A stretch of DNA of 64,000 bases from Atopobium sp. oral taxon 416. GTDB taxonomy: Bacteria > Actinomycetota > Coriobacteriia > Coriobacteriales > Atopobiaceae. Every line of letters begins with the position of its first letter. Position 1 is the first letter of the stretch. Shown one piece after another: positions 1 to 64,000 of this stretch. The DNA lies in assembly GCF_018128285.1 (NCBI RefSeq), contig NZ_CP072380.1, positions 868,001-932,000 of the forward strand. Direction: 5' to 3'. The notes beneath the pieces were generated by a model. The model saw nothing but the letters and a program-made list of their open reading frames with translations, was not told the DNA's origin and did not search any database. A program made the position numbers and the translations under genes.

Positions 1-25
1 ACTTTGAATCTGGGAGAGGAAAACT

Positions 26-1369
26 ATGCTGCTGGTAACAAACGGTAGAGTTATCACCCGCGACGATGCAATGCCTTTTATTCAGGATGGAGCGGTCGCA
101 ATTGATGGCGGCACGATCGCTGCGGTCGGACCCCGTGAAGAGTTGGAGCGGACCTATCCGAAGGCGGAACGCCTGGATGCCCAGGGCGGTATCATTATGC
201 CTGGCCTGATTAACTGCCATACCCACATCTATTCCGGGTTAGCCCGCGGCCTCGCAATCAAGGGCTGCAACCCCACGAACTTCCTGGAGAACCTGGAGCA
301 GCAGTGGTGGGCGATCGACCGGCATCTCTACATGGATGAGACCAAGGCGAGCGCCTATGTCACGATCATGGAGTCCCTGCGCAACGGCGTGACGGCGATC
401 TTCGACCACCATGCAAGCTACGCTGAGATCCCGGGATCCCTGTTCACGATCAAGGATGCCTGCCAGGAGCTCGGCATCCGTGCATGCCTCTGCTATGAAG
501 TCTCCGAGCGCGACGGCCAGGAGAAGTGCGACCAGGCAATCGCTGAGAACGCAGATTTTGCGCGTTGGGCAGCCAAGCAGGATTCCGGCATGATCGTCGC
601 AATGTTCGGCGGACACGCCACATTCACGCTCTCCGATGAGACAATGGACAAGATGCGTGAGGCCAACGACGGTCTGACTGGCTTCCATATCCATGTCTCC
701 GAGGGCTTAAACGACGTCGAGGATTCGATGGAGAACCACTATGGCGTCCGCCCGGTGGAGCGCCTCTACAACCATGGACTTCTGGGGCCGGACACGATGC
801 TCGGCCACTGCATCCATGTGACCCCGACTGAACTCGACCTGATCAAGGAAACCGGCACCTGGCTTGTGAACAACCCCGAGTCCAACATGAACAACGCCGT
901 GGGTACCGCTCCGGTGCTCGAGTTCTTCCGCCGTGGCATCCCGGTGTGCATGGGTACCGATGCCTACACCCACGATATGCTCGACTCCCTCAAGGCCTTC
1001 ATCTGCGTGCAGCGCCTCGAGAGTGGCAGGCCGAACGTGGGCTGGGATGAGGACATGACGATGCTGTTCAAGAGCAATCCGGCGATGGCAAGCAAGTACT
1101 TCAAGCGCGACTTGGGCGTCCTGCGTGAAGGCGCAGGCGCGGACCTCGCAATCTTCGATTACAACACCTTCACCCCGCTCTCTGAAGAGAACATCGACGG
1201 TCACATTCTCTTCGGCCTGGAGGGCAGACAGTGCCGTACCACGATCGTGAACGGCAAGGTCCTCTACAAGGACCGCAAGTTTGTCGCTTTCGACGAGGAG
1301 AAGATCAACGCCTTCTGCAATGAGCAGGCAAAGCGTCTTTGGGGCGACCTGAATGGACGTCAGTACTAA
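26..1369 (+). CDS. ssnA: SsnA-family putative aminohydrolase
   Basis: A 447-residue cytosolic metal-dependent hydrolase of the amidohydrolase superfamily (TRZ/ATZ, chlorohydrolase branch). The metal site is visible: H65-T-H67 after the PGLIN strand, HIHVSEG near residue 223, a GHCIHV His near 261 and GTDAY near 318. An SD-like GGGAGAGG precedes the ATG. Proteins of this family sit beside ygfK in enterobacterial and clostridial purine clusters, as here, and are thought to deaminate or open a purine-derived ring. The exact substrate is not known from sequence. Being first in the window, it may belong to a longer operon upstream. Confidence 0.88.
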   Translation: MLLVTNGRVITRDDAMPFIQDGAVAIDGGTIAAVGPREELERTYPKAERLDAQGGIIMPGLINCHTHIYSGLARGLAIKGCNPTNFLENLEQQWWAIDRHLYMDETKASAYVTIMESLRNGVTAIFDHHASYAEIPGSLFTIKDACQELGIRACLCYEVSERDGQEKCDQAIAENADFARWAAKQDSGMIVAMFGGHATFTLSDETMDKMREANDGLTGFHIHVSEGLNDVEDSMENHYGVRPVERLYNHGLLGPDTMLGHCIHVTPTELDLIKETGTWLVNNPESNMNNAVGTAPVLEFFRRGIPVCMGTDAYTHDMLDSLKAFICVQRLESGRPNVGWDEDMTMLFKSNPAMASKYFKRDLGVLREGAGADLAIFDYNTFTPLSEENIDGHILFGLEGRQCRTTIVNGKVLYKDRKFVAFDEEKINAFCNEQAKRLWGDLNGRQY

Positions 1370-1504
1370 GTAAGTACTACAACTGAGGCTGAGCAGAGAT
1401 TTGAGAAGGACATGAGAGGGGCCTTCTGTTCAGCGCGTATGGACTGCCCGCGGCGCCATATGCATGCGTGTTCCCGCGGGAGGTACATCTGGAGAGGAAC
1501 AACC

Positions 1505-4500
1505 ATGAGCGATATTATGCGCCCAATCTCATTTGCACACCTGATGGACTGGATCCTGAACGAGTATGAGAACCAGGGCACCATCTTCGGTGAGGACAAG
1601 CTCGTCTTCCACAAGGGCGGAGCCCGCCCGATCTTCAAGGAGAAGATTGAGACCCCGTTCGGCACCGCCGCTGGACCGAACACCCAACTGGCACAGAACC
1701 TTATCGCGGCCTATGTGACTGGGGCACGCTTCTTCGAGCTCAAGACGGTCCAACAGATGGATGGCCGTGAGCTTTCCAAGTGCGTGAACAAGCCCTGCAT
1801 TCTGGCAAACGATGAGGGCTATAACTGCGAGTGGTCCACCGAGCTCACCGTGATTGAGGCGCAGGATGAGTACATCAAAGCTTGGGTCGTCTGCAAGGTA
1901 CTGGCCAAGGAATTCGGTTTTGGCGATCCGGACGGCTTCGTCTTCAATATGTCCGTGGGCTATGACCTGAAGGGAATTAAGACTCCCAAGGTTGACGGCT
2001 TCATCGACAACCTGATGGATGCCTCTAACACCGAGGCCTTCAAGGGCGCGATCGAGTGGCTTGAGGATAACCTCGACCGTTTCAAGCACGTCGATAAGGC
2101 CTTCGTTGAGTCCATCACGCCGTACGTCTCAGACTCCATCACTGAATCCACCCTGCACGGCTGCCCGCCTGAGGAGATCGAGCGTATCGCCACACACTTG
2201 ATCGAGAATAAGCACCTTAACACCTTTATCAAGTGCAACCCGACGCTTGTAGGCTACAAGAAGGCCCGCAAGCTCCTCGACTCGCTCGGCTTTGACTACA
2301 TCATCTTCGATTCGCATCACTTCGACGAGGACCTGCAGTGGAAGGATGCAATTCCGATGTTCAAGCGCCTGCAGAAGCTCGCCGACGAGCAGGGCCTCGA
2401 CTTCGGTGTCAAGCTGACCAACACCTTCCCAGTCGATGTGACGCGCAGAGAGCTCCCGAGCGAAGAGATGTACATGTCCGGCTGCGCGCTCTATCCGCTG
2501 TCCTTGACCCTGGCGGATATGCTCTCAAACGAGTTTGGCGGAAAGCTGCGCATCTCCTACTGCGGTGGCGCGGATGTCACCAACATTTACGGTCTCATCG
2601 ATGCTGGCATCTGGCCAGTGACAATGGCAACAAACTTGCTGAAGCCGGGCGGATACGGCAGACAGCAGCAGATCGCCAAGATCCTCGAGGACGTCGACGA
2701 CAAGCCGTTCAGTGGCGTCGACGTGAAAGCCCTCGACAAACTGGTTGACCAGATCCCATACACTCCACAGTTGCGGCATTCAATCAAATTGTTCCCGGAG
2801 CGCCACATCGACAAGCCGCTCCCGCTGCTTGACTGCTTCATAGCGCCGTGCCGCGAGCAGTGCCCGATCCATCAGGATATCCCGGGGTATCTGATGGCTT
2901 GCAATAGGGGAGACTACGCGGAGGCGCTGCACATCATCCTCGAGAGCAACGCGCTACCGTTCATGACCGGTACGCTGTGCCCGCATGGCTGCTGCAACGT
3001 CTGCATGCGCAACTATTACGAAGAGTTTGTCCATATCCGTGACTACAAACTTCTGGCTGCTCAGAAGGGCTTTGACACCGTAATCAAGGAACTCGCACCG
3101 CGCGGTGAGCAGGAGGACAAAAACGTCGCCGTAATCGGTGGCGGCCCGGCTGGCTTGGCCGTCGCTTCCTTCCTCTCCCGTGTCGGCGTCTCCGTCACCG
3201 TCTTCGAGCGCGCTATGGTCCTAGGTGGCGTTCCACGCCGTGTAATCCCTGGCTTCCGTATCAGCGACGGCGCAATCGCCCACGATGTGGAGCTCTGCCG
3301 TGCCTACGGTGCCCGCTTCGAGACTGGCAAGAACATCAAGAGCGCAGATGAGCTGCTCGACCAGGGTTACACCGATGTCGTAATCGCCGTGGGTGCCTGG
3401 GCTAAGGGCAGGGGCGTCCTCTCTGAGGATCAGACCGATGGCTCCGCCAAGCTCCTGGATGCCCTTGAATTCCTGGAGGCCTTCAGAGCGGATCCGTCCT
3501 CCGTCGAGCTTGGCACTGACATCGTCGTGGTTGGCGGCGGTAACACCGCAATGGATGTCGCCCGCGCTGCAAAGCGCGTCTTTGGCGTCAAGAATGTCCG
3601 TCTGGTCTACCGTCGTAACCGCCGCTATATGCCGGCAGATGAGGAAGAGTTGCAGGAGGCCATCGACGAAGGCGTCGAGTTCCTCGAGCTACTCGCTCCG
3701 AAATCCCAGAAGGCCGGCATCCTCACCTGTGAGGTTATGGAGCTCGGTGAGCCTGATGAGTCCGGACGCCGTCGCCCGGTTCCGACCGGCAAGACCCAAG
3801 ATGTTCCGGCAACCGCGATCATCTCCGCAATCGGCGAGCGCGTCGAACAGGATGTCTTCACTGCTTCCAACATCGAGGTCGACCGTAAGGGTCGCCCGGT
3901 GGTCGATGAGAACCTCAAGACTTCCCGTGACCATGTCTACGCAATCGGCGATGCCCGCCGTGGACCGTCCGTGATTGTGAAGGTTGAGGCTGACGCCCAG
4001 ACCGTCGCACACGTACTCTCCGGCGCCACCTTCGACGGACAGGCTGCGAAGAACATCAATCCTAACTACGACGAGCCACTTGCCTCCCGTGGACACCTGT
4101 TTGACAAGTGCACGATAGCAGAGGGACCGCGCTGCTTGGGCTGTCCGACCGTCTGCGAGACCTGCGTTGAGGTCTGCCCGAATCGCGCTAACGTCGCTGT
4201 CCGCGTTCCGGGTATGCGCGAGCGCCAGATCATCCATATGGATGGCATGTGCAACGAGTGCGGCAACTGCGCTGTGTTCTGCCCTTATGCGGGCCGTCCG
4301 TACAAGGACAAGCTCACCCTGTTCTGGAGCCGTGAGGACTTTGATGACTCTGACAACGAGGGCTTCCTGAAGACCGAGGATGGCATGCTCGTCCGCTTCG
4401 ATGGAAAGGCCGCTGTCTACAACATCGACGACGAGAGCTGTGGCCTTCCTGAGAACGTGCGCAAGATGATCCAGACTGTCCGTGATTCTTACGGCTATCT

Positions 4501-4513
4501 GCTTGAGCGCTAA
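1505..4513 (+). CDS. ygfK: YgfK-family putative selenate reductase / purine-cluster oxidoreductase
   Basis: A 1002-residue multidomain flavo-iron-sulfur protein. Residues 1-430 resemble a dihydroorotate-dehydrogenase-like TIM barrel. A cysteine-rich GltD-like linker follows (CREQCPIHQDIPGY, then CPHGCCNVCMRNYY), then an FAD/NAD(P)H oxidoreductase with the GGGPAGLA dinucleotide motif near 542 and a second one, VVGGGNTAMD, near 675. The C-terminus carries ferredoxin-like clusters (CLGCPTVCETCVEVCPN, CNECGNCAVFCPYAGRPYKD). The chosen ATG has AGAGGAAC upstream and begins the conserved MSDIMRPISFA; an upstream in-frame ATG at 1412 would add 31 unlikely residues. The 'selenate reductase' label is historical. 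In purine clusters it probably reduces a purine ring intermediate. Confidence 0.9.
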   Translation: MSDIMRPISFAHLMDWILNEYENQGTIFGEDKLVFHKGGARPIFKEKIETPFGTAAGPNTQLAQNLIAAYVTGARFFELKTVQQMDGRELSKCVNKPCILANDEGYNCEWSTELTVIEAQDEYIKAWVVCKVLAKEFGFGDPDGFVFNMSVGYDLKGIKTPKVDGFIDNLMDASNTEAFKGAIEWLEDNLDRFKHVDKAFVESITPYVSDSITESTLHGCPPEEIERIATHLIENKHLNTFIKCNPTLVGYKKARKLLDSLGFDYIIFDSHHFDEDLQWKDAIPMFKRLQKLADEQGLDFGVKLTNTFPVDVTRRELPSEEMYMSGCALYPLSLTLADMLSNEFGGKLRISYCGGADVTNIYGLIDAGIWPVTMATNLLKPGGYGRQQQIAKILEDVDDKPFSGVDVKALDKLVDQIPYTPQLRHSIKLFPERHIDKPLPLLDCFIAPCREQCPIHQDIPGYLMACNRGDYAEALHIILESNALPFMTGTLCPHGCCNVCMRNYYEEFVHIRDYKLLAAQKGFDTVIKELAPRGEQEDKNVAVIGGGPAGLAVASFLSRVGVSVTVFERAMVLGGVPRRVIPGFRISDGAIAHDVELCRAYGARFETGKNIKSADELLDQGYTDVVIAVGAWAKGRGVLSEDQTDGSAKLLDALEFLEAFRADPSSVELGTDIVVVGGGNTAMDVARAAKRVFGVKNVRLVYRRNRRYMPADEEELQEAIDEGVEFLELLAPKSQKAGILTCEVMELGEPDESGRRRPVPTGKTQDVPATAIISAIGERVEQDVFTASNIEVDRKGRPVVDENLKTSRDHVYAIGDARRGPSVIVKVEADAQTVAHVLSGATFDGQAAKNINPNYDEPLASRGHLFDKCTIAEGPRCLGCPTVCETCVEVCPNRANVAVRVPGMRERQIIHMDGMCNECGNCAVFCPYAGRPYKDKLTLFWSREDFDDSDNEGFLKTEDGMLVRFDGKAAVYNIDDESCGLPENVRKMIQTVRDSYGYLLER

Positions 4514-4570
4514 GCGCTGGTCAGGCGAACCCAATGTTCCCTTAACTTTTTCTTTGGTTCTTTTAACTGA

Positions 4571-4603
4571 GGTAGATTGGTGTGACGAGCGCGCTGATCT
4601 ACC
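4571..4603. promoter_or_regulatory. Inverted repeat in the ygfK-xdh intergenic region
   Basis: Arms GGTAGAT (4571-4577) and ATCTACC (4597-4603) form a perfect 7-bp dyad around a GC-rich 19-base spacer, just upstream of the SD sequence of the next gene. It lacks a following T-run, so a hairpin affecting translation or an operator is more likely than a terminator. Its function is inferred only from symmetry and position. Confidence 0.35.
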
Positions 4604-4621
4604 GCTGAAAGAGGTGTGACT

Positions 4622-7390
4622 ATGGCAGATGAGTACCGTTTTGTGGTAAACGGCGTCGAGCATACGACCACAGAGCAAAAATCGATGCTGCGCTATCTGC
4701 GCGATGATCTGGGCCTCCTCTCCGTAAAGGATGGCTGCTCTGAGGGCGCCTGCGGCGCGTGCACCGTGCTCGTGGATGGCAAAGCCATGAAGAGCTGCGT
4801 GCTGAACACGAAGCGCGCCAACGGTAAAGAGATCACCACCGTCGAGGGTCTGACCCATGAAGAGAAGGAAGCTTTCGTCTATGCCTTCGGTGCCCGTGGC
4901 GCTGTTCAGTGCGGCTTCTGTACGCCAGGCATGGTGATGAGCGGTGTGGCGCTGCTGAGAAAGAATTCGAACCCGACCGAGCAGGACATCAAGAAAGCCA
5001 TCAACGGTAATATCTGCCGTTGCACCGGCTACAAGAAGATCATCGAGGGTATCGACCTTGCAGGTAAGGTCCTGCGCGGTGAGGAAAAGCTCGACTACGA
5101 GCTCGAAAAGGGCGACAAGTACGGCGTTGGTGTCCCGGCCTTCAGAAATGATGTCCGTGAGAAGGTCTTGGGCTACGGCAAGTTCCCCGACGATGTCACC
5201 GTGAAGGATTATCCGGACATGGCATACGGCTCCTGCGTGCGTACGAAGTATCCGCGCGCCAAGGTCTTAAAGATTGACACCACTGAGGCAGAAGCGCTGT
5301 CGGGTGTGGTCGGCGTCCTTAGGGCTGAGGATGTGCCAGTAAACCAGGTGGGCCACCTGATCCGCGACTGGGATGTCTTTATCGCTGAAGGCGACATCAC
5401 CCGCTCGATGGGCGATGCGCTGTGCATGGTCGTCGCTGAGACTCCGGAGATCCTGGAGCGGGCCAAGAAGCTCGTCGATGTCGAGTACGAAGAGCTTGAT
5501 CCGGTCCGCAACATCGATGAGGCGGCAAAGCCGGATGCCCCATTGATCCACACAAGCTTCAATGCTTTTGGCAACCATGTGGTCCTGCACAACAACATCT
5601 GCCAGCAGCGCCACATTACTCGTGGTGATACGAAGGAGGCGCTGAGGAACTCCGCCTACACCGTGACCGGGACTTTTGAGACCCCGTTCACCGAGCACGC
5701 TTTCCTCGAGCCGGAGTGCGCAGTCGCTTTCCCGTACAAGAATGGTGTCAAGATCCTCTCCACCGACCAGGGTGCCTACGATACCCGCCAAGAGGTCGCC
5801 CACATGTTCGGGTGGGACAAGACCCCGGAGCGTGTCGTCGTTCAGACGATGCTCGTCGGCGGTGGCTACGGCGGCAAGGAGGACGTCTCCGTCCAGCACC
5901 TCGCGGCCTTGGCAGCCTTCCACTTCAATCGTACGGTGAAGGTGAAACTGACCCGTCAGGAGTCCATCAACTTTCACCCGAAGCGCCATGCGATGCGCTG
6001 CACCTATACGCTCGGCTGCGATAAGGCGGGCCTCTTCACCGGCCTCGATGCAGACATCCACTTTGATACGGGCGCCTATGCGAGTCTGTGTGGCCCGGTC
6101 CTCGAGCGTGCCTGCACCCACTCGGTTGGTCCATACAAGTACCAAAACACCGATATCCGTGGCTATGGCTACTACACAAACAACCCGCCTGCGGGTGCCT
6201 TCCGTGGCTTCGGCGTATGCCAGACTGAGTTTGCGCTGGAATCTCTGATCGACGAGCTGGCGGATAAAGCCGGTATTGACCGCTGGAAGATCCGCTATAA
6301 CAACGCAATTGAGCCGGGCGCTGTCCTCCCGAACGGCCAGATCGCTGACCGTTCCACCGCGCTCAAGGAGACCCTGCTCGCAATCAGAGATGAATACGAG
6401 AAGAACAAAGACCATGCGGGTCTCGCCTGCGCAATGAAGAACTCCGGCGTCGGCGTCGGACTTCCGGATGCAGGCCGTGCGAACATCCACGTAGAGAACG
6501 GCAAGGCTGTCATCTACTCCGCCACCTCCGATATCGGCCAGGGTTGCAATACGATCTTTATGCAGGATCTCTCTGAGGCAACCGGCCTTCCGCGTGAGGC
6601 GATCCGCAACGGTGAGTGTTCCACTGAAGCCGCTCCGGACTCTGGTACCACCTCCGGATCCCGGCAAACCGTTATCACTGGCGAGGCAGTCCGTGGTGCG
6701 GCATTCTTGCTGCGCGACGCAATGGAGAAGGTCGAACGCGGTGAGGAAGTGCCGAAGGGCAAGGTAAGCGCCAAGGGCGACGGCATCCACATGACCTTTG
6801 CGGACGGCACCACGTATACGATCAGTGATCCGAAGACCTTGAAAGCGGGTCACACTCAGACCGTGAAGGACCCTGAAGGCGCGCTCAAGAAGCTTGAGGG
6901 CTGCCAGTTCGCCTATGAGTACTTTGAGCCGACCGACAAGCTCGGTGCCCACAAGAAGTATCCAAAGAGCCACATCTGCTACGCCTACTCCACGACGCTT
7001 GCGGTGCTCGACGAGAACCGTAAGGTCTCCAATATCTATGCTGCGCACGACTCCGGTAAAGTTATCAACCCGATCGCAATCCAAGGACAGATCGAGGGCG
7101 GTGTGCTCATGTCGATGGGCTATGCGCTAACTGAGAACTTTGTCCTGAAGGACTGCGTTCCAAAGGTCAAATACGGCATCTTAGGATTGCCGCACGCGAC
7201 ACAGATCCCGAACATCCACGCGATCTATGTGGAGAAGGATGAGCTGCTCCCGGTCGCCTATGGCGGCAAGGGCATCGGTGAGATCTCCTCGATCGGCGCG
7301 GCGCCTGCTATCCGCAACGCCTACCGTCAGGTGGACGGCGTCGGGCAGAACAAATTACCGCTCGACGGAACGCCCTATAAGCACCGTTAA
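4622..7390 (+). CDS. xdh: Selenium-dependent xanthine dehydrogenase (fused Fe-S/molybdopterin subunit)
   Basis: A 922-residue fusion. The N-terminal 160 residues form a two-[2Fe-2S] module (CSEGACGACTVLVDGK, CGFCTPGMVMSG, CRCTGYKK). The rest is the large molybdenum-cofactor domain of the xanthine dehydrogenase family, with GGGYGGKED, FRGFGVCQTEFALE, SDIGQGCN and a C-terminal GGKGIGE holding the probable catalytic Glu. It probably hydroxylates hypoxanthine/xanthine or runs reductively on urate. No FAD domain is present, so electrons must pass to a partner; YgfK is a plausible one. Selenium dependence is inferred from family resemblance and the yedF/yqeB/selD cluster at 59.5-63 kb. The ATG giving MADEYRF was preferred to a GTG two codons upstream. 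Confidence 0.9.
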   Translation: MADEYRFVVNGVEHTTTEQKSMLRYLRDDLGLLSVKDGCSEGACGACTVLVDGKAMKSCVLNTKRANGKEITTVEGLTHEEKEAFVYAFGARGAVQCGFCTPGMVMSGVALLRKNSNPTEQDIKKAINGNICRCTGYKKIIEGIDLAGKVLRGEEKLDYELEKGDKYGVGVPAFRNDVREKVLGYGKFPDDVTVKDYPDMAYGSCVRTKYPRAKVLKIDTTEAEALSGVVGVLRAEDVPVNQVGHLIRDWDVFIAEGDITRSMGDALCMVVAETPEILERAKKLVDVEYEELDPVRNIDEAAKPDAPLIHTSFNAFGNHVVLHNNICQQRHITRGDTKEALRNSAYTVTGTFETPFTEHAFLEPECAVAFPYKNGVKILSTDQGAYDTRQEVAHMFGWDKTPERVVVQTMLVGGGYGGKEDVSVQHLAALAAFHFNRTVKVKLTRQESINFHPKRHAMRCTYTLGCDKAGLFTGLDADIHFDTGAYASLCGPVLERACTHSVGPYKYQNTDIRGYGYYTNNPPAGAFRGFGVCQTEFALESLIDELADKAGIDRWKIRYNNAIEPGAVLPNGQIADRSTALKETLLAIRDEYEKNKDHAGLACAMKNSGVGVGLPDAGRANIHVENGKAVIYSATSDIGQGCNTIFMQDLSEATGLPREAIRNGECSTEAAPDSGTTSGSRQTVITGEAVRGAAFLLRDAMEKVERGEEVPKGKVSAKGDGIHMTFADGTTYTISDPKTLKAGHTQTVKDPEGALKKLEGCQFAYEYFEPTDKLGAHKKYPKSHICYAYSTTLAVLDENRKVSNIYAAHDSGKVINPIAIQGQIEGGVLMSMGYALTENFVLKDCVPKVKYGILGLPHATQIPNIHAIYVEKDELLPVAYGGKGIGEISSIGAAPAIRNAYRQVDGVGQNKLPLDGTPYKHR

Positions 7391-7408
7391 CGCTTGCCTG
7401 TTCCAAAG

Positions 7409-7473
7409 CAACACACAGTGTGTTGACTTCTAAAGCCCGCTTGTTCCCAATCAGGGGATGAGCGGGCCTTTTG
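7409..7473 (+). terminator. Terminator after xdh, with an adjoining perfect palindrome
   Basis: GCCCGCT (7435-7441) pairs with AGCGGGC (7461-7467) followed by CTTTT, a convincing intrinsic terminator. Just before it a perfect 17-base palindrome, CAACACAC-A-GTGTGTTG (7409-7425), may be a second hairpin or a binding site. The rest of the gap to 7640 is AT-richer and probably holds the promoter of the next operon, but I cannot place -35/-10 boxes with confidence. Confidence 0.75.
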
Positions 7474-7640
7474 TCAGCAATCGATTTTTGCTTATCGTAT
7501 CCAGTAAATATTGAGAATAGTAACTTACTAAACAAGCGTTCTCGTTAGCACCGAAGGAAAAGAGCGGTCCCCCTTGCATCTCTGCAAAACTGTGAGCTGT
7601 CAAGATAAGTTTATTGCTCATCAGAAAGGAGCGGTAAGCA

Positions 7641-9986
7641 ATGGAGAAGTATCGGGAGGTCGGAAGGTCCCTCAAGCGTGTTGACGCCTACGATAAGGTG
7701 ACAGGACGCGCGATGTTCACTGACGATCTGTGCCCCAAACCCTGCCTCGATGCAAAGCTTCTGCATTCGACCATCGGCAATGGGCTGGTAAAGTCGATCG
7801 ATACCTCAGCGGCTGAGAAGGTCTGCGGGGTCGTGAAGATCTTTACCTGCTTCGATGTCCCTGACTGGACCTATCCGGTTGCGGGACACCCCTGGTATGC
7901 GGACTCCGCCGCCAGCAAGCGCGATATGGCGGACCGCAAGCTGCTCGATTCCCGCATCCATATCTACGGAGACAACATCGCCGTCGTAGTGGCGCAGAAC
8001 ACGGTCGCCTGCGATCAGGCGCTGCGCAAGATCAAGGTCGAGTACGAAGAGTGGCCGGTGGTCTACGACGCGAAGGAATCGATGAAGGGCACCGAGCACC
8101 CCGTTCAGGGCCTTAAGCCGGACAACATCGTCGGCCACTCACTGGCAGTGACGAGTGAAGAGGATCTGGCCAAACATGGCTACAAGGCCGTTGAGGATGC
8201 GATCAATGACCCGAAGTACCACTACATCAGGATCCATCCTTCAACCGGTGAGCAGTCCCAGGTGCACCTCGAAACCTGCGTCTCTTACTGCTATGGGGAA
8301 GGCGACAAAATCGTCTGCGTGGCTTCTACCCAGATCCCGCACATTATGCGCCGTGTTATCGGTCAAGCTTTGGGTATACCCTGGGGCAACGTCCGCGTGA
8401 TCAAGCCCTACATCGGCGGCGGCTTCGGCACCAAACAGGATGTCAACTACGAGCCGCTGAATGCCTGGATCTGCCAGCAGCTCGGTGGGCGCTGCGTCCG
8501 TATGGAGATCTCTCGCGAGGAGCTCTTCTGGGATACCTCTGGCAGGCAGCCGAAGGAGTTCGACATCGAAGCCTCTTACGACGATGATATGAATCTCCAT
8601 GCCCGTAAGATCGAAGCGATCTCCAACACCGGCGGCTATGTCCACCACGGTCATGCGCTGGTTTTGAACTCGGTCAACTCCTTCCGGTGGCTCTACCACC
8701 GTCAGGAAGTGGCGACGCGCTCTGAGGCCTGGACCGTCTATACTAACGGCCCCCACACCGGTGCTATGCGCGCCTACGGCGTGCCAGAGGGTATCTGGGC
8801 GGCGGAGTGCCTGATGGGGGATATCGCCTACGACAATGGCTGGGACGGCGTCGAATTCCGCCTTAAGAACGCTGTCCGCCAAGGCTTCGTCGATGAGTTC
8901 ATCCCGAATGGTGTGATGGCGGCGCACACCTTTGCGCTCCCGCAGTGCGTGGAGAAGGGCAAAGCGTACATCGAGTGGGATAAGAAAAAGAAAGAGTACA
9001 CGAACGAGATTGGTCCTATCCGCCACGGTGTCGGCGTCGCCTTCTTCATCTACAAGACCGCCGTTGCCCCCTTTGCGCTTGAGACCGCAACCTCCCGTAT
9101 CACCCTTAACCAGGATGGTACCTTCCAGCTGCAGATGGGCGCCACCGAGATCGGTCAGGGAGCCGACACCGTCTTCACCCAGATGGCCGCAGAGACGATT
9201 GGTGTCAAGTCTGAAAGTATCCACATCGTGTCTTTCCAGGATACCGATGTGACACCGTATGACCCCGGCGCCTTCGCCTCCCGTCAGACCTATGTCTCCG
9301 GCACTGCTGTCAAGCAGGCCGGGCAGAAGATGCGCACAAAGATTCTCGGCTTCGCACACCGCATCTATCCGAGTGCGGGGCTCCCGCTCGATCTGCGCGA
9401 CGACAACAAAATCTATGATTCGACCGGTGCGGTGGTCACCACGCTGCCGTCACTTGCCCTCGAGTGCTACTACAACCTCGACCAGAACGATCAGCTGAGC
9501 ACCTATGCCACAGTCAATATTCACACCCAGGCACTCGCTACCGGCTGCTCTTTTGCCGACATTACGGTCGATATGCCGCTTGGCAAAGTTACCGTCAACA
9601 AGATCATCAGTGTGCAGGACAACGGCCGTGTGATCAACCCGAAGCTCGTCGAGCAGCAAATCCACGGCGGCATGGGACAGTCCATCGGCTGGGCGCTCTC
9701 TGAGGAGGTCCAAGTCGACCCGAAGACCGCCCGCGTGCTCAATAACACGCTGTTGGACTACAAGGTCCCGACCTTTATGGACCTGCCTGATCTGAAGGCA
9801 GAGAACGTCGAGTGCGATGAGCCGACCGGCCCGTACGGCAACAAGGCGGTCGGTGAGACGCCGATCATCTCCCCGGCGCCAGCGATCCGTGACGCAATCC
9901 TGGATGCCACAGGCGTCAAGTTCTATCACATGCCAATGACTCCGCAGCGCCTCGCTGAGGGCTTCAAAAAGGAGGGGTTAATCTAA
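7641..9986 (+). CDS. xdhA: Molybdenum hydroxylase large subunit (XdhA-type)
   Basis: A 781-residue molybdopterin-binding subunit of a three-subunit xanthine-dehydrogenase-family enzyme. Visible landmarks are GGGFGTKQD, GAMRAYGVPEG, TEIGQGADTVF and a terminal GNKAVGETP with the catalytic Glu. It starts with an ATG behind AGAAAGGAG. Its TAA overlaps the ATG of the FAD subunit by one base (TAATG), implying translational coupling. It is distinct from the fused enzyme upstream, so the locus encodes two molybdenum hydroxylases. The substrate (xanthine, another purine, or another N-heterocycle) cannot be decided from sequence; the purine context favours a purine. Confidence 0.88.
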   Translation: MEKYREVGRSLKRVDAYDKVTGRAMFTDDLCPKPCLDAKLLHSTIGNGLVKSIDTSAAEKVCGVVKIFTCFDVPDWTYPVAGHPWYADSAASKRDMADRKLLDSRIHIYGDNIAVVVAQNTVACDQALRKIKVEYEEWPVVYDAKESMKGTEHPVQGLKPDNIVGHSLAVTSEEDLAKHGYKAVEDAINDPKYHYIRIHPSTGEQSQVHLETCVSYCYGEGDKIVCVASTQIPHIMRRVIGQALGIPWGNVRVIKPYIGGGFGTKQDVNYEPLNAWICQQLGGRCVRMEISREELFWDTSGRQPKEFDIEASYDDDMNLHARKIEAISNTGGYVHHGHALVLNSVNSFRWLYHRQEVATRSEAWTVYTNGPHTGAMRAYGVPEGIWAAECLMGDIAYDNGWDGVEFRLKNAVRQGFVDEFIPNGVMAAHTFALPQCVEKGKAYIEWDKKKKEYTNEIGPIRHGVGVAFFIYKTAVAPFALETATSRITLNQDGTFQLQMGATEIGQGADTVFTQMAAETIGVKSESIHIVSFQDTDVTPYDPGAFASRQTYVSGTAVKQAGQKMRTKILGFAHRIYPSAGLPLDLRDDNKIYDSTGAVVTTLPSLALECYYNLDQNDQLSTYATVNIHTQALATGCSFADITVDMPLGKVTVNKIISVQDNGRVINPKLVEQQIHGGMGQSIGWALSEEVQVDPKTARVLNNTLLDYKVPTFMDLPDLKAENVECDEPTGPYGNKAVGETPIISPAPAIRDAILDATGVKFYHMPMTPQRLAEGFKKEGLI

Positions 9987-10864
9987 TGTACGATATCGCA
10001 TCGCTCTATGAAGCAACAAGCGTTGAGGACGCTGTGCGCACCCTGGCAGCCGACGAGCAGTCTGAGGTTATCGCCGGCGGCACCGACGTCCTGGTCAAGA
10101 TCCGTTCCGGCAAAGATGCCGGAGCGCACTTGGTCTCAATCCACGAGCTGCAGGACGAGCTGACCGGCGTTACCTTGGCGGACGATGGCGCCGTGGAGAT
10201 CGGGCCACTCTCCATCTTCCATTCGCTCACGGTTAACCCGATCATTCAGAAGACCGTGCCGACGTTAGGGCAGGCCTGTGACACCCCGGGTGGTCCGCAG
10301 TTGCGTGTCTCCGGCACGATAGGCGGCAACGTCTGTACTGCTGCAACCTCTGCGGATACCGGTTCGACGTTGTTGGCATACGGCGCAAAGCTCGATCTCG
10401 TGAGCGCTTCCGGCAAGCGTACTGTGCCGATCGAAGAGTGGTACACGGGTCCGGGCCGCTGCGTCAGAAAGCACGATGAACTGCTCTATAAGATCTGTAT
10501 CCCGAAGAAGAACTACGAGGGATGGAGTGGCTATTACTTCAAGTACGGCAAACGCCAAGCGCTTGAGATCGCGACGATGGGATGCTGCTGTCTGGTGAAG
10601 TTGGGCACAGACAAAGAAACCATCGATGATATCCGCCTCGCCTTTGGCGTGGCAGCTCCAACCCCGATCCGTGCCCACAGTACGGAAGATAAGGTGCGCG
10701 GCATGAAGGTGAAGGATGCCGCAGAGATTATCGGTGAGCTTGCGCAGAAGGATACGCATCCGCGTGATTCCTGGCGCGCTTCAAAGGACTTTCGCTACCA
10801 ACTCATTAAGGAAATGGCGAAGCGCTCGCTCGTGAAAGCGGCTCAGAATGGAGGGGCTGAATAG
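9986..10864 (+). CDS. xdhB: Molybdenum hydroxylase FAD-binding subunit (XdhB-type)
   Basis: A 292-residue CoxM/XdhB-like flavoprotein. The N-terminal FAD-binding PCMH domain shows VIAGGTDVLVKIRSGK near residue 29 and GTIGGNVCTAATSADTG near 110; the C-terminal CO-dehydrogenase flavoprotein domain follows. It moves electrons from the Fe-S subunit to NAD+ or another acceptor. It is coupled by a one-base overlap to the large subunit and ends two bases before the small subunit start, so the three genes form one operon. Length and order match the family. Confidence 0.9.
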   Translation: MYDIASLYEATSVEDAVRTLAADEQSEVIAGGTDVLVKIRSGKDAGAHLVSIHELQDELTGVTLADDGAVEIGPLSIFHSLTVNPIIQKTVPTLGQACDTPGGPQLRVSGTIGGNVCTAATSADTGSTLLAYGAKLDLVSASGKRTVPIEEWYTGPGRCVRKHDELLYKICIPKKNYEGWSGYYFKYGKRQALEIATMGCCCLVKLGTDKETIDDIRLAFGVAAPTPIRAHSTEDKVRGMKVKDAAEIIGELAQKDTHPRDSWRASKDFRYQLIKEMAKRSLVKAAQNGGAE

Positions 10865-10866
10865 CT

Positions 10867-11364
10867 ATGGATATGCGTATTTTGGAGTGCACGATCAACG
10901 GGAAGCCCGTCCAGGTCGGCTACGACCCACGTGAATCCCTCTTGGATACCCTGCGTGATCGCCTCCATCTCACTGGCACCAAACGCGGGTGCGAGGTCGG
11001 CGAGTGCGGCGCCTGCACTGTGCTGATTAACGGTGTCGCAACGGACTCCTGCCTCTATCTAACCGATTGGGCACAGGGGAAGGATATCGTGACGATCGAA
11101 GGTCTGGCAGGGGAGGATGGTACCTTGAATCCGGTTCAGCAGGCCTTTGTAGATGAGTTTGCAGTTCAGTGCGGTTTCTGCATCCCTGGCATCATCATGT
11201 CCGCGATGGAGATGTACAACGCTGGCAAGACTTATACGAGGGATGAGATCAGAAAGCAGCTCTCGGGTCACCTTTGTCGCTGTACTGGCTACCAAAACAT
11301 CGTGAACGCGGTTGAGAAGGCGGTCGATGTGACCCATGATCTCGTCGGAAAGAAAGACGAATGA
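10867..11364 (+). CDS. Molybdenum hydroxylase 2Fe-2S subunit (XdhC-type small subunit)
   Basis: A 165-residue two-[2Fe-2S] electron-transfer subunit. GCEVGECGACTVLING carries the plant-type cluster; CGFCIPG and CRCTGYQN carry the second, helical cluster. GGAGGGG lies upstream, overlapping the end of the FAD-subunit gene. It completes the large/FAD/Fe-S trio. In E. coli this subunit is called XdhC, a name also used for the unrelated insertion factor at 62139, so no symbol is given here. Confidence 0.9.
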   Translation: MDMRILECTINGKPVQVGYDPRESLLDTLRDRLHLTGTKRGCEVGECGACTVLINGVATDSCLYLTDWAQGKDIVTIEGLAGEDGTLNPVQQAFVDEFAVQCGFCIPGIIMSAMEMYNAGKTYTRDEIRKQLSGHLCRCTGYQNIVNAVEKAVDVTHDLVGKKDE

Positions 11365-11387
11365 CTGTCACTTCACAGAGTGAAAGC

Positions 11388-11420
11388 GAAACGCTCTCGG
11401 ATTGAGTCCGGGGGCGTTTC
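11388..11420. terminator. Terminator shared by the convergent xdh operon and iclR gene
   Basis: GAAACGC (11388-11394) pairs with GCGTTTC (11414-11420); inner bases CTCGG/CCGGG extend the stem partly. It lies between convergent genes. The short T tract is weak, so efficiency is uncertain. Confidence 0.6.
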
Positions 11421-11447
11421 TCATGCCGCGTCGATGGTGGCCAATCC

Positions 11448-12215
11448 TCAGGTGTTGAGCGCAGCCTCGAGTTTGGTGCGGGCCTGATCGAGGAGCTTGA
11501 TCACGGTCTGCTTCTTTTCATCGTCGAACCGATACGCCGGAACTGAGACACCCAGTGCATACTGTATGATGTGATCGACGCGAATGGGTGTAGCGACACA
11601 GCGGACCGAAGCGAGTGCCTCTCCATGCTCTGAGGTGATGCGCCGCTCGCGGCAGCTCCGAAGCTGCGCATACAATATGTCGATATCCGAGATGCTGTCC
11701 TCCGTGAGAGCCTTCATGCCATGTTTGAAGATCGCCTGGAGCTCTTCTTTTGTGCAATCGAGCAAGAGTGATTTGCCAATCGCGGTGCACTGCAAAGGAA
11801 GGCGTCTGCCCACATCGGAGATCAGGCGGATCGGTTGGGGAGAATCAACCTTTGCAATATAGAGGACTCTGTCGTTCTCCCGTATCCCAACTTGACAGGT
11901 CTCCAGGCAGCCTTCCTCCACTGCATGCATCTGTGTTCTTAAGAGTTTGATCGTCGCATCGTGCTGATAGAAGGAGTGGCTGATCAGGTACGCCTTGAGT
12001 CCGATGCTGTAGGTGTGTGATCTGGGGTCCAACTGAAGGAAGTCTCGCTCAGCGAGGGTGTGGACAATCGGGCTCAATGAGCCCTTTGCGATCTTTGTCG
12101 CCCGTGAGAGTTCACTCAACGTCATTCCCTGCTTGGAATTCGCAAGTGTCTCAAGGATATCGAGTATCCGCTTCGTTGGGCGGTGGGGCACAAATGCGGT
12201 CTTTACGGTATCCAT
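11448..12215 (-). CDS. IclR-family transcriptional regulator
   Basis: A 255-residue regulator with an N-terminal winged helix-turn-helix (RPTKRILDILETLANS...MTLSELSRATKIAKGSLSPIVHTL) and a C-terminal IclR effector-binding domain. The chosen start gives MDTVKTAFV and has GGAGG upstream; a longer frame reaching 12452 would run through the divergent promoter and is unlikely. It is transcribed away from the sugar-acid/fucose genes, the position of Cj0480c at the Campylobacter jejuni fuc locus, so it probably controls that operon in response to a sugar or sugar acid. Confidence 0.85.
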   Translation of the reverse strand: MDTVKTAFVPHRPTKRILDILETLANSKQGMTLSELSRATKIAKGSLSPIVHTLAERDFLQLDPRSHTYSIGLKAYLISHSFYQHDATIKLLRTQMHAVEEGCLETCQVGIRENDRVLYIAKVDSPQPIRLISDVGRRLPLQCTAIGKSLLLDCTKEELQAIFKHGMKALTEDSISDIDILYAQLRSCRERRITSEHGEALASVRCVATPIRVDHIIQYALGVSVPAYRFDDEKKQTVIKLLDQARTKLEAALNT

Positions 12216-12309
12216 AAGCGATCCTCCATTTACAGAGAGATTACAGCCGCTCAGTGAGTATTGGGCGTCGAGCTCTTCCATAGGCTGATTTATTCTTATG
12301 ATTATACTA

Positions 12310-12344
12310 GTTCGTAAATGAGTATACAGTTCAGATATACGAAC
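12310..12344. promoter_or_regulatory. Palindrome in the iclR-fuc divergent promoter region
   Basis: GTTCGTA (12310-12316) and TACGAAC (12338-12344) are perfect 7-bp inverted arms with a 21-base spacer that itself contains the palindrome GTATAC. The site lies in the AT-rich gap between iclR (start 12215) and the first fuc-type gene (start 12399), where an IclR operator would be expected. The regulator assignment is inference. Confidence 0.5.
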
Positions 12345-12360
12345 AACAATGATAAAAGAA

Positions 12361-12394
12361 AGGCCAATAAATGCAACACATTGCATATAGGAGG
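12361..12394 (+). repeat. 34-bp leader repeat, copy 1 (ends in the SD of the fuc operon)
   Basis: This segment, from AGGCCAATAAATGCAAC to ATATAGGAGG, recurs at 19555-19588 before dpaL copy 1 with about three mismatches. Both copies end in the ribosome-binding site of a GTG-started gene. Reading from the ATG at 12349, a 13-codon upstream frame contains R-P-I-N-A-T and stops inside the SD; the other copy starts M-R-P-I-N-A-T. This could be a leader peptide or simply a mobilised 5' UTR. Confidence 0.55.
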
Positions 12395-12398
12395 ACTT

Positions 12399-12701
12399 GT
12401 GAGAGACGCTCTTGTGATTGAGGATAGAGACAATGTAGCGGTGGCAATCCATCCTCTGAAACAGGGTTCAATTGTACAGTTTGTGTATCCCTCCGGAAAG
12501 GCCAGGAAGCTCAAAGTCAACCAGGGTATCCCATTGTTCCACAAGTTTGCTTTAGCCGATATCCCGAAAGGCTCCCAGGTCACCAAGTACGGTGAGTATA
12601 TCGGAATTGCTACCCAAGACATCAAGGCAGGGGATTGGGTCCACACGCACAATCTTGCAAGCACCGATTCGCTTAAAGGTTCGGCAGGTGAATCCATGTG
12701 A
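12399..12701 (+). CDS. Altronate dehydratase-like small subunit (SAF domain)
   Basis: A 100-residue protein matching the N-terminal SAF domain of UxaA-type sugar-acid dehydratases (MRDALVIEDRDNVAVAIHPL ... ADIPKGSQVTKYGEYIGIA). The GTG start was chosen because GGAGG lies just upstream; an ATG at 12318 would put the leader repeat inside the coding region. In many bacteria this domain is encoded apart from the catalytic part, as here, where its stop overlaps the next start. In the C. jejuni fuc locus the same split pair dehydrates L-fuconate. Confidence 0.8.
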   Translation: MRDALVIEDRDNVAVAIHPLKQGSIVQFVYPSGKARKLKVNQGIPLFHKFALADIPKGSQVTKYGEYIGIATQDIKAGDWVHTHNLASTDSLKGSAGESM

Positions 12702-13873
12702 GTAAGCACTATCAATTTTTAGGCTACAAGCGTAGTGATGGCTCTGTGGGGATCAGAAACCATGTTTTGATCCTTCCAACGAGCATCTGCGCCTCTGATC
12801 TGGCAGAGCGGATCGCACATACGGTGGGAGGCTGTGTGTCTTTTCACAACCAGAACGGCTGTTCTCAGGTTGATGCGGATCGAGATCTGACCTTGAGAAC
12901 CATCGCAGGCTACGCCGCAAACCCCAATGTCTACGGCGTGCTTGTCCTCTCACTGGGATGCGAGGGCTGCCAGAACGATATGGTCGTCGACGAGATCAGG
13001 AAGCGCTGCGACAAACCGCTCAAGACCCTGATTATCCAGCAGGTGGGCGGCACGCTGCACGCGATGGATGAGGGAACGCGCATGGCGCGTGAGCTCGTGG
13101 CTGAAGCTGAGCTCTGCAAGCGTGAGCCCTGCGATATCTCGGATCTGATCTTGGGCACTAACTGTGGCGGCTCTGACTCCTCAAGCGGGTTGGGCTCCAA
13201 CCCGCTGATCGGTGCAGTTTCTGACAAGTTTGTCGAGTCAGGGGCGACTTCGGTCTTATGTGAGACCCCGGAGTTCTTTGGGGCGGAATATGTACTAGCA
13301 CGTCGCGCTGCAACCCCTGAGATCGGAAAACAGATCCTCAAGATTGTCAAAGACTACGAGACCTATGTAGAGAGCTTTGGCGCTGAGATGCGCGAGGGTA
13401 ATCCGTCTCCGGGCAACAAAGCCGGTGGCCTTACAACCCTCGAGGAGAAATCCTTAGGCTGCATCCACAAAGGAGGTCACTCTCCGATTAAAGCGGTGTA
13501 TTCCTATGCAGCCCCGCTGAAGCACCATCAGGGGCTTGTGATCATGGACACCCCTGGCAACGATCCTTCCTCCGTGGGTGGTCTTATCGCCGGCGGTTGC
13601 CAGCTGGTCGTGTTCTCGACTGGCTTGGGCACCCCGACGGGTAACGCCTTGGTGCCAGTCTATCGGCTTACCGCGAACCCCAAGACCGCAAAGGCGATGG
13701 CGGACAACACTGACTTCGATGCGACCGCCACGATCTACGGACCGGAGACGATGGATGAGCTCAGAGATCGGATGATCGACGAGTTGATGGAAGTGTGCTG
13801 CGGCAAGGAGACCTGTGCTGAGTCGCTCGGCTTTACCGAGACTGCGCTGCCACACCTCTGCAACTATATGTAA
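12698..13873 (+). CDS. Altronate dehydratase-like large subunit (probable L-fuconate dehydratase)
   Basis: A 391-residue UxaA/GarD C-terminal-type protein (GSVGIRNHVLILPT, LSLGCEGCQ, GTNCGGSDSSSG, DTPGNDPSSVGGL). Conserved Cys residues in these motifs probably bind an iron centre. The GTG start overlaps the previous TGA (ATGTGAG), so the pair is translationally coupled. The enzyme converts an aldonate to a 2-keto-3-deoxy acid. Neighbouring dehydrogenase, FucP-like permease, lactonase and aldolase point to L-fuconate rather than altronate; the substrate is inferred from context. Confidence 0.82.
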   Translation: MSKHYQFLGYKRSDGSVGIRNHVLILPTSICASDLAERIAHTVGGCVSFHNQNGCSQVDADRDLTLRTIAGYAANPNVYGVLVLSLGCEGCQNDMVVDEIRKRCDKPLKTLIIQQVGGTLHAMDEGTRMARELVAEAELCKREPCDISDLILGTNCGGSDSSSGLGSNPLIGAVSDKFVESGATSVLCETPEFFGAEYVLARRAATPEIGKQILKIVKDYETYVESFGAEMREGNPSPGNKAGGLTTLEEKSLGCIHKGGHSPIKAVYSYAAPLKHHQGLVIMDTPGNDPSSVGGLIAGGCQLVVFSTGLGTPTGNALVPVYRLTANPKTAKAMADNTDFDATATIYGPETMDELRDRMIDELMEVCCGKETCAESLGFTETALPHLCNYM

Positions 13874-13952
13874 GTTTTTCTCTTTAGGCACTAGTCCGCG
13901 GTATGAGGCAACACCGGGTTGCCAGTTGCGGTGAAAGAAAGGAAGTTTGGTT

Positions 13953-14744
13953 ATGGATTTGCATCTTCAAGGCAAGGTCATCTTCGTTACCGGTGGTTTC
14001 AAAGGTATCGGCCGCGCAATCGCTCTGCAGCTCGCGCGCGAAGGCGCGATCCCCATTGCTCTGAACCGCAAAGACGGTGCTGAGGATGCTTTCAAAGAGG
14101 ATATGGAGAAGATCACCAAGACCTATGAGATCCACTTTATCGACCTCAACAACACCGACGAGATCAAGCCGATCATCGATGATGTCCATGAGCGCTATGG
14201 TCACATCGACGGCGTCGTAAACAACGCCGGCAGAAACGACAACCTCGACCTCGAGTCCACCTCCTGGAGAGACTTCGAGAAGTCCCTACACGGGAACCTC
14301 ACCCACTACTATGAGATGGCCCACGAAGCCTGCCCGTATCTGAAGGAGTCCAAGGGCTCCATCGTTAATATCACCTCAAAAGTCGCCTTCACCGGCCAGG
14401 GCAAGACGAGCGCATATGCAGCCGCTAAGGGCGGCATTGCAGCCCTTACCCGTGAGTGGGCGGCCGCACTCGTCGGCGACGATATCCGCGTGAACGCCGT
14501 GGTTGTCGCAGAGGCTTGGACTCCGCTCTATGCCAATTGGATCAAGACCTTCGGTGACAAGGCGCACCAGGAAGCACGCCTGCGCCTGATTACCGACAAG
14601 ATCCCTCTAGAGCACAGAATGACCAAGCCGGAGGAGATTGCAAACGCCGTAGCCTTCCTGCTGAGCGATCGCTCCTCCCACACCACCGGCCAGTGGTGCT
14701 TCGTCGACGGCGGATATGCTCATCTCGACCGTGCGCTGAGCTAG
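13953..14744 (+). CDS. SDR-family sugar dehydrogenase (probable L-fucose dehydrogenase)
   Basis: A 263-residue classical short-chain dehydrogenase. The Rossmann motif TGGFKGIG occupies residues 13-20, NNAG is at 90-93, and the catalytic triad is S142, Y155 and K159 (SAYAAAKGG). The ATG after GAAAGGAAG was taken. It probably oxidises a sugar such as L-fucose to its lactone with NAD(P)+, feeding the amidohydrolase and dehydratase of the same operon. C. jejuni FucX occupies the equivalent position. A role on D-arabinose, which shares stereochemistry, is also possible. Confidence 0.8.
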   Translation: MDLHLQGKVIFVTGGFKGIGRAIALQLAREGAIPIALNRKDGAEDAFKEDMEKITKTYEIHFIDLNNTDEIKPIIDDVHERYGHIDGVVNNAGRNDNLDLESTSWRDFEKSLHGNLTHYYEMAHEACPYLKESKGSIVNITSKVAFTGQGKTSAYAAAKGGIAALTREWAAALVGDDIRVNAVVVAEAWTPLYANWIKTFGDKAHQEARLRLITDKIPLEHRMTKPEEIANAVAFLLSDRSSHTTGQWCFVDGGYAHLDRALS

Positions 14745-14754
14745 GAGTGAGACC

Positions 14755-16026
14755 ATGGCACAAAACGCTTCGGATAGGAGAAGGTCCTCGAAGACAACCT
14801 TAGCCATTGTTCTCGTAACCTTCTTATTCTTTGCCTGGGGTTTAACGATGAACCTCGTCAATGCTCTTGATAACCCTATGGCAAACTACCTTGAACTCAA
14901 CTCCACCGAGTCCTCGCTGTTGCAGGTTGCATACTACGGCGCCTACTTCATTATGGCAATTCCAGCCTCACTTGTCGCGCGTCGTTTCGGCTACAAGGGC
15001 GGTATCCTGATGGGATTGATCCTCTTTGTGATCGGCTCCCTGATCACGATCCCCGCGACCAACGTTTTGAGTTACAGCCTGTTCCTTTTTGCGATGTTTG
15101 TGATCGCTGCTGGCGCCGCGACGCTCGAGACGAATTGCAACCCGTACATCACCAAGCTGGGCGATGAGAAACACGAGTCAACGCGTCTGAACCTTTCGCA
15201 GAGCTTCAATGGTATCGGCAACATCGTCGGTCCTCTGATTCTGGGCCAGATCGTGGGCGAAGCAGTAGCCCCGGGAAACCCGGGCTTTGAAGCGGCACGG
15301 GCAGCCTTCATGAGCTCGACACAGCACCTTTACATCTGGATCGCCGTGGTCATGTTCATCGTCCTCATGATCTTCACCTTTGTTCATCTCCCGGAGCCTC
15401 CGGGAGATGTGGCTGAGCGTGAGTCCGGCAAGAAGAGTGACACCCCGGTCTCCAAACAGCTGTTCTCAAAGCGTCACTTCGTCCTGGGTGTGATCGCTGA
15501 GTGTATCTTTATCGGCCTGCAGGTCGGTGGCATGGCACTGTTCTCGGGTTTCGCAATGAGGCACTGGGACGGTATGAGCGCCGGTACGGCAGCATCACTA
15601 CTAGCTTTGCTCTCTCTGCTCTTCACCTTGGGCCGCTTTATCACTACCCCATTGATGAATCGCTTTGAGCCCTCAAAGATCTTGGGCGTGTATATGGTCC
15701 TGTCTGCGGTATTGATGGCAATCACCGCTATGGGCATTGACTATGTGTCGGTCATCACCTTCCTAATCGCCTACCTCTTTATCTCCATTGGATACCCGAC
15801 GATCTACTCTCTGGCGCTCAAGGGAATCCAAGGTGACGCTGCGAAAGCCGGCGGCAGTGCACTGACGATGTCTATCATCGGCGCGGCGCTGATCCCGCTT
15901 CTGATGAGCGTGATCGCAGACACTGCTGGTATTGAGATCGCCCTGTTGATTGCAGTTCCTGGCTTTCTGTTTGACGCTTGGTACGGATTCAAGAGCTCCA
16001 GAGTTGTCCCTGAGAAGGAGGCATAA
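14755..16026 (+). CDS. fucP: MFS sugar transporter, FucP family
   Basis: A 423-residue inner-membrane protein with about twelve hydrophobic segments. It shows the FucP-family features FFAWGLTMNLVNALDNP near the start and ETNCNPYITKLG near 123, then LNLSQSFNGIGNIVGP. These resemble the L-fucose:H+ symporter family. GGAGTGAGACC precedes the ATG ten bases after the dehydrogenase stop, so it is in the same operon. It should supply L-fucose or a close relative to the cytosolic pathway encoded around it. Confidence 0.85.
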   Translation: MAQNASDRRRSSKTTLAIVLVTFLFFAWGLTMNLVNALDNPMANYLELNSTESSLLQVAYYGAYFIMAIPASLVARRFGYKGGILMGLILFVIGSLITIPATNVLSYSLFLFAMFVIAAGAATLETNCNPYITKLGDEKHESTRLNLSQSFNGIGNIVGPLILGQIVGEAVAPGNPGFEAARAAFMSSTQHLYIWIAVVMFIVLMIFTFVHLPEPPGDVAERESGKKSDTPVSKQLFSKRHFVLGVIAECIFIGLQVGGMALFSGFAMRHWDGMSAGTAASLLALLSLLFTLGRFITTPLMNRFEPSKILGVYMVLSAVLMAITAMGIDYVSVITFLIAYLFISIGYPTIYSLALKGIQGDAAKAGGSALTMSIIGAALIPLLMSVIADTAGIEIALLIAVPGFLFDAWYGFKSSRVVPEKEA

Positions 16027-16034
16027 CAAACGAT

Positions 16035-16835
16035 ATGGCTAATCTGAAAGTCATTGACGCTCACTTTCACCTGTGGGATTTAAGTAAGCAGAACTTACCG
16101 TGGCTTGAGACCACCGACGGCTCCATCACGAAGACTTATACGCTTGACGACTATCTGAGCCAGTATAAAGGATTGTCTAATGTCGACTTCCTGGGTGGCG
16201 TGTACGTCGAGGTGGACTGCGACAATTCGATCCAGGAAGACAAAATCGCCTACGACCGTGGATGTGACCACATCCTCGCGTACATGATGCGCTCTGAGGT
16301 TTCTCCTTGGATGCGGATCCCGGTCTATGCTACCGGTATCCGTGAGCCGCTCCACGTTCCAAGTCAGCCTAAGGGGCACTGCCTGCGTCCGACCTTTATC
16401 CAGGGGCTGAAGGCAATGGCACAGGCAAACAAACCCTTTGATGCTTGCATGCGTGTCAGTGAGCTCGACGACCTCTATCAGGCACTGATTCAGGTTCCGG
16501 AGGAGGTCGTGATCCTCGATCACCTCGGCAATCCGGAGAAGCTCGATCAGGGCTATATGGACGCTATGAAGAAGCTCGCTACGCTGCCGAACCTCTACGT
16601 GAAGGTCTCGGGATTTCCAACGGCTGACGAGCAGTTTGTCTGCGACCTGCTGTCCTTTGTGCAGGATACCTTCCCGCCCTACAAGCTCATGTACGCGTCG
16701 AACTGGCCCGTCGTTGAGACCTACTCGACGTTCGTGGAGAACTTCAGTGTGTTGCGTGATGCCTTCAGCGACGATGAAGGGTTCTTCTGCCAGAATGCCG
16801 CACGTGCCTATCAGATTCAATTGCCTGCAGAATAA
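16035..16835 (+). CDS. Amidohydrolase-2 family lactonase (probable L-fuconolactonase)
   Basis: A 266-residue TIM-barrel hydrolase of the amidohydrolase-2 family. H-x-H is visible in IDAHFHLWDLSKQNLPWL at the N-terminus, with DHLGNP mid-protein and a late YASNWPV Asn/Asp region. Members near fucose genes open L-fucono-1,5-lactone to L-fuconate. The SD AAGGAGG lies inside the end of the permease gene. Order and length agree with Cj0487 of C. jejuni. Other lactone substrates cannot be ruled out. Confidence 0.8.
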   Translation: MANLKVIDAHFHLWDLSKQNLPWLETTDGSITKTYTLDDYLSQYKGLSNVDFLGGVYVEVDCDNSIQEDKIAYDRGCDHILAYMMRSEVSPWMRIPVYATGIREPLHVPSQPKGHCLRPTFIQGLKAMAQANKPFDACMRVSELDDLYQALIQVPEEVVILDHLGNPEKLDQGYMDAMKKLATLPNLYVKVSGFPTADEQFVCDLLSFVQDTFPPYKLMYASNWPVVETYSTFVENFSVLRDAFSDDEGFFCQNAARAYQIQLPAE

Positions 16836-16872
16836 GCGCGTGTAAGGTTTCAAAAGAAAGGTTAGAGAGGTT

Positions 16873-16914
16873 AAGCGTCGTTTCGCTACGCCCCCGCGTA
16901 GCTGAGCGGCGCTT
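16873..16914 (+). terminator. Imperfect hairpin between lactonase and aldolase genes
   Basis: AAGCGTCG...CGCTACG pairs with CGTAGC...CGGCGCTT around a C-rich loop, followed by TTTG. It could attenuate or partly terminate transcription before the aldolase gene, or act as an mRNA-processing hairpin. Confidence 0.5.
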
Positions 16915-16949
16915 TGTATGTACGGAAGGAAATAAACGGAAGGAACACT

Positions 16950-17834
16950 ATGAACGTACAGGGAGTGTATTGCCCTGCGATAACCGTCTTCAACGACGAT
17001 GGGACGATTGACTATAAGCTGTGGGGCAAACAGCTTGACCGGGTGGCGGATGCCGGCATCAGCGGGGTACTCATCTTCGGTAGCATCGGGGAGTTCTATG
17101 CGATACCGATCGAGGAGCGTCTCAGGGCAGTGCCGTTTGCGGTGAAGCGCCTGAAGGGGAAATGTAAGGCCTTTATCGGCGTGGGAGATTGCGTCCCCAA
17201 CGATGTGCGGCGCATGGTTGAAGCTGCCAACAAAGCCGGCGCCGATGCGGTCGTCGCGGTGTGTCCCTATTACTTTGGGCCTTCAGCGGATACTGCAGTT
17301 GCCTACTTTAAGGGCATCGCGGCGCTGACCGACCTGCCGATCATCCTCTACAACTTCCCGGACCGGACGGGCTCCGATATTTCGCCAAAGCTGGCGGCGC
17401 GGATTGTGCGGGAGGTGCCTTCGGTCGTCGGGATTAAGGATACCGTGGACAGTGCAAGCCACACCCGCCATGTAGTGCAGGCCGTGAAAGCGGTACGTCC
17501 CAGCGTGGGAGTGCTCTCCGGTTTTGATGAGTACTATCTGCCGACCCGTACCTGTGGAGGCGACGGTGTACTGTGCGGAATGACGAACGTCGAGCCTGAA
17601 ACCTTTGTGGCGCTGCACCGAGCCTATGAGGCAGAAGATATGGCAACCGCGGTAGAGAAGGCAAAGCGCATTGTACATTTGGTGCAGGTCTACGATGTGT
17701 GCGACCTCTTTATCTCCGGCGTCAAGTGCGCCGTAAAGGCCAAGGGTTTGCCAATCTCAACCAAGATTCAGAACCCGGCCTGTCAAGCGAGTGAGGAGCA
17801 GTACGAACACATTAAACAGATCCTCGAATCATAG
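16950..17834 (+). CDS. DapA-family aldolase (probable 2-keto-3-deoxy-L-fuconate aldolase)
   Basis: A 294-residue class I lyase of the dihydrodipicolinate synthase/N-acetylneuraminate lyase family. The Schiff-base lysine is K163 (GIKDT) and the conserved tyrosine is Y134 (YNFPDRTG); GSIGEFY at 45-51 replaces the usual GTTGE. The ATG behind GGAAGGA was preferred to one 36 bases upstream. In this operon it would cleave 2-keto-3-deoxy-L-fuconate to pyruvate and L-lactaldehyde, as proposed for the C. jejuni homologue. A terminator follows directly. Confidence 0.82.
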   Translation: MNVQGVYCPAITVFNDDGTIDYKLWGKQLDRVADAGISGVLIFGSIGEFYAIPIEERLRAVPFAVKRLKGKCKAFIGVGDCVPNDVRRMVEAANKAGADAVVAVCPYYFGPSADTAVAYFKGIAALTDLPIILYNFPDRTGSDISPKLAARIVREVPSVVGIKDTVDSASHTRHVVQAVKAVRPSVGVLSGFDEYYLPTRTCGGDGVLCGMTNVEPETFVALHRAYEAEDMATAVEKAKRIVHLVQVYDVCDLFISGVKCAVKAKGLPISTKIQNPACQASEEQYEHIKQILES

Positions 17835-17842
17835 AGGTACCG

Positions 17843-17877
17843 ATGGGTTGCATTGGGCAAGTGCAGCCCCATTTTTT
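17843..17877 (+). terminator. Intrinsic terminator of the fuc-type operon
   Basis: TGGGTTGCA (17844-17852) pairs with TGCAGCCCCA (17862-17871), followed by TTTTTTG. Confidence 0.85.
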
Positions 17878-17973
17878 GTGATGTCTGCGGAGAAGACGTG
17901 CCCTTCAGCAAATCAGTTTGCTTAAAGAGTTGCAAAGAAATCAATTCGTGGTGTAATAAGAGCCGCCTACCAA

Positions 17974-18002
17974 ACATATAGTTTGTTATACAAACTATAT
18001 GT
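17974..18002. promoter_or_regulatory. 29-bp palindromic operator, copy A
   Basis: The core is a perfect dyad, CATATAGTTTGT and ACAAACTATATG, around TAT. Its pattern (ACA..-AGT-GT-N3-AC-ACT-TGT) recurs before dpaL copy 2 (30529) and ygeY (43626). Flanks for roughly 100 bases also resemble those of the 30529 site (GTCTGCGGA..AAG upstream, GTACTGACAG..GGGAA downstream), so this is a paralogous promoter. A GCGATGGCCAC...GTGGCTATCGC hairpin and an SD plus ATG follow at 18032-18081, but the gene they would serve has been replaced by an IS110 remnant. Confidence 0.7.
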
Positions 18003-18061
18003 ACGGTACTGACAGTTGGGAAATAAGAAAGCGATGGCCACAGGCAGGTGGCTATCGCACA

Positions 18062-19551
18062 AGAAGGAGACCAGCTATATGAAGTCAAGTAAAAAACCAT
18101 GATCTTTTGGAGAGATGTCTAACGATTGTTTTTGTAAGTGTTGGATTAGTTGCACTTTGACAGTCGAATATCGAATGCTTTTAGGCGCAATAGATGAAGC
18201 AGCTGTGAAACATAGGCACAGCAGCAAACAAAAGTATGCAGTTTTTGATTGATACAAAACAGTTCGGGTTGTAGGCCACCTTGTCTCGCATCACGGCAAA
18301 GATGATGAGACAGAGCTTTCTTGCCACGGCAGCTACAGCCACCCTATAGGGTTTGTCTCAATAATCGCTTCTTTCTACAGAACTCTTTGAGCTTAGGAAT
18401 ATAGCTGCTGCAGCAAGCCACAGAGCGCGTCTCAGATAGGAAGACCCTGCTTTGGTGATAGGCAACCCTTTAGCCTCAAGCTTGCCGGATCGATTCGCTC
18501 TGTGGTTCAGCCCGGCGTAGTTTACGATCTGAGAGCTGCTCTTAGGCCGAGACACATCACCTGTCTTTGTAGCTGTGTGAACCCTACCTGTGACAAGACT
18601 CCAAGGATAGTGATGATGAGGGGCTCCACCTTACATAGCAGCTCTTCTATCATTGCTTTGTCGGTGTCTTTGATGTTGCCTTCCAAATATTCGATCTCAA
18701 AGATACAGTGCTTGATCTTAAAACCCACAGCCTTCTTCCCAAGGTGCGCCCCACAGGAGTTTTTGGCGGCCTCTTTGTTATTGCTTTAGCCTCACCAAGG
18801 CGCCCCGTTCTTTGTGGGCAGTGAGTCATCTGTGAGAAGCGCCAAGGAAGGGACGCTGAAGATGTTAGTGAAAAGCGGCTCGCACTTCGGGAAATGAGAA
18901 CCTAAAAGGCAGATAGCCTGTACCTCTTTTAGGGACTGACAAAAACGCATTAAGAATCGCAGAGCCTGTAGAGTATCATCTGCAAGCTTCGTTGGCTTTA
19001 CCTCACCTACACGGCAGGGTCTTTGCGATGAGAGAGCTGTCGGCTGTATCATTTTTGACCCTGCGAAGCCCTTGAGTTTGCGTAGAGCCTCTACATGCAC
19101 AGGATCAAGGACACACACTGCCTATCCCTTTTCCACAAGATATGAGTGGCAGGCCATCCAATTCTGGTTCTGCCAGACTTTCTAGCCCACGAGGAGCACC
19201 TATCCAAACCTTCGCTGGTACTTCTGAAAGAGATTAGGCACCTATCTTTCCCTTTGTTGTCGATGGTTCCGATTAGGTGGTCTACCTTTGCGATATCCAC
19301 ACCTGCAAAGAGCATAGGTGTATCTCCTTACAAAGCCAGTCTGGCAGACTCCCCGCTATAGCCATTTAGATCTGCACGCTTCTAAAAGAGATGCGAAGCC
19401 CAAGCCAAAAGCTTGCCTTCGCCCAGCTTATCTGCGATCTACTCCAGATGGGACAGGATACCAATCTCCTTTACGAGCCGCATAGCTCTTCAGGCAGTAT
19501 GAAGACATTCCTGCCACCGGAGATTCTCTATTGCATCTAAAAGCATCCGAT
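18062..19551 (-). mobile_element. IS110-family element, degraded (copy 1)
   Basis: Minus-strand fragments spell an IS110-type transposase. The N-terminus at 19315 gives MLFAGVDIAKVDHLIG with the first Asp of the RuvC-like DEDD site. The middle (about 18792-19118) and the C-terminal Transposase_20 part (NYAGLNHRANRSGKL...SSYLRRAL, ending 18358) lie in different frames, so it is a pseudogene. Subterminal matches CGAATGCTTTTAGGCGCAAT (about 18168) and ATTGCATCTAAAAGCATCCG (about 19533) are inverted and may mark the ends. The copy at 22577-23540 shares the left-end sequence in opposite orientation. The 240 bases upstream of the transposase start are where an IS110 guide (bridge) RNA would be expected. 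Confidence 0.75.
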
Positions 19552-19554
19552 ATG

Positions 19555-19588
19555 AGGCCAATAAATGCAACGCAGTGAATATAGGAGG
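19555..19588 (+). repeat. 34-bp leader repeat, copy 2 (before dpaL copy 1)
   Basis: Nearly identical to 12361-12394, this leader abuts the IS110 remnant and supplies the SD (GGAGG) for dpaL copy 1. dpaL copy 2 lacks it and instead has the palindromic-operator promoter, so the two identical genes have different 5' regions. Confidence 0.55.
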
Positions 19589-19593
19589 GGCGT

Positions 19594-20820
19594 GTGGATC
19601 CAAAGTTCAAGTGGGTTTTAAACCGCATGCCAGAGGATGAGGATAAGAATCTGCAAATCATGAGCCTGGAAAATGTCGCAAAGGCTCGCGCTTTCCACAA
19701 GAGCTTCCCGCAGTACAGCGTCACGCCATTGGCTGACCTGAAGGGAATGGCTGAGCACCTTGGCCTGGGTGGCCTCTACGTAAAGGACGAAAGCTACCGT
19801 TTTGGTCTCAACGCCTTTAAGGTTCTCGGTGGCTCGTTTGCAATTGCGCGCTACATCGCTGAGCAGACCGGCCGCGATGTTTCCGGCTGCGACTTTAACT
19901 ACCTCACGTCTGAGCAACTCGAGAAGGATTTCGGTCATGCAACCTTCTTCACTGCCACCGATGGTAACCACGGCCGCGGCGTCGCTTGGGCGGCAAAGCG
20001 CCTGCACCAGAAGGCAGTTGTTCATATGCCGAGGGGTTCCACGAAGACCCGCTACGACAACATCGCTAAAGAGGGTGCGCAGGTCACCATCGAGGATCTC
20101 AACTACGACGATTGCGTGCGTCTAGCCGCCAAAGAGGCTGAGAACACCGAGCACGGCGTAATCGTTCAGGACACCGCTTGGGACGGTTATACCAAGATCC
20201 CGTCCTGGATCATGCAGGGCTATGGCACCATGGCATCTGAGGCTGCAGATCAGCTCCGTCAGCTCGAGATCAACCGTCCGACTCACGTCTTCGTACAGGC
20301 CGGTGTCGGATCCCTCGCTTCCTCCATGGTCGGCTTCTTCGCCAACTTGTTCCCCTCCAATCCTCCCAAGTTCATCATTATGGAAGCAGGCGCTGCTGCA
20401 TGCCTGTACAAGAGTGCAAAAGCTGCTGACGGTGAACCCCGCATCGTTACCGGTGACCTTCAGACCATCATGGCCGGCCTTGCCTGCGGCGAGCCGAACA
20501 CGATCGGTTGGGATATCCTGAGAAACCACGCGGACGCTTTCATTAGCTGCCCGGATTGGGTGAGCGCACGCGGTATGCGTATGCTTGCAGCTCCAGTCAA
20601 GGGAGACCCGGCAGTCACCTCTGGTGAGTCTGGTGCTGTTGGTATGGGCGTCGTGTCTTCCCTGATGACAGATCCAGCCTATAAGGATCTCCGTGACGCG
20701 TTGGAGATCGGTTCTGACTCACAGGTCCTGCTCTTCTCAACTGAGGGTGACACCGATCCGGTTCGTTACCGTGAGATCGTCTGGGATGGTGCTTGGGAGT
20801 CCATCAAGGACGCAAAGTAG
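19594..20820 (+). CDS. dpaL: 2,3-Diaminopropionate ammonia-lyase, copy 1
   Basis: A 408-residue cytosolic PLP enzyme (YgeX/DpaL) converting 2,3-diaminopropionate to pyruvate and two ammonia. The PLP lysine is K76 in SYRFGLNAFKVLGGSFA; TDGNHGRGVAW, the glycine-rich phosphate-binding VQAGVGSLASSMVG and GESGAVGMG follow. The start is GTG behind GGAGGGG, giving MDPKFKWVLN. The protein is identical to copy 2 at 30631. In urate-fermenting gut bacteria this enzyme performs the last nitrogen-releasing step. Here it is preceded by the 34-bp leader and an IS110 remnant rather than its likely native promoter. Confidence 0.93.
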   Translation: MDPKFKWVLNRMPEDEDKNLQIMSLENVAKARAFHKSFPQYSVTPLADLKGMAEHLGLGGLYVKDESYRFGLNAFKVLGGSFAIARYIAEQTGRDVSGCDFNYLTSEQLEKDFGHATFFTATDGNHGRGVAWAAKRLHQKAVVHMPRGSTKTRYDNIAKEGAQVTIEDLNYDDCVRLAAKEAENTEHGVIVQDTAWDGYTKIPSWIMQGYGTMASEAADQLRQLEINRPTHVFVQAGVGSLASSMVGFFANLFPSNPPKFIIMEAGAAACLYKSAKAADGEPRIVTGDLQTIMAGLACGEPNTIGWDILRNHADAFISCPDWVSARGMRMLAAPVKGDPAVTSGESGAVGMGVVSSLMTDPAYKDLRDALEIGSDSQVLLFSTEGDTDPVRYREIVWDGAWESIKDAK

Positions 20821-20856
20821 GCCCAATACCCGCATCCTTTGAGATGGAGTAAAAGC

Positions 20857-20896
20857 AAATCCTCTGCTTCGGTGTGTCCGAGACAGAGGATTTTTT
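20857..20896 (+). terminator. Terminator of dpaL copy 1
   Basis: AAATCCTCTG (20857-20866) pairs with CAGAGGATTT (20884-20893), followed by more T residues. It may work in both directions, serving the minus-strand hydrolase remnant too. Confidence 0.88.
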
Positions 20897-20920
20897 CGTT
20901 AGTTTGATAGCGTCGTTTGA

Positions 20921-21223
20921 TCATTGCTGTATCGGTACCGGACAGATCTTATTTACGAAGTCCAGCATGTCGCCGAAGACCTTCTGGAACTCCTTTTCGC
21001 GGAGGATCTCATGGTGCAGTCCGAGATAAAGGATGCCGAAGACACCGGTGTAACCGCGCTCCCTGAGGAAGTCCTGTGAGTGGTGCCAGGAATCAACGCC
21101 GAGGGTGATGGGATCCTCTTTGCCGGCGAGCAAAAGAATCGGGAGGTCCTTATTCTGCATCGCCCATCCCCCTTTGGTATAAGCCCGCTTCATAAGCAGC
21201 AGATTCTTATAATCATTGAGCAT
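20921..21223 (-). pseudogene. 3' fragment of an alpha/beta hydrolase
   Basis: The last 100 residues of a serine-hydrolase fold protein (monoacylglycerol lipase/aminopeptidase S33 type). The acid LLLAGKEDPITLG and the histidine in LGLHHEILREKE of the catalytic triad are present, but the nucleophile-elbow half is missing because the IS3 remnant begins right upstream. The second dpaL repeat contains only the last third (to 32058). It cannot be functional. Confidence 0.65.
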
Positions 21224-21237
21224 AAAGGGGTGGTGCT

Positions 21238-22570
21238 AGCATATAAATAGGACGTCTTAAATATGACCTTTTCATACAGCATAATATATAAGAGATGGAG
21301 GAAAGAGTCATGGCAAAGGGTAAAAGGTATTCTCAACAGTTCAAAAATGATGCTGTCCAGTACAGAAAGGATCATCCAGAGATGACGCTCATCGATACGG
21401 CTAATCATCTGGGTGTTAAGCAAATCAGCCCTCAAACACTGGAGTGCATCCGCAAAGCAAAATGATGGAGACGTCATTTCCTGTGGATCCGGTAATTATT
21501 CAAGTGATGAGGCAAAAGAGATTGTCCGGCTACGCCGGCAGCTGCGGGATACGAAGGATGCCCTTGAAATCCTAAAAAAGCAATCACTATCCTGGGAAAA
21601 TGACCGTTACTGTTTATTCTGAGACTCAAAGATATACCGATGAGATCAGACAGAACAATCCGAAACGCCATGTTTTGGTCAGCGGGATACTGTATTATCT
21701 CGGCGTTTCCAAATCTGGTTACTATGCCTGGAGGAGCCATACTCCCTCCAGGACAGAAGATACACAGAAATAATAAAATGAAAGGCAAAATTCAGGAAAT
21801 TTATCAGCAGTCACATCAGATTTATGGCGCTCCGAAAATAGCGGCAGTTCTTCATAAGGGGGGGATCCAATTAGCGAACGGACTACAGGAAAATATATGC
21901 GAAAGATGGGGATTTGCGCCCTGTGGGTGCGTCATTGGACGCATACAACAACAGATTCAGACTTTGATCTGAGACTGCAAAATATCCTGGATGAGCAGTT
22001 TAGCCCGGATATGCAAAATGCTGTATGGGTATCGGATATCACATATATTTGGACTGAAAAGGGCTTTGTTTACCTCACCAGCGTCATGGATCTGTTCTCC
22101 CGTAAGATTTTGGCATGGGTGTTGAGCCGCACACTGGAGGCAAAAAATGTCGTAGAAACAGTACAGAAGGCTGTCGGAGAACGTAATGGAGTGAAACCAA
22201 AGGTATTCCATAATGATCGTGAATGCCAGTATGTATCAGATGAATTCCTTGAGGCAACCAGGGAAATGACAAACAGTTATTCAAAGAAAGGCTATCTGTG
22301 GGATAACGCATGCATCGAGTCTTTTCATTCACTCATCAAGAGAGAATGGCTGAACAGATTCAAAATCGAGAATTATGACCAGGCATATCGCTATGTATTC
22401 GAATATATCAATACGTTTTATAATACGGTTCGGATTCACAGCCATTGTAAATATCAATCTCCAGATGAATATGAAGCAGCATATTCGAAGCGATTGTCTG
22501 AGCTCAAGCAGGGACTGGCAGGAGAGGGTGAAAAAAAGTTATGTTTAACCTGCCCGAAAACTTGACATAG
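21238..22570 (+). mobile_element. IS3-family element, frameshifted
   Basis: OrfA begins at 21310 (MAKGKRYSQQFKNDAVQYRK) and is interrupted at 21465; its coiled-coil part continues in another frame (EAKEIVRLRRQLRDTKDALE). OrfB begins around 21600 and changes frame near 21900. The longest piece (21897-22565, 222 residues) carries the rve integrase core: VWVSDITYIWTEKGFVYLTS, FHNDRECQYVS, and NACIESFHSLIKRE with the last Glu of the DDE triad. The element separates the hydrolase fragment from an IS110 fragment. Exact ends were not resolved. Confidence 0.75.
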
Positions 22571-22576
22571 GACCAA

Positions 22577-23540
22577 ATCCTTAAAGACTCTCACGAGATA
22601 CCAGCAGTCGCTCAAAGAACAGGTGTTCGCCATAAAGACTCATGTCATATGTCTCATGGGACACCTACTTTCCCGAATACGACGCTATCTTTTCCAACAT
22701 GTTCGGGAAAGCATCGCTAACAGTACTTTCAAAGTGCCCACTGCCAGAAGACATCGCACATCTGTGTCAGTCGACACTAGAGAAGGTTATCGTAGAGGCA
22801 TCCCACGGCAGATCCGCTAGCAATCAGGCTAGCGAGATCAAGCAAAAAGCCAAGACATCTATAGGCTTTTGCCTTGGCTCAGCAGCGGCATCCTTTGAGA
22901 TCAAGTCCTGCATATCGCAGATAGAGTTCCTGCTCGCCCGCGCTTGTGAGGCAGATGACAAAATAGCCAAGCTGTTAGATTCAATCGAACCTTCAATCCT
23001 CACAGTGCCAGGGATTTCTCACACAACAGAAGCTCAGATTGTCGCCGAGATAGGCGATGTCTCTCGATTTAAAAACGTTGCTGCTATCGTAAGCTATGCT
23101 AACATCAACCCCTCTATCAACCAATCCGCTAAGTTTGAGCTTAAAGGAGGTTCTATCACAAAGAGAGGATCGCCGTATTTGAGACGTGCTCTTTGCTTTG
23201 CTGCCCAAGGGGCCTGCAGGCTCGACCCTGGGCTTCGTGCTTTCTACGATAAAAAAACGAAGCGAAGGCAAGCGCCACAGAGTTGCTGCCATGGCTGTCG
23301 CAAGAAAGCTCTGCCATATCATCTATACAATTCTTCAGGACCAGGTTCCATTTGAATCACAGGGCTAGATAACGTAGGTATTCCCATATCCGGGATTCCA
23401 ATAGCCTTAAGCTCATTGCGCCTAAAAGCATTCAATATTCAGCTGTCAAAGTGCAAAATCCAATACAACTTACTTACCTAAAACTTCTTCTACAATCTTT
23501 TAATCAGGTCTTGACTTCATATAACTGGTCTCCTTACAGC
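22577..23540 (+). mobile_element. IS110-family element, 5'-truncated (copy 2)
   Basis: It begins mid-transposase (LTRYQQSLKEQVFAIKTHV) and runs through a 237-residue open stretch with the C-terminal Transposase_20 domain (LDSIEPSILTVPGISHTTEAQIV, VSYANINPSINQSAKF, GSPYLRRAL). The N-terminal catalytic half is lost at the IS3 boundary. The distal end (about 23400-23540) matches, inverted, the left end of copy 1, including a shared GGAGACCAG-TATATGAAGTCAAG block. Confidence 0.72.
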
Positions 23541-24126
23541 CGATGACCTCGCACTATCCCTTTTGGTTGACGCCTATGGCCACACCCTCGCAGGTGCCTG
23601 CCTAGTTTCTCTTCACGTATGTGCCGTCCAGCTAGACGTAGGGGGTACTTGCCCGTGAGGGGACGGCACCGAAGGCCTTGCGGTTGAGCTTGGAGACGGT
23701 GGCGGGCGAGACGCTTAAGCCCCAGAAGATCTCTGAGACCTCCTGTATCCTTTTGGTGGAGACGCCCGCCAGCTACATCTCCATCAGCGCCTGCTCGAGG
23801 AAGCTCTCCTGCCTGTGGTAGCGCTCGATCACCTTCGACGCGAAGGTCGCACCCCCTAAAGCTTCTAGATGCTTAAGCGTCACGTCCCTTAAGGTCGTGG
23901 TGAGGTTTTGCCTGTAGTGGCCGAAGCAGCAGGCCTGCCGCTCGTAGCGGCCTGCGTTGACGATCTGGTTTGCCTGCGCGTCCAGCAGCGCGTTCAGTGA
24001 GTCCTGAACGGTTTTTCTGACGAGCTCCCCGAGGTAGTCCTGAAGCTTCGGCTCGTCGAATGATACTGTCTCGTGTGGCATGGTTTTCACTTCCTTTGGT
24101 CCGTTGGTTTGCTTGGTCGCTTCCAA
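23525..24126 (-). pseudogene. IS256-family transposase fragment 1
   Basis: A 117-residue N-terminal piece (FDEPKLQDYLGELVRKTVQDSLNALLDAQANQIVNAGRYER...GHYRQNLTTTLRDVTLKHLEALGG) typical of mutator-type transposases. Reading on past a stop near 23773 recovers STKRIQEVSEIFWGLSVSPATVSKLN and LDGTYV, the start of the catalytic region, with further stops. It then ends at the IS110 fragment. Confidence 0.7.
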
Positions 24127-24542
24127 TCGTAGCGAGACGGGGCCATATTTCTCTATGCGGCTATCCGGTTTTCAAAAGTGCGAAAGAAACTGTACGTCAT
24201 CTCGCTTGGGGTCTTCAAGCACACAGCGAGCGTGGCGAAGAAGGCCGTGCACGGCGAGCTTAGCCTCGTCAATGCGATGCAGCGAAGGCTGCGCGAGTTC
24301 CTGCTTTTCTTCCATGGGGTCTTCTACGAAGTGGCTGGGGCACTTGTCTTGCCTGCTTTCTGTGGATAGAGCAGGTAAGGCATTCTGAGCGGGAGAAGAA
24401 GGATATGCTCTCAGGCAAGCTTGCAGGAGGCAGATATGTCCATACCAGGCGTGCGCTCATAGACATAGAGCAGCCCTTCTGGAGCTATTGGAAGGACAGG
24501 GGCGCCAGGTCAATCATGGTCTAACAGCGAGAGAAGAATATT
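24127..24542. other. Unassigned stretch between IS remnants
   Basis: No complete gene is visible. A 63-residue frame (24178-24369) and a following piece ending SYWKDRGARSIMV look like decayed coding DNA, perhaps transposase-derived, but I recognise no family. Confidence 0.3.
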
Positions 24543-25667
24543 CTGACAGTCAAGTAAATGAGGGCCGGTTCAGGCTGTCCTGACAGCCCAGGTGATACAA
24601 TTCCACACGCCAAATGGAGAATGTGCCCTGGAGCCCACCCGGCTCTGTGTTTGGCGACGGTTTTGCCAGGTGGCCTCCAGGGCGAAGCGGAATCGTCAGG
24701 ATCATGGTACGGGAGAATCCCTTTTGTACCCGCATCGCAGAGGCCGAAGAGCAGAAGATCCACCGGAGGCCATAGCCGGTCGCCGCTGCCGTAAGCAGAC
24801 GGGCTTTGACACCTTCGCCGAGGCCGCATTCCTGCTGCCCGCCATGCGAGTCCGCGCGCACGAAGCGCGACGGCCTCGCGCCGAGTGGCGCACAGAGATT
24901 GAGAGTGCCCCGCATGCGGGAGCAAGTATAGCTCGCTTACAGGGACCGTCTTCGAGCATGCCCGCTGCAGGCTGGGTATCGCCCATCCGGCTCATGCGCT
25001 ACAGCATGCCCCTGGACTGCATCGCTAAATCCCTCCAGATATCTCACCAGAGCGTCTGGGAGTGGGGGTACCGGGTGTTTACCACCGTGGGACGGCTATC
25101 AGGACAGGATCGTCCTTAAGAAGCGCGTCTGGATCGGTAAGACCTACATAGTGGATACGGACCTTCCGCACGGATACGGGCAGGCGAGGAAGCGGGGGCT
25201 CTCCTCGCAGCAGCTCTGCATAGCGGTTGGGATAGACATCTTCAAGAACCCATACGCCGTGGTCTGCGGACACGGCAAGCCGTCCACGAGAAGGATCAGG
25301 GACGCATTCGGCGGCCACATAGCCAAAGGCGCGCTCGTCGTGCACGAGCGGGAGTGCGCCCACAGCGGGGTCATACGCGATGCCGGAGCAGTCTCCAAAT
25401 CATACCCGAGACCCGGAATACCTTGAGAGCATGGAGCTCGTGAACAACCTCTGCTCCTGGCTTAAGAGATACCTCTGGCGCTTCACGGGCATGTCCCATG
25501 TCCGACATGCAAAAGCTACCTCAACTGGTACGTCTATCGGTTCGGTGTCAACCAGGCAAGGGACAGGTGACCCGAGACTGCAAGGGTGGTCCGCCATATG
25601 ATGATGTCCGATGCAAGTCTCCGCAGCTCGACGTAGGTCTGGTGGCCTTCATTTACTTGATTGTTAG
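24543..25667 (+). mobile_element. IS1595-family element, decayed (copy 1)
   Basis: Terminal inverted repeats are visible: GACAGTCAAGTAAATGAGGG at the left and CCTTCATTTACTTGATTGTT at the right, about 24 bases with a few mismatches. Between them are fragments in several frames of an ISXO2-like transposase (LMRYSMPLDCIAKSLQISHQSVWEW; VWIGKTYIVDTDL where family members have WIDETY; YGQARKRGLSSQQLCIAVGIDIFK; GKPSTRRIRDAFGGHIAKGALVVH). Frameshifts make it inactive. Confidence 0.72.
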
Positions 25668-25991
25668 ATCTTGATTCAATGATTCAGTGCGTCGAGGAGT
25701 ATGGGCTATATATCCCTTGCGCCTGGATTTGCCGTCCCGCACAGTTCTTCTGAGAACGGAAGATAAAGATGGGCATGTTCTTTATCCGTTTGAAACATCC
25801 TATTCTATTTGGCTGAGAGGAAAATGATCCAATTCGATTTGTCATTACCCTGAGTGATGTGGCTGCCGGTTTTGAGACACGGATTTGACCATCCTTCCGA
25901 ATCCCGCAAAGATGTGTTCAGAGTACATAATAATAAGAAAAAGGCTTCACGCGTAAGCGTGATTTGGTTAAAATAAATGACGGAGGATGTT
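25668..25991. other. Intergenic stretch before the AT-rich ABC exporter
   Basis: No gene is apparent. A CACGC-GTAA-GCGTG hairpin lies at about 25947-25960, 30 bases before the SD of the ABC ATPase, and could be a leader hairpin or old terminator. The AT-rich TACATAATAATAAG before it is the best candidate promoter area. Confidence 0.35.
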
Positions 25992-26669
25992 ATGGAGTTA
26001 GTAAAATTTGATTTGGTTAATAAAGATATTGATGGGAAAAGAATTCTTCAAGATATTAGTTTTTCGATACGCACCGGAGAAATCATAGGGTTAATCGGAC
26101 CAAATGGAGCCGGCAAGACAACGACTATGAGACTTGTTTCAGGCATCTATAGACCAACGTCTGGTCACATTAGTAGAACATATAAGGAATCTGGTGTAGT
26201 TCTAGATCGAGATGGAATGTATGAAAATTTAACTATGAGAGAACAGTTAAATTATATTTCACTGCTAAAAACAGGAAAGACTATAACTGATGAAGAGTAC
26301 AATACTATAACAAATACTATTGCTTTAGATACGGGATCGAAACGGATCAGTAAATTCTCTAAAGGGATGAAAAGAAGGCTCTCTATAGGATGCCTTTTGA
26401 TTTCCAAACCGGATTTAATACTTTTAGATGAGCCTTTTATTGGATTAGACCCACAGGGGCAAAAGAGTATGCAAAAGCTGCTTAAGGAGTTGTCTAAAAG
26501 TTCTTCATTATTTATTTCATCTCACAATCTCGATTTACTAGAAGGCGTAATTAACAAAGTGATTCTTATAAATAAAACAATACTACTTGAGAAAGAAGCT
26601 GTTAATGGGGAATCGCTGAAGCCTATGTATTTTAAGGTGTTTGAAGATATAAATATTGAGAAGGAATAG
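25992..26669 (+). CDS. ABC transporter ATP-binding protein (ABC-2 exporter type)
   Basis: A 225-residue ATPase with Walker A GPNGAGKTT near residue 39, a signature KFSKGMKRRLSIG in place of LSGGQ, Walker B DLILLDEP and a switch His (SSHNLDLL). Start chosen at the ATG after GGAGGATGTT; an ATG 15 bases upstream would include the SD. Base composition is strongly AT-rich and codon use differs from every metabolic gene in the window, pointing to transfer from a low-GC Firmicute. It pairs with the permease that follows. Such two-gene systems often export peptides or confer bacteriocin/antibiotic tolerance; the substrate is unknown. Confidence 0.85.
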   Translation: MELVKFDLVNKDIDGKRILQDISFSIRTGEIIGLIGPNGAGKTTTMRLVSGIYRPTSGHISRTYKESGVVLDRDGMYENLTMREQLNYISLLKTGKTITDEEYNTITNTIALDTGSKRISKFSKGMKRRLSIGCLLISKPDLILLDEPFIGLDPQGQKSMQKLLKELSKSSSLFISSHNLDLLEGVINKVILINKTILLEKEAVNGESLKPMYFKVFEDINIEKE

Positions 26670-26670
26670 C

Positions 26671-27336
26671 ATGTCGAATTTTGTCAAGGCCACTTTCTTT
26701 AAAGAATTTCATATTTTGAAAAACCGGGGTCGATCCTTTGTGTTCTCAGTGGCTATGTTTTTCATTTTCATAACAGGAATAACTGTCTTTATGAATCGAG
26801 AACAAGGCTTTAACATTACAAATGAAGTAGTATACATACAGTTATACATGGGCATTGTTGGTTTCCTTTATTCAATGAGTTTTTGGTCTGAAAAAGTCAC
26901 TGGGACGCTTGAATACACTTTATCAAATGGAGTTCGGCTTCGTTCTTTTGTGATTTGTAAAATTATGTTTAATCTTATTATCGGATTATGTACATCTATA
27001 TCCAGTTGGCTTTTAATAATGGCCATTTTCAAACACATTGATTATGTTAGCACTATTATGGCTCTTTGCGCATATATGGTTATTGCTTTTCCATACGGAA
27101 TCATAAATAGCATTGCCATGACTTGTTATAGAAAAGGAATTGCTTTAATCTTTCAATATATTAGTCTTGCGATAATATTTTCTTCGATTTTATCCATAAA
27201 GTTCATTTCAAATAATTTGAACAATATTTATTTTATTTATACCACCATTGCCATCGTAATTATTTTATGGGTAATTAGTTTAGTAATGCTATTATCCTCA
27301 AACGAAGAGAAAGCAATTTTAACCGAAATAGAATAA
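26671..27336 (+). CDS. ABC-2 type permease
   Basis: A 221-residue membrane protein with about six hydrophobic segments (SFVFSVAMFFIFITGITVF, YMGIVGFLYSMSFW, a pair around residues 100-150, two near the C-terminus). The motif FWSEKVTGTLEYTLSNGVRL matches the cytoplasmic coupling region of ABC-2 exporters. The ATG is one base after the ATPase stop, so the two genes are coupled. It is AT-rich like its partner. IS1595 remnants follow immediately, and no third component is visible. Confidence 0.82.
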   Translation: MSNFVKATFFKEFHILKNRGRSFVFSVAMFFIFITGITVFMNREQGFNITNEVVYIQLYMGIVGFLYSMSFWSEKVTGTLEYTLSNGVRLRSFVICKIMFNLIIGLCTSISSWLLIMAIFKHIDYVSTIMALCAYMVIAFPYGIINSIAMTCYRKGIALIFQYISLAIIFSSILSIKFISNNLNNIYFIYTTIAIVIILWVISLVMLLSSNEEKAILTEIE

Positions 27337-27344
27337 CTAATTGA

Positions 27345-28005
27345 ATAGTCAACCAGAGTGCGGATAGAGACGGCCCGATCGGTCTGGCCGCCAGGCACGC
27401 CTGATGGTATGATCGCATCGCCAAACACGAGATCGCCAGCGGGCCCATCCGTCTTCGTGTTTGGCGACATCCTGGGCGGATGGGCCCGCTGGCGAACAGG
27501 TTGAGTGATCATGCCGTACCGCGAGAACCCCTGCGGCGCCATGGTGGAGGGGCTGTCGGCTGCCCAGTTCGCCGAGCTCACCTCCCATTCGACGAGGCAG
27601 CCGATGCCTGAAAGCCCGCTCCCAGATGCCCCTGGTGCCACCACGAGCACAACTGCCACGATTCGTCCACCCCCTTAGGAAGCAGGCGCTGGGTGTACGC
27701 CGGATGCGGCAGACCTTCTCGGCGCTTACCGGCACGATCTTCTAGGGGTCCAAGAAGGATTTCCCCACCTGGGTGCTTCTCGTCCGGCTCATGTGCTACA
27801 ACGCCCAGCTCGGCCTCGCTGCTAAAGGCTGGATAGACGAGATGTACATAGAGGAGTCGACCCTCAAGGACACCGCCGGATACCACGCGATGCGGGAGGG
27901 CTGTCGCGCAACCTCATATGCGTCTCCGTGGCGATCGACGTGCATTGCGGTCGTGTTGTATTTGATAGCCTCTGAGTTGGGGTTCTGAGCGCCGGAAGGC
28001 TACAG
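27345..28005 (+). pseudogene. IS1595-family transposase remnant (copy 2)
   Basis: Fragments such as VLLVRLMCYNAQLGLAAKGWIDEMYIEESTL (about 27773-27870) show the W-I-D-E-x-Y core of ISXO2-like transposases, and VAIDVHCG-like sequence follows in another frame. Divergent from copy 1 and heavily frameshifted; ends not found. Confidence 0.55.
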
Positions 28006-28111
28006 CTTTCATCACGAAGATTTTTCGGGTTTGTGCATGGGCACGCCGGCCATCCCCCAGGATGCCCCTTTCTGTCGCTACTTCGGTATCGACAGAAAGG
28101 GGCAGAAGGAA

Positions 28112-29608
28112 ATGATCGGCGTGGACAAGATTTAAGATATACGAGAGATGTACAGGAACAAAGAGCCTGATCGCCAGGATCGCGAAGAAGGCCGGAGTGT
28201 GTGAGCCCACTGCGAGGAAGTACGCGAAGATGGAGGACCTCTCGCCAAAGATGCCTAAGGAACAGGGAGGCGAGGCACTCCTCCCTCGAGGCGCTCGGTC
28301 GCTTCATCGATAAGATGCTCGGGCAGGAGCGCAGCTGCTGGCGCAAGCAGCACCACACCGGCGTGCGGATCCTCGACAGGCTGAGGAACGATCACAGCTT
28401 TAAGGGCTCCTGTCCCACCGTGCAGCGCTACGTGAAGGAGAAGCGCTATGAGATGGCACCCGACAGGGACGCGGAGGGGCCTTGCTGGCTTTTTGCCCTC
28501 GAATGGCTACCCGGTAAGTGCCAGGTCGACTTCGGTAAGGCCGACTTCACGGTGAGGGGCGTAACGTTTAAAGGGGGAGATACCTCACCGTGAGCTTCCC
28601 CCACTCCAACGTGAGCCTGACGCAGATGTTGTGGGGCGAGACGGCCAAGTGCGTGTGCGAGGGGCTTACCGATGTGTTCGAGTTCATAGGCGACCTGCCC
28701 AAGCGCGCGGTCTTCGACAACGCGCTCGGCATAGGAAGGATGGTCGGCGACGAGATCCGCCTGAAGCGAGCTCTTCCGCCTGTTTTGCGCCCACTGTGGC
28801 CTCTCGTGCTCCTTCACGAACCCCTATTTAGGCAACGAGAAGGGCAATGTGGAGAACAAGGTAGGCACCCATTGCCGGAACATGTTCGTGCCCATGCCGG
28901 CCGTGGGCGACATGGAGGCCCTCAACAGCAGGCTTCTCGAGCAGAGCCTCGCCCTCTCGTAGGGCAAGCCCCACTGGAAGAAGGGCACACCGAAAGGACA
29001 AGGCGGCCCTCTCGGCGCTCGCGCCGCAGAGGTTCTCCTGCAGGAGGTGGGAGACGAGGAAGTGCAGCAAGCAGGACACGTTCACACTCGGCGGCATACA
29101 GCGCTACTGCGCAGGCTCCGCCTGGGCGGGAAAGGAGGTGGCGGTCTTCTTCGGCGCCTTCCGTGTGGAGCTCTTCGATCCGAAGACAGGAGATAAGATC
29201 GCCAGCTACGAGAGGGAATGGGGCCAGGTCCCGACGGACAGCGCGGATCCCGTGGCGCAGCTGTGTCTGAGGCCGGGCGGCTGGAGGGACTGCGTCGTGA
29301 GGAAGTCGCTTCCCGAGGAGCTCGTCAGCTTCCTCAACGCTAAGCCGAAGGAGTCGCTCCCCGAATCGCTGAGGATGCTGAGGGACGAGAGCGGCGAGCA
29401 TGGCTGGAAGGCTGCCGTCGAGGGCATGCAGTACGCGCTCGGGGCGACAGGAGGCCACAGCCAGGCATCGGTGTCGCTGTGCGCGGAGAGCGCCACATCG
29501 GGCGATGCGAGGATCGACTACGGGAAGGATGCTCCCGACCTCGGCATGTACGACGTGGCCCAGGGCATCCAGAAGGGAGGCGCTGCAGATGCCGCAGTCG
29601 AGCTCTGA
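28112..29608 (+). pseudogene. istA: IS21-family istA transposase, broken
   Basis: Begins MIGVDKI with a stop at codon 8, then an HTH region in shifting frames (REMYRNK, EPTARKYAKMEDLSPKMPKE). A 130-residue stretch around 28201-28593 contains HHTGVRILDRLRNDHSFKGSCPTVQRYVKEK and the catalytic beginning CQVDFGKADF. The C-terminal part (29138-29608) is open again (GAFRVELFDPKTGDKIASYERE). Several frameshifts separate the pieces, so no active transposase is made. Confidence 0.72.
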
Positions 29609-30328
29609 GCGCGGGGCAGCGCATTTTGCCTTCAGGGAGGCGGCGCGCTCCCTCTTCATATCGTGCGACACGATAGATACCTTCCTTACCACGGCCACGC
29701 CGGGGCAGCTATCGGCCTGCACGTCGATGCTGGAGGGCAAGCTCGCCCACAGGCAGCGCCTGCTCAGGCAGGCCCGCTTCCCCGTGCCGAAGTCAGCAGA
29801 TGGCTTCGACTGGACGAACGTCTCCTTCCTTGACGGCTGGGGCAGAAAGGGCATGCTCTTACTCGGCTTCGTCGGCGCGGCGCAGGACCTCGTCTTCTTA
29901 CGGGCAGACGGGCAGGGGCAAGACCCACATGGCCACGGCGGTCGCCATGATGGCCATGGGCCCAGGGCGTCCCCGTGCGCTTCTGCCAGACGGCCCAGCT
30001 CGTCTGCGCCAAGCGCGAGGGCACGCTCGACAGGGTCTTCGCCGACATCTTAAAGGCGCGCCTGCTCATACTCGACGAGTTCGGATACGTCCCGTTCGAC
30101 GTCGATGGGGCAAGGCTGCTCTTCCAGGTCATATCGGAAAGCTACGAGAGGAGAAGCATCATCTTCACGATAAACATCGAGTTCTCGAGATAAGACACGC
30201 TCTTCGCTAACGACAAGCTCGCTGCGGCCATCGTCGAGCGCGTCGTGCACCACGGAAGGCTCGTGGAGTTCGGCGGGCCCAGCCACAGGCTTAAGCAGAG
30301 CCTCATGCTCGGCAAGTCCGGCAGGTAG
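29589..30328 (+). pseudogene. istB: IS21-family istB helper ATPase, broken
   Basis: Overlaps the end of istA as in intact IS21 elements. The N-terminus reads SADGFDWTNVSFLDGWGRKGML; the Walker A (YGQTGRGKTHMATAVA) lies one frame over, and the Walker B (LLILDEFGYVPFDVDGARLLFQVISESYERRS) in another, with an in-frame stop before DTLFANDKLAAAIVERVVHHGR. At least two frameshifts and one stop make it nonfunctional. Confidence 0.75.
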
Positions 30329-30528
30329 AAAGAGATGCGGCGCGCCCGTGACGGAACCCGAAAATATTTCGTGATGAGACCCGAAAGGAGAATCTGCCTA
30401 GGACCCAAACTCAGGCTTGACTAAACACAACTCAACGTCTGCGGATAAGCCGTGTCCTTTCAGCAAAACAAGGTGGTATGGGGCTTGCAAAGTAAGCCAT
30501 TCGTGGTGTAATAGTAGCCGTCTACCAA

Positions 30529-30557
30529 ACAAAAAGTTAGTTGAACAGACTATGTGT
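30529..30557. promoter_or_regulatory. 29-bp palindromic operator, copy B (before dpaL copy 2)
   Basis: Imperfect dyad ACA-AAAAGTTAGT-TGA-ACAGACT-TGT ending 73 bases before the dpaL start. Bases 30524-30540 (ACCAAACAAAAAGTTAG) are identical to 43621-43637 before ygeY. The symmetric positions ACA/TGT, AGT/ACT and GT/AC are kept in all three copies. This is probably the native dpaL promoter-operator. Confidence 0.7.
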
Positions 30558-30630
30558 GCGATACTAACTGATGGGAATTTTGGAAGTAGCGGCGATCGAC
30601 AGACGGCTGTCAGAGATGAAGGAGGGGCGT

Positions 30631-31857
30631 GTGGATCCAAAGTTCAAGTGGGTTTTAAACCGCATGCCAGAGGATGAGGATAAGAATCTGCAAATCATGA
30701 GCCTGGAAAATGTCGCAAAGGCTCGCGCTTTCCACAAGAGCTTCCCGCAGTACAGCGTCACGCCATTGGCTGACCTGAAGGGAATGGCTGAGCACCTTGG
30801 CCTGGGTGGCCTCTACGTAAAGGACGAAAGCTACCGTTTTGGTCTCAACGCCTTTAAGGTTCTCGGTGGCTCGTTTGCAATTGCGCGCTACATCGCTGAG
30901 CAGACCGGCCGCGATGTTTCCGGCTGCGACTTTAACTACCTCACGTCTGAGCAACTCGAGAAGGATTTCGGTCATGCAACCTTCTTCACTGCCACCGATG
31001 GTAACCACGGCCGCGGCGTCGCTTGGGCGGCAAAGCGCCTGCACCAGAAGGCAGTTGTTCATATGCCGAGGGGTTCCACGAAGACCCGCTACGACAACAT
31101 CGCTAAAGAGGGTGCGCAGGTCACCATCGAGGATCTCAACTACGACGATTGCGTGCGTCTAGCCGCCAAAGAGGCTGAGAACACCGAGCACGGCGTAATC
31201 GTTCAGGACACCGCTTGGGACGGTTATACCAAGATCCCGTCCTGGATCATGCAGGGCTATGGCACCATGGCATCTGAGGCTGCAGATCAGCTCCGTCAGC
31301 TCGAGATCAACCGTCCGACTCACGTCTTCGTACAGGCCGGTGTCGGATCCCTCGCTTCCTCCATGGTCGGCTTCTTCGCCAACTTGTTCCCCTCCAATCC
31401 TCCCAAGTTCATCATTATGGAAGCAGGCGCTGCTGCATGCCTGTACAAGAGTGCAAAAGCTGCTGACGGTGAACCCCGCATCGTTACCGGTGACCTTCAG
31501 ACCATCATGGCCGGCCTTGCCTGCGGCGAGCCGAACACGATCGGTTGGGATATCCTGAGAAACCACGCGGACGCTTTCATTAGCTGCCCGGATTGGGTGA
31601 GCGCACGCGGTATGCGTATGCTTGCAGCTCCAGTCAAGGGAGACCCGGCAGTCACCTCTGGTGAGTCTGGTGCTGTTGGTATGGGCGTCGTGTCTTCCCT
31701 GATGACAGATCCAGCCTATAAGGATCTCCGTGACGCGTTGGAGATCGGTTCTGACTCACAGGTCCTGCTCTTCTCAACTGAGGGTGACACCGATCCGGTT
31801 CGTTACCGTGAGATCGTCTGGGACGGTGCTTGGGAGTCCATCAAGGACGCAAAGTAG
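30631..31857 (+). CDS. dpaL: 2,3-Diaminopropionate ammonia-lyase, copy 2
   Basis: Identical in protein sequence to the gene at 19594 (408 residues, PLP lysine K76). The GTG start with GGAGGGG is retained. An in-frame ATG at 30571 would add 20 residues, but these overlap the promoter-proximal leader and are absent from copy 1, so it was rejected. This copy has the palindromic operator at 30529-30557 and an upstream region homologous to 17890-18010, so it is the one more likely to be regulated with ygeY. Confidence 0.93.
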   Translation: MDPKFKWVLNRMPEDEDKNLQIMSLENVAKARAFHKSFPQYSVTPLADLKGMAEHLGLGGLYVKDESYRFGLNAFKVLGGSFAIARYIAEQTGRDVSGCDFNYLTSEQLEKDFGHATFFTATDGNHGRGVAWAAKRLHQKAVVHMPRGSTKTRYDNIAKEGAQVTIEDLNYDDCVRLAAKEAENTEHGVIVQDTAWDGYTKIPSWIMQGYGTMASEAADQLRQLEINRPTHVFVQAGVGSLASSMVGFFANLFPSNPPKFIIMEAGAAACLYKSAKAADGEPRIVTGDLQTIMAGLACGEPNTIGWDILRNHADAFISCPDWVSARGMRMLAAPVKGDPAVTSGESGAVGMGVVSSLMTDPAYKDLRDALEIGSDSQVLLFSTEGDTDPVRYREIVWDGAWESIKDAK

Positions 31858-31893
31858 GCCCAATACCCGCATCCTTTGAGATGGAGTAAAAGC

Positions 31894-31933
31894 AAATCCT
31901 CTGCTTCGGTGTGTCCGAGACAGAGGATTTTTT
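31894..31933 (+). terminator. Terminator of dpaL copy 2
   Basis: Same AAATCCTCTG / CAGAGGATTT hairpin and T-run as after copy 1. Confidence 0.88.
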
Positions 31934-31957
31934 CGTTAGTTTGATAGCGTCGTTTGA

Positions 31958-32058
31958 TCATTGCTGTATCGGTACCGGACAGATCTTGTTTACGAAGTCC
32001 AGCATGTCGCCGAAGACCTTCTGGAACTCCTTTTCGCGGAGGATCTCATGGTGCAGTC
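31958..32058 (-). pseudogene. Short 3' remnant of the alpha/beta hydrolase
   Basis: Only the last 30 or so residues (LHHEILREKEFQKVFGDMLDFVNKICPVP) remain, carried along by the dpaL duplication. Confidence 0.6.
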
Positions 32059-32088
32059 TGAGCACTGTAACCTCAAATTTTACATAAC

Positions 32089-32305
32089 CTAACAGTCTAG
32101 ATAACGGGTGGATCTGGCACCTCACAGGCATATCCACGGTCAACATGCAAAAGCTACCTCAACTGGTAGGTCTACCTCCTCCAGGTCAACCAAGCCCGTG
32201 ATAGGTGGCCTGAAGCTGCAAGGGTGATTCGCCATATGGTGATGGTCGATGCAAGCCTCCGCAGCTCGACGTAGGTATACTATCACCCGTTATCTAGACT
32301 GTTAG
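32089..32305. mobile_element. Miniature IS1595-like element with 22-bp terminal repeats
   Basis: Perfect 22-base inverted repeats (core CAGTCTAGATAACGGGTG) at 32089-32110 and 32284-32305 enclose about 170 bases. The inside matches the 3' end of the IS1595 copy at 25500-25640 (CATGCAAAAGCTACCTCAACTG, GCTGCAAGGGTG, CTCCGCAGCTCGACGTAGG in part). It therefore looks like an internally deleted, non-autonomous derivative. Confidence 0.65.
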
Positions 32306-32454
32306 ATTACGTAATAAGTCGACGCCGAGCTTATCCAGCATGTTCTTTGTCTTCTTCTGGATTGCGGATACCTTGAACCCCTGCTTGTCTCCGTTATCCA
32401 CATGGTAAATGTTTGAGCCCTGTCAATATAATGGACAGAGGAATCTCAGATTTT

Positions 32455-33716
32455 TTATGCGGTCTGCATCGCCTTTGGATCGTATGCAAGGCCTCTCTCG
32501 AAACGCTCGAAGAACTCCTGCATCACCTCTGCGGGCACGCGATCTCCTATGGACTTATGCGGGCGGAAGCGGTTGTAGTACGACTCGATTAAACTCGTGT
32601 GCCTTGTGCTTGGTCGTGGATGCGTCCGAGAGGCGCTTATGGTAGTACCACTCGTTCTTGAGCGTGGCGAAAAGCGATTCGGCGAGCGCATTGTCGTGGC
32701 AGCTTCCGGTTCTCCCCACGGAAGAGCCTCACGTCGGGTACGGCTGAGCAGGCGGCCAGCTCTGAGCTTATGTACTGGCTGCCTGGGCTGCTTAGAATAT
32801 GGCCCCTTTGGCCACGTATCCGCGCGAATATGCCATCTTCAGGGCAAAGACGACAAGGCCTGCCCTCATGTTGTCCTGTATGCTTCAGCCCACCACCATG
32901 TGTGTGCACAGATCGTGTGCGACGGCGAGATATATAAAGCCTGCCGTGGTCCTGCGATAGGTTGTATCGCCCACGAGCTTGGCTGTCGGCACAAGACACG
33001 AAAAGCCGCGCCGGGTGAGGTCGGGGCGCTCGGGGGCGTGCGGGCAGCGTCGTCCTCTTCGATGCATTGGATCAGATGCCGCAGATGCCCAAGCTTAGCC
33101 ATGCACCTCCGTACGCGGTAGCGGGTCGTGCCTGTAAATTTTGCGTAACTTTGGATCTCCTGTGAGCTTGGATCAGACCTAGCAAAAGCTAAAGCGCCTG
33201 TCGCTTTCCTCCCATATCGCACAGATGGCCTCCTTGAGGGGACCCCATAGGTCCTCACCGCCTTTGGCCTTGAGCCATCTGTAGAAGTGAGCCCTGCTCA
33301 GCTCCAGTACGCGTGCCATCATCGAGACGCTGTAGGTTGCCCTCTTCTCCAGCATGAGCTAAAACCTGTCCTTCAACAGAGGCTTCCGGCGAAGAAGGCT
33401 GCCTCTTTTTTAGGAACTTATTCTCGCTTTCGAGCTCGTGTATGCGCCTGTTCACTGCGTCGAGCTGCTTGTGCTCGTCGGTCCTTGCCTGGGTCACCCT
33501 TCCGGTCTTGTTGTGCTTGATGATCCAGTCGTTTAAGGTCTTGTCGTTGGCCTCAAGCTTCGCGGCGCATCCTTTGATGCTCTTCTTCGGGTTGGCCTTA
33601 CGTGCCTTCCTGTAGTACTCGATGGCCTCAAGGCAATACTCCTTCAGTGTATGCCTGGGTGTTTCCGGCTTCGTGCGGGACTTTGCCTTCTCTATCTCGC
33701 TTGCGCTCACTGACAT
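32455..33716 (-). mobile_element. IS3-family element remnant, minus strand
   Basis: OrfA starts at 33716 (MSVSASEIEKAKSRTKPETPRHTLKEYC) and includes an HTH (KKSIKGCAAKLEANDKTLNDWI) and a leucine-zipper-like RRIHELESENKFLKK. It then loses frame near 33400. OrfB pieces (YKARTTAGFIYLAVAHDLCTHMVVG; SLIESYYNRFRPHKSIGDRVPAEVMQEFFERF) appear in different frames down to 32455. A pseudogene pair. Confidence 0.7.
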
Positions 33717-33769
33717 CTCATCTCTTCAATCTGCTGGTGTTGGTAGGTGGGTATCTGGACAGAGCATAT

Positions 33770-34445
33770 CTGTTGCCAGTCCCTGAATCCCACTGTCCAC
33801 CAAAAGATTACAGCTCAGCGCACGTTGCGCACCCAGCGCTCCTGCAAAACCCGTACCAGGAGGTGTAGCTCCTCAAATTCACACACGTGAACCCCACGAA
33901 GTGGCGCTGATCGTCGTCGCCGACGCCGATCGCCACAATGAAGGCCTCGCGCCATGCGCCAGCTCACATAGGTGGCGTTAAGGAACAGCTAGGCGAAGCG
34001 GAGCGGCGAGCACCCCCTCGCCAGCAACGCGTCCACCTTATCCTCTACCACCGCGTACAGGCACAAGACCTGGTCCTGGGACAGGGAGTCCACCTTCTCG
34101 ACCTTGCGCGTGGAGGTGGCGGTGACATACATCTCGGCCAGCGCGCACTCGGTGCGCGATGCAGTGCTTGAAGAGCTCGGTCGGGAAGTACGAGCCGCAG
34201 CGTTGCTTGGGCACCATCAGCGGGAGCGTTCCGACTGCGGTCTTTAGCTTGCGCTCGCGATAGCCGCAGCGGGTGGCGCCCTCGGCCCCGCACACCTCGT
34301 TTGCCTGGATGGACATGATCTCGTTGAGTATGGCGGCCATGGTGGTGTTCATCATGTCGCACAGGCTCGAGGCGCTGTCTAAGAAACCGAGCAGGACCTC
34401 CTTCAGCTGCGGGTCCCCACGCTGTATTCTGTTTGAGCTGACCAT
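33770..34445 (-). pseudogene. IS256-family transposase fragment 2
   Basis: From 34445 the frame reads MMNTTMAAILNEIMSIQANEVCGAEGATRCGYRERKLKTAVGTLPLMVPK, the conserved N-terminal part of mutator-type transposases, then FPTELFKHC. It shifts frame after about 110 residues; FAYLFLNATYV-like sequence is recognisable near 33980. It is a different subgroup from the fragment at 23.5-24.1 kb. Confidence 0.7.
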
Positions 34446-34860
34446 TGTCGTTCCCTTGTGTCGTCATCGATGCAACCGACATTCTAGGACCGGAGATGGT
34501 CTTCTCGTAGCTTCCCTCTCATACACCACTTTTTTCGACACAAACCTCAGGCGATACAATAAGCAAATCTTATGCCCCTGTCAGTTCCCGGCTGACGGGG
34601 GGCATTGCCTTGAATCTTGCAATCACTGTTGTAAAGAGCCGATTCTGCCAACGTTAGTGCAGGTATTAGCACTTGGTTTGCAGTCGCTTACACCAGCATA
34701 CTTCAGTACGAAACATTGTGAAAACAGTTCAACTTGTTTGCCATAACTGACCCCTCATAGAATGCACTTAGGGTCAAAAGAGAGCCCAGACAAAACAATC
34801 TGGACTACGTAATGGCCACAGGTAATCGGGCAGCATACCCGTCAAGCAAAGGAGATTCAT
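34446..34860. promoter_or_regulatory. Upstream region of the PTS/aldolase operon
   Basis: No gene is seen. A strong hairpin at 34572-34604 (ATGCCCC.GTCAG with CTGAC..GGGGCAT) lacks a T-run, and a near-palindrome AAACAGTT-C-AACTTGTTT lies at about 34719-34737, a possible repressor site. The SD (AAAGGAG) for the IIB gene is at the end. Confidence 0.4.
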
Positions 34861-35145
34861 ATGCCTAAGGTAATTTGCGCGTGTGGTTCTGGAGTTGCAA
34901 CTTCGCAGCTGGTCGCTTCCAAGGTCACTCGTATGCTGAAGGATCGTGGCGTCCAGGCTGATGTTGAGGCCGTTGATCTGAAGTCGCTTCGTCATTACAT
35001 CAAGGATGCAGATGCGTACATCTCCATCGTCAAGGGCGAGAGCTTTGACATTCCAACGTTTGACGGAATCAAGTTCCTGACTGGCATGGGTGCAGATCAG
35101 GAGGCCGACGAGCTGGCGGATCTTCTGAAGTCGCTCAAGAAGTAG
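34861..35145 (+). CDS. PTS system IIB component, galactitol type
   Basis: A 94-residue cytosolic phosphocarrier of the GatB family. The phosphorylated cysteine is in the N-terminal CACGSGVATSQL loop. It would take phosphate from IIA and pass it to the sugar bound by the IIC permease at 36541. It is the first gene of the operon IIB - small membrane protein - aldolase - IIC - broken IIA - broken dhaK. The transported sugar is unknown; the aldolase suggests a 6-deoxyketose or related ketose. Confidence 0.85.
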   Translation: MPKVICACGSGVATSQLVASKVTRMLKDRGVQADVEAVDLKSLRHYIKDADAYISIVKGESFDIPTFDGIKFLTGMGADQEADELADLLKSLKK

Positions 35146-35184
35146 TAGCAACTATCCAACGCTATTCGAAGCGGGTGAGTCAGG

Positions 35185-35523
35185 TTGAGCAGAGGATTGT
35201 TTCCAAAGCCAGTATGGGTGTTTCTCGTAATAATCGATTTTTGTCTGCTGCTGTTGGGCTTTATGGCGATGGACTTACCGACGTCTATCCTAGCTCTCTT
35301 GCTTGCATTTTTGATTCATCGCTGTGGGCTGGAGACGCTCTTTGAACCGGGCCGGGGAGAGAACATCAATCTTCACGACAAGGCCAAGATAACTCCCGAG
35401 CAGCGCAAGGAAATCATAGAAGTCCTGCGTGCTGAGCGTATAGAAAAACGACAAGAGAGACAGCGCGCGAGGAGGTGTGCTTCCAAGCGTTGCAAGCGAT
35501 CAGTTCGTAGCGAATCTCAGTAG
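35185..35523 (+). CDS. Small membrane protein of unknown function
   Basis: A 112-residue protein with two adjoining hydrophobic segments (about residues 10-30 and 33-47) and a highly basic C-terminal tail (EKRQERQRARRCASKRCKRS). No family is recognised. The TTG start lies behind GGTGAG and is uncertain. It sits between PTS IIB and the aldolase, so it is probably co-transcribed; it may be membrane-associated with its basic tail inside. Confidence 0.5.
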   Translation: MSRGLFPKPVWVFLVIIDFCLLLLGFMAMDLPTSILALLLAFLIHRCGLETLFEPGRGENINLHDKAKITPEQRKEIIEVLRAERIEKRQERQRARRCASKRCKRSVRSESQ

Positions 35524-35569
35524 GTGGAGTAGTAATAGCTAAGAACAATAGAAAAGGGGAGGGTTGAGC

Positions 35570-36385
35570 ATGGGAGATTGGAAAGGCCTCCAGGCAGTGA
35601 AGGATGTCTCAAAGCTCAGCTACCAAATGTGGCAAAAGGGCTGGGATGAGGCCAATGGAGGCAACATCAGCTATTTGCTCACTGATGATGAAGCTAGGAG
35701 TCTGAAGTACGTTCCTGGAACGGGTCGGAAGCTGACTCTTGTTGAGGGTATACCTGATGCAATACGTGGGAAGTACATCCTTGTAACGGCTACGGGTTCC
35801 TACTTCCGTGAAATAAAGGACGATGTCGAGCACCTTCTGGGCGTGATTTATCTTCCCGAACAGGGCAATGATTATGAGATTGTTGCTGGACTCGTGGACA
35901 ACCGTCCAACGTCAGAGCTGGGCTCGCACATTACTACGCATGCCGTACGCCTGGCTGTAGATCCGGACCAGCGCGTCGTTATGCATAATCATGCAACCCA
36001 TGTGTTAGCCATGACGCATACTGGCCCGACCAATGAGCGCGACTTCACGGTTGCCCTCTGGAGGATGATTACCGAGGGCGTAGTTGTTTTCCCTGATGGT
36101 GTTGGCTTGATCCCCTGGTGCGTAGCCGGTACACCGCAGATTGCTAAGGAGACGAATGAGCGCATGAAAACTCGTCGCTGCGTTGTCTGGCAGTATCACG
36201 GTGTGTTCACCGCCGGTGATTCTATGCATGATGCATTTGGCCTTCTTGAGACAGTGGATAAGTGCGCTGAGGTTTGGCTGCTGTCTCAGAGCGCAGGTGG
36301 AAAGAACCCTGGCATCTCAGATCAGGGGCTTATTGATACTGCAAAGTGGTATGGCACCACCTTGCACGAGGGATACATTTCGTAG
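35570..36385 (+). CDS. rhaD: Rhamnulose-1-phosphate aldolase-type class II aldolase
   Basis: A 271-residue zinc aldolase, close to the usual RhaD length (274) and longer than fuculose-1-phosphate aldolase (about 215). Alignable landmarks are WQKGWDEANGGN, TGSYFR, the catalytic Glu in PTSELGSH, zinc ligands in MHNHATHVLAMTH and the later WQYHGVF. It would split a ketose-1-phosphate into DHAP and an aldehyde. The ATG behind AGGGTTGAGC was chosen. No rhamnose isomerase or kinase is nearby; the substrate would instead arrive already phosphorylated through the PTS. The symbol reflects homology rather than proven specificity. Confidence 0.82.
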   Translation: MGDWKGLQAVKDVSKLSYQMWQKGWDEANGGNISYLLTDDEARSLKYVPGTGRKLTLVEGIPDAIRGKYILVTATGSYFREIKDDVEHLLGVIYLPEQGNDYEIVAGLVDNRPTSELGSHITTHAVRLAVDPDQRVVMHNHATHVLAMTHTGPTNERDFTVALWRMITEGVVVFPDGVGLIPWCVAGTPQIAKETNERMKTRRCVVWQYHGVFTAGDSMHDAFGLLETVDKCAEVWLLSQSAGGKNPGISDQGLIDTAKWYGTTLHEGYIS

Positions 36386-36414
36386 GGTCTGTAAAAAGGC
36401 CTTGCAAAATGGTC

Positions 36415-36499
36415 GAGCACTCCTGAGAGCTTTAGTGGGAACAGGCCCGGCAGTCAACCCAAAAAAGCTTTGAATAATTCAAATTTCTCAGAAGTGCTC
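36415..36499. promoter_or_regulatory. Long-range inverted repeat in the aldolase-gatC gap
   Basis: GAGCACTCCTGAGA (36415-36428) pairs with TCTCAGAAGTGCTC (36486-36499), 13 of 14 bases, around a 57-base loop. It lies between the aldolase stop and the IIC start and could stabilise or process the mRNA or act as an operator. Confidence 0.4.
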
Positions 36500-36540
36500 C
36501 CTTCCAGTCTAATACGAAGACTTAGATAGAAAGGCACGCA

Positions 36541-37935
36541 ATGGACGTTCTCTACAACGTAGTCCAATATATTTTGGGCTTTGGAGCAGCTGTTTTTGTC
36601 CCGCTGATTATGCTAATTATCGGCATGATTTGCAAGATGAAGTTTAGCGATGCATTTCTGGCGGCACTGACGCTGGGCATTGGCTTCACAGGCATGAATG
36701 TTTTGATTAACTTCATGACCGGTGCCATTACCCCTGCAGCACAGGGACTCGCAACGGCAACGGGCATCAGCTTGCCGGCCGTCGATGTGGGATGGCCCGC
36801 ACTTTCCGCTATCGCATGGGCGTGGCCGTATGGAACGCTTTGCTTCCCGCTGTTGATCGTCATCAACATCATTATGCTGAAGGCAAAGCTCACGAACGTG
36901 CTCAACGTTGACCTTTGGAACTGCTGGACCAAACTCTGCACCTGCGTTATCACGTACTATCTCTGCGTTTCTGTTGGCTTCCCCGACGGCACCGCTGTCA
37001 TCCTGGGCTTCGTTGCTGCTTCGATTCAGATCGTCCTCGAACTCAAGATTGGCGATGCGATTCAGCCGACCATCCAGAAGGTCACTGGTATTCCTGGCGT
37101 CACTGTTCCGCATGCTCTGATGCTGTCCTGCGCCATGATTCTGCCCTTTGAGAAGCTCCTGGAGAAGGTTCCTGCCATCGAGAACAACCACGTTGACGCA
37201 AAGTGGCTACGCGACAAGATTGGCATCTTTGGCGAGAACTGCGTCATGGGCTTCATCATCGGCACGGTGCTGGGTGCCGTCGCTTATCGCGACCCCCAGA
37301 AGGCACTGACGTTGGGCATCCAGGCCGGTACTGCAATGCAGCTGTTCCCGACCGTTTCAAAGCTGTTCATGCAAGCTCTGGCTCCTATTTCTGATGCTGT
37401 TGGCTCCTTCATGAAGCAGCGTTTCCAGGGCCGTGAGCTTATCATCGGCCTTGACTGGCCTATCGTTGCCGGTTCGGACGAGCTCTGGGTCTCTATGATT
37501 CTTCTGATTCCGTTTGAGTTGATTTGGGCGTTTATCCTTGCTCCTGTGGGCAATGTGGTCCTGCCCTTCGCTGGTATCGTCAACATCTGCCTTGGCCCCT
37601 GCCTGCTTATGCTTTCTGGTGGCAACCTCATCAAGATGCTCATCGAGGGCATCATCGTGACCCCCGTGTATCTGCTAGCCTCCAGCTCTTTCGCGCCGTA
37701 TCTGACGGAGCTTGCCCGCACCTATTCTCCGGATTCTCTCGCTGGCGTTGGGAACAACGCCATGATTACCTGGTCCACGCTTGAGACTCCCGACTTCAGG
37801 TGGTCCATCGCTAACGCGCTGTCTGGTCATCCGTCCGGAATCGTTGCCCTCATCGTTTGGCTTGCGCTGTTCGTCTGGATGCTCAAGGAGTTCAAGAAGC
37901 GCAACGCAGAGCTGAAGGCAGAGCAGCAGGCATAG
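36541..37935 (+). CDS. gatC: PTS system IIC component, galactitol type
   Basis: A 464-residue integral membrane permease of the GatC family with roughly ten hydrophobic segments. Recognisable parts are FVPLIMLIIGMICKMKFSDAFLAALTLGIGFTGMNVLINF and GLDWPIVAGSDELW. AAAGGCACGCA precedes the ATG. It forms the sugar channel used with the IIB at 34861. Because the adjoining IIA gene is broken, transport would need a IIA encoded elsewhere. A hairpin after the gene (37981-38022) may terminate. Confidence 0.85.
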   Translation: MDVLYNVVQYILGFGAAVFVPLIMLIIGMICKMKFSDAFLAALTLGIGFTGMNVLINFMTGAITPAAQGLATATGISLPAVDVGWPALSAIAWAWPYGTLCFPLLIVINIIMLKAKLTNVLNVDLWNCWTKLCTCVITYYLCVSVGFPDGTAVILGFVAASIQIVLELKIGDAIQPTIQKVTGIPGVTVPHALMLSCAMILPFEKLLEKVPAIENNHVDAKWLRDKIGIFGENCVMGFIIGTVLGAVAYRDPQKALTLGIQAGTAMQLFPTVSKLFMQALAPISDAVGSFMKQRFQGRELIIGLDWPIVAGSDELWVSMILLIPFELIWAFILAPVGNVVLPFAGIVNICLGPCLLMLSGGNLIKMLIEGIIVTPVYLLASSSFAPYLTELARTYSPDSLAGVGNNAMITWSTLETPDFRWSIANALSGHPSGIVALIVWLALFVWMLKEFKKRNAELKAEQQA

Positions 37936-37980
37936 GCTTCTAATTCCAAAGGCCTGGATGCAGCTACTGATGCAATAGTT

Positions 37981-38022
37981 CGCCGCTCCTCGAGGAAAGT
38001 AATCGAGGGGTGGCGCTTCTAT
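37981..38022 (+). terminator. Hairpin after gatC
   Basis: CGCCGCTCCTCGA pairs with TCGAGGGGTGGCG (two mismatches), followed by CTTCTATTCCTT. A weak intrinsic terminator that would cut off the broken IIA gene. Confidence 0.5.
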
Positions 38023-38070
38023 TCCTTGTAACGATAATTCGCTGCAATTATCGATACCTTACGACGACAA

Positions 38071-38554
38071 TTGGAGACTATATTGCTTGGGAAAGAAACA
38101 ATAAAGCGCGACCTCACTAGGATTGACGTGTCCGCTTCGAACTGCAACGAGCTCTTTGAGAAGATGAACCAAGTCTTTCTCAGGGGTGGACGTGAACAAG
38201 AAGTATCTGCGTACTATCGAAGAGCGCGAGAGCAAGTATCCTACGGCACTTCCTGTAGAGCCTGATCCCATAGCCATTCCTCGCACCGAGGCAGATGCCA
38301 TCATCATGCCTTTCTTTGCACCTGTGCGGCTGGCAACTGTCATTCCCTGGGGTGACATGTCTGACCCAGCCAATACATTACAGATAAAGCTGGTATTCAT
38401 ATTGGGTTTCAATGAGCCTGGTGTTCACGTTGAGCTTCTGTAGATTCTGGTGCATAACTTCAGCAGATCGGACTGGTTCAACACTCTACATTCGGCAAAG
38501 ACTGAGGATGCGTTCTATCAGGCTGTCATGGATATGGACTGGAACCACGATTAG
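38071..38554 (+). pseudogene. Broken PTS IIA component with active-site His replaced
   Basis: The reading frame changes near 38190 and a TAG at 38441 interrupts the remainder, which continues in frame to 38554. The middle piece reads ERESKYPTALPVEPDPIAIP-R-TEADA, whereas GatA/Fru-type IIA domains have IPH at the phosphorylated histidine; codon CGC at 38282-38284 encodes Arg. With frameshift, stop and lost His it cannot act as a phosphocarrier. It keeps the position expected for the IIA of the operon. Confidence 0.75.
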
Positions 38555-38623
38555 CCGATGGCTTTACGCTGATACAAATGCTTCCACTTGAGAGACCTGC
38601 CTTAGCTGGAAGGTGGTTATTCG

Positions 38624-38940
38624 ATGCTTTACAATGATCCTAAGTCGTTTCGGGAAGATATGCTGAGCGGCTATGTTGCCCAAGTCCCAGGCGGTTGTCG
38701 TTCGTGCCTCTGAAATGCCAGAGAATAAAGTCGTTGTAATCAACAGAGGAGGCTCTGGGCATTACCCTGCGTTTTATGGCTACATTGGCGATGGGCTTAT
38801 GGATGCCACTGTAGTTGGCAATGTGCTCACGTCTCCGTCGTCGGAAGATGCTCTCAGCGTTGCAAGTTCCGTAAATCAGGGAACAGGGATACTCATCATC
38901 GGAGGAAATTACGCCAGCGACAAGAAGAACTTCGATATTG
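38624..38940 (+). pseudogene. DhaK-like kinase gene, truncated by an IS5-type element
   Basis: Starts MLYNDPKSFREDMLSGYVA behind GGAAGGTGG, shifts frame near 38680, then reads VVVINRGGSGHYPAFYGYIGDGLMD, SPSSEDALSVASSVNQG and GGNYASDKKNFDIA, the N-terminal part of dihydroxyacetone-kinase DhaK domains. The IS5-type element enters at 38941-38944 and no DhaK continuation is found beyond it at 40290. Confidence 0.72.
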
Positions 38941-38944
38941 CTAG

Positions 38945-40285
38945 GGAAACGATGATTAATGCCCCATAACGTGTCAGAGGGGACCGACCACACGGCCTTT
39001 CTAGGCCGGTATGCGGGAAAGGCAGGGAAGGATGCTCATCCAGCACGTGCAGGAGCCGCCATCCTTACATCTGTCCTGCCCCATGCACCGCAAGAAGGCT
39101 CCAAGACGGATCAAGCGACGCTGAGAGCCGGGAAGTGCAGCCTGCCGGCAAAAGATGCACATGGGTAAGGTTTGCAAGGGCGAGGCAGACTCGAGCATAC
39201 AGGAGGTCTTCTCTATCCTTCTGTAGCGCTTCCTTAAGGGGTCGAAGCGCCGCTTCACGATAAGGAAGGGATGCTCTACCTTTAAGCGGCCGGATGCCTT
39301 CCTGGACTCGATGCCTTTTTCGGAGAAGAGTGCACAGTTAAGGCCCTCTCTAGTCGAAGGTTTCCTTGCGACACTCCAGCGCATAGATGAGAGGTGTGGG
39401 TCTTTATGCGTCCTTAAGGGCGCTTCGCTATACCTATATAGCCTAAAGTCTGCGCAGCAGAACCTGTCATCTTCCCTTACGAGTGCATGTGCCTGGGATA
39501 TGTCAGATACATTCTAAGCGGTCGTCTCCACGGCATGCACAAGGCCGCTACCGGCGTCTACGCCGATATGCGCCTTGTATCCGATACGCCAGTTCTTCCC
39601 TTTCTTGGACTGGTGCGCTTTAAGGGTCGCGCGCATGGTCCTTGTTCTTCGTGGAGCTTTAGGGCCCAGGTGAAGGTCGCATCCACCATGGAGCCGCCCC
39701 GTGCCGTGATCCCTGCCTTCTTAAGTTCTGAATTCAGGTCGTGAAGCATAGCTTTGCCGAACTCCTCTCGCTTTAAGGCTATGGCGCATCTTCGCAAGTG
39801 TCGTAGCATCTGGCACCTGCTCAGACATGAGGTCCAAGTGCATGAAGCGCTGCCAGGAGTGGCAATCCAGGATAGCATCTTTAAGTTCCCTCGTCTTAAG
39901 AGAGCAAACATGACCTAAAGCAGGCTACATCCTAAAGCTTTGTCTCCGCACCGCGCACATGCCTGCCACGCGCCTGTCAGTGGTAGCTGGTATCTACCAG
40001 TGCAATCCAGCTATCCCACACAACGATTGCATCCATCCGCTCCAGGAATGCCTCCCGCCGGGTCTTCTTCCTTAGACCTTAGGATTTAAGGTCCTAAAAG
40101 CTCATCTGGCTGTCCATATCTGTCTTTTGGATATGTAGGAATACGTGGATGTAGCTATACCATATCCAGAAGACAGATAGGCATCTATGTGGGTATGGGC
40201 ACTGCGTGGTTCGAGACATTTTAAGCCGATGTCATACAGCGTGTGGCCCCAGCTACCTCATCGAGGCGAATTAATCATCGTTTCC
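38945..40285 (-). mobile_element. IS5-type element, copy 1 (decayed)
   Basis: Ends are GGAAACGATGATTAAT and its complement, flanked by CTAG on both sides (38941-38944, 40286-40289), a 4-base target duplication typical of IS5-group elements. Minus-strand fragments spell a transposase: [33 protein letters not shown], then [11 protein letters not shown]-like and GYKAHIGVD-like pieces in other frames. The copy at 51777 is the same element in the opposite orientation. Confidence 0.85.
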
Positions 40286-40289
40286 CTAG

Positions 40290-40990
40290 AGGCACTCGTA
40301 GTGGAGCTTGTGCAGGACAATGCACCTTCCCTGCTAAAGATATAGGGCTGCGGCCCGCTGCCCTCGGTATCACTGTGCTGCGCGCAGCGGCACCAATCGA
40401 GCGGCAAGCCTGTCAGATACCGACTCAACCGACAGGCTTTCCGGGCGCTGTATACCATCGCGCTCAGCTGCATGCGCTACGACAAACGGATGCTGACCTA
40501 CATCTTCAAAAGGACAGCCGAAGGCACATCGAAGCGCGAGATCACAAGATGTTTGAAGAGATACATAGCTAGACAGGTCTTCCGTGCTCTTTTGAATCCA
40601 GGTACCAAAAAGCACGAGTGCGAAAAGAGCCTTAAAGTCGAAGCGGCTGTCGGCACACCTCACCCACAGGGATGCCGCTTTAAGGCTTTAACACCGAGCC
40701 CGTCAGGATCAGCGAGATCGAGCGCGAAGCGAGGAAGCACTGCGAGCTTTAGGACAGATACTCGATGCTCCTATCCGAAATATGCAAGAGCCGTGAGATG
40801 ACTCTTGATACACCATAGGGGCGTCCTTAGGGGGCACTACCGCATGTCTCATATGCAGGACGTGTCCGCAGCGGCATTTGCCGAATATCCCTCATTTATC
40901 GGTTCAGGAAAGCCTTGTGGGCGCCTGTTCCGCGATAGCATTGCCACTTGATAAGGGTTTGGGGTCATATGAAAAACGCCGAAGAGCCGA
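40290..40990 (+). pseudogene. IS110-family C-terminal remnant and unassigned decayed DNA
   Basis: Between about 40425 and 40600 one frame reads RQAFRALYTIALSCMRYDKRMLTY, then KRTAEGTSKREITRCLKRYIARQVFRALL, the C-terminal signature of another IS110 subgroup. The rest to 40990 contains short, stop-broken frames (SEIEREARKHCEL) that I cannot assign. Confidence 0.55.
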
Positions 40991-40993
40991 AAA

Positions 40994-41025
40994 AGAGCCA
41001 GGGATCAGATCTCTGGCTCTGTTAG
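40994..41025 (-). terminator. Terminator of the AmmeMemoRadiSam genes
   Basis: On the minus strand AGAGCCAG (41020-41013) pairs with CTGGCTCT (41001-40994), followed by TTTTTC. Confidence 0.85.
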
Positions 41026-41047
41026 AATCAGCGTGAGCTGATCAACC

Positions 41048-41905
41048 TCAGATATTGCCGAGCTCGACGTGGTCAAGATATTTGCGTGCGACCTCTGCCA
41101 GTGAGTAGAGCGTCTGCTTGGGTGTAGGAGGACGATCTTGCATCCTCCACTGCGGGAAGAAGCGGGTGATGTGCAGGGTGATAGGGTCTCCCTTGACGGG
41201 GAGCGCTGCGATCCACTGCGCAATGTCTTCCATATCCGCTGTTGTGTCGTTCATGCCCGGAATAATGAGTGTGGTGAGTTCCAGATGGCAGGTAGGTGTG
41301 GCGGCCAGAATCTTGATCGTCTGCTCTACGGTTTGGATATCGCCAGCGCACTGTTTGTAGAAGTCCTGGTTGGAGCCCTTAAAATCGATGTTGGCGGCAT
41401 CGATCACAGGAGCGATTTCCCATATGACTGCTTCTGTCGCATAGCCGTTTGAGACAAGGATATTGTCGAGGTTGTGCTGATGTGCGAGCTTACTGCAGTC
41501 GCGCACATATTCCCAGCCGATCAGGGGTTCGTTGTAGGTGTAGGCGATACCGATGGTGTTGGTATAGACCTTCTGCTCGTTGAGCGTGATCTGTACCAGT
41601 TGCTCAGGGGAAACGGTCTTCCAGGGGACCTGATGCTCGTTGGCTTGGGAGATCTCCCAGTTCTGGCAGAAGGGGCAGCGCAGGTTGCATCCGTAGCTGC
41701 CCACGCTCACGACATAGCTCCCCGGCTTGTAGTTCGCTAGGGGCTTCTTCTCGATGGGGTCTAAGGCCAGTGAGGTGAGGCGACCGTAGTTCTGGTCGAT
41801 AACCTTGTCACCTCTACGGATACGTGCCCGGCAGAAGCCGACCTGTCCCTCAGCGAGCTTGCAGGCATGGGGACAGACCGGACAGGTGATCTTCGTGTCA
41901 CTCAA
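41048..41905 (-). CDS. amrS: AmmeMemoRadiSam system radical SAM enzyme
   Basis: A 285-residue radical SAM protein of the AmrS/pyruvate-formate-lyase-activase-like group. The SAM cluster motif is in GSYGCNLRCPFCQNWEIS (CxxxCxxC); extra cysteines in CPVCPHACKLAEGQVGFCRAR at the N-terminus are typical of this family. TYNEPLIGWEY and DFKGSNQDFYKQ are conserved. It overlaps the AmrBA fusion gene by four bases (ATGA). The three-domain system is widespread but its reaction is unknown; Memo, AMMECR1 and radical SAM domains together suggest modification of some target molecule. Confidence 0.88.
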   Translation of the reverse strand: MSDTKITCPVCPHACKLAEGQVGFCRARIRRGDKVIDQNYGRLTSLALDPIEKKPLANYKPGSYVVSVGSYGCNLRCPFCQNWEISQANEHQVPWKTVSPEQLVQITLNEQKVYTNTIGIAYTYNEPLIGWEYVRDCSKLAHQHNLDNILVSNGYATEAVIWEIAPVIDAANIDFKGSNQDFYKQCAGDIQTVEQTIKILAATPTCHLELTTLIIPGMNDTTADMEDIAQWIAALPVKGDPITLHITRFFPQWRMQDRPPTPKQTLYSLAEVARKYLDHVELGNI

Positions 41906-43299
41906 TGGTGCCTCACCACTTCAAAACGCTCGAGGTATATATCGGGATCGTGCGGATTGATGTTGCCCTTTCTGGCAGCGATTGAGATCTGCTGTTCGGC
42001 GGTGTCAACGCCATCGAGGTCAGGCAGCAACAGTCCGCGTCTGCCGTCAGGGGTAGAGACAATGACGCCGTATTTCTTTGGATCGAGCTCCTGGGCACTT
42101 TCGATGCGCTCCGGGGTCTGCAAGACATCGACGCTGTAGACGAGCTCAGGCAGCTCTTCGGGTCTCACGCTCGGGAAGCGGGGATCGCGGGTGCCGGCAG
42201 AGACGGCATTGGAGCAGATTTCTTCGGCGAGGTTGTCCCGGGTCGGCGCGATGGTGCCGATGCAGCCCCTGAGCTCTCCATCCTCCTTAAGGGAGACAAA
42301 GCAGCCTGCCCTTGTCTGAGTGAGTTCAGAGGGAAGGTCTGCGGGAAGCCGGACACCTCGGTGCGTAGTTACGTATGTCTCCAGTGCCTTACGAGCCAGA
42401 GCAACGAGTGGGTCCTCCCTCGCTTTGAAGCCTTCGAGCTTCTGTTCGTGAAACCGCTCGTAGGTCTTGAGGAACTGGCGGGATTCATCCGGCCCCTTCC
42501 CAGTGGGGATGAAAGAGGCGACGCCGTAGCCCACGCCGAACGGCCCCTCATGGGACATCAGTGTGGCTTTGACCGGGATGCCGTCCAAGGCGCCTGCCAT
42601 GATTTGGAAGCTCCGGAGGCCACACTCTGCGGCGCGATCTGCGAAGCTCCGATCCATCGTCAGCAGGTCGAGGAAGTTACCGGTAGAGAAGATCTCTTCG
42701 ATCTTCTTGTCGAACTCAGGCCCTTCCGGGGCATAGCCATAGGGTCCGGAGCTCTTCAGCTTGTGGGAGAGGTCGCCGGAGGCCACATAGACGGTGCGTC
42801 GTCCTAGTTGATTGGATACCGCTTGTACCGCCATGCCCAGCTTGTAGTGCTCGGCCGGGGAAAGACCGGAGAGTCCGATGCGGACCGCCTTGAAATCGGT
42901 ATAGTACTTCTGAATGAAGTACAGCGGGATCATCGTCGCATGGTCGAGCGCCGGTTCCCGCTCATAGGCTGTACCCGCAGAGAGCTGATGCTTGTGTGCG
43001 TAGGCGTTGAGGGCTGTGGTGAACTCTTCGTCGTAGTTGACCCAGAAGGAGGCTTCAGGCGCCCCAAACTGGGAGAAGGACCCGTGGGCATCCTTGCCGG
43101 GGGAGATGTGGTTGTAGTCGCGATACATCGTCGTGTGCGGAGAGGAGATCACGATCGTCTCAGGTTTCAGCTCCGCAATCTGCTTGCCTACCTTGTTGTA
43201 GGCTTTAACGGTTTCGGAAATCCCCTTCTCCTCACCACGACCGACCGCCGGGATGATCAGGGGTGGATGGGGGACTGCAAATGCTGCAATGATACTCAT
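41902..43299 (-). CDS. AmrB-AmrA fusion (Memo-like plus AMMECR1 domains)
   Basis: A 465-residue fusion. Residues 1 to about 265 form the Memo/LigB extradiol-dioxygenase-like domain (FAVPHPPLIIPAVGRGEEK, SSPHTTMY, YVASGDLSHKL, SHEGPFGVGYGVASF). Residues about 285-465 form AMMECR1 (TRAGCFVSLKEDGELRGCIGT, AVSAGTRDPRFPSV). In many genomes the two domains are separate proteins. The ATG behind GAAGGTG was chosen over one 45 bases upstream. It is coupled to the radical SAM gene and divergent from ygeY across a 400-base gap containing the palindromic operator, so both may be affected by it. Confidence 0.85.
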   Translation of the reverse strand: MSIIAAFAVPHPPLIIPAVGRGEEKGISETVKAYNKVGKQIAELKPETIVISSPHTTMYRDYNHISPGKDAHGSFSQFGAPEASFWVNYDEEFTTALNAYAHKHQLSAGTAYEREPALDHATMIPLYFIQKYYTDFKAVRIGLSGLSPAEHYKLGMAVQAVSNQLGRRTVYVASGDLSHKLKSSGPYGYAPEGPEFDKKIEEIFSTGNFLDLLTMDRSFADRAAECGLRSFQIMAGALDGIPVKATLMSHEGPFGVGYGVASFIPTGKGPDESRQFLKTYERFHEQKLEGFKAREDPLVALARKALETYVTTHRGVRLPADLPSELTQTRAGCFVSLKEDGELRGCIGTIAPTRDNLAEEICSNAVSAGTRDPRFPSVRPEELPELVYSVDVLQTPERIESAQELDPKKYGVIVSTPDGRRGLLLPDLDGVDTAEQQISIAARKGNINPHDPDIYLERFEVVRHH

Positions 43300-43698
43300 A
43301 TATGATGCACCTTCTTTTTCCAGATTGCTCACACACGGGATCACTTACAGTCTATATACCCATGTCTTCTTCCTGGGGCAAAACTGGGTGAACGTGCAGT
43401 AGGAGGTATCGTGTGGGATAGATGCCAAACAAATTTTTAGGTATAGATGACAAGCTGTATGGATCAAAGCATCTGCAGAGGTGAATACGTGGACAAGCTA
43501 TGCAGAGATAGGCAGCAACAAGTCACCGTTTATCTGCATATTTATACCGCTGACGACAAATCTAACAATCCTTTAGAATTCCTCTTGATTCCTCAGGGAT
43601 AGCTGCTTTAATAAAGATTGACCAAACAAAAAGTTAGGTTAACGTACAAATTGTCTAGTGTGTTTTAGCATAAAAGATTTCATGCAAGGAGGAACTAA
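43300..43698. promoter_or_regulatory. Divergent amrBA/ygeY promoter region with operator copy C
   Basis: The 29-bp operator is at 43626-43654: ACA..AGTTAG, centre GTTAAC, ..TGT. It ends 44 bases before the ygeY ATG and is preceded by ACCAAACAAAAAGTTAG, identical to the site before dpaL copy 2. A position overlapping or adjoining the ygeY promoter suggests repression, or activation close to RNA polymerase. The SD (AAGGAGG) is at 43687-43693. No other gene is visible in this 399-base gap. Confidence 0.65.
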
Positions 43699-45084
43699 AT
43701 GAAGAAGCTCAATTACGACAGGATCAAGAAGGTCGCAAACGACTATAACGCTGATATGACTGCTTTTCTGCGTAAGATGATCTCATACCCTAGCGAGTCT
43801 TGCCACGAGGGTGAGGTTGTTGCTTGCATCAAAGCTGAGATGGGAAAGCTTGGCTTTGATGAGGTCAAGGTCGATGGCCTAGGCAACGTAATGGGCTTCA
43901 TGGGCAACGGGGACAAGATCATAGCAATCGATGGCCATATCGACACCGTCGGCATCGGCAACCGCGACAACTGGAAGTTCGACCCGTACAGGGGCTTCGA
44001 GGATGACCAGCTGATCGGCGGCCGCGGTAGCTCCGACCAGGAGGGCGGTATCGCCTCCGCAGTCTATGCTGCAAAGATGATGAAGGATATGGACCTCATC
44101 CCTCAGGGCTACAAGATCATGGTCGTCGGCTCCGTCCAGGAAGAGGACTGCGACGGCATGTGCTGGCAGTACATCTACAATAAGGACAACATCAAGCCAG
44201 AGTTCGTTATCTCCACTGAGCCAACCGACGGTGGCATCTACCGTGGTCACCGTGGCCGTATGGAGATCCGCGTCGACGTTAAAGGCACCTCTTGCCATGG
44301 CTCCGCTCCTGAGCGCGGCGACAACGCAATCTACAAGATGGCTGATATTATCAACGATGTCCGTGCTCTCAACAACGACGGCGCTTCCGAGTCCACCCAG
44401 ATCCGTGGCCTCGTGAAGATGCTCGACTCGAAGTACAACCCGAATCACTACAAGGACGCACGCTTCCTGGGCCGTGGAACCTGCACCGTCTCCCAGATCT
44501 TCTACACCAGTCCAAGCCGCTGCGCGGTTGCTGACTCCTGCGCCATCTCTATCGACCGCCGCATGACCGCAGGCGAGACCTATCAGAGCTGCCTCAAGGA
44601 GATTGAGGACCTTCCGGCCGTCAAGAGATACGGTGACGACGTGAAGGTCTCCATGTATATGTACAACCGTCCGAGCTGGAAGGGCGCTGTCTACGAGACC
44701 GAGGCCTACTTCCCGACCTGGATCAACAAAGAGAGCGCTCCGCACGTCAAGGCGCTCGTCGACGCCCACAAGGCACTCTTCGGCGACAAGCGTATCGGCT
44801 GCCCGAAGTCCATGGACAAGCGTGAAGGCAGACCTCTCTGCGACAAGTGGACCTTCTCCACGAACTGTGTCTCCATCCAGGGCCGCTACGGTATCCCCTG
44901 CGTCGGCTTCGGCCCGGGCGCGGAGTCTCAGGCACATGCGCCTAACGAGGTCACCTACAAGCAGGACCTTTCCTCCTGCGCAGCCCTCTACGTGGCAGCG
45001 GTCAACCTGTACGACCCAAGCAAGGCTAATGTGGACGACGCCACTGAGTACCGTGGAACCCTCACCGGCAACGATATCAAATAG
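43699..45084 (+). CDS. ygeY: YgeY-family selenium metabolism-linked M20 hydrolase
   Basis: A 461-residue metallohydrolase of the M20/ArgE/DapE family. Metal ligands are visible at H80 and D82 ([10 protein letters not shown]), the bridging Asp in [11 protein letters not shown], the general base Glu in VQEEDCDG, and a C-terminal His in QAHAPNE. Members next to dpaL, ygeW and selenium genes are thought to release 2,3-diaminopropionate, or a precursor, from an N-acyl or ureido derivative during purine breakdown. First gene of an operon with ygeW behind the palindromic operator. Confidence 0.92.
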
Positions 45085-45139
45085 TCAAATCATTCCCTGA
45101 AACCAACAATCGGTGTTCATATATAAGGAGAGGAACTAC

Positions 45140-46342
45140 ATGGACGCACAGTTAAAGAAGCTTCTCGATCAGCTTCAGACGCTTGATTACTCAAAGATGT
45201 ACAACGACGACTTCCTGCACACGTGGGACAAAACCACCGACGAGCTCAAGGCGCTCTATCTCGTGGCTGACGCGCTGCGTAACCTCCGTGAGCGTAACAT
45301 CTCCACGCGCATCTTCCAGTCAGGCCTCGCGGTCTCCAACTTCCGCGACAACTCCACCCGTACCCGATTCTCCTTCGCTTCCGGCTCCAACCTGTTGGGC
45401 CTCCAGCTTCAGGACCTCGACGAGGCTAAGTCCCAGATCGCCCACGGCGAGACCGTCCGTGAGACCGCTACCATGATCTCCTTCATGGCTGACGTTATCG
45501 GCATCCGCGATGACAAGTTCATCGGCGAGGGCGACGAGTACATGCAGAAGGTCGCCGACTCCGTCGACCAGTCCTGGAGAGGCGGTATCCTGGATCACCG
45601 TCCTACGCTTGTGAGCCTGCAGTCTGACTCTGATCATCCGACGCAGTCTTCCGCCGACATTTTGCACCTCATTCATGAGTTCGGCGGCATTGAGAACCTG
45701 AAGGGCAAGAAGGTCGCGGTCACCTGGGCCTACTCTCCTTCCTACGGAAAACCCCTTTCCTGCCCACAGTCCCTCATCACCTTGCTTCCGCGCTTCGGCA
45801 TGGATGTCACCCTCGCCTATCCTGAGGGCTATGATCTGATGCCGGACCTGGTCCAGAAGGGTAAGGACTACTCCGCCGAGACCGCCTCCACCTTCAAGAT
45901 CTCCCACGATATGGGCGAGGCTTTCGAGGGCGCCGACGTCGTAATCCCAAAGTCTTGGGCAGCCTATGCCGGCATGGAGCAGCGCACTGAGCTCTACTCT
46001 GAGGGTGACACCAAGGGCATCGACGAGCTCGAGAAGAAGCTTCTGGCTGAGAATGCCGCCCACAAGGATTGGTGCTGCACCACTGATCTTATGAAGAAGA
46101 CCGCCCACGGTAGCGACACGATCTATATGCATCCGCTGCCGGCAGACATCAACGTTGTCTCCTGCGAACACGGTGAGGTCGAGAACGATGTCTTCGATAG
46201 CCATCGAGTCGGTCTGTACCAGGAGGCTTCCAACAAGCCATATGCTGTCGCCGCGATGATCTTCCTGCAGAAGGTCAAGGATCCAGTTGCCACCCTTGCA
46301 GCACTCGAAGAGGCTGACACCCGCCGCTGGTATCAGCTCTAA
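45140..46342 (+). CDS. ygeW: YgeW knotted carbamoyltransferase
   Basis: A 400-residue transcarbamylase. The carbamoyl-phosphate loop is S72-T-R-T-R-F77; HPTQSSAD and MHPLPAD are the later active-site stretches. This YgeW branch lacks a known simple amino-acid substrate and is linked to purine/diaminopropionate clusters, where it probably runs in reverse: phosphorolysis of a ureido compound to carbamoyl phosphate for carbamate kinase. The ATG behind GGAGAGGAAC was chosen over one 27 bases upstream. It follows ygeY by 55 bases and precedes a strong terminator. Confidence 0.9.
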   Translation: MDAQLKKLLDQLQTLDYSKMYNDDFLHTWDKTTDELKALYLVADALRNLRERNISTRIFQSGLAVSNFRDNSTRTRFSFASGSNLLGLQLQDLDEAKSQIAHGETVRETATMISFMADVIGIRDDKFIGEGDEYMQKVADSVDQSWRGGILDHRPTLVSLQSDSDHPTQSSADILHLIHEFGGIENLKGKKVAVTWAYSPSYGKPLSCPQSLITLLPRFGMDVTLAYPEGYDLMPDLVQKGKDYSAETASTFKISHDMGEAFEGADVVIPKSWAAYAGMEQRTELYSEGDTKGIDELEKKLLAENAAHKDWCCTTDLMKKTAHGSDTIYMHPLPADINVVSCEHGEVENDVFDSHRVGLYQEASNKPYAVAAMIFLQKVKDPVATLAALEEADTRRWYQL

Positions 46343-46382
46343 TCAGCGCGATGTGAGCGTCAACACCTAACCAGTCTGATCC

Positions 46383-46427
46383 GCGCGGGGCTCGTCACTC
46401 AACGGGGTGGGTCCCGCGCTTTGTTTT
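46383..46427 (+). terminator. Terminator after ygeW
   Basis: GCGCGGG (46383-46389) pairs with CCCGCGC (46413-46419), followed by TTTGTTTTTG. Read-through into the carbamate kinase gene would be needed for a single transcript. Confidence 0.85.
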
Positions 46428-46471
46428 TGTTTGTTCCCCATGTTGTGTATTGAGCGTGATGAGAGGTAACT

Positions 46472-47413
46472 ATGGGAAAGAAAATTGTGATTGCCCTCGG
46501 GGGCAACGCTTTGGGCAAGAACCTGCCGGAGCAGATGGTGGCGGTCAAGCACACCGCTAAGGCGATCGTCGACCTGATCGAAGAGGGCAACGAGGTCGTC
46601 GTGGCCCATGGCAACGGCCCGCAGGTGGGCATGATCCAGGAGGCCATGACTCAGCTCACCCGTTCCAACCCTGAGAAATACATCCCCTGCCCACTGTCGG
46701 TGTGCGTCGCAATGAGCCAGGGCTATATCGGCTACGACCTGCAGAACGCGCTGCGCGAGGAGATGCTCGACCGCGGCATCGATCGCGGCGCTGCAACCGT
46801 GCTGACCCAGGTTGAGGTCGACGAGAACGATCCGGCCTTTGAGCATCCCACGAAGCCGATCGGAGCATTCATGACAGAAGAGGAGGCTCAACAGCTCGTC
46901 CACGACCGTGGCTACAACGTCGTCGAGGACGCCGGCCGTGGTTGGCGCCGTGTGGTCGCAAGCCCGAAACCTCAGAATATCGTCGAGATCGATACGATCC
47001 GTTCCCTCGTGCAGACGAACCATGTGGTTATCGCCTGCGGTGGCGGCGGCATCCCGGTCTACACCACCCAGGGCCATCACCTCAAGGGCGCCGCCGCCGT
47101 GATCGATAAGGACTTCGCGGCAGCCCGTTTGGCCGAACAGCTCGACGCGGATGCCCTGATCATCCTGACCGCCGTTGAAAAGGTTGCGCTACACTTTGGG
47201 AAGCCGAACCAGCAGTGGCTCGATGAGCTCACCCCTGAGACGGCTGCGAAATACATCAGAGACGGAGAGTTCGCTCCCGGCTCCATGCTGCCGAAGGTCC
47301 AGGCCGCGCTGCAGTTTGCGCAGTCCGGGGAAGGCAGAACCTCCCTCATCACATTGCTCGACAAGGCGTCCGAGGGTATTCAGAGCAAGACCGGAACGGT
47401 GGTGCACGCTTAA
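46472..47413 (+). CDS. arcC: Carbamate kinase
   Basis: A 313-residue amino-acid-kinase-fold enzyme making ATP from carbamoyl phosphate and ADP. The nucleotide/phosphate motif VIALGGNAL opens the protein; AHGNGPQVG, ACGGGGIPV, VIDKDFAAARLAEQLDAD and FAPGSMLPKV-type (here EFAPGSMLPK) sequences follow. It lies directly after ygeW, the probable source of carbamoyl phosphate, so it is likely the energy-conserving step of the purine pathway. This corresponds to YqeA of the E. coli cluster. SD GAGAGG precedes the ATG. Confidence 0.93.
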   Translation: MGKKIVIALGGNALGKNLPEQMVAVKHTAKAIVDLIEEGNEVVVAHGNGPQVGMIQEAMTQLTRSNPEKYIPCPLSVCVAMSQGYIGYDLQNALREEMLDRGIDRGAATVLTQVEVDENDPAFEHPTKPIGAFMTEEEAQQLVHDRGYNVVEDAGRGWRRVVASPKPQNIVEIDTIRSLVQTNHVVIACGGGGIPVYTTQGHHLKGAAAVIDKDFAAARLAEQLDADALIILTAVEKVALHFGKPNQQWLDELTPETAAKYIRDGEFAPGSMLPKVQAALQFAQSGEGRTSLITLLDKASEGIQSKTGTVVHA

Positions 47414-47454
47414 GGCTCCACTGCACCGACGACGCAGTAAGGAGACTTTACGCT

Positions 47455-48402
47455 ATGACTCCATCCTCACACGTTTGGTTGGCGGACGATCTCAATCAGC
47501 GCTTCTTTGGCCCCGGCCCCTATGAGCTGCTGATGCGCGTCAAACGGACGCACAGCCTGAATGCTGCTTCCAAGGAGATGGGGATGGCCTACACCAAAGC
47601 TTGCCACCTGATCGACCATGCGGAGGAAGGGCTTGGTATCAAACTGCTCAACCGCCGGGCCGGCGGCGTCAGCGGCGGCGGATCCGTTCTTACCCCGGAG
47701 GGTGAGGATATCCTCGAGCGTTACGATGCTTGGAGCCAGACGATCCAGCGGGATATGGAAGCGAGCTTCTATACCTGCTTTGCGGGCATCAGGAATGTGA
47801 AGCCCTTGGGCTGTGTGGTCATGGCATCAGGGGTGGCGCATCGGTTCGGTCGGCAGAAGCTCCTGGAGCCCTTCCAGGGCGTTCCGGTCCTCAAACGTGT
47901 TGTGCAAGCGGCGCAGGCCAGTGTGTTTGACGTGGTCGTCGCCTCTCGGTGGGATGAGGTGAGGGCGCTCGCTCAGCAGAGTGGGGTTGCCGTAACCACC
48001 CCGCAAGGCAATGAGATCTCTAGCACGGTCCGTGCCGGCATCGAGGCCTTGGGGAAGCGTGCGGGGTACCTTTTCTTGGCGGGGGATCAGCCCCTCATCA
48101 CCACCGAGAGCCTCAATGCCCTTGCATCTGCGCTTGAGCGCCATCCCAAGAACGTCGTTCGGCTCTCCTGGGAGGGTAGTGTTGCGGCACCGGTCCTGTT
48201 CCCGGGCTACCTGGCGCAGGACTTGAGCAACCTCAAAGGGGATGTGGGTGGCTCCGCGCTGTTGAAGGCAAGGCCGGACTTGCGGCGGTCGACCGTACTC
48301 GTGGAGGCCGCCTCTGCGTTGGAAGTGAAAGATATTGATACCCCTCAGGCGCTGAGTGAGCTTGAGCAGGCGTTTGATTCTGAAACAGAGGAAAACAAGT
48401 AA
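47455..48402 (+). CDS. ModE-type HTH fused to a MocA-like molybdenum cofactor nucleotidyltransferase
   Basis: A 315-residue fusion. Residues 1 to about 105 form a ModE/LysR-like winged HTH (YELLMRVKRTHSLNAASKEMGMAYTKACHLIDHAEEGLG...LTPEGEDILERY). Residues about 118-310 form a MobA-like NTP transferase with a variant signature VVMASGVAHRFGRQKLLEPF and LAGDQPLITTES. MocA-type enzymes attach CMP to molybdopterin for xanthine-dehydrogenase-family enzymes. The HTH may sense molybdate or cofactor status and regulate, or may just be a structural relic. It sits between carbamate kinase and hydantoinase, tying cofactor supply to the pathway. Confidence 0.82.
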   Translation: MTPSSHVWLADDLNQRFFGPGPYELLMRVKRTHSLNAASKEMGMAYTKACHLIDHAEEGLGIKLLNRRAGGVSGGGSVLTPEGEDILERYDAWSQTIQRDMEASFYTCFAGIRNVKPLGCVVMASGVAHRFGRQKLLEPFQGVPVLKRVVQAAQASVFDVVVASRWDEVRALAQQSGVAVTTPQGNEISSTVRAGIEALGKRAGYLFLAGDQPLITTESLNALASALERHPKNVVRLSWEGSVAAPVLFPGYLAQDLSNLKGDVGGSALLKARPDLRRSTVLVEAASALEVKDIDTPQALSELEQAFDSETEENK

Positions 48403-48414
48403 AGGGGTAGCGCT

Positions 48415-49779
48415 ATGCAGGTTATTCGAGGTGGCGTGCTCGTCACGCCCAAGGGTTTGCGGTGCGGGGACGTAGTCCTCGACGGGGACCAGATCGTACA
48501 GGTCGGTGGCACCTATGCGCAGGCCGCAGACGATCAGGTATTTGATGCCACCGGATGCTACGTGTATCCGGGCTTTATCGATGCCCACACACATATGCAG
48601 TGCTGGACGGGCATGGACTGGACGGCGGATTCCTTTGAGACTGGAACGCGTGCGGCCGCCTGTGGTGGCACCACGACGATCGTGGACTACTGCACGCAGG
48701 ACAAGGGTATGACGCTGCATCAGGCACTGGACGAGTGGCACAAGCGCGCCGACGGTACCTGTATCGCTAACTATGCGTTCCACATGGCGATCGCGGACTG
48801 GAACGAGACCACCCGTGAGGAGCTGCCCGACATCTACGAGAAGGGCATCACCTCCTTCAAGTCCTACTTCGCCTATGACCACCTGAAGCTCGACGACGCA
48901 CAGACGATGGAGCTGCTTGAAGAGATCGGAAAGTTTGAAGGAATCCTCTGCGTCCACTGCGAAAACGGTGCCCTCGTCGATGCGCTGCAGAAGCGCGTCC
49001 TCGATGCTGGGATTGTCGGCCCTGAAGGCCATCCGCTGTCCCGCCCCAGCATCGTTGAGGCGGAGGCCATCTCGCGCCTGATGTACCTCTCTGAGCTCAC
49101 CGGTACCCGCGTGAACGTTGTACACTGCTCCACCAAGGAAGGCTTGGAGCAGGTCCGCATGGCGCGTAAGCGCGGTGTGAGGGTCAACCTGGAGACCTGT
49201 CCGCAGTACTTGCTGCTCGACGATACCCGCTACTTCGAGCAGGGGGACGACGGGTTTGCCGGCGCCAAGTACGTGATGAGCCCACCGTTGAGAAAGCCGA
49301 TGGATATCGCGGCGCTGCGTGAAGCGGTCGAGGACGGTGAGATCGATCAGATCTCAACCGACCACTGCTCCTTCAATCTACATGGACAGAAGGACCGCAG
49401 CCGCGGCGACTTCACCAAGATCCCGAACGGTGGTCCGGGCGTTGAGCACCGCCCGGCGCTGATCATGACGAGCTTCGCGGAGAAGCTGGGACCCATGGAC
49501 TTCCTCAAGCTCTTGAGCGAGGGCCAGGCGAAGGTCTTCAGCATGTATCCGAAGAAGGGTGCGTTGGCCGTGGGATCCGATGCAGATATCTGCGTGTGGA
49601 ACCCGAACGTTGAGTGGACCATCAGCACAAAGAACCAGCATCAAAACGTTGACTACACTCCCTATGAGGACTTTGAGGTCAACGGCAAACCTAGATATGT
49701 CTTCATTAACGGCGAGCTTGCAGTCAGGGATGGGGAGCCTCTGGACAACAAACCCGGCCGGTATGTAGCTCGTTCATGA
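48415..49779 (+). CDS. hydA: Dihydropyrimidinase/hydantoinase-type amidohydrolase
   Basis: A 454-residue cyclic-amide hydrolase (YgeZ type). Zinc ligands H58 and H60 are in GFIDAHTHMQ, the carbamylated lysine is in SFKSYFAYD near residue 148, and CENGALVD, VHCSTKE and DHCSF complete the site. It probably opens a hydantoin- or imidazole-like ring formed during purine degradation. The start is 12 bases after the ModE/MocA gene with SD AGGGG, so the two are co-transcribed. Tight specificity cannot be predicted. Confidence 0.88.
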   Translation: MQVIRGGVLVTPKGLRCGDVVLDGDQIVQVGGTYAQAADDQVFDATGCYVYPGFIDAHTHMQCWTGMDWTADSFETGTRAAACGGTTTIVDYCTQDKGMTLHQALDEWHKRADGTCIANYAFHMAIADWNETTREELPDIYEKGITSFKSYFAYDHLKLDDAQTMELLEEIGKFEGILCVHCENGALVDALQKRVLDAGIVGPEGHPLSRPSIVEAEAISRLMYLSELTGTRVNVVHCSTKEGLEQVRMARKRGVRVNLETCPQYLLLDDTRYFEQGDDGFAGAKYVMSPPLRKPMDIAALREAVEDGEIDQISTDHCSFNLHGQKDRSRGDFTKIPNGGPGVEHRPALIMTSFAEKLGPMDFLKLLSEGQAKVFSMYPKKGALAVGSDADICVWNPNVEWTISTKNQHQNVDYTPYEDFEVNGKPRYVFINGELAVRDGEPLDNKPGRYVARS

Positions 49780-49825
49780 TGGGTAAGTAATAATTTTGAC
49801 TAGCGAGGACAAAGGAGCGTTATTC

Positions 49826-50209
49826 ATGAGCAAGAAAGCAATCGTTACCGACAAAGCACCTGCAGCACTGGGCCCCTATTCCGCCGCCGTTGAAGCTGGC
49901 AACACCATCCATGTCTCCGGCCAGCTCGGCATCGACCCAGTTACCAACAAGCTCGCAGGTGACGATGTGGACAGCCAGACCCGTCAGAGTCTGACGAACA
50001 TCGAGAACATCCTCGAGGCTGCCGGCTCTTCCATGGCAGACGTTGTTGAGTCCGAGGTCCTCCTCACCGATATCAACGACTTTGACGCAATGAACAAGGT
50101 CTATGGTGAGTTTTTCGAGGCTCCCTATCCTTCCCGCTGCGCTTTCCAGGTTGTTGCACTTCCGGGCAATAGCAAAGTCGAGATCAAGGTTATCGCTGTT
50201 AAGGGGTAG
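49826..50209 (+). CDS. ridA: RidA-family reactive enamine/imine deaminase
   Basis: A 127-residue YjgF/YER057c/UK114 protein. GPYSAAVEAGNTIHVSGQLGIDP is the N-terminal signature, and the substrate-binding arginine is in the PSRCAFQVV stretch. RidA hydrolyses 2-aminoacrylate released by PLP lyases; diaminopropionate ammonia-lyase makes exactly such an intermediate, giving a clear reason for its place in this cluster. The ATG behind AAAGGAGCG was chosen over a non-ATG frame 30 bases upstream. Confidence 0.92.
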   Translation: MSKKAIVTDKAPAALGPYSAAVEAGNTIHVSGQLGIDPVTNKLAGDDVDSQTRQSLTNIENILEAAGSSMADVVESEVLLTDINDFDAMNKVYGEFFEAPYPSRCAFQVVALPGNSKVEIKVIAVKG

Positions 50210-50240
50210 TTCTCCTACCGAAAAGGGTTATTGTTATGAG

Positions 50241-50270
50241 AGCTTACCAGCGCGTCTGGTAGGTTCTTTT
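50241..50270 (+). terminator. Terminator between ridA and guaD
   Basis: GCTTACCAG pairs with CTGGTAGG around CGCGT, followed by TTCTTTT. An ATG at 50272 lies in its tail, one reason to prefer the later guaD start. Confidence 0.75.
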
Positions 50271-50307
50271 CATGTGTCGAGCTTTATACGGAAAGGCACG
50301 TGCCATC

Positions 50308-51597
50308 GTGAGTTGTCCTGATTTCGTCCTTAAAGGTGACATCGTTTGGGCCAGATATCCCGATGAACTGAAGTGTTTTCCGGACGGGTATCTGATCGTG
50401 AAAGGCGGTGTCACACAGGGCGTGTTCAATGACATACCGTGGGAGTACCGTGATTATCCGCTGATCGACTACACCGGCATGCTCGTTGTTCCCGGTTTGA
50501 ACGATATCCACCTGCATGCACCCCAGTACAACTTCCGTGGTATCGGTATGGACCTCGAGCTCCTCGATTGGCTCAACATCCATGCTTTCCCGGAGGAAAC
50601 TAAGTTCGCAGACCTCGACTATGCGAAGCGCTCCTACAAGAACTTTGTACGCAACCTCAGACGCTCCTACACGACCCGCGCCACGATCTTTGCGACGATG
50701 CATATGGACGCCACTCTCGAGCTGATGGATTTGCTTGAAACCTCAGGGCTCAAGACGATGGTAGGCAAAGTCAGTATGGACCGCAACAGCCCCGACTATC
50801 TGAGGGAGCAGGATGCTCAAACCAGCCTCAAGGAGACTGTACGCTGGCTCAACGCAGTCAATGAGCGAAACTATCTCAATACCCAGCCGATCCTGACGCC
50901 ACGGTTTACCCCATCGTGCACTGATGAGCTGATGAAAGGATTGGGAAACCTGAGGCACGACTGGCAGCTTCCCCTCCAGTCACATCTGTCAGAGAACCTC
51001 TCTGAGATCGATTGGGTCAAAGAGCTCTGCCCTTGGTCGAGCTGCTACGGTGAGACCTACGAACACTTTGGTGAGTTAGCTGGGGAGGAGCCGGTGATCA
51101 TGGCGCACTGCAACTGGTCCTCCGACGAGGAGATTGAGATCCTAAAGCGCAATGACGTCACGATCGCCCACTGTCCTCAGTCCAATGCACAGCTCGCCTC
51201 CGGCATCGCGCCGATCCGCCGCTACCTGAACGAAGACATGCAAGTGGGCCTCGGAACCGATATTGCCGGTGGCGCGTCCTTGAATATGTTCCGTGCCTGT
51301 GCGGATGCGGTTATGGTATCAAAGCTGCGCTGGCGTATGGTGGATCAAGATCTTTCGCCGCTCACAACCACTGAAGCCTTCTACCTGGCTACCCAAGGTG
51401 GCGGGCAGGTCTATGGGAAGGTCGGCTCCTTTGATTGGGGATACGACGCCGACATCCTTGTGCTGGACGATTCGGCACTTGCGACACCGCTTGAGCTCAC
51501 CTTGTCGCAGCGTTTTGAACGTTATATGTATCTGGCAGATGAGGGCGGCCATCTCGTTGATAAATTCGTTGCCGGACAGAGGATCGATCTCTCGTAG
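50308..51597 (+). CDS. guaD: Guanine deaminase
   Basis: A 429-residue zinc amidohydrolase converting guanine to xanthine and ammonia. Diagnostic sites are PGLNDIHLHAPQYNFRG (H-x-H), RFTPSC, QSHLSE, AHCNW and LGTDIAGG. The GTG start, giving MSCPDFVLKG, was preferred because GGAAAGG lies upstream; an ATG 36 bases earlier is inside a terminator tail. It feeds xanthine to the molybdenum hydroxylases. Its own terminators on either side suggest a separate transcript. Confidence 0.88.
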   Translation: MSCPDFVLKGDIVWARYPDELKCFPDGYLIVKGGVTQGVFNDIPWEYRDYPLIDYTGMLVVPGLNDIHLHAPQYNFRGIGMDLELLDWLNIHAFPEETKFADLDYAKRSYKNFVRNLRRSYTTRATIFATMHMDATLELMDLLETSGLKTMVGKVSMDRNSPDYLREQDAQTSLKETVRWLNAVNERNYLNTQPILTPRFTPSCTDELMKGLGNLRHDWQLPLQSHLSENLSEIDWVKELCPWSSCYGETYEHFGELAGEEPVIMAHCNWSSDEEIEILKRNDVTIAHCPQSNAQLASGIAPIRRYLNEDMQVGLGTDIAGGASLNMFRACADAVMVSKLRWRMVDQDLSPLTTTEAFYLATQGGGQVYGKVGSFDWGYDADILVLDDSALATPLELTLSQRFERYMYLADEGGHLVDKFVAGQRIDLS

Positions 51598-51621
51598 CAT
51601 ATTGGTCATCGAACGCGATCT

Positions 51622-51658
51622 GCAGGCTCCGCGAGCGAGAACGGAGCCTGCATGCTTT
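51622..51658 (+). terminator. Terminator after guaD
   Basis: GCAGGCTCCG (51622-51631) and CGGAGCCTGC (51642-51651) form a perfect 10-bp stem followed by ATGCTTTT. Confidence 0.85.
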
Positions 51659-51776
51659 TGAGAGAGAAGATAGATAGCACCGTACTTTGCAGAGGCGGTC
51701 GGGTTTAACGTTCTAAGAAGATAGAATATCAAGTGTGATTTCTCATCAGGGGGCCTGGATATTTTTCCGGATCTAG

Positions 51777-53119
51777 GGAAACGATGATTAATTCGCCTCG
51801 ATGAGGTAGCTGGAGCCACACGCTGTATGACATCGGCTCAAAATGTCTCGAACCACGCAGCTCCCATATCCACATAGATGCCTATCTGTCTTCTGGATAT
51901 GGTATAGCTACATCCACGTATTCCTGCATATCCAAAAGACAGATATGGGTAGCCTGATGAGCTTTCAAGACCTTAAATCCTAAGGTAAAAGGAGAAAGAT
52001 CAGGCAAGAGGCACACCTGGAGCGGATGGATACAATCGTTGTGTGGGATAGCTGGATTGCACTGGTAGATACCAGCTACCACGGACAGGCTCCTGTCAGG
52101 CATGTGCGCGCTGCAAAGGCGAAGCTTAGGATGTATCCTGCTTTAGGTTATGTTTGCTCTCTTAAGACGAGAGAACCTAAGGATGCTATCCTGGATTGTC
52201 GGTCCTATCAGCGCTTCTGTGCACGCAGACCTCATGCAAGCGCAGGTACCAGATGCGACGACACTTGCGAAATTCCGCCATAGCCTTAAAGCGAGAGGAG
52301 TTCGGTAAAGCTTGTGCTTCACGCCTGAACTTAGAAGCTCGAAAAGGCAGGGATCACGGCGCGGGGTGGCTCCATGGTGGATGTGACCTTCACCTGGGCC
52401 CTAAAGCTCCACGAAGAACAAGGACCATGCGCGTAACCCTTAAAGCGCACCAGTCCAAGAAAGGGAAGACCTGGCGTATCTGATACAAGGCGCATATCGG
52501 CGTGGATGCCGCAGGTGGCCTTGTGCATGGTGTGGAGACGATCGCCTAGAATGTATCCGACATATCCTGTGGCACACGCACTCGTAAGGGAGTATGACAG
52601 GTTCTGCTGCGCAGACTTTAGGCTATATAGGTATAGCGAAGCGCCCTTAAGGACGCATAAAGACCCACACCTCTCATCTATGCGCTAAAGCGTTGCTAAG
52701 GAAGCCTTTGACTAGAGAGGGCCTTGCCTGTGCGCTCTTGTCCGAAAAAGGCATCGAGTCCAGGAAGGCATCCGGCCGCTTAAAGGTAGAGCATCCCTTC
52801 CTTATCGTGAAGCGGCGCTTCGGCCCCTTAAGGAAGCGCTACAGGGGATAGAGAAGACCTCCTGTATGCTCAAGTCTTTCTTGCCCTTGCAAACCTTACC
52901 CATGTGCATCTTTTGCCGGCAGGCTGCACCTCCCGGTTCCCAGAGTCGCTTGATCCGTCTTGGAGCCTTATTGCGGTGCATGGGGCAGGACGGATGTAAG
53001 GATGGCGGCTCCTGTACGTGCTGGATGAGCATCCTTTCCCGCCTTTCCCGCATGCCGGCCTAGAAAGGCTGTGTGGCCGGTCCTCTCTGACACGTTATGG
53101 GGCATTAATCATCGTTTCC
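51777..53119 (+). mobile_element. IS5-type element, copy 2 (decayed, inverted relative to copy 1)
   Basis: Bounded by GGAAACGATGATTAAT repeats and CTAG duplications (51773-51776, 53120-53123). Plus-strand fragments [21 protein letters not shown] and AHIGVDA-like pieces match copy 1, with independent frameshifts. At 1343 bp it is almost the same length as copy 1 (1341 bp). The two inverted copies enclose the PTS-distal remnants, the AmmeMemoRadiSam genes and the ygeY-guaD genes, about 11.5 kb. Confidence 0.85.
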
Positions 53120-53191
53120 CTAGAGAACATACAGAAGAAGCGCTACCGGATTGTCTTCGATGGTGCTTCTGTCTTTGCTTTGCTCCTACAG

Positions 53192-54928
53192 TCACATGCT
53201 AATGGTATAGAGGGCATGGAAGTAGCCCTCAGGCTCTGCTATGAGCTCGTCGAAGGTGCCTTCTTCGCAGACCTTGCCGTCTTTCAGAACTGTGATGCTG
53301 TCAAAACTCTTGAGGAGTCCTGCATCGAGCCTATGTGTCACCATGATCCTCGTCGTGCCGGAAAGCCCCAGGACCGCTCGTGTGACCTGATCTGCGGTCC
53401 TCTGGTCGAGGGCACTTGTTGCCTCGTCGAAGAGAAGCGTCCTTGCTCCATGGAGCAGAGCTCTTGCTATGCAGACACGCTGGCGCTCGCCGCCCGAGAG
53501 GTTGGCTCCTTCCTCGCCGCACTGGTAGTCGAGCCCATGTGCTGCTACGAAGTCGGCGAGCCCCGCGCGCTCGATAGCGGAGGAGAGGGCATCCTCGTCT
53601 GCATCGCCGAACATCGTGATGTTGTCCTTCAAGCTGGTATCGAAGAGGAAAGTATTCTGGCTCACGAGCGACTCTGTCCCGTAGAGGGAGTCGAGGCTGA
53701 TATCATGGAGCTCGGACCCATCGAAGGCGACCTTGCCTTCATAGCTCCTGTGTGCACCCATGAGGAGCGAAAGGAGCGTCGATTTTCCTGAACCCGATGC
53801 TCCTACCACGGCATAGCACTTTCCAGCCTCAAACTCTGCCGTGATGCCTTTGAGGACGGGGTTTCCTTCCTCGTAGCCGAAGGAGACATCCTGAAGCGTG
53901 ATGTCCTGCGGAAGCTCTGGTGTGAGTGCAAGAGTTCCCTCTTCTGTCTGGGCATGCTCGAGTTCTTGGGCAAGCTTTTCGCAGAGCGCCTTGGAGGCCT
54001 TTCTGGCTGCAAAGATGGACGGAAGGTCGGCAATGGGGATGTGGATATAGTTCATGAGTTGCGTCACCATCATGATGCCGCCGATCGTTATCGCCTGCTG
54101 CGTCACGCAGAGCCAGGCGCCGAAGAAGAGAACTGATATCTGGGAGATAGAGCCTGTCGTCTCTGCCACAGCCATGATTGCCTTCTCGCAGCGGCGCTTT
54201 GCCTGTTTGGCATCTTCGAGCTCAGTGTTGGCAGCAAGGAAGCGTCTCTCTGTGGGCTTTTCTGCCTTGAAGCTCTTGATCTGCGCAAAGCCTGCGATTA
54301 TGTCATGAACTGCTGCGACGAAATGTCCCATCTCATCCGAGATGGCCTTCTGGCGCGGAGCCAGGCGCTTGCCAGAGACGACAGAGATCCAAAGCGACAG
54401 CACGGCGCAGACGATGGCCCAGGTAGCCAGAGGCACGCTCTCCACGAAGAGGAGAATCACAGCAGAGATGAACATCGGGATGTCTGTTGCTAAGGTCTCG
54501 ATCTTCTCGAGATAGGTCGTCTCGATCGTCGTGATGTCGTTCGTGAAAGCAGATTCGTAGATAGAGGCTCCGCCTTGGTCGAAGGCGCCGATGCCCTTGT
54601 CGAGCAGCTTTGCGAAGGAGTGCGTGCGCAAGTTCATGACAGCACGCCTCAAAGATGCCGGTTCGGCCTGCCTCAGAAGGAGCGTATCGACAAGTTCGAA
54701 GCCTATCGAGAGGGCTGCAAGGATGGCGGAGAACCTGAGCTGCTCCAGGGAGTTCGAGGCGATAGCATCGAGGATGAGCTTCACGACCCAGGAGAAGAAG
54801 CTCCCGATGAGGCCTTCGAAGATGCCAAGCGCTATGACGGCAGCAAGGAGCAGATGGTTGTGCTCGAGCATCGATGCCCAAAGCTCGCTCTCCAGCCCGT
54901 CATCTGTGGCAGAGGCTGCTTGTTTCAT
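53192..54928 (-). CDS. ABC exporter, fused membrane and ATPase domains
   Basis: A 578-residue half-transporter. The N-terminal ABC exporter membrane domain has six hydrophobic segments (residues about 25-320); the nucleotide-binding domain has Walker A GASGSGKST near 385, signature LSGGERQRVC, Walker B TLLFDEATSALD and the switch His in MVTHRLD. It resembles lipid/peptide/drug exporters of the MsbA/MdlB type. As a homodimer it could work alone. It follows the XRE regulator gene by 36 bases and is probably controlled by it. Substrate unknown. Confidence 0.88.
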   Translation of the reverse strand: MKQAASATDDGLESELWASMLEHNHLLLAAVIALGIFEGLIGSFFSWVVKLILDAIASNSLEQLRFSAILAALSIGFELVDTLLLRQAEPASLRRAVMNLRTHSFAKLLDKGIGAFDQGGASIYESAFTNDITTIETTYLEKIETLATDIPMFISAVILLFVESVPLATWAIVCAVLSLWISVVSGKRLAPRQKAISDEMGHFVAAVHDIIAGFAQIKSFKAEKPTERRFLAANTELEDAKQAKRRCEKAIMAVAETTGSISQISVLFFGAWLCVTQQAITIGGIMMVTQLMNYIHIPIADLPSIFAARKASKALCEKLAQELEHAQTEEGTLALTPELPQDITLQDVSFGYEEGNPVLKGITAEFEAGKCYAVVGASGSGKSTLLSLLMGAHRSYEGKVAFDGSELHDISLDSLYGTESLVSQNTFLFDTSLKDNITMFGDADEDALSSAIERAGLADFVAAHGLDYQCGEEGANLSGGERQRVCIARALLHGARTLLFDEATSALDQRTADQVTRAVLGLSGTTRIMVTHRLDAGLLKSFDSITVLKDGKVCEEGTFDELIAEPEGYFHALYTISM

Positions 54929-54964
54929 GGCTATGCCTTTCTTGTGGAATGATATGAAGCGTCG

Positions 54965-55606
54965 CTAGTCGATCCAGATGCGGACGTGGTCTCCGCCATC
55001 CTCCATATCAACGAGCGTGCCTGCCTCGGAGAAGTCCATGGCGGAAGCGGCGCTGGAAAGATCGACGCCGAGGCCTTCAAGGCCTGAGATGCTCGAGACG
55101 CCGCTCTTGAGGAGACCTTTTGCGAGGAAGAGCGGGATATTGAGGTTCACGACCTCGTCGGGGTCGTCGCCGTCGATGCACTGGATATGCATGGTCTTTG
55201 GTCTCTCGGGGGGCGTGTGTACCTCTTCGCTGTCATCTGCATCCTTGCCAGAAAGGATGAGAGAGATCGGTCCCCTGCGCTTCTTCGGGGATGGCTGGAC
55301 CTCGACGTTTCCTGGCTCAGACTCGGGTTCTGCCTCCTCTGTGGCAGACACAGAAGGAGTCTCTTCCTCTTTCTTGTTCTCTGCCGGCGCCGTAGTAGGT
55401 CCTGCCCCGAGGAGCTCGTCGGTCGTTGTGCCGAGGAATTTTGCCAAAGGCACGAGCAAGCTGATGTCAGGGTAGTTCTGGTCATGCTCCCATTTGCTCA
55501 CAGCCTGGGCGCTCACGCCCATCTCACGGGCGAGATGTTCCTGTGTCATGCCGTGCTCGATGCGCAGTCTCGCGATGCGCCTTCCCATGGTCTCTTTCTC
55601 AGACAT
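54965..55606 (-). CDS. XRE-family regulator with acidic linker and C-terminal sensor-like domain
   Basis: A 213-residue protein. Residues 8-62 form a Cro/CI-type HTH (RIARLRIEHGMTQEHLAREMGVSAQAVSKWEHDQNYPD). A Pro/Glu-rich linker (about 70-115) leads to a C-terminal part with a hydrophobic stretch (VNLNIPLFLAKGLLKSG) and an acidic end. This layout occurs in regulators next to ABC exporters. SD GGGAGAG precedes the ATG. It is the first gene of a two-gene operon with the exporter and may repress it. Confidence 0.85.
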   Translation of the reverse strand: MSEKETMGRRIARLRIEHGMTQEHLAREMGVSAQAVSKWEHDQNYPDISLLVPLAKFLGTTTDELLGAGPTTAPAENKKEEETPSVSATEEAEPESEPGNVEVQPSPKKRRGPISLILSGKDADDSEEVHTPPERPKTMHIQCIDGDDPDEVVNLNIPLFLAKGLLKSGVSSISGLEGLGVDLSSAASAMDFSEAGTLVDMEDGGDHVRIWID

Positions 55607-55904
55607 TGCTCTCTCCCTCTATATGGCCCGCTGCGGCACCTGCCGCATGGGTTCTGGTTTCATCTTCTTGGGCGACGTCCTTTTCATGTTCCATTCTGAC
55701 GGGTTGGCAGGATGGTGCAATGACGGAAGGGTTGATGTGGCTCGAGACGCTCTCAACCATGGCTCAACTCTCGGTTGAATGAGCAGCTCATAGGCTCCAA
55801 ATGTCCAATCTGCTGCAAAATCAGCCGATGCAACAAGTAACCAAGGTTTCGTCCGTGCCATACGCATGTGTGCGCAGGTGCAAGGAAGCTCTGATAGTAT
55901 GGAA

Positions 55905-56224
55905 GAAGTAGAGCCGGCTTGGGTGGAGCAAAGCTGGGCTGCGCATGAGGGCAGGTCTTTGCGCTTAGAATTCCCAAGCTCGCAGGGTCAGGCTCGCTGC
56001 TGCTTGGACTGCAGCCTTCATGAGCTATCCGGAATCTTTCTGGGGCGAATCTTCAGAGCAAGTACAACGTGACCCCGCAGAAGACCTCCAGCAGGCACTT
56101 TCAGCCTAGGCGCTTGCGAGGCCTGCGGTTGAGGGTATCGTGCACCTCCTGGACCTCTTCGCCGCTCACGTCGTCCAGGGATCTGCCCTTCGAGAAGAAG
56201 TCGCGAAGGAGCCCGTTGGTGTTC
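55905..56224. repeat. 320-bp direct repeat flanking an IS1634-family element, left copy
   Basis: This stretch, part of an IS30-type transposase remnant, is repeated without visible difference at 58204-58523. The copies immediately abut the ends of the IS1634-family element, so they read as an unusually long target-site duplication. That is a reported property of IS1634 and IS1549. Confidence 0.88.
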
Positions 56225-56378
56225 CACAGTTTTGCAGTTTGAATAGCTAACGATTCCGTCGCGTGCCCAGGTAACTGGGCAATTTTTTATATCAAACTTC
56301 AAGTATTTTACTTGTTATGTACGGTAATTTACCCTACAATAAGGAAGCAATGTTGCCGCAGGCGGGAGGCGCTTTCAC

Positions 56379-58121
56379 ATGTTCCTCAAGAAGACGAAGA
56401 GGCCCAACGGCCGGATCACGCTGTCGGCCGTGCAGGGCTATCGCGACCCGAAGACCGGCAGGCCCAAGCAAAGGAGCGTCGAGACGTTCGGCTACGTCGA
56501 CGAGCTCGAGAAGGAATTCAAGGACCCGCTCGCCCACTTCGCCGAGGTCGTGAAGGCCATGGACGAGGAGCGCCTCGCCGCCGAGGGGCCCCAGACCATC
56601 ACGATCCACCCGCTCCAGAAGGTGGACAAGCGCGCGGCCAACCGCAAGTGCGTCGGGGACGCGGTGCCTATGGCCTACTACGACGCCTTGGGCATAGAGG
56701 GCTCGATCCGCTCCAACATGCGCGGGCGCAAGGTGGCCTTCGACGTCAACTCCCTCCTGCGCCTTCTGGTCTCCGAGAGGCTGCTCTCGCTAGGGTCTGA
56801 GCATGCCGCCTGGCAACGCGCCGACAGGCACCTCCTCAAGGCCGACCTCGGCGAGGCGGACGTGTACTGGGGGCTGGGCGAGCTCTCCCGCATGAAGGGG
56901 GCGATCGTCTCCAAGATGAACGCCTCCATCGCCGCCGCGGGGATAAGGGACCTCTCCAACGGCTACTACGACTGCACGAACTACTTCTTCGAGAGCGACG
57001 GGGACGACTTGCGCCGCCGCGGCGCGGGCAAGGAGCACAGGCCGGTGCCGATCGTGCAGATGGGACTCATGCAGGACGGCAACGGGGTGCCGGTGGACTT
57101 CAACCTCTTCTTGGGGAACACCCACGACGACGCCACGCTGATCGACGCCCTCCCGGAGGCGAAGCGCGCCGCGGGCATGGGGCGCGTGGTCACGGTCGCC
57201 GACAAGGGCATGAACTGCGCGTGCAACATAATAGCCACCGTGGCCCGAGGGGACGGGTTCGTGTTCTCGCAGTCGATACGCGGCGCCAAGTCGCGCCGCG
57301 AGCTCAGGGAGTGGGTCCTTTCCGACGGGGGCTACGACGTGCGGGGGGACGGCGAGTTCAAGATGAAGTCGCGCCAGGACGTGAAGCTCGTCAAGGTCCC
57401 AAGGGAGGACTCGCGCGACGGCAAGGCCCACGAGGTCGAGGTCCCGGTCCTCGTGGTGGCGTTTTGGTCGCGCAAGTACGCCGAGCGCGCCCGCCATGAG
57501 AGGGAAAAAGTGCTCCAGAAATCCGAGCAGCTTGTCAAATCTCCCGGCAAATACACCAAGGCCACCCACCTCGGCGCCGCCAAGTACGTGCGCAACGTCG
57601 AGTTCGACGCCGACACGGGAGAGGTGATCGACAATCCCAAGAAGCCCGAGCTCGACCTGAAGGCGATAGACGAGGATGCGGCATGCGACGGCTACTACTG
57701 CATCGTCACCTCCGAGACCTCCTGGGAGCCCGGGCACGTCATCGACACCTACCGGGAGCTTTGGAGGATCGAGGAGTCGTTCAAGGTCACGAAGTCGCAC
57801 CTGAGGGCGCGTCTTGTGTTCGTGTGGACGAGGGAGCACATCCAGGCCCACTTCCTCACCTGCTACATAGCGCTTACCATCGAGCGCGTCATCGAGCACG
57901 CGCTCGGGCACAGGTACTCGGCGGGGGAAATCCTGGACGACCTTCGCGCGCAGGAATGCGTGCACGCGGAGGGCGAGTGGTGGCTCCTGAGCCACCGCAC
58001 GGACCTCACCGACGAGCTTTTCTCCCTGATAGGGGAAGAGGCCCCGCGCAAGTGGATGACCATGTCCTCGCTCAAGGCCTTGTTCAGAAAGGGCAAGGAA
58101 GTTCGCTGGAAGCCCGCGTAA
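56379..58121 (+). CDS. IS1634-family (IS4 superfamily) transposase
   Basis: A 580-residue DDE transposase. The N-terminus FLKKTKRPNGRITLSAVQGYRDPKTGRPKQRSVETFGYVDEL is typical of the family; LSNGYYDCTNYFFES carries the first Asp, VVTVADKGMNCACN the second, and TYRELWRIEESFKVTKSHLRARLVFVW the Glu of the YREK-like motif. Frame, length and SD (GGGAGG) are intact, so it is probably active or recently active, in contrast to nearly every other IS here. Confidence 0.9.
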   Translation: MFLKKTKRPNGRITLSAVQGYRDPKTGRPKQRSVETFGYVDELEKEFKDPLAHFAEVVKAMDEERLAAEGPQTITIHPLQKVDKRAANRKCVGDAVPMAYYDALGIEGSIRSNMRGRKVAFDVNSLLRLLVSERLLSLGSEHAAWQRADRHLLKADLGEADVYWGLGELSRMKGAIVSKMNASIAAAGIRDLSNGYYDCTNYFFESDGDDLRRRGAGKEHRPVPIVQMGLMQDGNGVPVDFNLFLGNTHDDATLIDALPEAKRAAGMGRVVTVADKGMNCACNIIATVARGDGFVFSQSIRGAKSRRELREWVLSDGGYDVRGDGEFKMKSRQDVKLVKVPREDSRDGKAHEVEVPVLVVAFWSRKYAERARHEREKVLQKSEQLVKSPGKYTKATHLGAAKYVRNVEFDADTGEVIDNPKKPELDLKAIDEDAACDGYYCIVTSETSWEPGHVIDTYRELWRIEESFKVTKSHLRARLVFVWTREHIQAHFLTCYIALTIERVIEHALGHRYSAGEILDDLRAQECVHAEGEWWLLSHRTDLTDELFSLIGEEAPRKWMTMSSLKALFRKGKEVRWKPA

Positions 58122-58143
58122 CACTACAGAAAATATACAAGGA

Positions 58144-58188
58144 AAAAAGGCTGTTTTACCAGTTCAGAATAGGTAAAACAGCCTTTTT
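58144..58188. terminator. Bidirectional terminator inside the IS1634-type element
   Basis: AAAAAGGCTGTTTTACC and GGTAAAACAGCCTTTTT form a perfect 17-bp stem with an 11-base loop; A- and T-runs on either side suit both strands. Confidence 0.9.
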
Positions 58189-58203
58189 AACTGCAAAAGT
58201 CAG

Positions 58204-58523
58204 GAAGTAGAGCCGGCTTGGGTGGAGCAAAGCTGGGCTGCGCATGAGGGCAGGTCTTTGCGCTTAGAATTCCCAAGCTCGCAGGGTCAGGCTCGCTGCT
58301 GCTTGGACTGCAGCCTTCATGAGCTATCCGGAATCTTTCTGGGGCGAATCTTCAGAGCAAGTACAACGTGACCCCGCAGAAGACCTCCAGCAGGCACTTT
58401 CAGCCTAGGCGCTTGCGAGGCCTGCGGTTGAGGGTATCGTGCACCTCCTGGACCTCTTCGCCGCTCACGTCGTCCAGGGATCTGCCCTTCGAGAAGAAGT
58501 CGCGAAGGAGCCCGTTGGTGTTC
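58204..58523. repeat. 320-bp direct repeat flanking an IS1634-family element, right copy
   Basis: Right-hand copy of the repeat at 55905-56224. It remains joined to the rest of the IS30 transposase remnant, showing that the target was inside that gene. Confidence 0.88.
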
Positions 58524-59026
58524 TCATTGGTGTCCCGCTCCCAGGGGATAGCAGGCAGAAGAAGACCAAGCACTGAGAGCCTCCTGAAGCCCCTCGGTGT
58601 ACGCGAACTGCCTGCCGCGCTCCAGCGTGAGCGTCTCCATCGGCTTGCCGCAAGGCGCCCCTTCGATTGCTGGCTTCACCTGCGCGCACATCTTGCCTTT
58701 GGCGAGGATCCCGCTCTTGCAGTCCCGTGACCAGGCACGCGCCACCCTGGGTGAGCAGCGCTGCTCGAAGATCTTCTCGCAGACGATGCGTACGCTTCGG
58801 GGTCGCCAGCAGCTTTTTGTGCCTGTACCTCCTGCTTTTGCGCCGTGTGCTCGATAGCGTAGGCGACGCTGTAGCGGCTGCGCTTCCTCACGTGCCATAA
58901 GTTGCGCTTGATCTTCCCGGAGACAATCGACTTATCGCAGCCGATGGTGTCTGGGCTGTCTTTGTCGTGGAGCATGATAGCGATGGTCTCGCGCTGGTAG
59001 ATGCTAAGATGGTAGTAGCGGCTCAT
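58353..59026 (-). pseudogene. IS30-family transposase remnant
   Basis: The N-terminus reads MSRYYHLSIYQRETIAIMLHDKDSPDTIG with the IS30 HTH. Frames then break (VCEKIFEQRCSP; KPAIEGAPCGKPMETLTLERGRQFAY) before the C-terminal NTNGLLRDFFSKGRSLDDVSGEEVQEVHDTLNRRPRKRLG, where a TGA replaces the expected Trp codon. The C-terminal 320 bases are also present at 55905-56224. Confidence 0.75.
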
Positions 59027-59246
59027 GAGATCCTCCCAGTCGGTTTCTTTCACAAGCACCCTTCTAGGAGCCCGCAGGCTGTGGTCTTTTCAGGAGCGTT
59101 GCACTAGCAGTGAATAATCACCATCTGTACTCTTTAAAGCTTCTGTGGGGCTTATGCTCACGCCGCCTTCTTGCAACAGAGGGCATAATCCACATCGTGT
59201 CCCTGCGAGAACTCGCACGCTGTTTTTCTATCACGTGGGTACCTAG
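59027..59246. other. Unassigned stretch between IS30 remnant and miniature element
   Basis: No gene, promoter or RNA feature recognised. It may include the outer end of the IS30 remnant. Confidence 0.3.
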
Positions 59247-59334
59247 GGAAACGATGATTAATGCCTATGCCGGCTACGAAAGGCCACGTGGGTGGTCCTT
59301 TCTGACACATCATTGGGAATTAATCATCGTTTCC
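59247..59334. mobile_element. 88-bp miniature derivative of the IS5-type element
   Basis: Ends GGAAACGATGATTAAT and its complement are flanked by CTAG (59243-59246, 59335-59338). The interior (GTGTCAGAAAGGACC...GGCCTTTCGTAGCCGGCAT on the minus strand) matches the terminal region of the full-length copies. It has no coding capacity, so it would need transposase in trans. Confidence 0.85.
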
Positions 59335-59553
59335 CTAGCGTTTGCATTGCTTTGCCAATGAAGTGACCGTTGCACCGATATTCTTCAATGAAGCAGTTCT
59401 TTTGGTCTTCTTGATACCTCTGACACTCCAATCTTTGAGTCAGATGTACAGATTTTTGTCGGCCCCTCCTTTGGTACACTAACCGATGCGCATATACTTA
59501 TCAGTGATCAGTTTAAACACATTTCTTTGACACCACGTGATAAGGAGAGTGCT
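59335..59553. promoter_or_regulatory. Upstream region of the selenium/molybdenum maturation operon
   Basis: About 220 bases without a gene. It includes a TGATCA palindrome within ATCAGTGATCAGTT (about 59500-59513) and the SD AAGGAGA at 59542-59548. The 29-bp operator is not found here, so this operon is probably controlled differently. Confidence 0.4.
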
Positions 59554-60165
59554 GTGCGTGTTGATGCAAGAAATCAGACCTGTCCGAAACCGGTTGTTAT
59601 GGCCCTTGGAGCCTTGCCGAAGCTGCAAAAAGGTGAGAGCCTCGAGGTCATCGTAAATAACGAGGCCGCCGTCCACAACTTGGCCCGCCTGGCGCAGGAG
59701 AAAGACTGCGACCTTAAGACCGAGGCGAATGGTGACGAGACGATATTGACGTTGACGCCGCGCGGTGTGATCACCTCTGACCGCTCCGCTCAGGATGAAG
59801 CTGCTGATTTCTGCGAGATCCCGGACGTCAATTCCTCCGTTATCGCAATTGGTAAGGACCACATGGGCGAGGGCAACGACGAGCTCGGTAAGATCCTGAT
59901 TGAAGGCTTGATCTATGCATTCGCTCACCAGGCGAAGGTCCCCAAGAAGATGATCTTCTTCAACGGCGGTGCCTACCTCACCTGCAAAGGCTCTGAGAGC
60001 CTCGAGGACCTGAAGGAGCTTGAGAAGCGCGGCACCACGATCCTGACCTGTGGCACCTGCCTTGACTACTACAAGATGCGTGACCAGCTCGCAATCGGCG
60101 GCGTCACGAATCTCTATGAGATCGCACAGACCTTCTCCTCCAATCCGGGTGTCACGCTGATCTAA
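59554..60165 (+). CDS. yedF: YedF-family sulfurtransferase-like selenium metabolism protein
   Basis: A 203-residue protein. The N-terminal TusA/SirA-like domain has the active-site motif QTCPKPVVMA; the C-terminal DsrE-like domain has KKMIFFNGGAYLT and TCGTCLDYY. The family is linked to labile selenium cofactors of molybdenum hydroxylases and may carry or deliver selenium. The GTG behind AAGGAGA was chosen. First gene of yedF-yqeB-selD-xdhC. Confidence 0.9.
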   Translation: MRVDARNQTCPKPVVMALGALPKLQKGESLEVIVNNEAAVHNLARLAQEKDCDLKTEANGDETILTLTPRGVITSDRSAQDEAADFCEIPDVNSSVIAIGKDHMGEGNDELGKILIEGLIYAFAHQAKVPKKMIFFNGGAYLTCKGSESLEDLKELEKRGTTILTCGTCLDYYKMRDQLAIGGVTNLYEIAQTFSSNPGVTLI

Positions 60166-60188
60166 GTCCGAGGTTTATAAGGAACACT

Positions 60189-61049
60189 ATGCTCGTTGTT
60201 ATCCGTGGCGCAGGGGATATCGCCACCGGGGTGGCGCTTCGGCTTTTTCGGAGCGGTATGCAGATCGTGATGTGCGATCTACCCATCTCAACCTCAATCC
60301 GTCGTACCGTCTGCTTCAGTGAAGCGATCCGTTTGGGAAGCTACTCCGTCGAGGGTGTGGAAGCGGTCAAGGCCACCGATCCTCAGGAGGCGCTCAAGCT
60401 TGCTCAAAGCCACAAGATCGCCGTTCTGGCAGATCCTGAAGCGAACTGCATCAAAGAGCTCAAGCCACAGGTTGTGGTCGATGCGATCTTAGCTAAGAAG
60501 AACCTGGGCACCACAAAGGATATGGCGCCCGTGGTTATCGCCTGCGGCCCGGGCTTTGAGGCTCAGAAGGACTGCGACGCGGTGATTGAGACGATGCGCG
60601 GCCACTATCTGGGTCGTGTCTGGTACTTTGGAAAGCCGATTCCCAACACGGCGGTGCCGGGCTTGATCGGCGGCTATGCCGGTGAGCGCGTGATGCGCGC
60701 CCCTGCAGATGGCACCTTTGAGGGTGTGGCCTCGATCGGCGATATGGTCCACCAAGGGGATGTGTGTGGCACCGTGGCGGGTAAGCCGATGCTCGCAACG
60801 CTTGGCGGCGTGGTCCGTGGCCTGATCCAGACCGGGGCACACGTGCATAAAGGCATGAAGTCAGGCGACGTGGACCCCAGAGGGGTCGTTGCCTATTCTC
60901 GCTGTGCCTCGGATAAGGCAATCGCCGTCGGCGGCGGTGTTCTGGAAGCGATTTTGAATCTTTCGGGTGCTCTGGCGGACAGTAAGCCGCTGGTTACCGA
61001 ACAGGGAGAGCGTCCGGTTCGAGACGACGAGGAGCAAAACCATGAGTGA
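60189..61049 (+). CDS. yqeB: YqeB-family selenium-dependent molybdenum hydroxylase maturation protein
   Basis: A 286-residue protein of the EF2563/YqeB family. It opens with a Rossmann-like VVIRGAGDIATGVALRLFRSG and contains the conserved ACGPGFEAQKDCDAVIET and GVLEAILNLSG. Known only by co-occurrence with selenium-dependent xanthine dehydrogenases, where it is thought to help make or insert the selenium-containing cofactor. Its stop overlaps the selD start by eight bases (ATGAGTGA), so expression is coupled. SD AAGGAAC. Confidence 0.9.
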   Translation: MLVVIRGAGDIATGVALRLFRSGMQIVMCDLPISTSIRRTVCFSEAIRLGSYSVEGVEAVKATDPQEALKLAQSHKIAVLADPEANCIKELKPQVVVDAILAKKNLGTTKDMAPVVIACGPGFEAQKDCDAVIETMRGHYLGRVWYFGKPIPNTAVPGLIGGYAGERVMRAPADGTFEGVASIGDMVHQGDVCGTVAGKPMLATLGGVVRGLIQTGAHVHKGMKSGDVDPRGVVAYSRCASDKAIAVGGGVLEAILNLSGALADSKPLVTEQGERPVRDDEEQNHE

Positions 61050-62112
61050 AGCGAAGGACGACGTAAAACTTACCAAACTCGCTGAGTGTGCCGGCTGTGC
61101 CGCGAAGGTGGGCGCCGGAGAATTAGTGGAGCTCTTGACTGGGCTTCCCACACGCCGTGATCCCAACCTGATCGTGGGGTACGACAAGGCTGACGATGCG
61201 GCGGTCTATAAGCTGAGCGACGACCTGGCCTTTGTGACGACGCTCGATTTCTTCCCGCCGATTGTGGACGACCCATATACTTACGGCGCCATCGCCGCAG
61301 CCAATGCGCTCTCCGACATTTTCGCAATGGGCGGAGAGGCCAAAGTCGCCCTGAACATTATGGCAATACCGGAGGATATGCCCTCTGATATCGTGCACGA
61401 TATCCTCCGTGGCGGTTACGAGAAAGTCTACGAAGCCGGAGCCTCCATCGCGGGTGGACACTCCATCTACGACAAAGAGCCGAAGTATGGCCTGGCCGTG
61501 GTCGGCCTCGTCAACCCCAAGAAGCTCTTAACTAATGCGGGTGCCAAGGTCGGGGACGTCTTGATCTACACCAAGCCGTTGGGTATCGGTCCTACCGTCA
61601 CCGCCGATAGAGAGGGACTCGCAAAGCCTGAGAGTGAGCAGATGGCGCTCGATGCGATGCTCACGCTCAATCGGGCTGCGTGCGATACGATGGTCCAGTA
61701 TAAGGTGCACGCAGTAACGGATGTCACCGGTTTTGGTATGATGGGCCACCTGTTGGAGATGGCGCAGGGTGCCGATGTTGACATCAATATCGACGCCGAT
61801 AACATCCAATTGATCCCGGGTGTCCGCGACATTGCAAAACTCGGCCTGCTTCCCGCTGGTGAGTACCGTAACCGCCATTTTGCGGAGACGGAGGTGGATG
61901 CCCCGGGCGTGCCGCTTGATCTGATGGATGTGCTTTTCTGTCCGGAGACCTCCGGCGGTCTGATGATTGCGGTCGATCCTCAGGATGCCCCGGCTTTGCT
62001 TGATGCGCTGAAGGCAAATGATAAGGTGATGTACGTGAGCGAAGTGGGCAGCGTTGCCGAGCATACGGCAGGTAAACGCATCCATGTCCACAGCAGTGAG
62101 ACAACGGCATAA
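61042..62112 (+). CDS. selD: Selenide, water dikinase
   Basis: A 356-residue enzyme making selenophosphate from selenide and ATP. ECAGCAAKVGAGEL near residue 15 aligns with the E. coli G-C-G-C-K site: the catalytic Cys and the Lys are present, the second Cys is Ala. DFFPPIVDDPYTYGAIAAANALSDIFAMGG and GGHSIYDKEPKYGLAV are standard. No in-frame UGA is seen at the catalytic residue, so this is the Cys form. The ATG overlapping yqeB was chosen over one 75 bases upstream. Its product would feed the labile selenium of the xanthine dehydrogenase. Confidence 0.93.
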   Translation: MSEAKDDVKLTKLAECAGCAAKVGAGELVELLTGLPTRRDPNLIVGYDKADDAAVYKLSDDLAFVTTLDFFPPIVDDPYTYGAIAAANALSDIFAMGGEAKVALNIMAIPEDMPSDIVHDILRGGYEKVYEAGASIAGGHSIYDKEPKYGLAVVGLVNPKKLLTNAGAKVGDVLIYTKPLGIGPTVTADREGLAKPESEQMALDAMLTLNRAACDTMVQYKVHAVTDVTGFGMMGHLLEMAQGADVDINIDADNIQLIPGVRDIAKLGLLPAGEYRNRHFAETEVDAPGVPLDLMDVLFCPETSGGLMIAVDPQDAPALLDALKANDKVMYVSEVGSVAEHTAGKRIHVHSSETTA

Positions 62113-62138
62113 CCCACCTGAGAAAGAAAGTTAGATAT

Positions 62139-63173
62139 ATGAGTGATTCACACGAGACCCTGCGCGACGAGCAGTTTGTAGGAAAGCTGGCCGCCGAGGT
62201 CGAGGCCGGCCATCCGTTTGTTATGTCCTCCATCTTAGCGACGCAGGGCTCAATGCCCCGGCACGCCTCTGCGCGTATGGTGCTGCTCGCAGACGGTTCC
62301 TTTATCGGTACGATCGGCGGTGGTCGCATCGAGATGATGGCACAGGAGCGCTCCCAGAAGGTAATGAGCGGAGAAAGGGGTAACTCGATCGAGTGGCTGA
62401 CCCACGCAAAGACAAAGATGGCCTGCGGGGGCGACGCATTGGTCTCGGTGCGCCATTCGTTCCCGGCGAAGCAGGAGCTCCATATCCTGAAGGATGAGAT
62501 CTTAGGCTGCCTCAAGGAGGGCAAGCCCTTCCTGCTGGAAGAGGACTGGTCTGATCCTGCAGATGTGAAGATCACGACAGTAGAGTTGGATGAGCTGCCC
62601 GCAGATGACAAGCGCGCTAGTGCGGATGTCCCAGTCTGGGATGAGACCACCAAGCTCTACAGTGAGCCCATGGGGGCAGACCCGAAGGCCTTTATCTTCG
62701 GTGCGGGCCATGTCGGGCATGCGTTGACCCCGGTGCTCGCGAGCGTCGGCTTCAAGGTGATCATAATGGACGATCGCCCCGACCTCTCCAAGTCGGAGGA
62801 TTTCCCCCAGGCTGAGAAGGTCCTGGTCGGAGACTTCAAGAAGCTCAACGACTATGTGCACATCACTCCGCGTGACTATGTGGTGGTGCTGACCCACGGC
62901 CATAAAGGGGATATCGATGTGCTCGAGCAGGCTCTGAAGAACCACCCCGCATATGTGGGCTGCATCGGGAGCCGTAGCAAAGCCGCGTTTGCGCGTCAGA
63001 CATTGATTGAGCGGGGGTGCGACCCAACCGATGTGCAGAACATCCATCTGCCAATTGGTGAGGATATCTTGGCGGTAACGCCGTCGGAGATTGCAATCTC
63101 GATTGCCGCCCAGATGATTGAGTGCCGTGCAGAGTATCGTCCCGACTGTCCCCATCAGCACATCAAGAACTAG
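62139..63173 (+). CDS. xdhC: XdhC/CoxI-family molybdenum hydroxylase maturation factor
   Basis: A 344-residue cytosolic factor. The XdhC/CoxI N-terminal domain shows SSILATQGSMPRHASARMVL and GTIGGGRIE; the C-terminal Rossmann domain has FIFGAGHVGHAL, IMDDRP, VVLTHGHKGD and YVGCIGSRSK. XdhC proteins bind the molybdenum cofactor, help sulfurate it (here perhaps selenate it) and insert it into the apoenzyme. It follows selD by 26 bases. It is unrelated to the Fe-S subunit also called XdhC in E. coli. Confidence 0.9.
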   Translation: MSDSHETLRDEQFVGKLAAEVEAGHPFVMSSILATQGSMPRHASARMVLLADGSFIGTIGGGRIEMMAQERSQKVMSGERGNSIEWLTHAKTKMACGGDALVSVRHSFPAKQELHILKDEILGCLKEGKPFLLEEDWSDPADVKITTVELDELPADDKRASADVPVWDETTKLYSEPMGADPKAFIFGAGHVGHALTPVLASVGFKVIIMDDRPDLSKSEDFPQAEKVLVGDFKKLNDYVHITPRDYVVVLTHGHKGDIDVLEQALKNHPAYVGCIGSRSKAAFARQTLIERGCDPTDVQNIHLPIGEDILAVTPSEIAISIAAQMIECRAEYRPDCPHQHIKN

Positions 63174-63200
63174 CCAGAGAACACTAGAGACATGAATACC

Positions 63201-63242
63201 AACGCTTGGGTAGCGGAATCACTCCGTTACCCTGGCGTTTTT
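63201..63242 (+). terminator. Terminator after the maturation operon
   Basis: AACGCTTGGGTAGCGGA pairs with TCCGTTACCCTGGCGTT (two mismatches) and runs into a T-tract. Confidence 0.85.
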
Positions 63243-63409
63243 GCTTTCAGTTAGCCCAGTATCAGAGATTGCTCCAGTGTGGTGGATCTGACCGTTTAGT
63301 GCGTGTTTATTGTTCCAGTGACCGGTCCTGCTCTGGTGCGATAGAGTCAATGGAGTATAACGAAAAGGATGATAGTATACCTTACAAAAAGTAAGAAAGA
63401 GTTTGCCTG

Positions 63410-64000
63410 ATGCATGACACTGAAGGAAGACACATTGAATATCTGCGTCTTTCAATCACAGATCGGTGCAACTGTCGCTGTCAGTACTGTATGCCGGCAG
63501 AGGGGGTACCCAAGCTCAGGCATCAGGATATCTGCTCATTTGAGGAGTTGGCACACATCACCCAGGTGATGACAGAAATGGGTGTGCATAAAGTGAGGAT
63601 CACCGGGGGAGACCCGCTGGTGCGGCGTGGGGTCGTCGACTTTGTCGCAATGCTCCACGCAATCCCCGGGATCGACGAGCTCACGATGACTACCAATGGC
63701 CTGGGGCTTCCCCGCCTTGCAAAGCCCTTGAAGGAAGCGGGGTTGGATCGGCTCAATATCTCGCTGGATACGCTCAATCCTGAGCTCTATCACCGGATCA
63801 CTCGGACTGGGACGCTCGATCAGGCATTGGCTGGTATTCAGGCTGCCCGTGAGGCAGGTTTTACCCATACCAAGTTCAATGCGGTGCTGATGGGCGGCAT
63901 CAATGATACTGAGGTGCCTGAGCTGGTGAAACTCACGAAAGATGGATCCTACGAGATGCGCTTTATTGAGTTGATGCCAATGGGGCCTTGCGCCGTCTGG
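63410..64000 (+). CDS. moaA: GTP 3',8-cyclase MoaA (partial, runs off the window)
   Basis: The first 197 residues of a radical SAM enzyme that starts molybdopterin synthesis from GTP. The cluster motif is in ITDRCNCRCQYCMPAEG (CxxxCxxC); VRITGGDPLVRRG, TTNGLGLPRLA, LDRLNISLDTLNPELY and RFIELMPMG follow. The usual Glu of the GGEP motif is Asp here (GGDP), an uncommon but conservative change. Start at an ATG behind AAGAAAGAG. It fits the need of the two molybdenum hydroxylases for cofactor. The 236-base gap before it shows no clear Moco riboswitch. Confidence 0.9.
   Translation, partial: MHDTEGRHIEYLRLSITDRCNCRCQYCMPAEGVPKLRHQDICSFEELAHITQVMTEMGVHKVRITGGDPLVRRGVVDFVAMLHAIPGIDELTMTTNGLGLPRLAKPLKEAGLDRLNISLDTLNPELYHRITRTGTLDQALAGIQAAREAGFTHTKFNAVLMGGINDTEVPELVKLTKDGSYEMRFIELMPMGPCAVW

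Follow-up and report, generated by a model that had tools for sequence, protein, structure and literature searches.

Three palindromic sites before purine-degradation genes of Atopobium sp. oral taxon 416 are predicted operators of a YheO/DauR-like regulator

Three palindromic sites in a 64,000-bp window of the Atopobium sp. oral taxon 416 genome (the whole stretch of DNA that was analyzed) are very likely operators of a YheO/DauR-like factor, whose gene lies 480 bp beyond the left edge of the window and which would block purine-degradation genes. The sites themselves are real and conserved, and the gene switch to which they would belong probably controls urate breakdown in a bacterium of the gut type. 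A sequence-only reading had taken them for operators of a regulator of diaminopropionate/urate use; this proposal is supported by the conservation of the sites before dpaL and ygeY in relatives, and a strong candidate for the regulator, an HTH_22 protein, was indeed found outside the window.

Re-reading of the sequence placed the 29-bp palindromes at 17974-18002, 30529-30557 and 43626-43654, as first described, and the 12-bp arms of site 1 are perfect. The symmetric AGT/ACT positions do not hold at site 3, where AGT is mirrored by ACA; otherwise the palindromes were confirmed. The 17-base stretch reported to be common to sites 2 and 3 is the exact 17-mer ACCAAACAAAAAGTTAG (at 30524 and 43621). 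After the listed long repeats had been set aside, 11 17-mers, several of them mutually overlapping, recur on the plus strand, this one included. The 29-bp palindrome sits within a longer array, CAAAC-N5-GTTTG-N5-CARAC-N5-GT, which consists of two tandem 15-bp dyads (CARAC-N5-GTYTG) with a 20-bp pitch; its outer CAAAC begins 3 nt upstream of the palindrome (17971, 30526 and 43623). On the plus strand the arrays occupy positions 17971..18002 (site 1, CAAAC-N5-GTTTG-N5-CAAAC-N5-GT) and 30526..30557 (site 2, before dpaL copy 2), both found by pattern and half-site searches, and 43623..43654 (site 3, before ygeY), found by the pattern search.

A sigma-70-type promoter, with boxes read from the sequence and conserved as columns in the family alignment, is located ahead of each site on the same strand: at 17930..17957 for site 1 (TTGCAA, 17930-17935; TGTAAT, 17952-17957), at 30485..30512 for dpaL copy 2 (TTGCAA, 30485-30490; TGTAAT, 30507-30512), and at 43585..43612 for ygeY (TTGATT, 43585-43590; TTTAAT, 43607-43612, with TGC just before the -10 box), the spacer being 16 nt in each case. 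In the family alignment, the promoter columns are at a nearly fixed distance from the array, which begins within about 10 nt of the transcript start predicted from the sequence and covers approximately +5 to +39. The architecture predicted here, a two-dyad array just behind a promoter, goes beyond the palindromes noted initially.

Two of the sites had been said to lie 44-73 bases before genes of one pathway, and this is correct: dpaL copy 2 (30631..31857, plus strand; NCBIfam TIGR03528; the GTG start was picked after the Shine-Dalgarno sequence) starts 73 nt from the end of site 2, and ygeY (43699..45084, plus strand) starts 44 nt past the end of site 3 and precedes ygeW and genes for carbamate kinase, HTH-MobA, hydantoinase and RidA-type proteins. 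Site 1 is separated from dpaL copy 1 (2,3-diaminopropionate ammonia-lyase; 19594..20820, plus strand), whose protein is identical to that of copy 2, by a mobile element on the minus strand whose IS110-like reading frames are decayed (18064..19588, boundaries set against one of its own-genome copies). This element (query 18075-19580) matches two other places in the genome at 98% and 95%, and its frames resemble the IS110-type transposase at 22642-23355; Pfam gave no matches for the three ORFs overlapping it. The promoter regions of sites 1 and 2 are homologous (77% over 140 bp; 71% over 169 ungapped bases), and hence these two sites are not independent. We infer that site 1 is not an unrelated third site but the promoter of dpaL copy 1, which it would have driven before being cut off by the element.

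Genome-wide scatter of the motif, which would speak against an operator, was looked for by pattern searches, and by these the motif proved not to be scattered. In the 3.0-Mb genome, the three-site pattern with 3 mismatches matched only the three sites (site 1 also on the other strand), and the reversed pattern had no matches. A looser half-site pattern (three matches vs. one control match) added one further place, before a gene 98 kb away that encodes an NCS2 permease with xanthine permease as the nearest model. Permeases of this type have sites in relatives too. The NCS2 gene would also belong to the operator's target set, which probably includes ssnA and the regulator gene itself as well.

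Conservation before dpaL and ygeY in relatives was the other prediction of the sequence-only reading, and it was observed. A matrix trained on other genera, with the genus in question left out, had matches in 47 of 65 dpaL/ygeY upstream regions, spread over 12 of 15 genera, vs. 4 of 260 controls, a test that is not fully independent, since the matrix used to find its training sites had itself been exposed to every genus. The matrix built from the three window sites alone, which is independent of the relatives, scored at least 12 in 42 of 63 dpaL/ygeY upstream regions from other genomes vs. 20 of 252 reversed or shuffled controls, the latter matching more often than in the genus-left-out test. 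Twelve of the 18 genus-left-out misses are ygeY genes located about 79-147 nt behind a dpaL that has the site; in two genomes (G008 and G063) ygeY is preceded by one dyad only and dpaL has no site. The 204 bp around site 2, compared by DNA similarity with 40 genomes (the own one and 39 relatives), matched the own genome only, and therefore it is only the short array that is conserved. Five places found with the two-mismatch pattern and then opened are probably chance matches: four (L275, L279, L281 and L282) had no matrix site and at L272 no purine gene was recognized. At other array places, a selenium-transport gene is a neighbor (G051) and carA is a possible target (g50 genomes).

The candidate regulator is a YheO/DauR-like protein of 230 aa (genome positions 866828-867520, minus strand), encoded divergently from ssnA, the first gene of the ssnA-ygfK-xdh run (26..1369, plus strand). 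It has a YheO-like PAS domain (PAS_6, PF08348; E 1.6e-34, residues 14-126) and a C-terminal HTH_22 (PF13309; E 1.8e-18, residues 154-215), with no other domain at E 0.001, and it is the sole HTH_22 match in the genome. The predicted structure of its homologs matches PAS/LOV folds, and a sequence search found no solved structure of the family. The array pattern occurs in 59 of 140 family genomes (122 matches vs. 8 for the reversed pattern) and HTH_22 is above the cut-off in 69, although these genome counts are not phylogenetically independent; 58 of the 59 array-bearing genomes also have HTH_22, and both occur together in 13 of 14 genera. No site was found within 4.5-5.5 kb around dpaL in three genomes that have this gene but no HTH_22 (G095, G097 and G098). 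Eleven of the 69 HTH_22 genomes have no match to the array pattern: dpaL is absent from seven of these, and weaker matrix sites are present in some; no site was found near dpaL or the regulator in G059, nor in 14 kb around the regulator in G060.

At the regulator loci, a matrix trained on dpaL/ygeY sites only scored at least 12 in 51 of 79 upstream regions vs. 3 of 78 reversed ones, several genomes being counted twice and four distant homologs (23-31% identity) being included among the 79; 25 of them, six from g50 genomes, scored below 9. Random windows from these loci reached 12 in 133 of 1580 cases, a figure to which possible overlap with true sites contributes in part. In loci of Collinsella, Enorma and Butyricicoccus, dpaL and the regulator gene point away from each other, with the operator in between. 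These observations strongly suggest that the PAS_6-HTH_22 protein binds the array.

A true DNA operator bound by another protein, whether a regulator of the window or one that escaped notice, is unlikely. The window itself encodes an IclR protein (11448-12452), HTH-MobA (47455-48402) and an XRE protein (54965-55606), and the gap between the candidate regulator gene and ssnA contains only two weak arrays (genome positions 867581-867609 and 867840-867868; scores 12.7 and 18.0). However, IclR_C is found in only 18 of the 140 family genomes, among them 12 of the 59 array-bearing genomes (by a manual comparison of the two lists), and IclR is rejected as the regulator by this distribution; HTH_22, for which IclR was the comparison made, tracks the array far better. 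Moreover, HTH_22 genes often have array-like sites ahead of them, and the Collinsella loci have the operator between the two divergent genes.

We give still less credence to an action of the array as RNA in the 5' leader (attenuator, mRNA stabilizer or protein-binding leader), although it is inside the predicted transcript and some copies could form perfect short hairpins (ACCAAAC-AAAAA-GUUUGGU and alternatives). In 38 non-redundant sites, candidate pairs covary no more than shuffles, except (18,32) and, weakly, (-2,11), both explicable by shared ancestry, and Rfam gave no match at the gathering score, with one chance-level match elsewhere. DNA is therefore favored over RNA, and a riboswitch or other structured RNA is rejected. 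In addition, some promoters (L191; G071 and G073) have further array copies that are located at the -35 box or ahead of it, and the array also occurs in gaps that have the divergent regulator gene on their other side. The homology of sites 1 and 2 and the mobile-element debris in the area could also mean that the sites are a repeat copied along with dpaL or a mobile element in a local duplication, with no regulatory role; this is extremely improbable given that site 3 has no such homology outside the array and that the array is conserved across genera without the surroundings of site 2.

Control by the YheO/DauR-like factor would operate as follows: two regulator dimers bind one operator on the same helix face, the bound regulator keeps dpaL, ygeY and other purine-degradation genes from being transcribed, and a pathway metabolite on the PAS domain releases it, turning the genes on. 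That the mode of control is repression we hold with moderate confidence; D-2,3-diaminopropionate as the effector is our guess. A wider proposal is that a single PAS_6-HTH_22 repressor, acting through the conserved two-dyad operator, controls reductive urate/purine degradation (dpaL, ygeY, ssnA-ygfK-xdh, a nucleobase permease and perhaps selenium supply) in both Coriobacteriia and Lachnospiraceae, and that it senses D-2,3-diaminopropionate, an amino acid of the pathway, in the way that DauR senses D-arginine; this proposal is tentative and has somewhat less than an even chance. If true, it would provide the first operator code for the YheO-like family and a switch for gut urate degradation. A predicted DNA code for this family is supplied here, and with a candidate regulator, an operator, a promoter geometry and several target genes named, the regulation question becomes testable.

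Control of purine genes has been proposed for YgeV in E. coli. Sigma-54 control is marked by a -24/-12 promoter and by a regulator that has a sigma-54 activation domain. For DioR of Clostridioides difficile, control of purine genes has been proposed, with pbuX in the proposed regulon, and the protein is described as a bacterial enhancer-binding protein (PMC11448449). In contrast to DioR so described, the candidate regulator has PAS_6 and HTH_22 only and the promoters have conserved -35/-10-type boxes; sigma-54 enhancer-binding control of the DioR/YgeV type is not supported here.

DauR of Pseudomonas aeruginosa, the repressor of the D-arginine operon, senses D-arginine and is a protein of the PAS_6 and HTH_22 kind. 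It shares this domain kind with the candidate regulator and acts on cationic amino acid catabolism, but on a different pathway; no DauR operator was among the literature matches listed, many of which concerned unrelated word senses. E. coli YheO, called dauR in PMC11026471, is annotated there as a DNA-binding regulator of the candidate's family, but its operon is with tusDCB and not with purine genes; the available part of that paper gives no operator, and the array is not present in 8 kb around E. coli yheO (best score 1.9). An operator code for the YheO-like family is likewise not given in the accessible parts of PMC4519771, PMC10717218 and PMC11026471, the first of which, in that part, does not contain the words binding site, palindrome, inverted repeat or footprint. 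This first paper deals with the YheO-like Cj1387c of Campylobacter jejuni, which differs in affecting flagella-flagella interactions; when it is lost, the level of the neighboring L-PSP (RidA-type) protein Cj1388 goes up (PMC4519771). Such a rise is what a repressor would give, and the ygeY gene run described here includes a RidA-type gene as well.

The sequence-only reading had described three 29-bp palindromes, at 17974-18002 (site 1), 30529-30557 (site 2, before copy 2 of the 2,3-diaminopropionate ammonia-lyase gene dpaL) and 43626-43654 (site 3, before ygeY, a gene of the same urate/purine degradation pathway). All three positions match the sequence exactly, the perfect 12-bp arms of site 1 were confirmed around a 5-nt centre, and the 17-mer said to be common to sites 2 and 3, ACCAAACAAAAAGTTAG, was found in both. 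The symmetric bases hold in general, except that site 3 has ACA in place of the ACT mirroring AGT. Nor is the motif scattered: in the own genome (3,004,013 bases) a pattern derived from the three sites fits, with up to three mismatches, only these sites, site 1 also on the minus strand because it is nearly symmetric, and the reversed control pattern gave 0 matches.

Alignment of 38 non-redundant sites identified the conserved columns CAAAC-N5-GTTTG-N5-CARAC-N5-GT, of which the 29 bp are the inner portion; this array can be described as one half-site per 10 bp or as two 15-bp dyads at a 20-bp pitch. In the alignment it is preceded at about 40 nt by a CTTGAA/CTTGCA element and at about 18 nt by a TTTAAT/TGTAAT-type box, itself often preceded by TG, which together form a predicted sigma-70-type promoter. 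All three window sites have a promoter spacer of 16 nt, and the distance from the -10 box to the array is 10 nt at site 3 and 13 nt at sites 1 and 2; if transcription starts 7 nt past the -10 box, the array would span about +5 to +36 or +8 to +39. Some relatives (locus L191, genomes G071 and G073) carry an additional array 62-72 bp upstream. Among candidate RNA pairs, none covaried beyond shuffles save (18,32) and, weakly, (-2,11); where the two A/T tracts would face each other, A mostly stands opposite A; and Rfam gave nothing at the gathering score, with a single chance-level match elsewhere. We therefore read the array as a putative DNA operator.

The nearest named relatives by YgeY are Olsenella (class Coriobacteriia, family Atopobiaceae) and other Coriobacteriales, followed by Collinsella and then Lachnospiraceae. 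Across the window's own family (140 genomes), ygeY was found in 60 and dpaL in 65 (E 1e-80). The loci yielded 86 regions upstream of dpaL or ygeY, 75 of them long enough and 65 remaining after selection of one per gene and genome. The motif is kept in these relatives: a genus-left-out matrix (300 nt upstream, score 12), whose training sites had been located using a matrix that had seen all genera, matched 47 of the 65 upstreams versus 4 of 260 reversed or shuffled controls, with matches in 12 of 15 genera. A cleaner test, in which a matrix built from the three window sites alone was run on the other genomes, gave 42/63 upstreams versus 20/252 controls at score 12 and 35/63 versus 12/252 at score 15, and covered 10 of 14 genera besides the window's own. 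Eighteen upstreams were missed by the genus-left-out matrix: twelve precede a ygeY close behind a dpaL that carries the site; three belong to dpaL in G016, G051 and G052, where the site is at ygeY instead; two to ygeY in G008 and G063, with one dyad retained; and one to dpaL in G007. Thus the motif mostly marks the start of a transcription unit.

Site 1 itself would be a second dpaL promoter, severed from dpaL copy 1 by an IS110-like element (18064-19588): with the element omitted, its flank joins the dpaL start just as in copy 2. Sites 1 and 2 cannot be counted as independent: the promoter regions that contain them (17883-18022 and 30437-30577) are homologous, at 77% identity, or 71% across 169 ungapped bases. 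The dpaL copies (19583-21025 and 30620-32062) are 99.8% identical over 1443 bp versus 71-77% for the promoter regions, a difference that points to a recent conversion or replacement of the gene, restricted to the sequence on the right-hand side of the mobile element. ORFs within the element have no Pfam match; its decayed reading frames show similarity (E 2e-18) to the IS110-type transposase at 22642-23355, which was assigned via Pfam. The query 18075-19580 matched two further places in the own genome, at 98% and 95% identity; copies of the 1.5-kb element lie at genome 1485224-1486736 and 2830645-2832186, with a remnant at window 12361-12394. All four right ends observed read ATATAGGAG(G) and are followed within a few bases by a start codon (likely GTG in the case of the 12361 remnant); the three observed left ends start with AAGGAGACC. 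Its target seems to be Shine-Dalgarno sequences; with the ends as read, the downstream gene would retain a ribosome-binding site. The window also holds a 1.35-kb inverted repeat pair, 91% identical, at 38941-40290 and 51772-53123.

As to the protein that would bind the array, the sequence-only reading had expected a regulator encoded outside the window or not recognised in it, and a candidate does lie outside. The sole HTH_22 match of the own genome is a minus-strand gene at genome 866828-867520, which lies 480 bp to the left of the window and is oriented divergently from ssnA. It encodes a YheO/DauR-like protein with PAS_6 and HTH_22 domains, a type that recurs as a neighbour among 80 ygeY loci of named genomes. 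In Collinsella, Enorma and Butyricicoccus loci the regulator gene is divergent from dpaL with the operator in between; in five Lachnospiraceae loci (L132, L134, L140, L142, L144) it lies in the dpaL locus, where the dpaL site scores 17-26 and the region before the regulator itself only -0.8 to 11.6. The own regulator-ssnA gap contains two weaker arrays, scoring 12.7 before the regulator and 18.0 at 157 nt before ssnA, and three 15-bp dyads with one mismatch apiece, two of them at a 20-bp pitch. A matrix trained on dpaL/ygeY only matched, at score 12, 51 of 79 regulator loci versus 3 of 78 reversed ones (300 nt upstream; several genomes are counted twice and four distant homologues are included); 25 of the 79 scored below 9, six of them from the g50 group of genomes.

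IclR, the most obvious rival in the window for binding the operator, occurs in 18 of the 140 family genomes. The array pattern was found in 59 (122 matches versus 8 with the reversed pattern), HTH_22 above cut-off in 69 and both together in 58, counts that span related genomes and are not independent. HTH_22 is present in 13 of the 14 genera with the array, five genera have HTH_22 and no array, and the three dpaL genomes lacking HTH_22 had no site. Against the HTH_22 candidate, 11 genomes harbor HTH_22 without a pattern match, seven of these also lacking dpaL.

With one mismatch allowed, a half-site array search of the own genome recovered sites 1 and 2 and one new match, at 769569-769600, versus one match for the control. 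This new match is 98 kb to the left of the window; depending on the register, 63 or 83 nt separate its end from a downstream permease gene whose product passes the NCS2 cut-off (325.7 vs 291.8 bits) and comes near that of the xanthine-permease model (399 vs 414.15). Thus, with the window sites and the weak arrays, the predicted own-genome array, strong or weak, precedes dpaL (twice), ygeY, the regulator gene, ssnA and the permease gene. In relatives, sites were found before NCS2 permease genes (G130, G108, G072 and G073; nearest model xanthine permease, but under its cut-off). In G051 a site neighbours the genes for a YedE selenium transporter and a protein of the cysteine desulfurase family, and g50 genomes have sites upstream of carA. 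The related array before carA (carbamoyl-phosphate synthase small subunit) is at L266:3040-3068 (G130:C7:259539-259567); similar pattern matches occur in seven of eight g50 genomes (G130-G135, G137), of which the loci of G130 and G133 were inspected, the G133 carA being recognised by eye. Within the ygeY gene run, 47455-48402 encodes a protein that joins a LysR-type HTH (HTH_1) to a MobA-like nucleotidyltransferase domain and may be either a regulator or an enzyme of molybdenum-cofactor metabolism.

Lying directly downstream of the promoter, the array is well placed for a repressor, which, bound there, would block polymerase. The pathway end product, 2,3-diaminopropionate, is cleaved by YgeX (dpaL) (PMC12507026). 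Because dpaL is among the best-marked targets, we guess that this substrate may be the effector. A structure model built from 13 homologues (mean pLDDT 80, pTM 0.59) matched PAS/LOV structures, with a VqmA-DNA complex at rank 47, at low TM-scores (0.26-0.44 by query length); a sequence search found no relative with a solved structure. The literature matches listed did not include the pairing of this regulator family with this operator and pathway, a weak test of absence; one-component repressors with dyad operators are themselves a known class. The architecture of the candidate regulator is shared by Cj1387c of C. jejuni, which is described in PMC4519771 as repressor-like toward an adjacent RidA-type gene.
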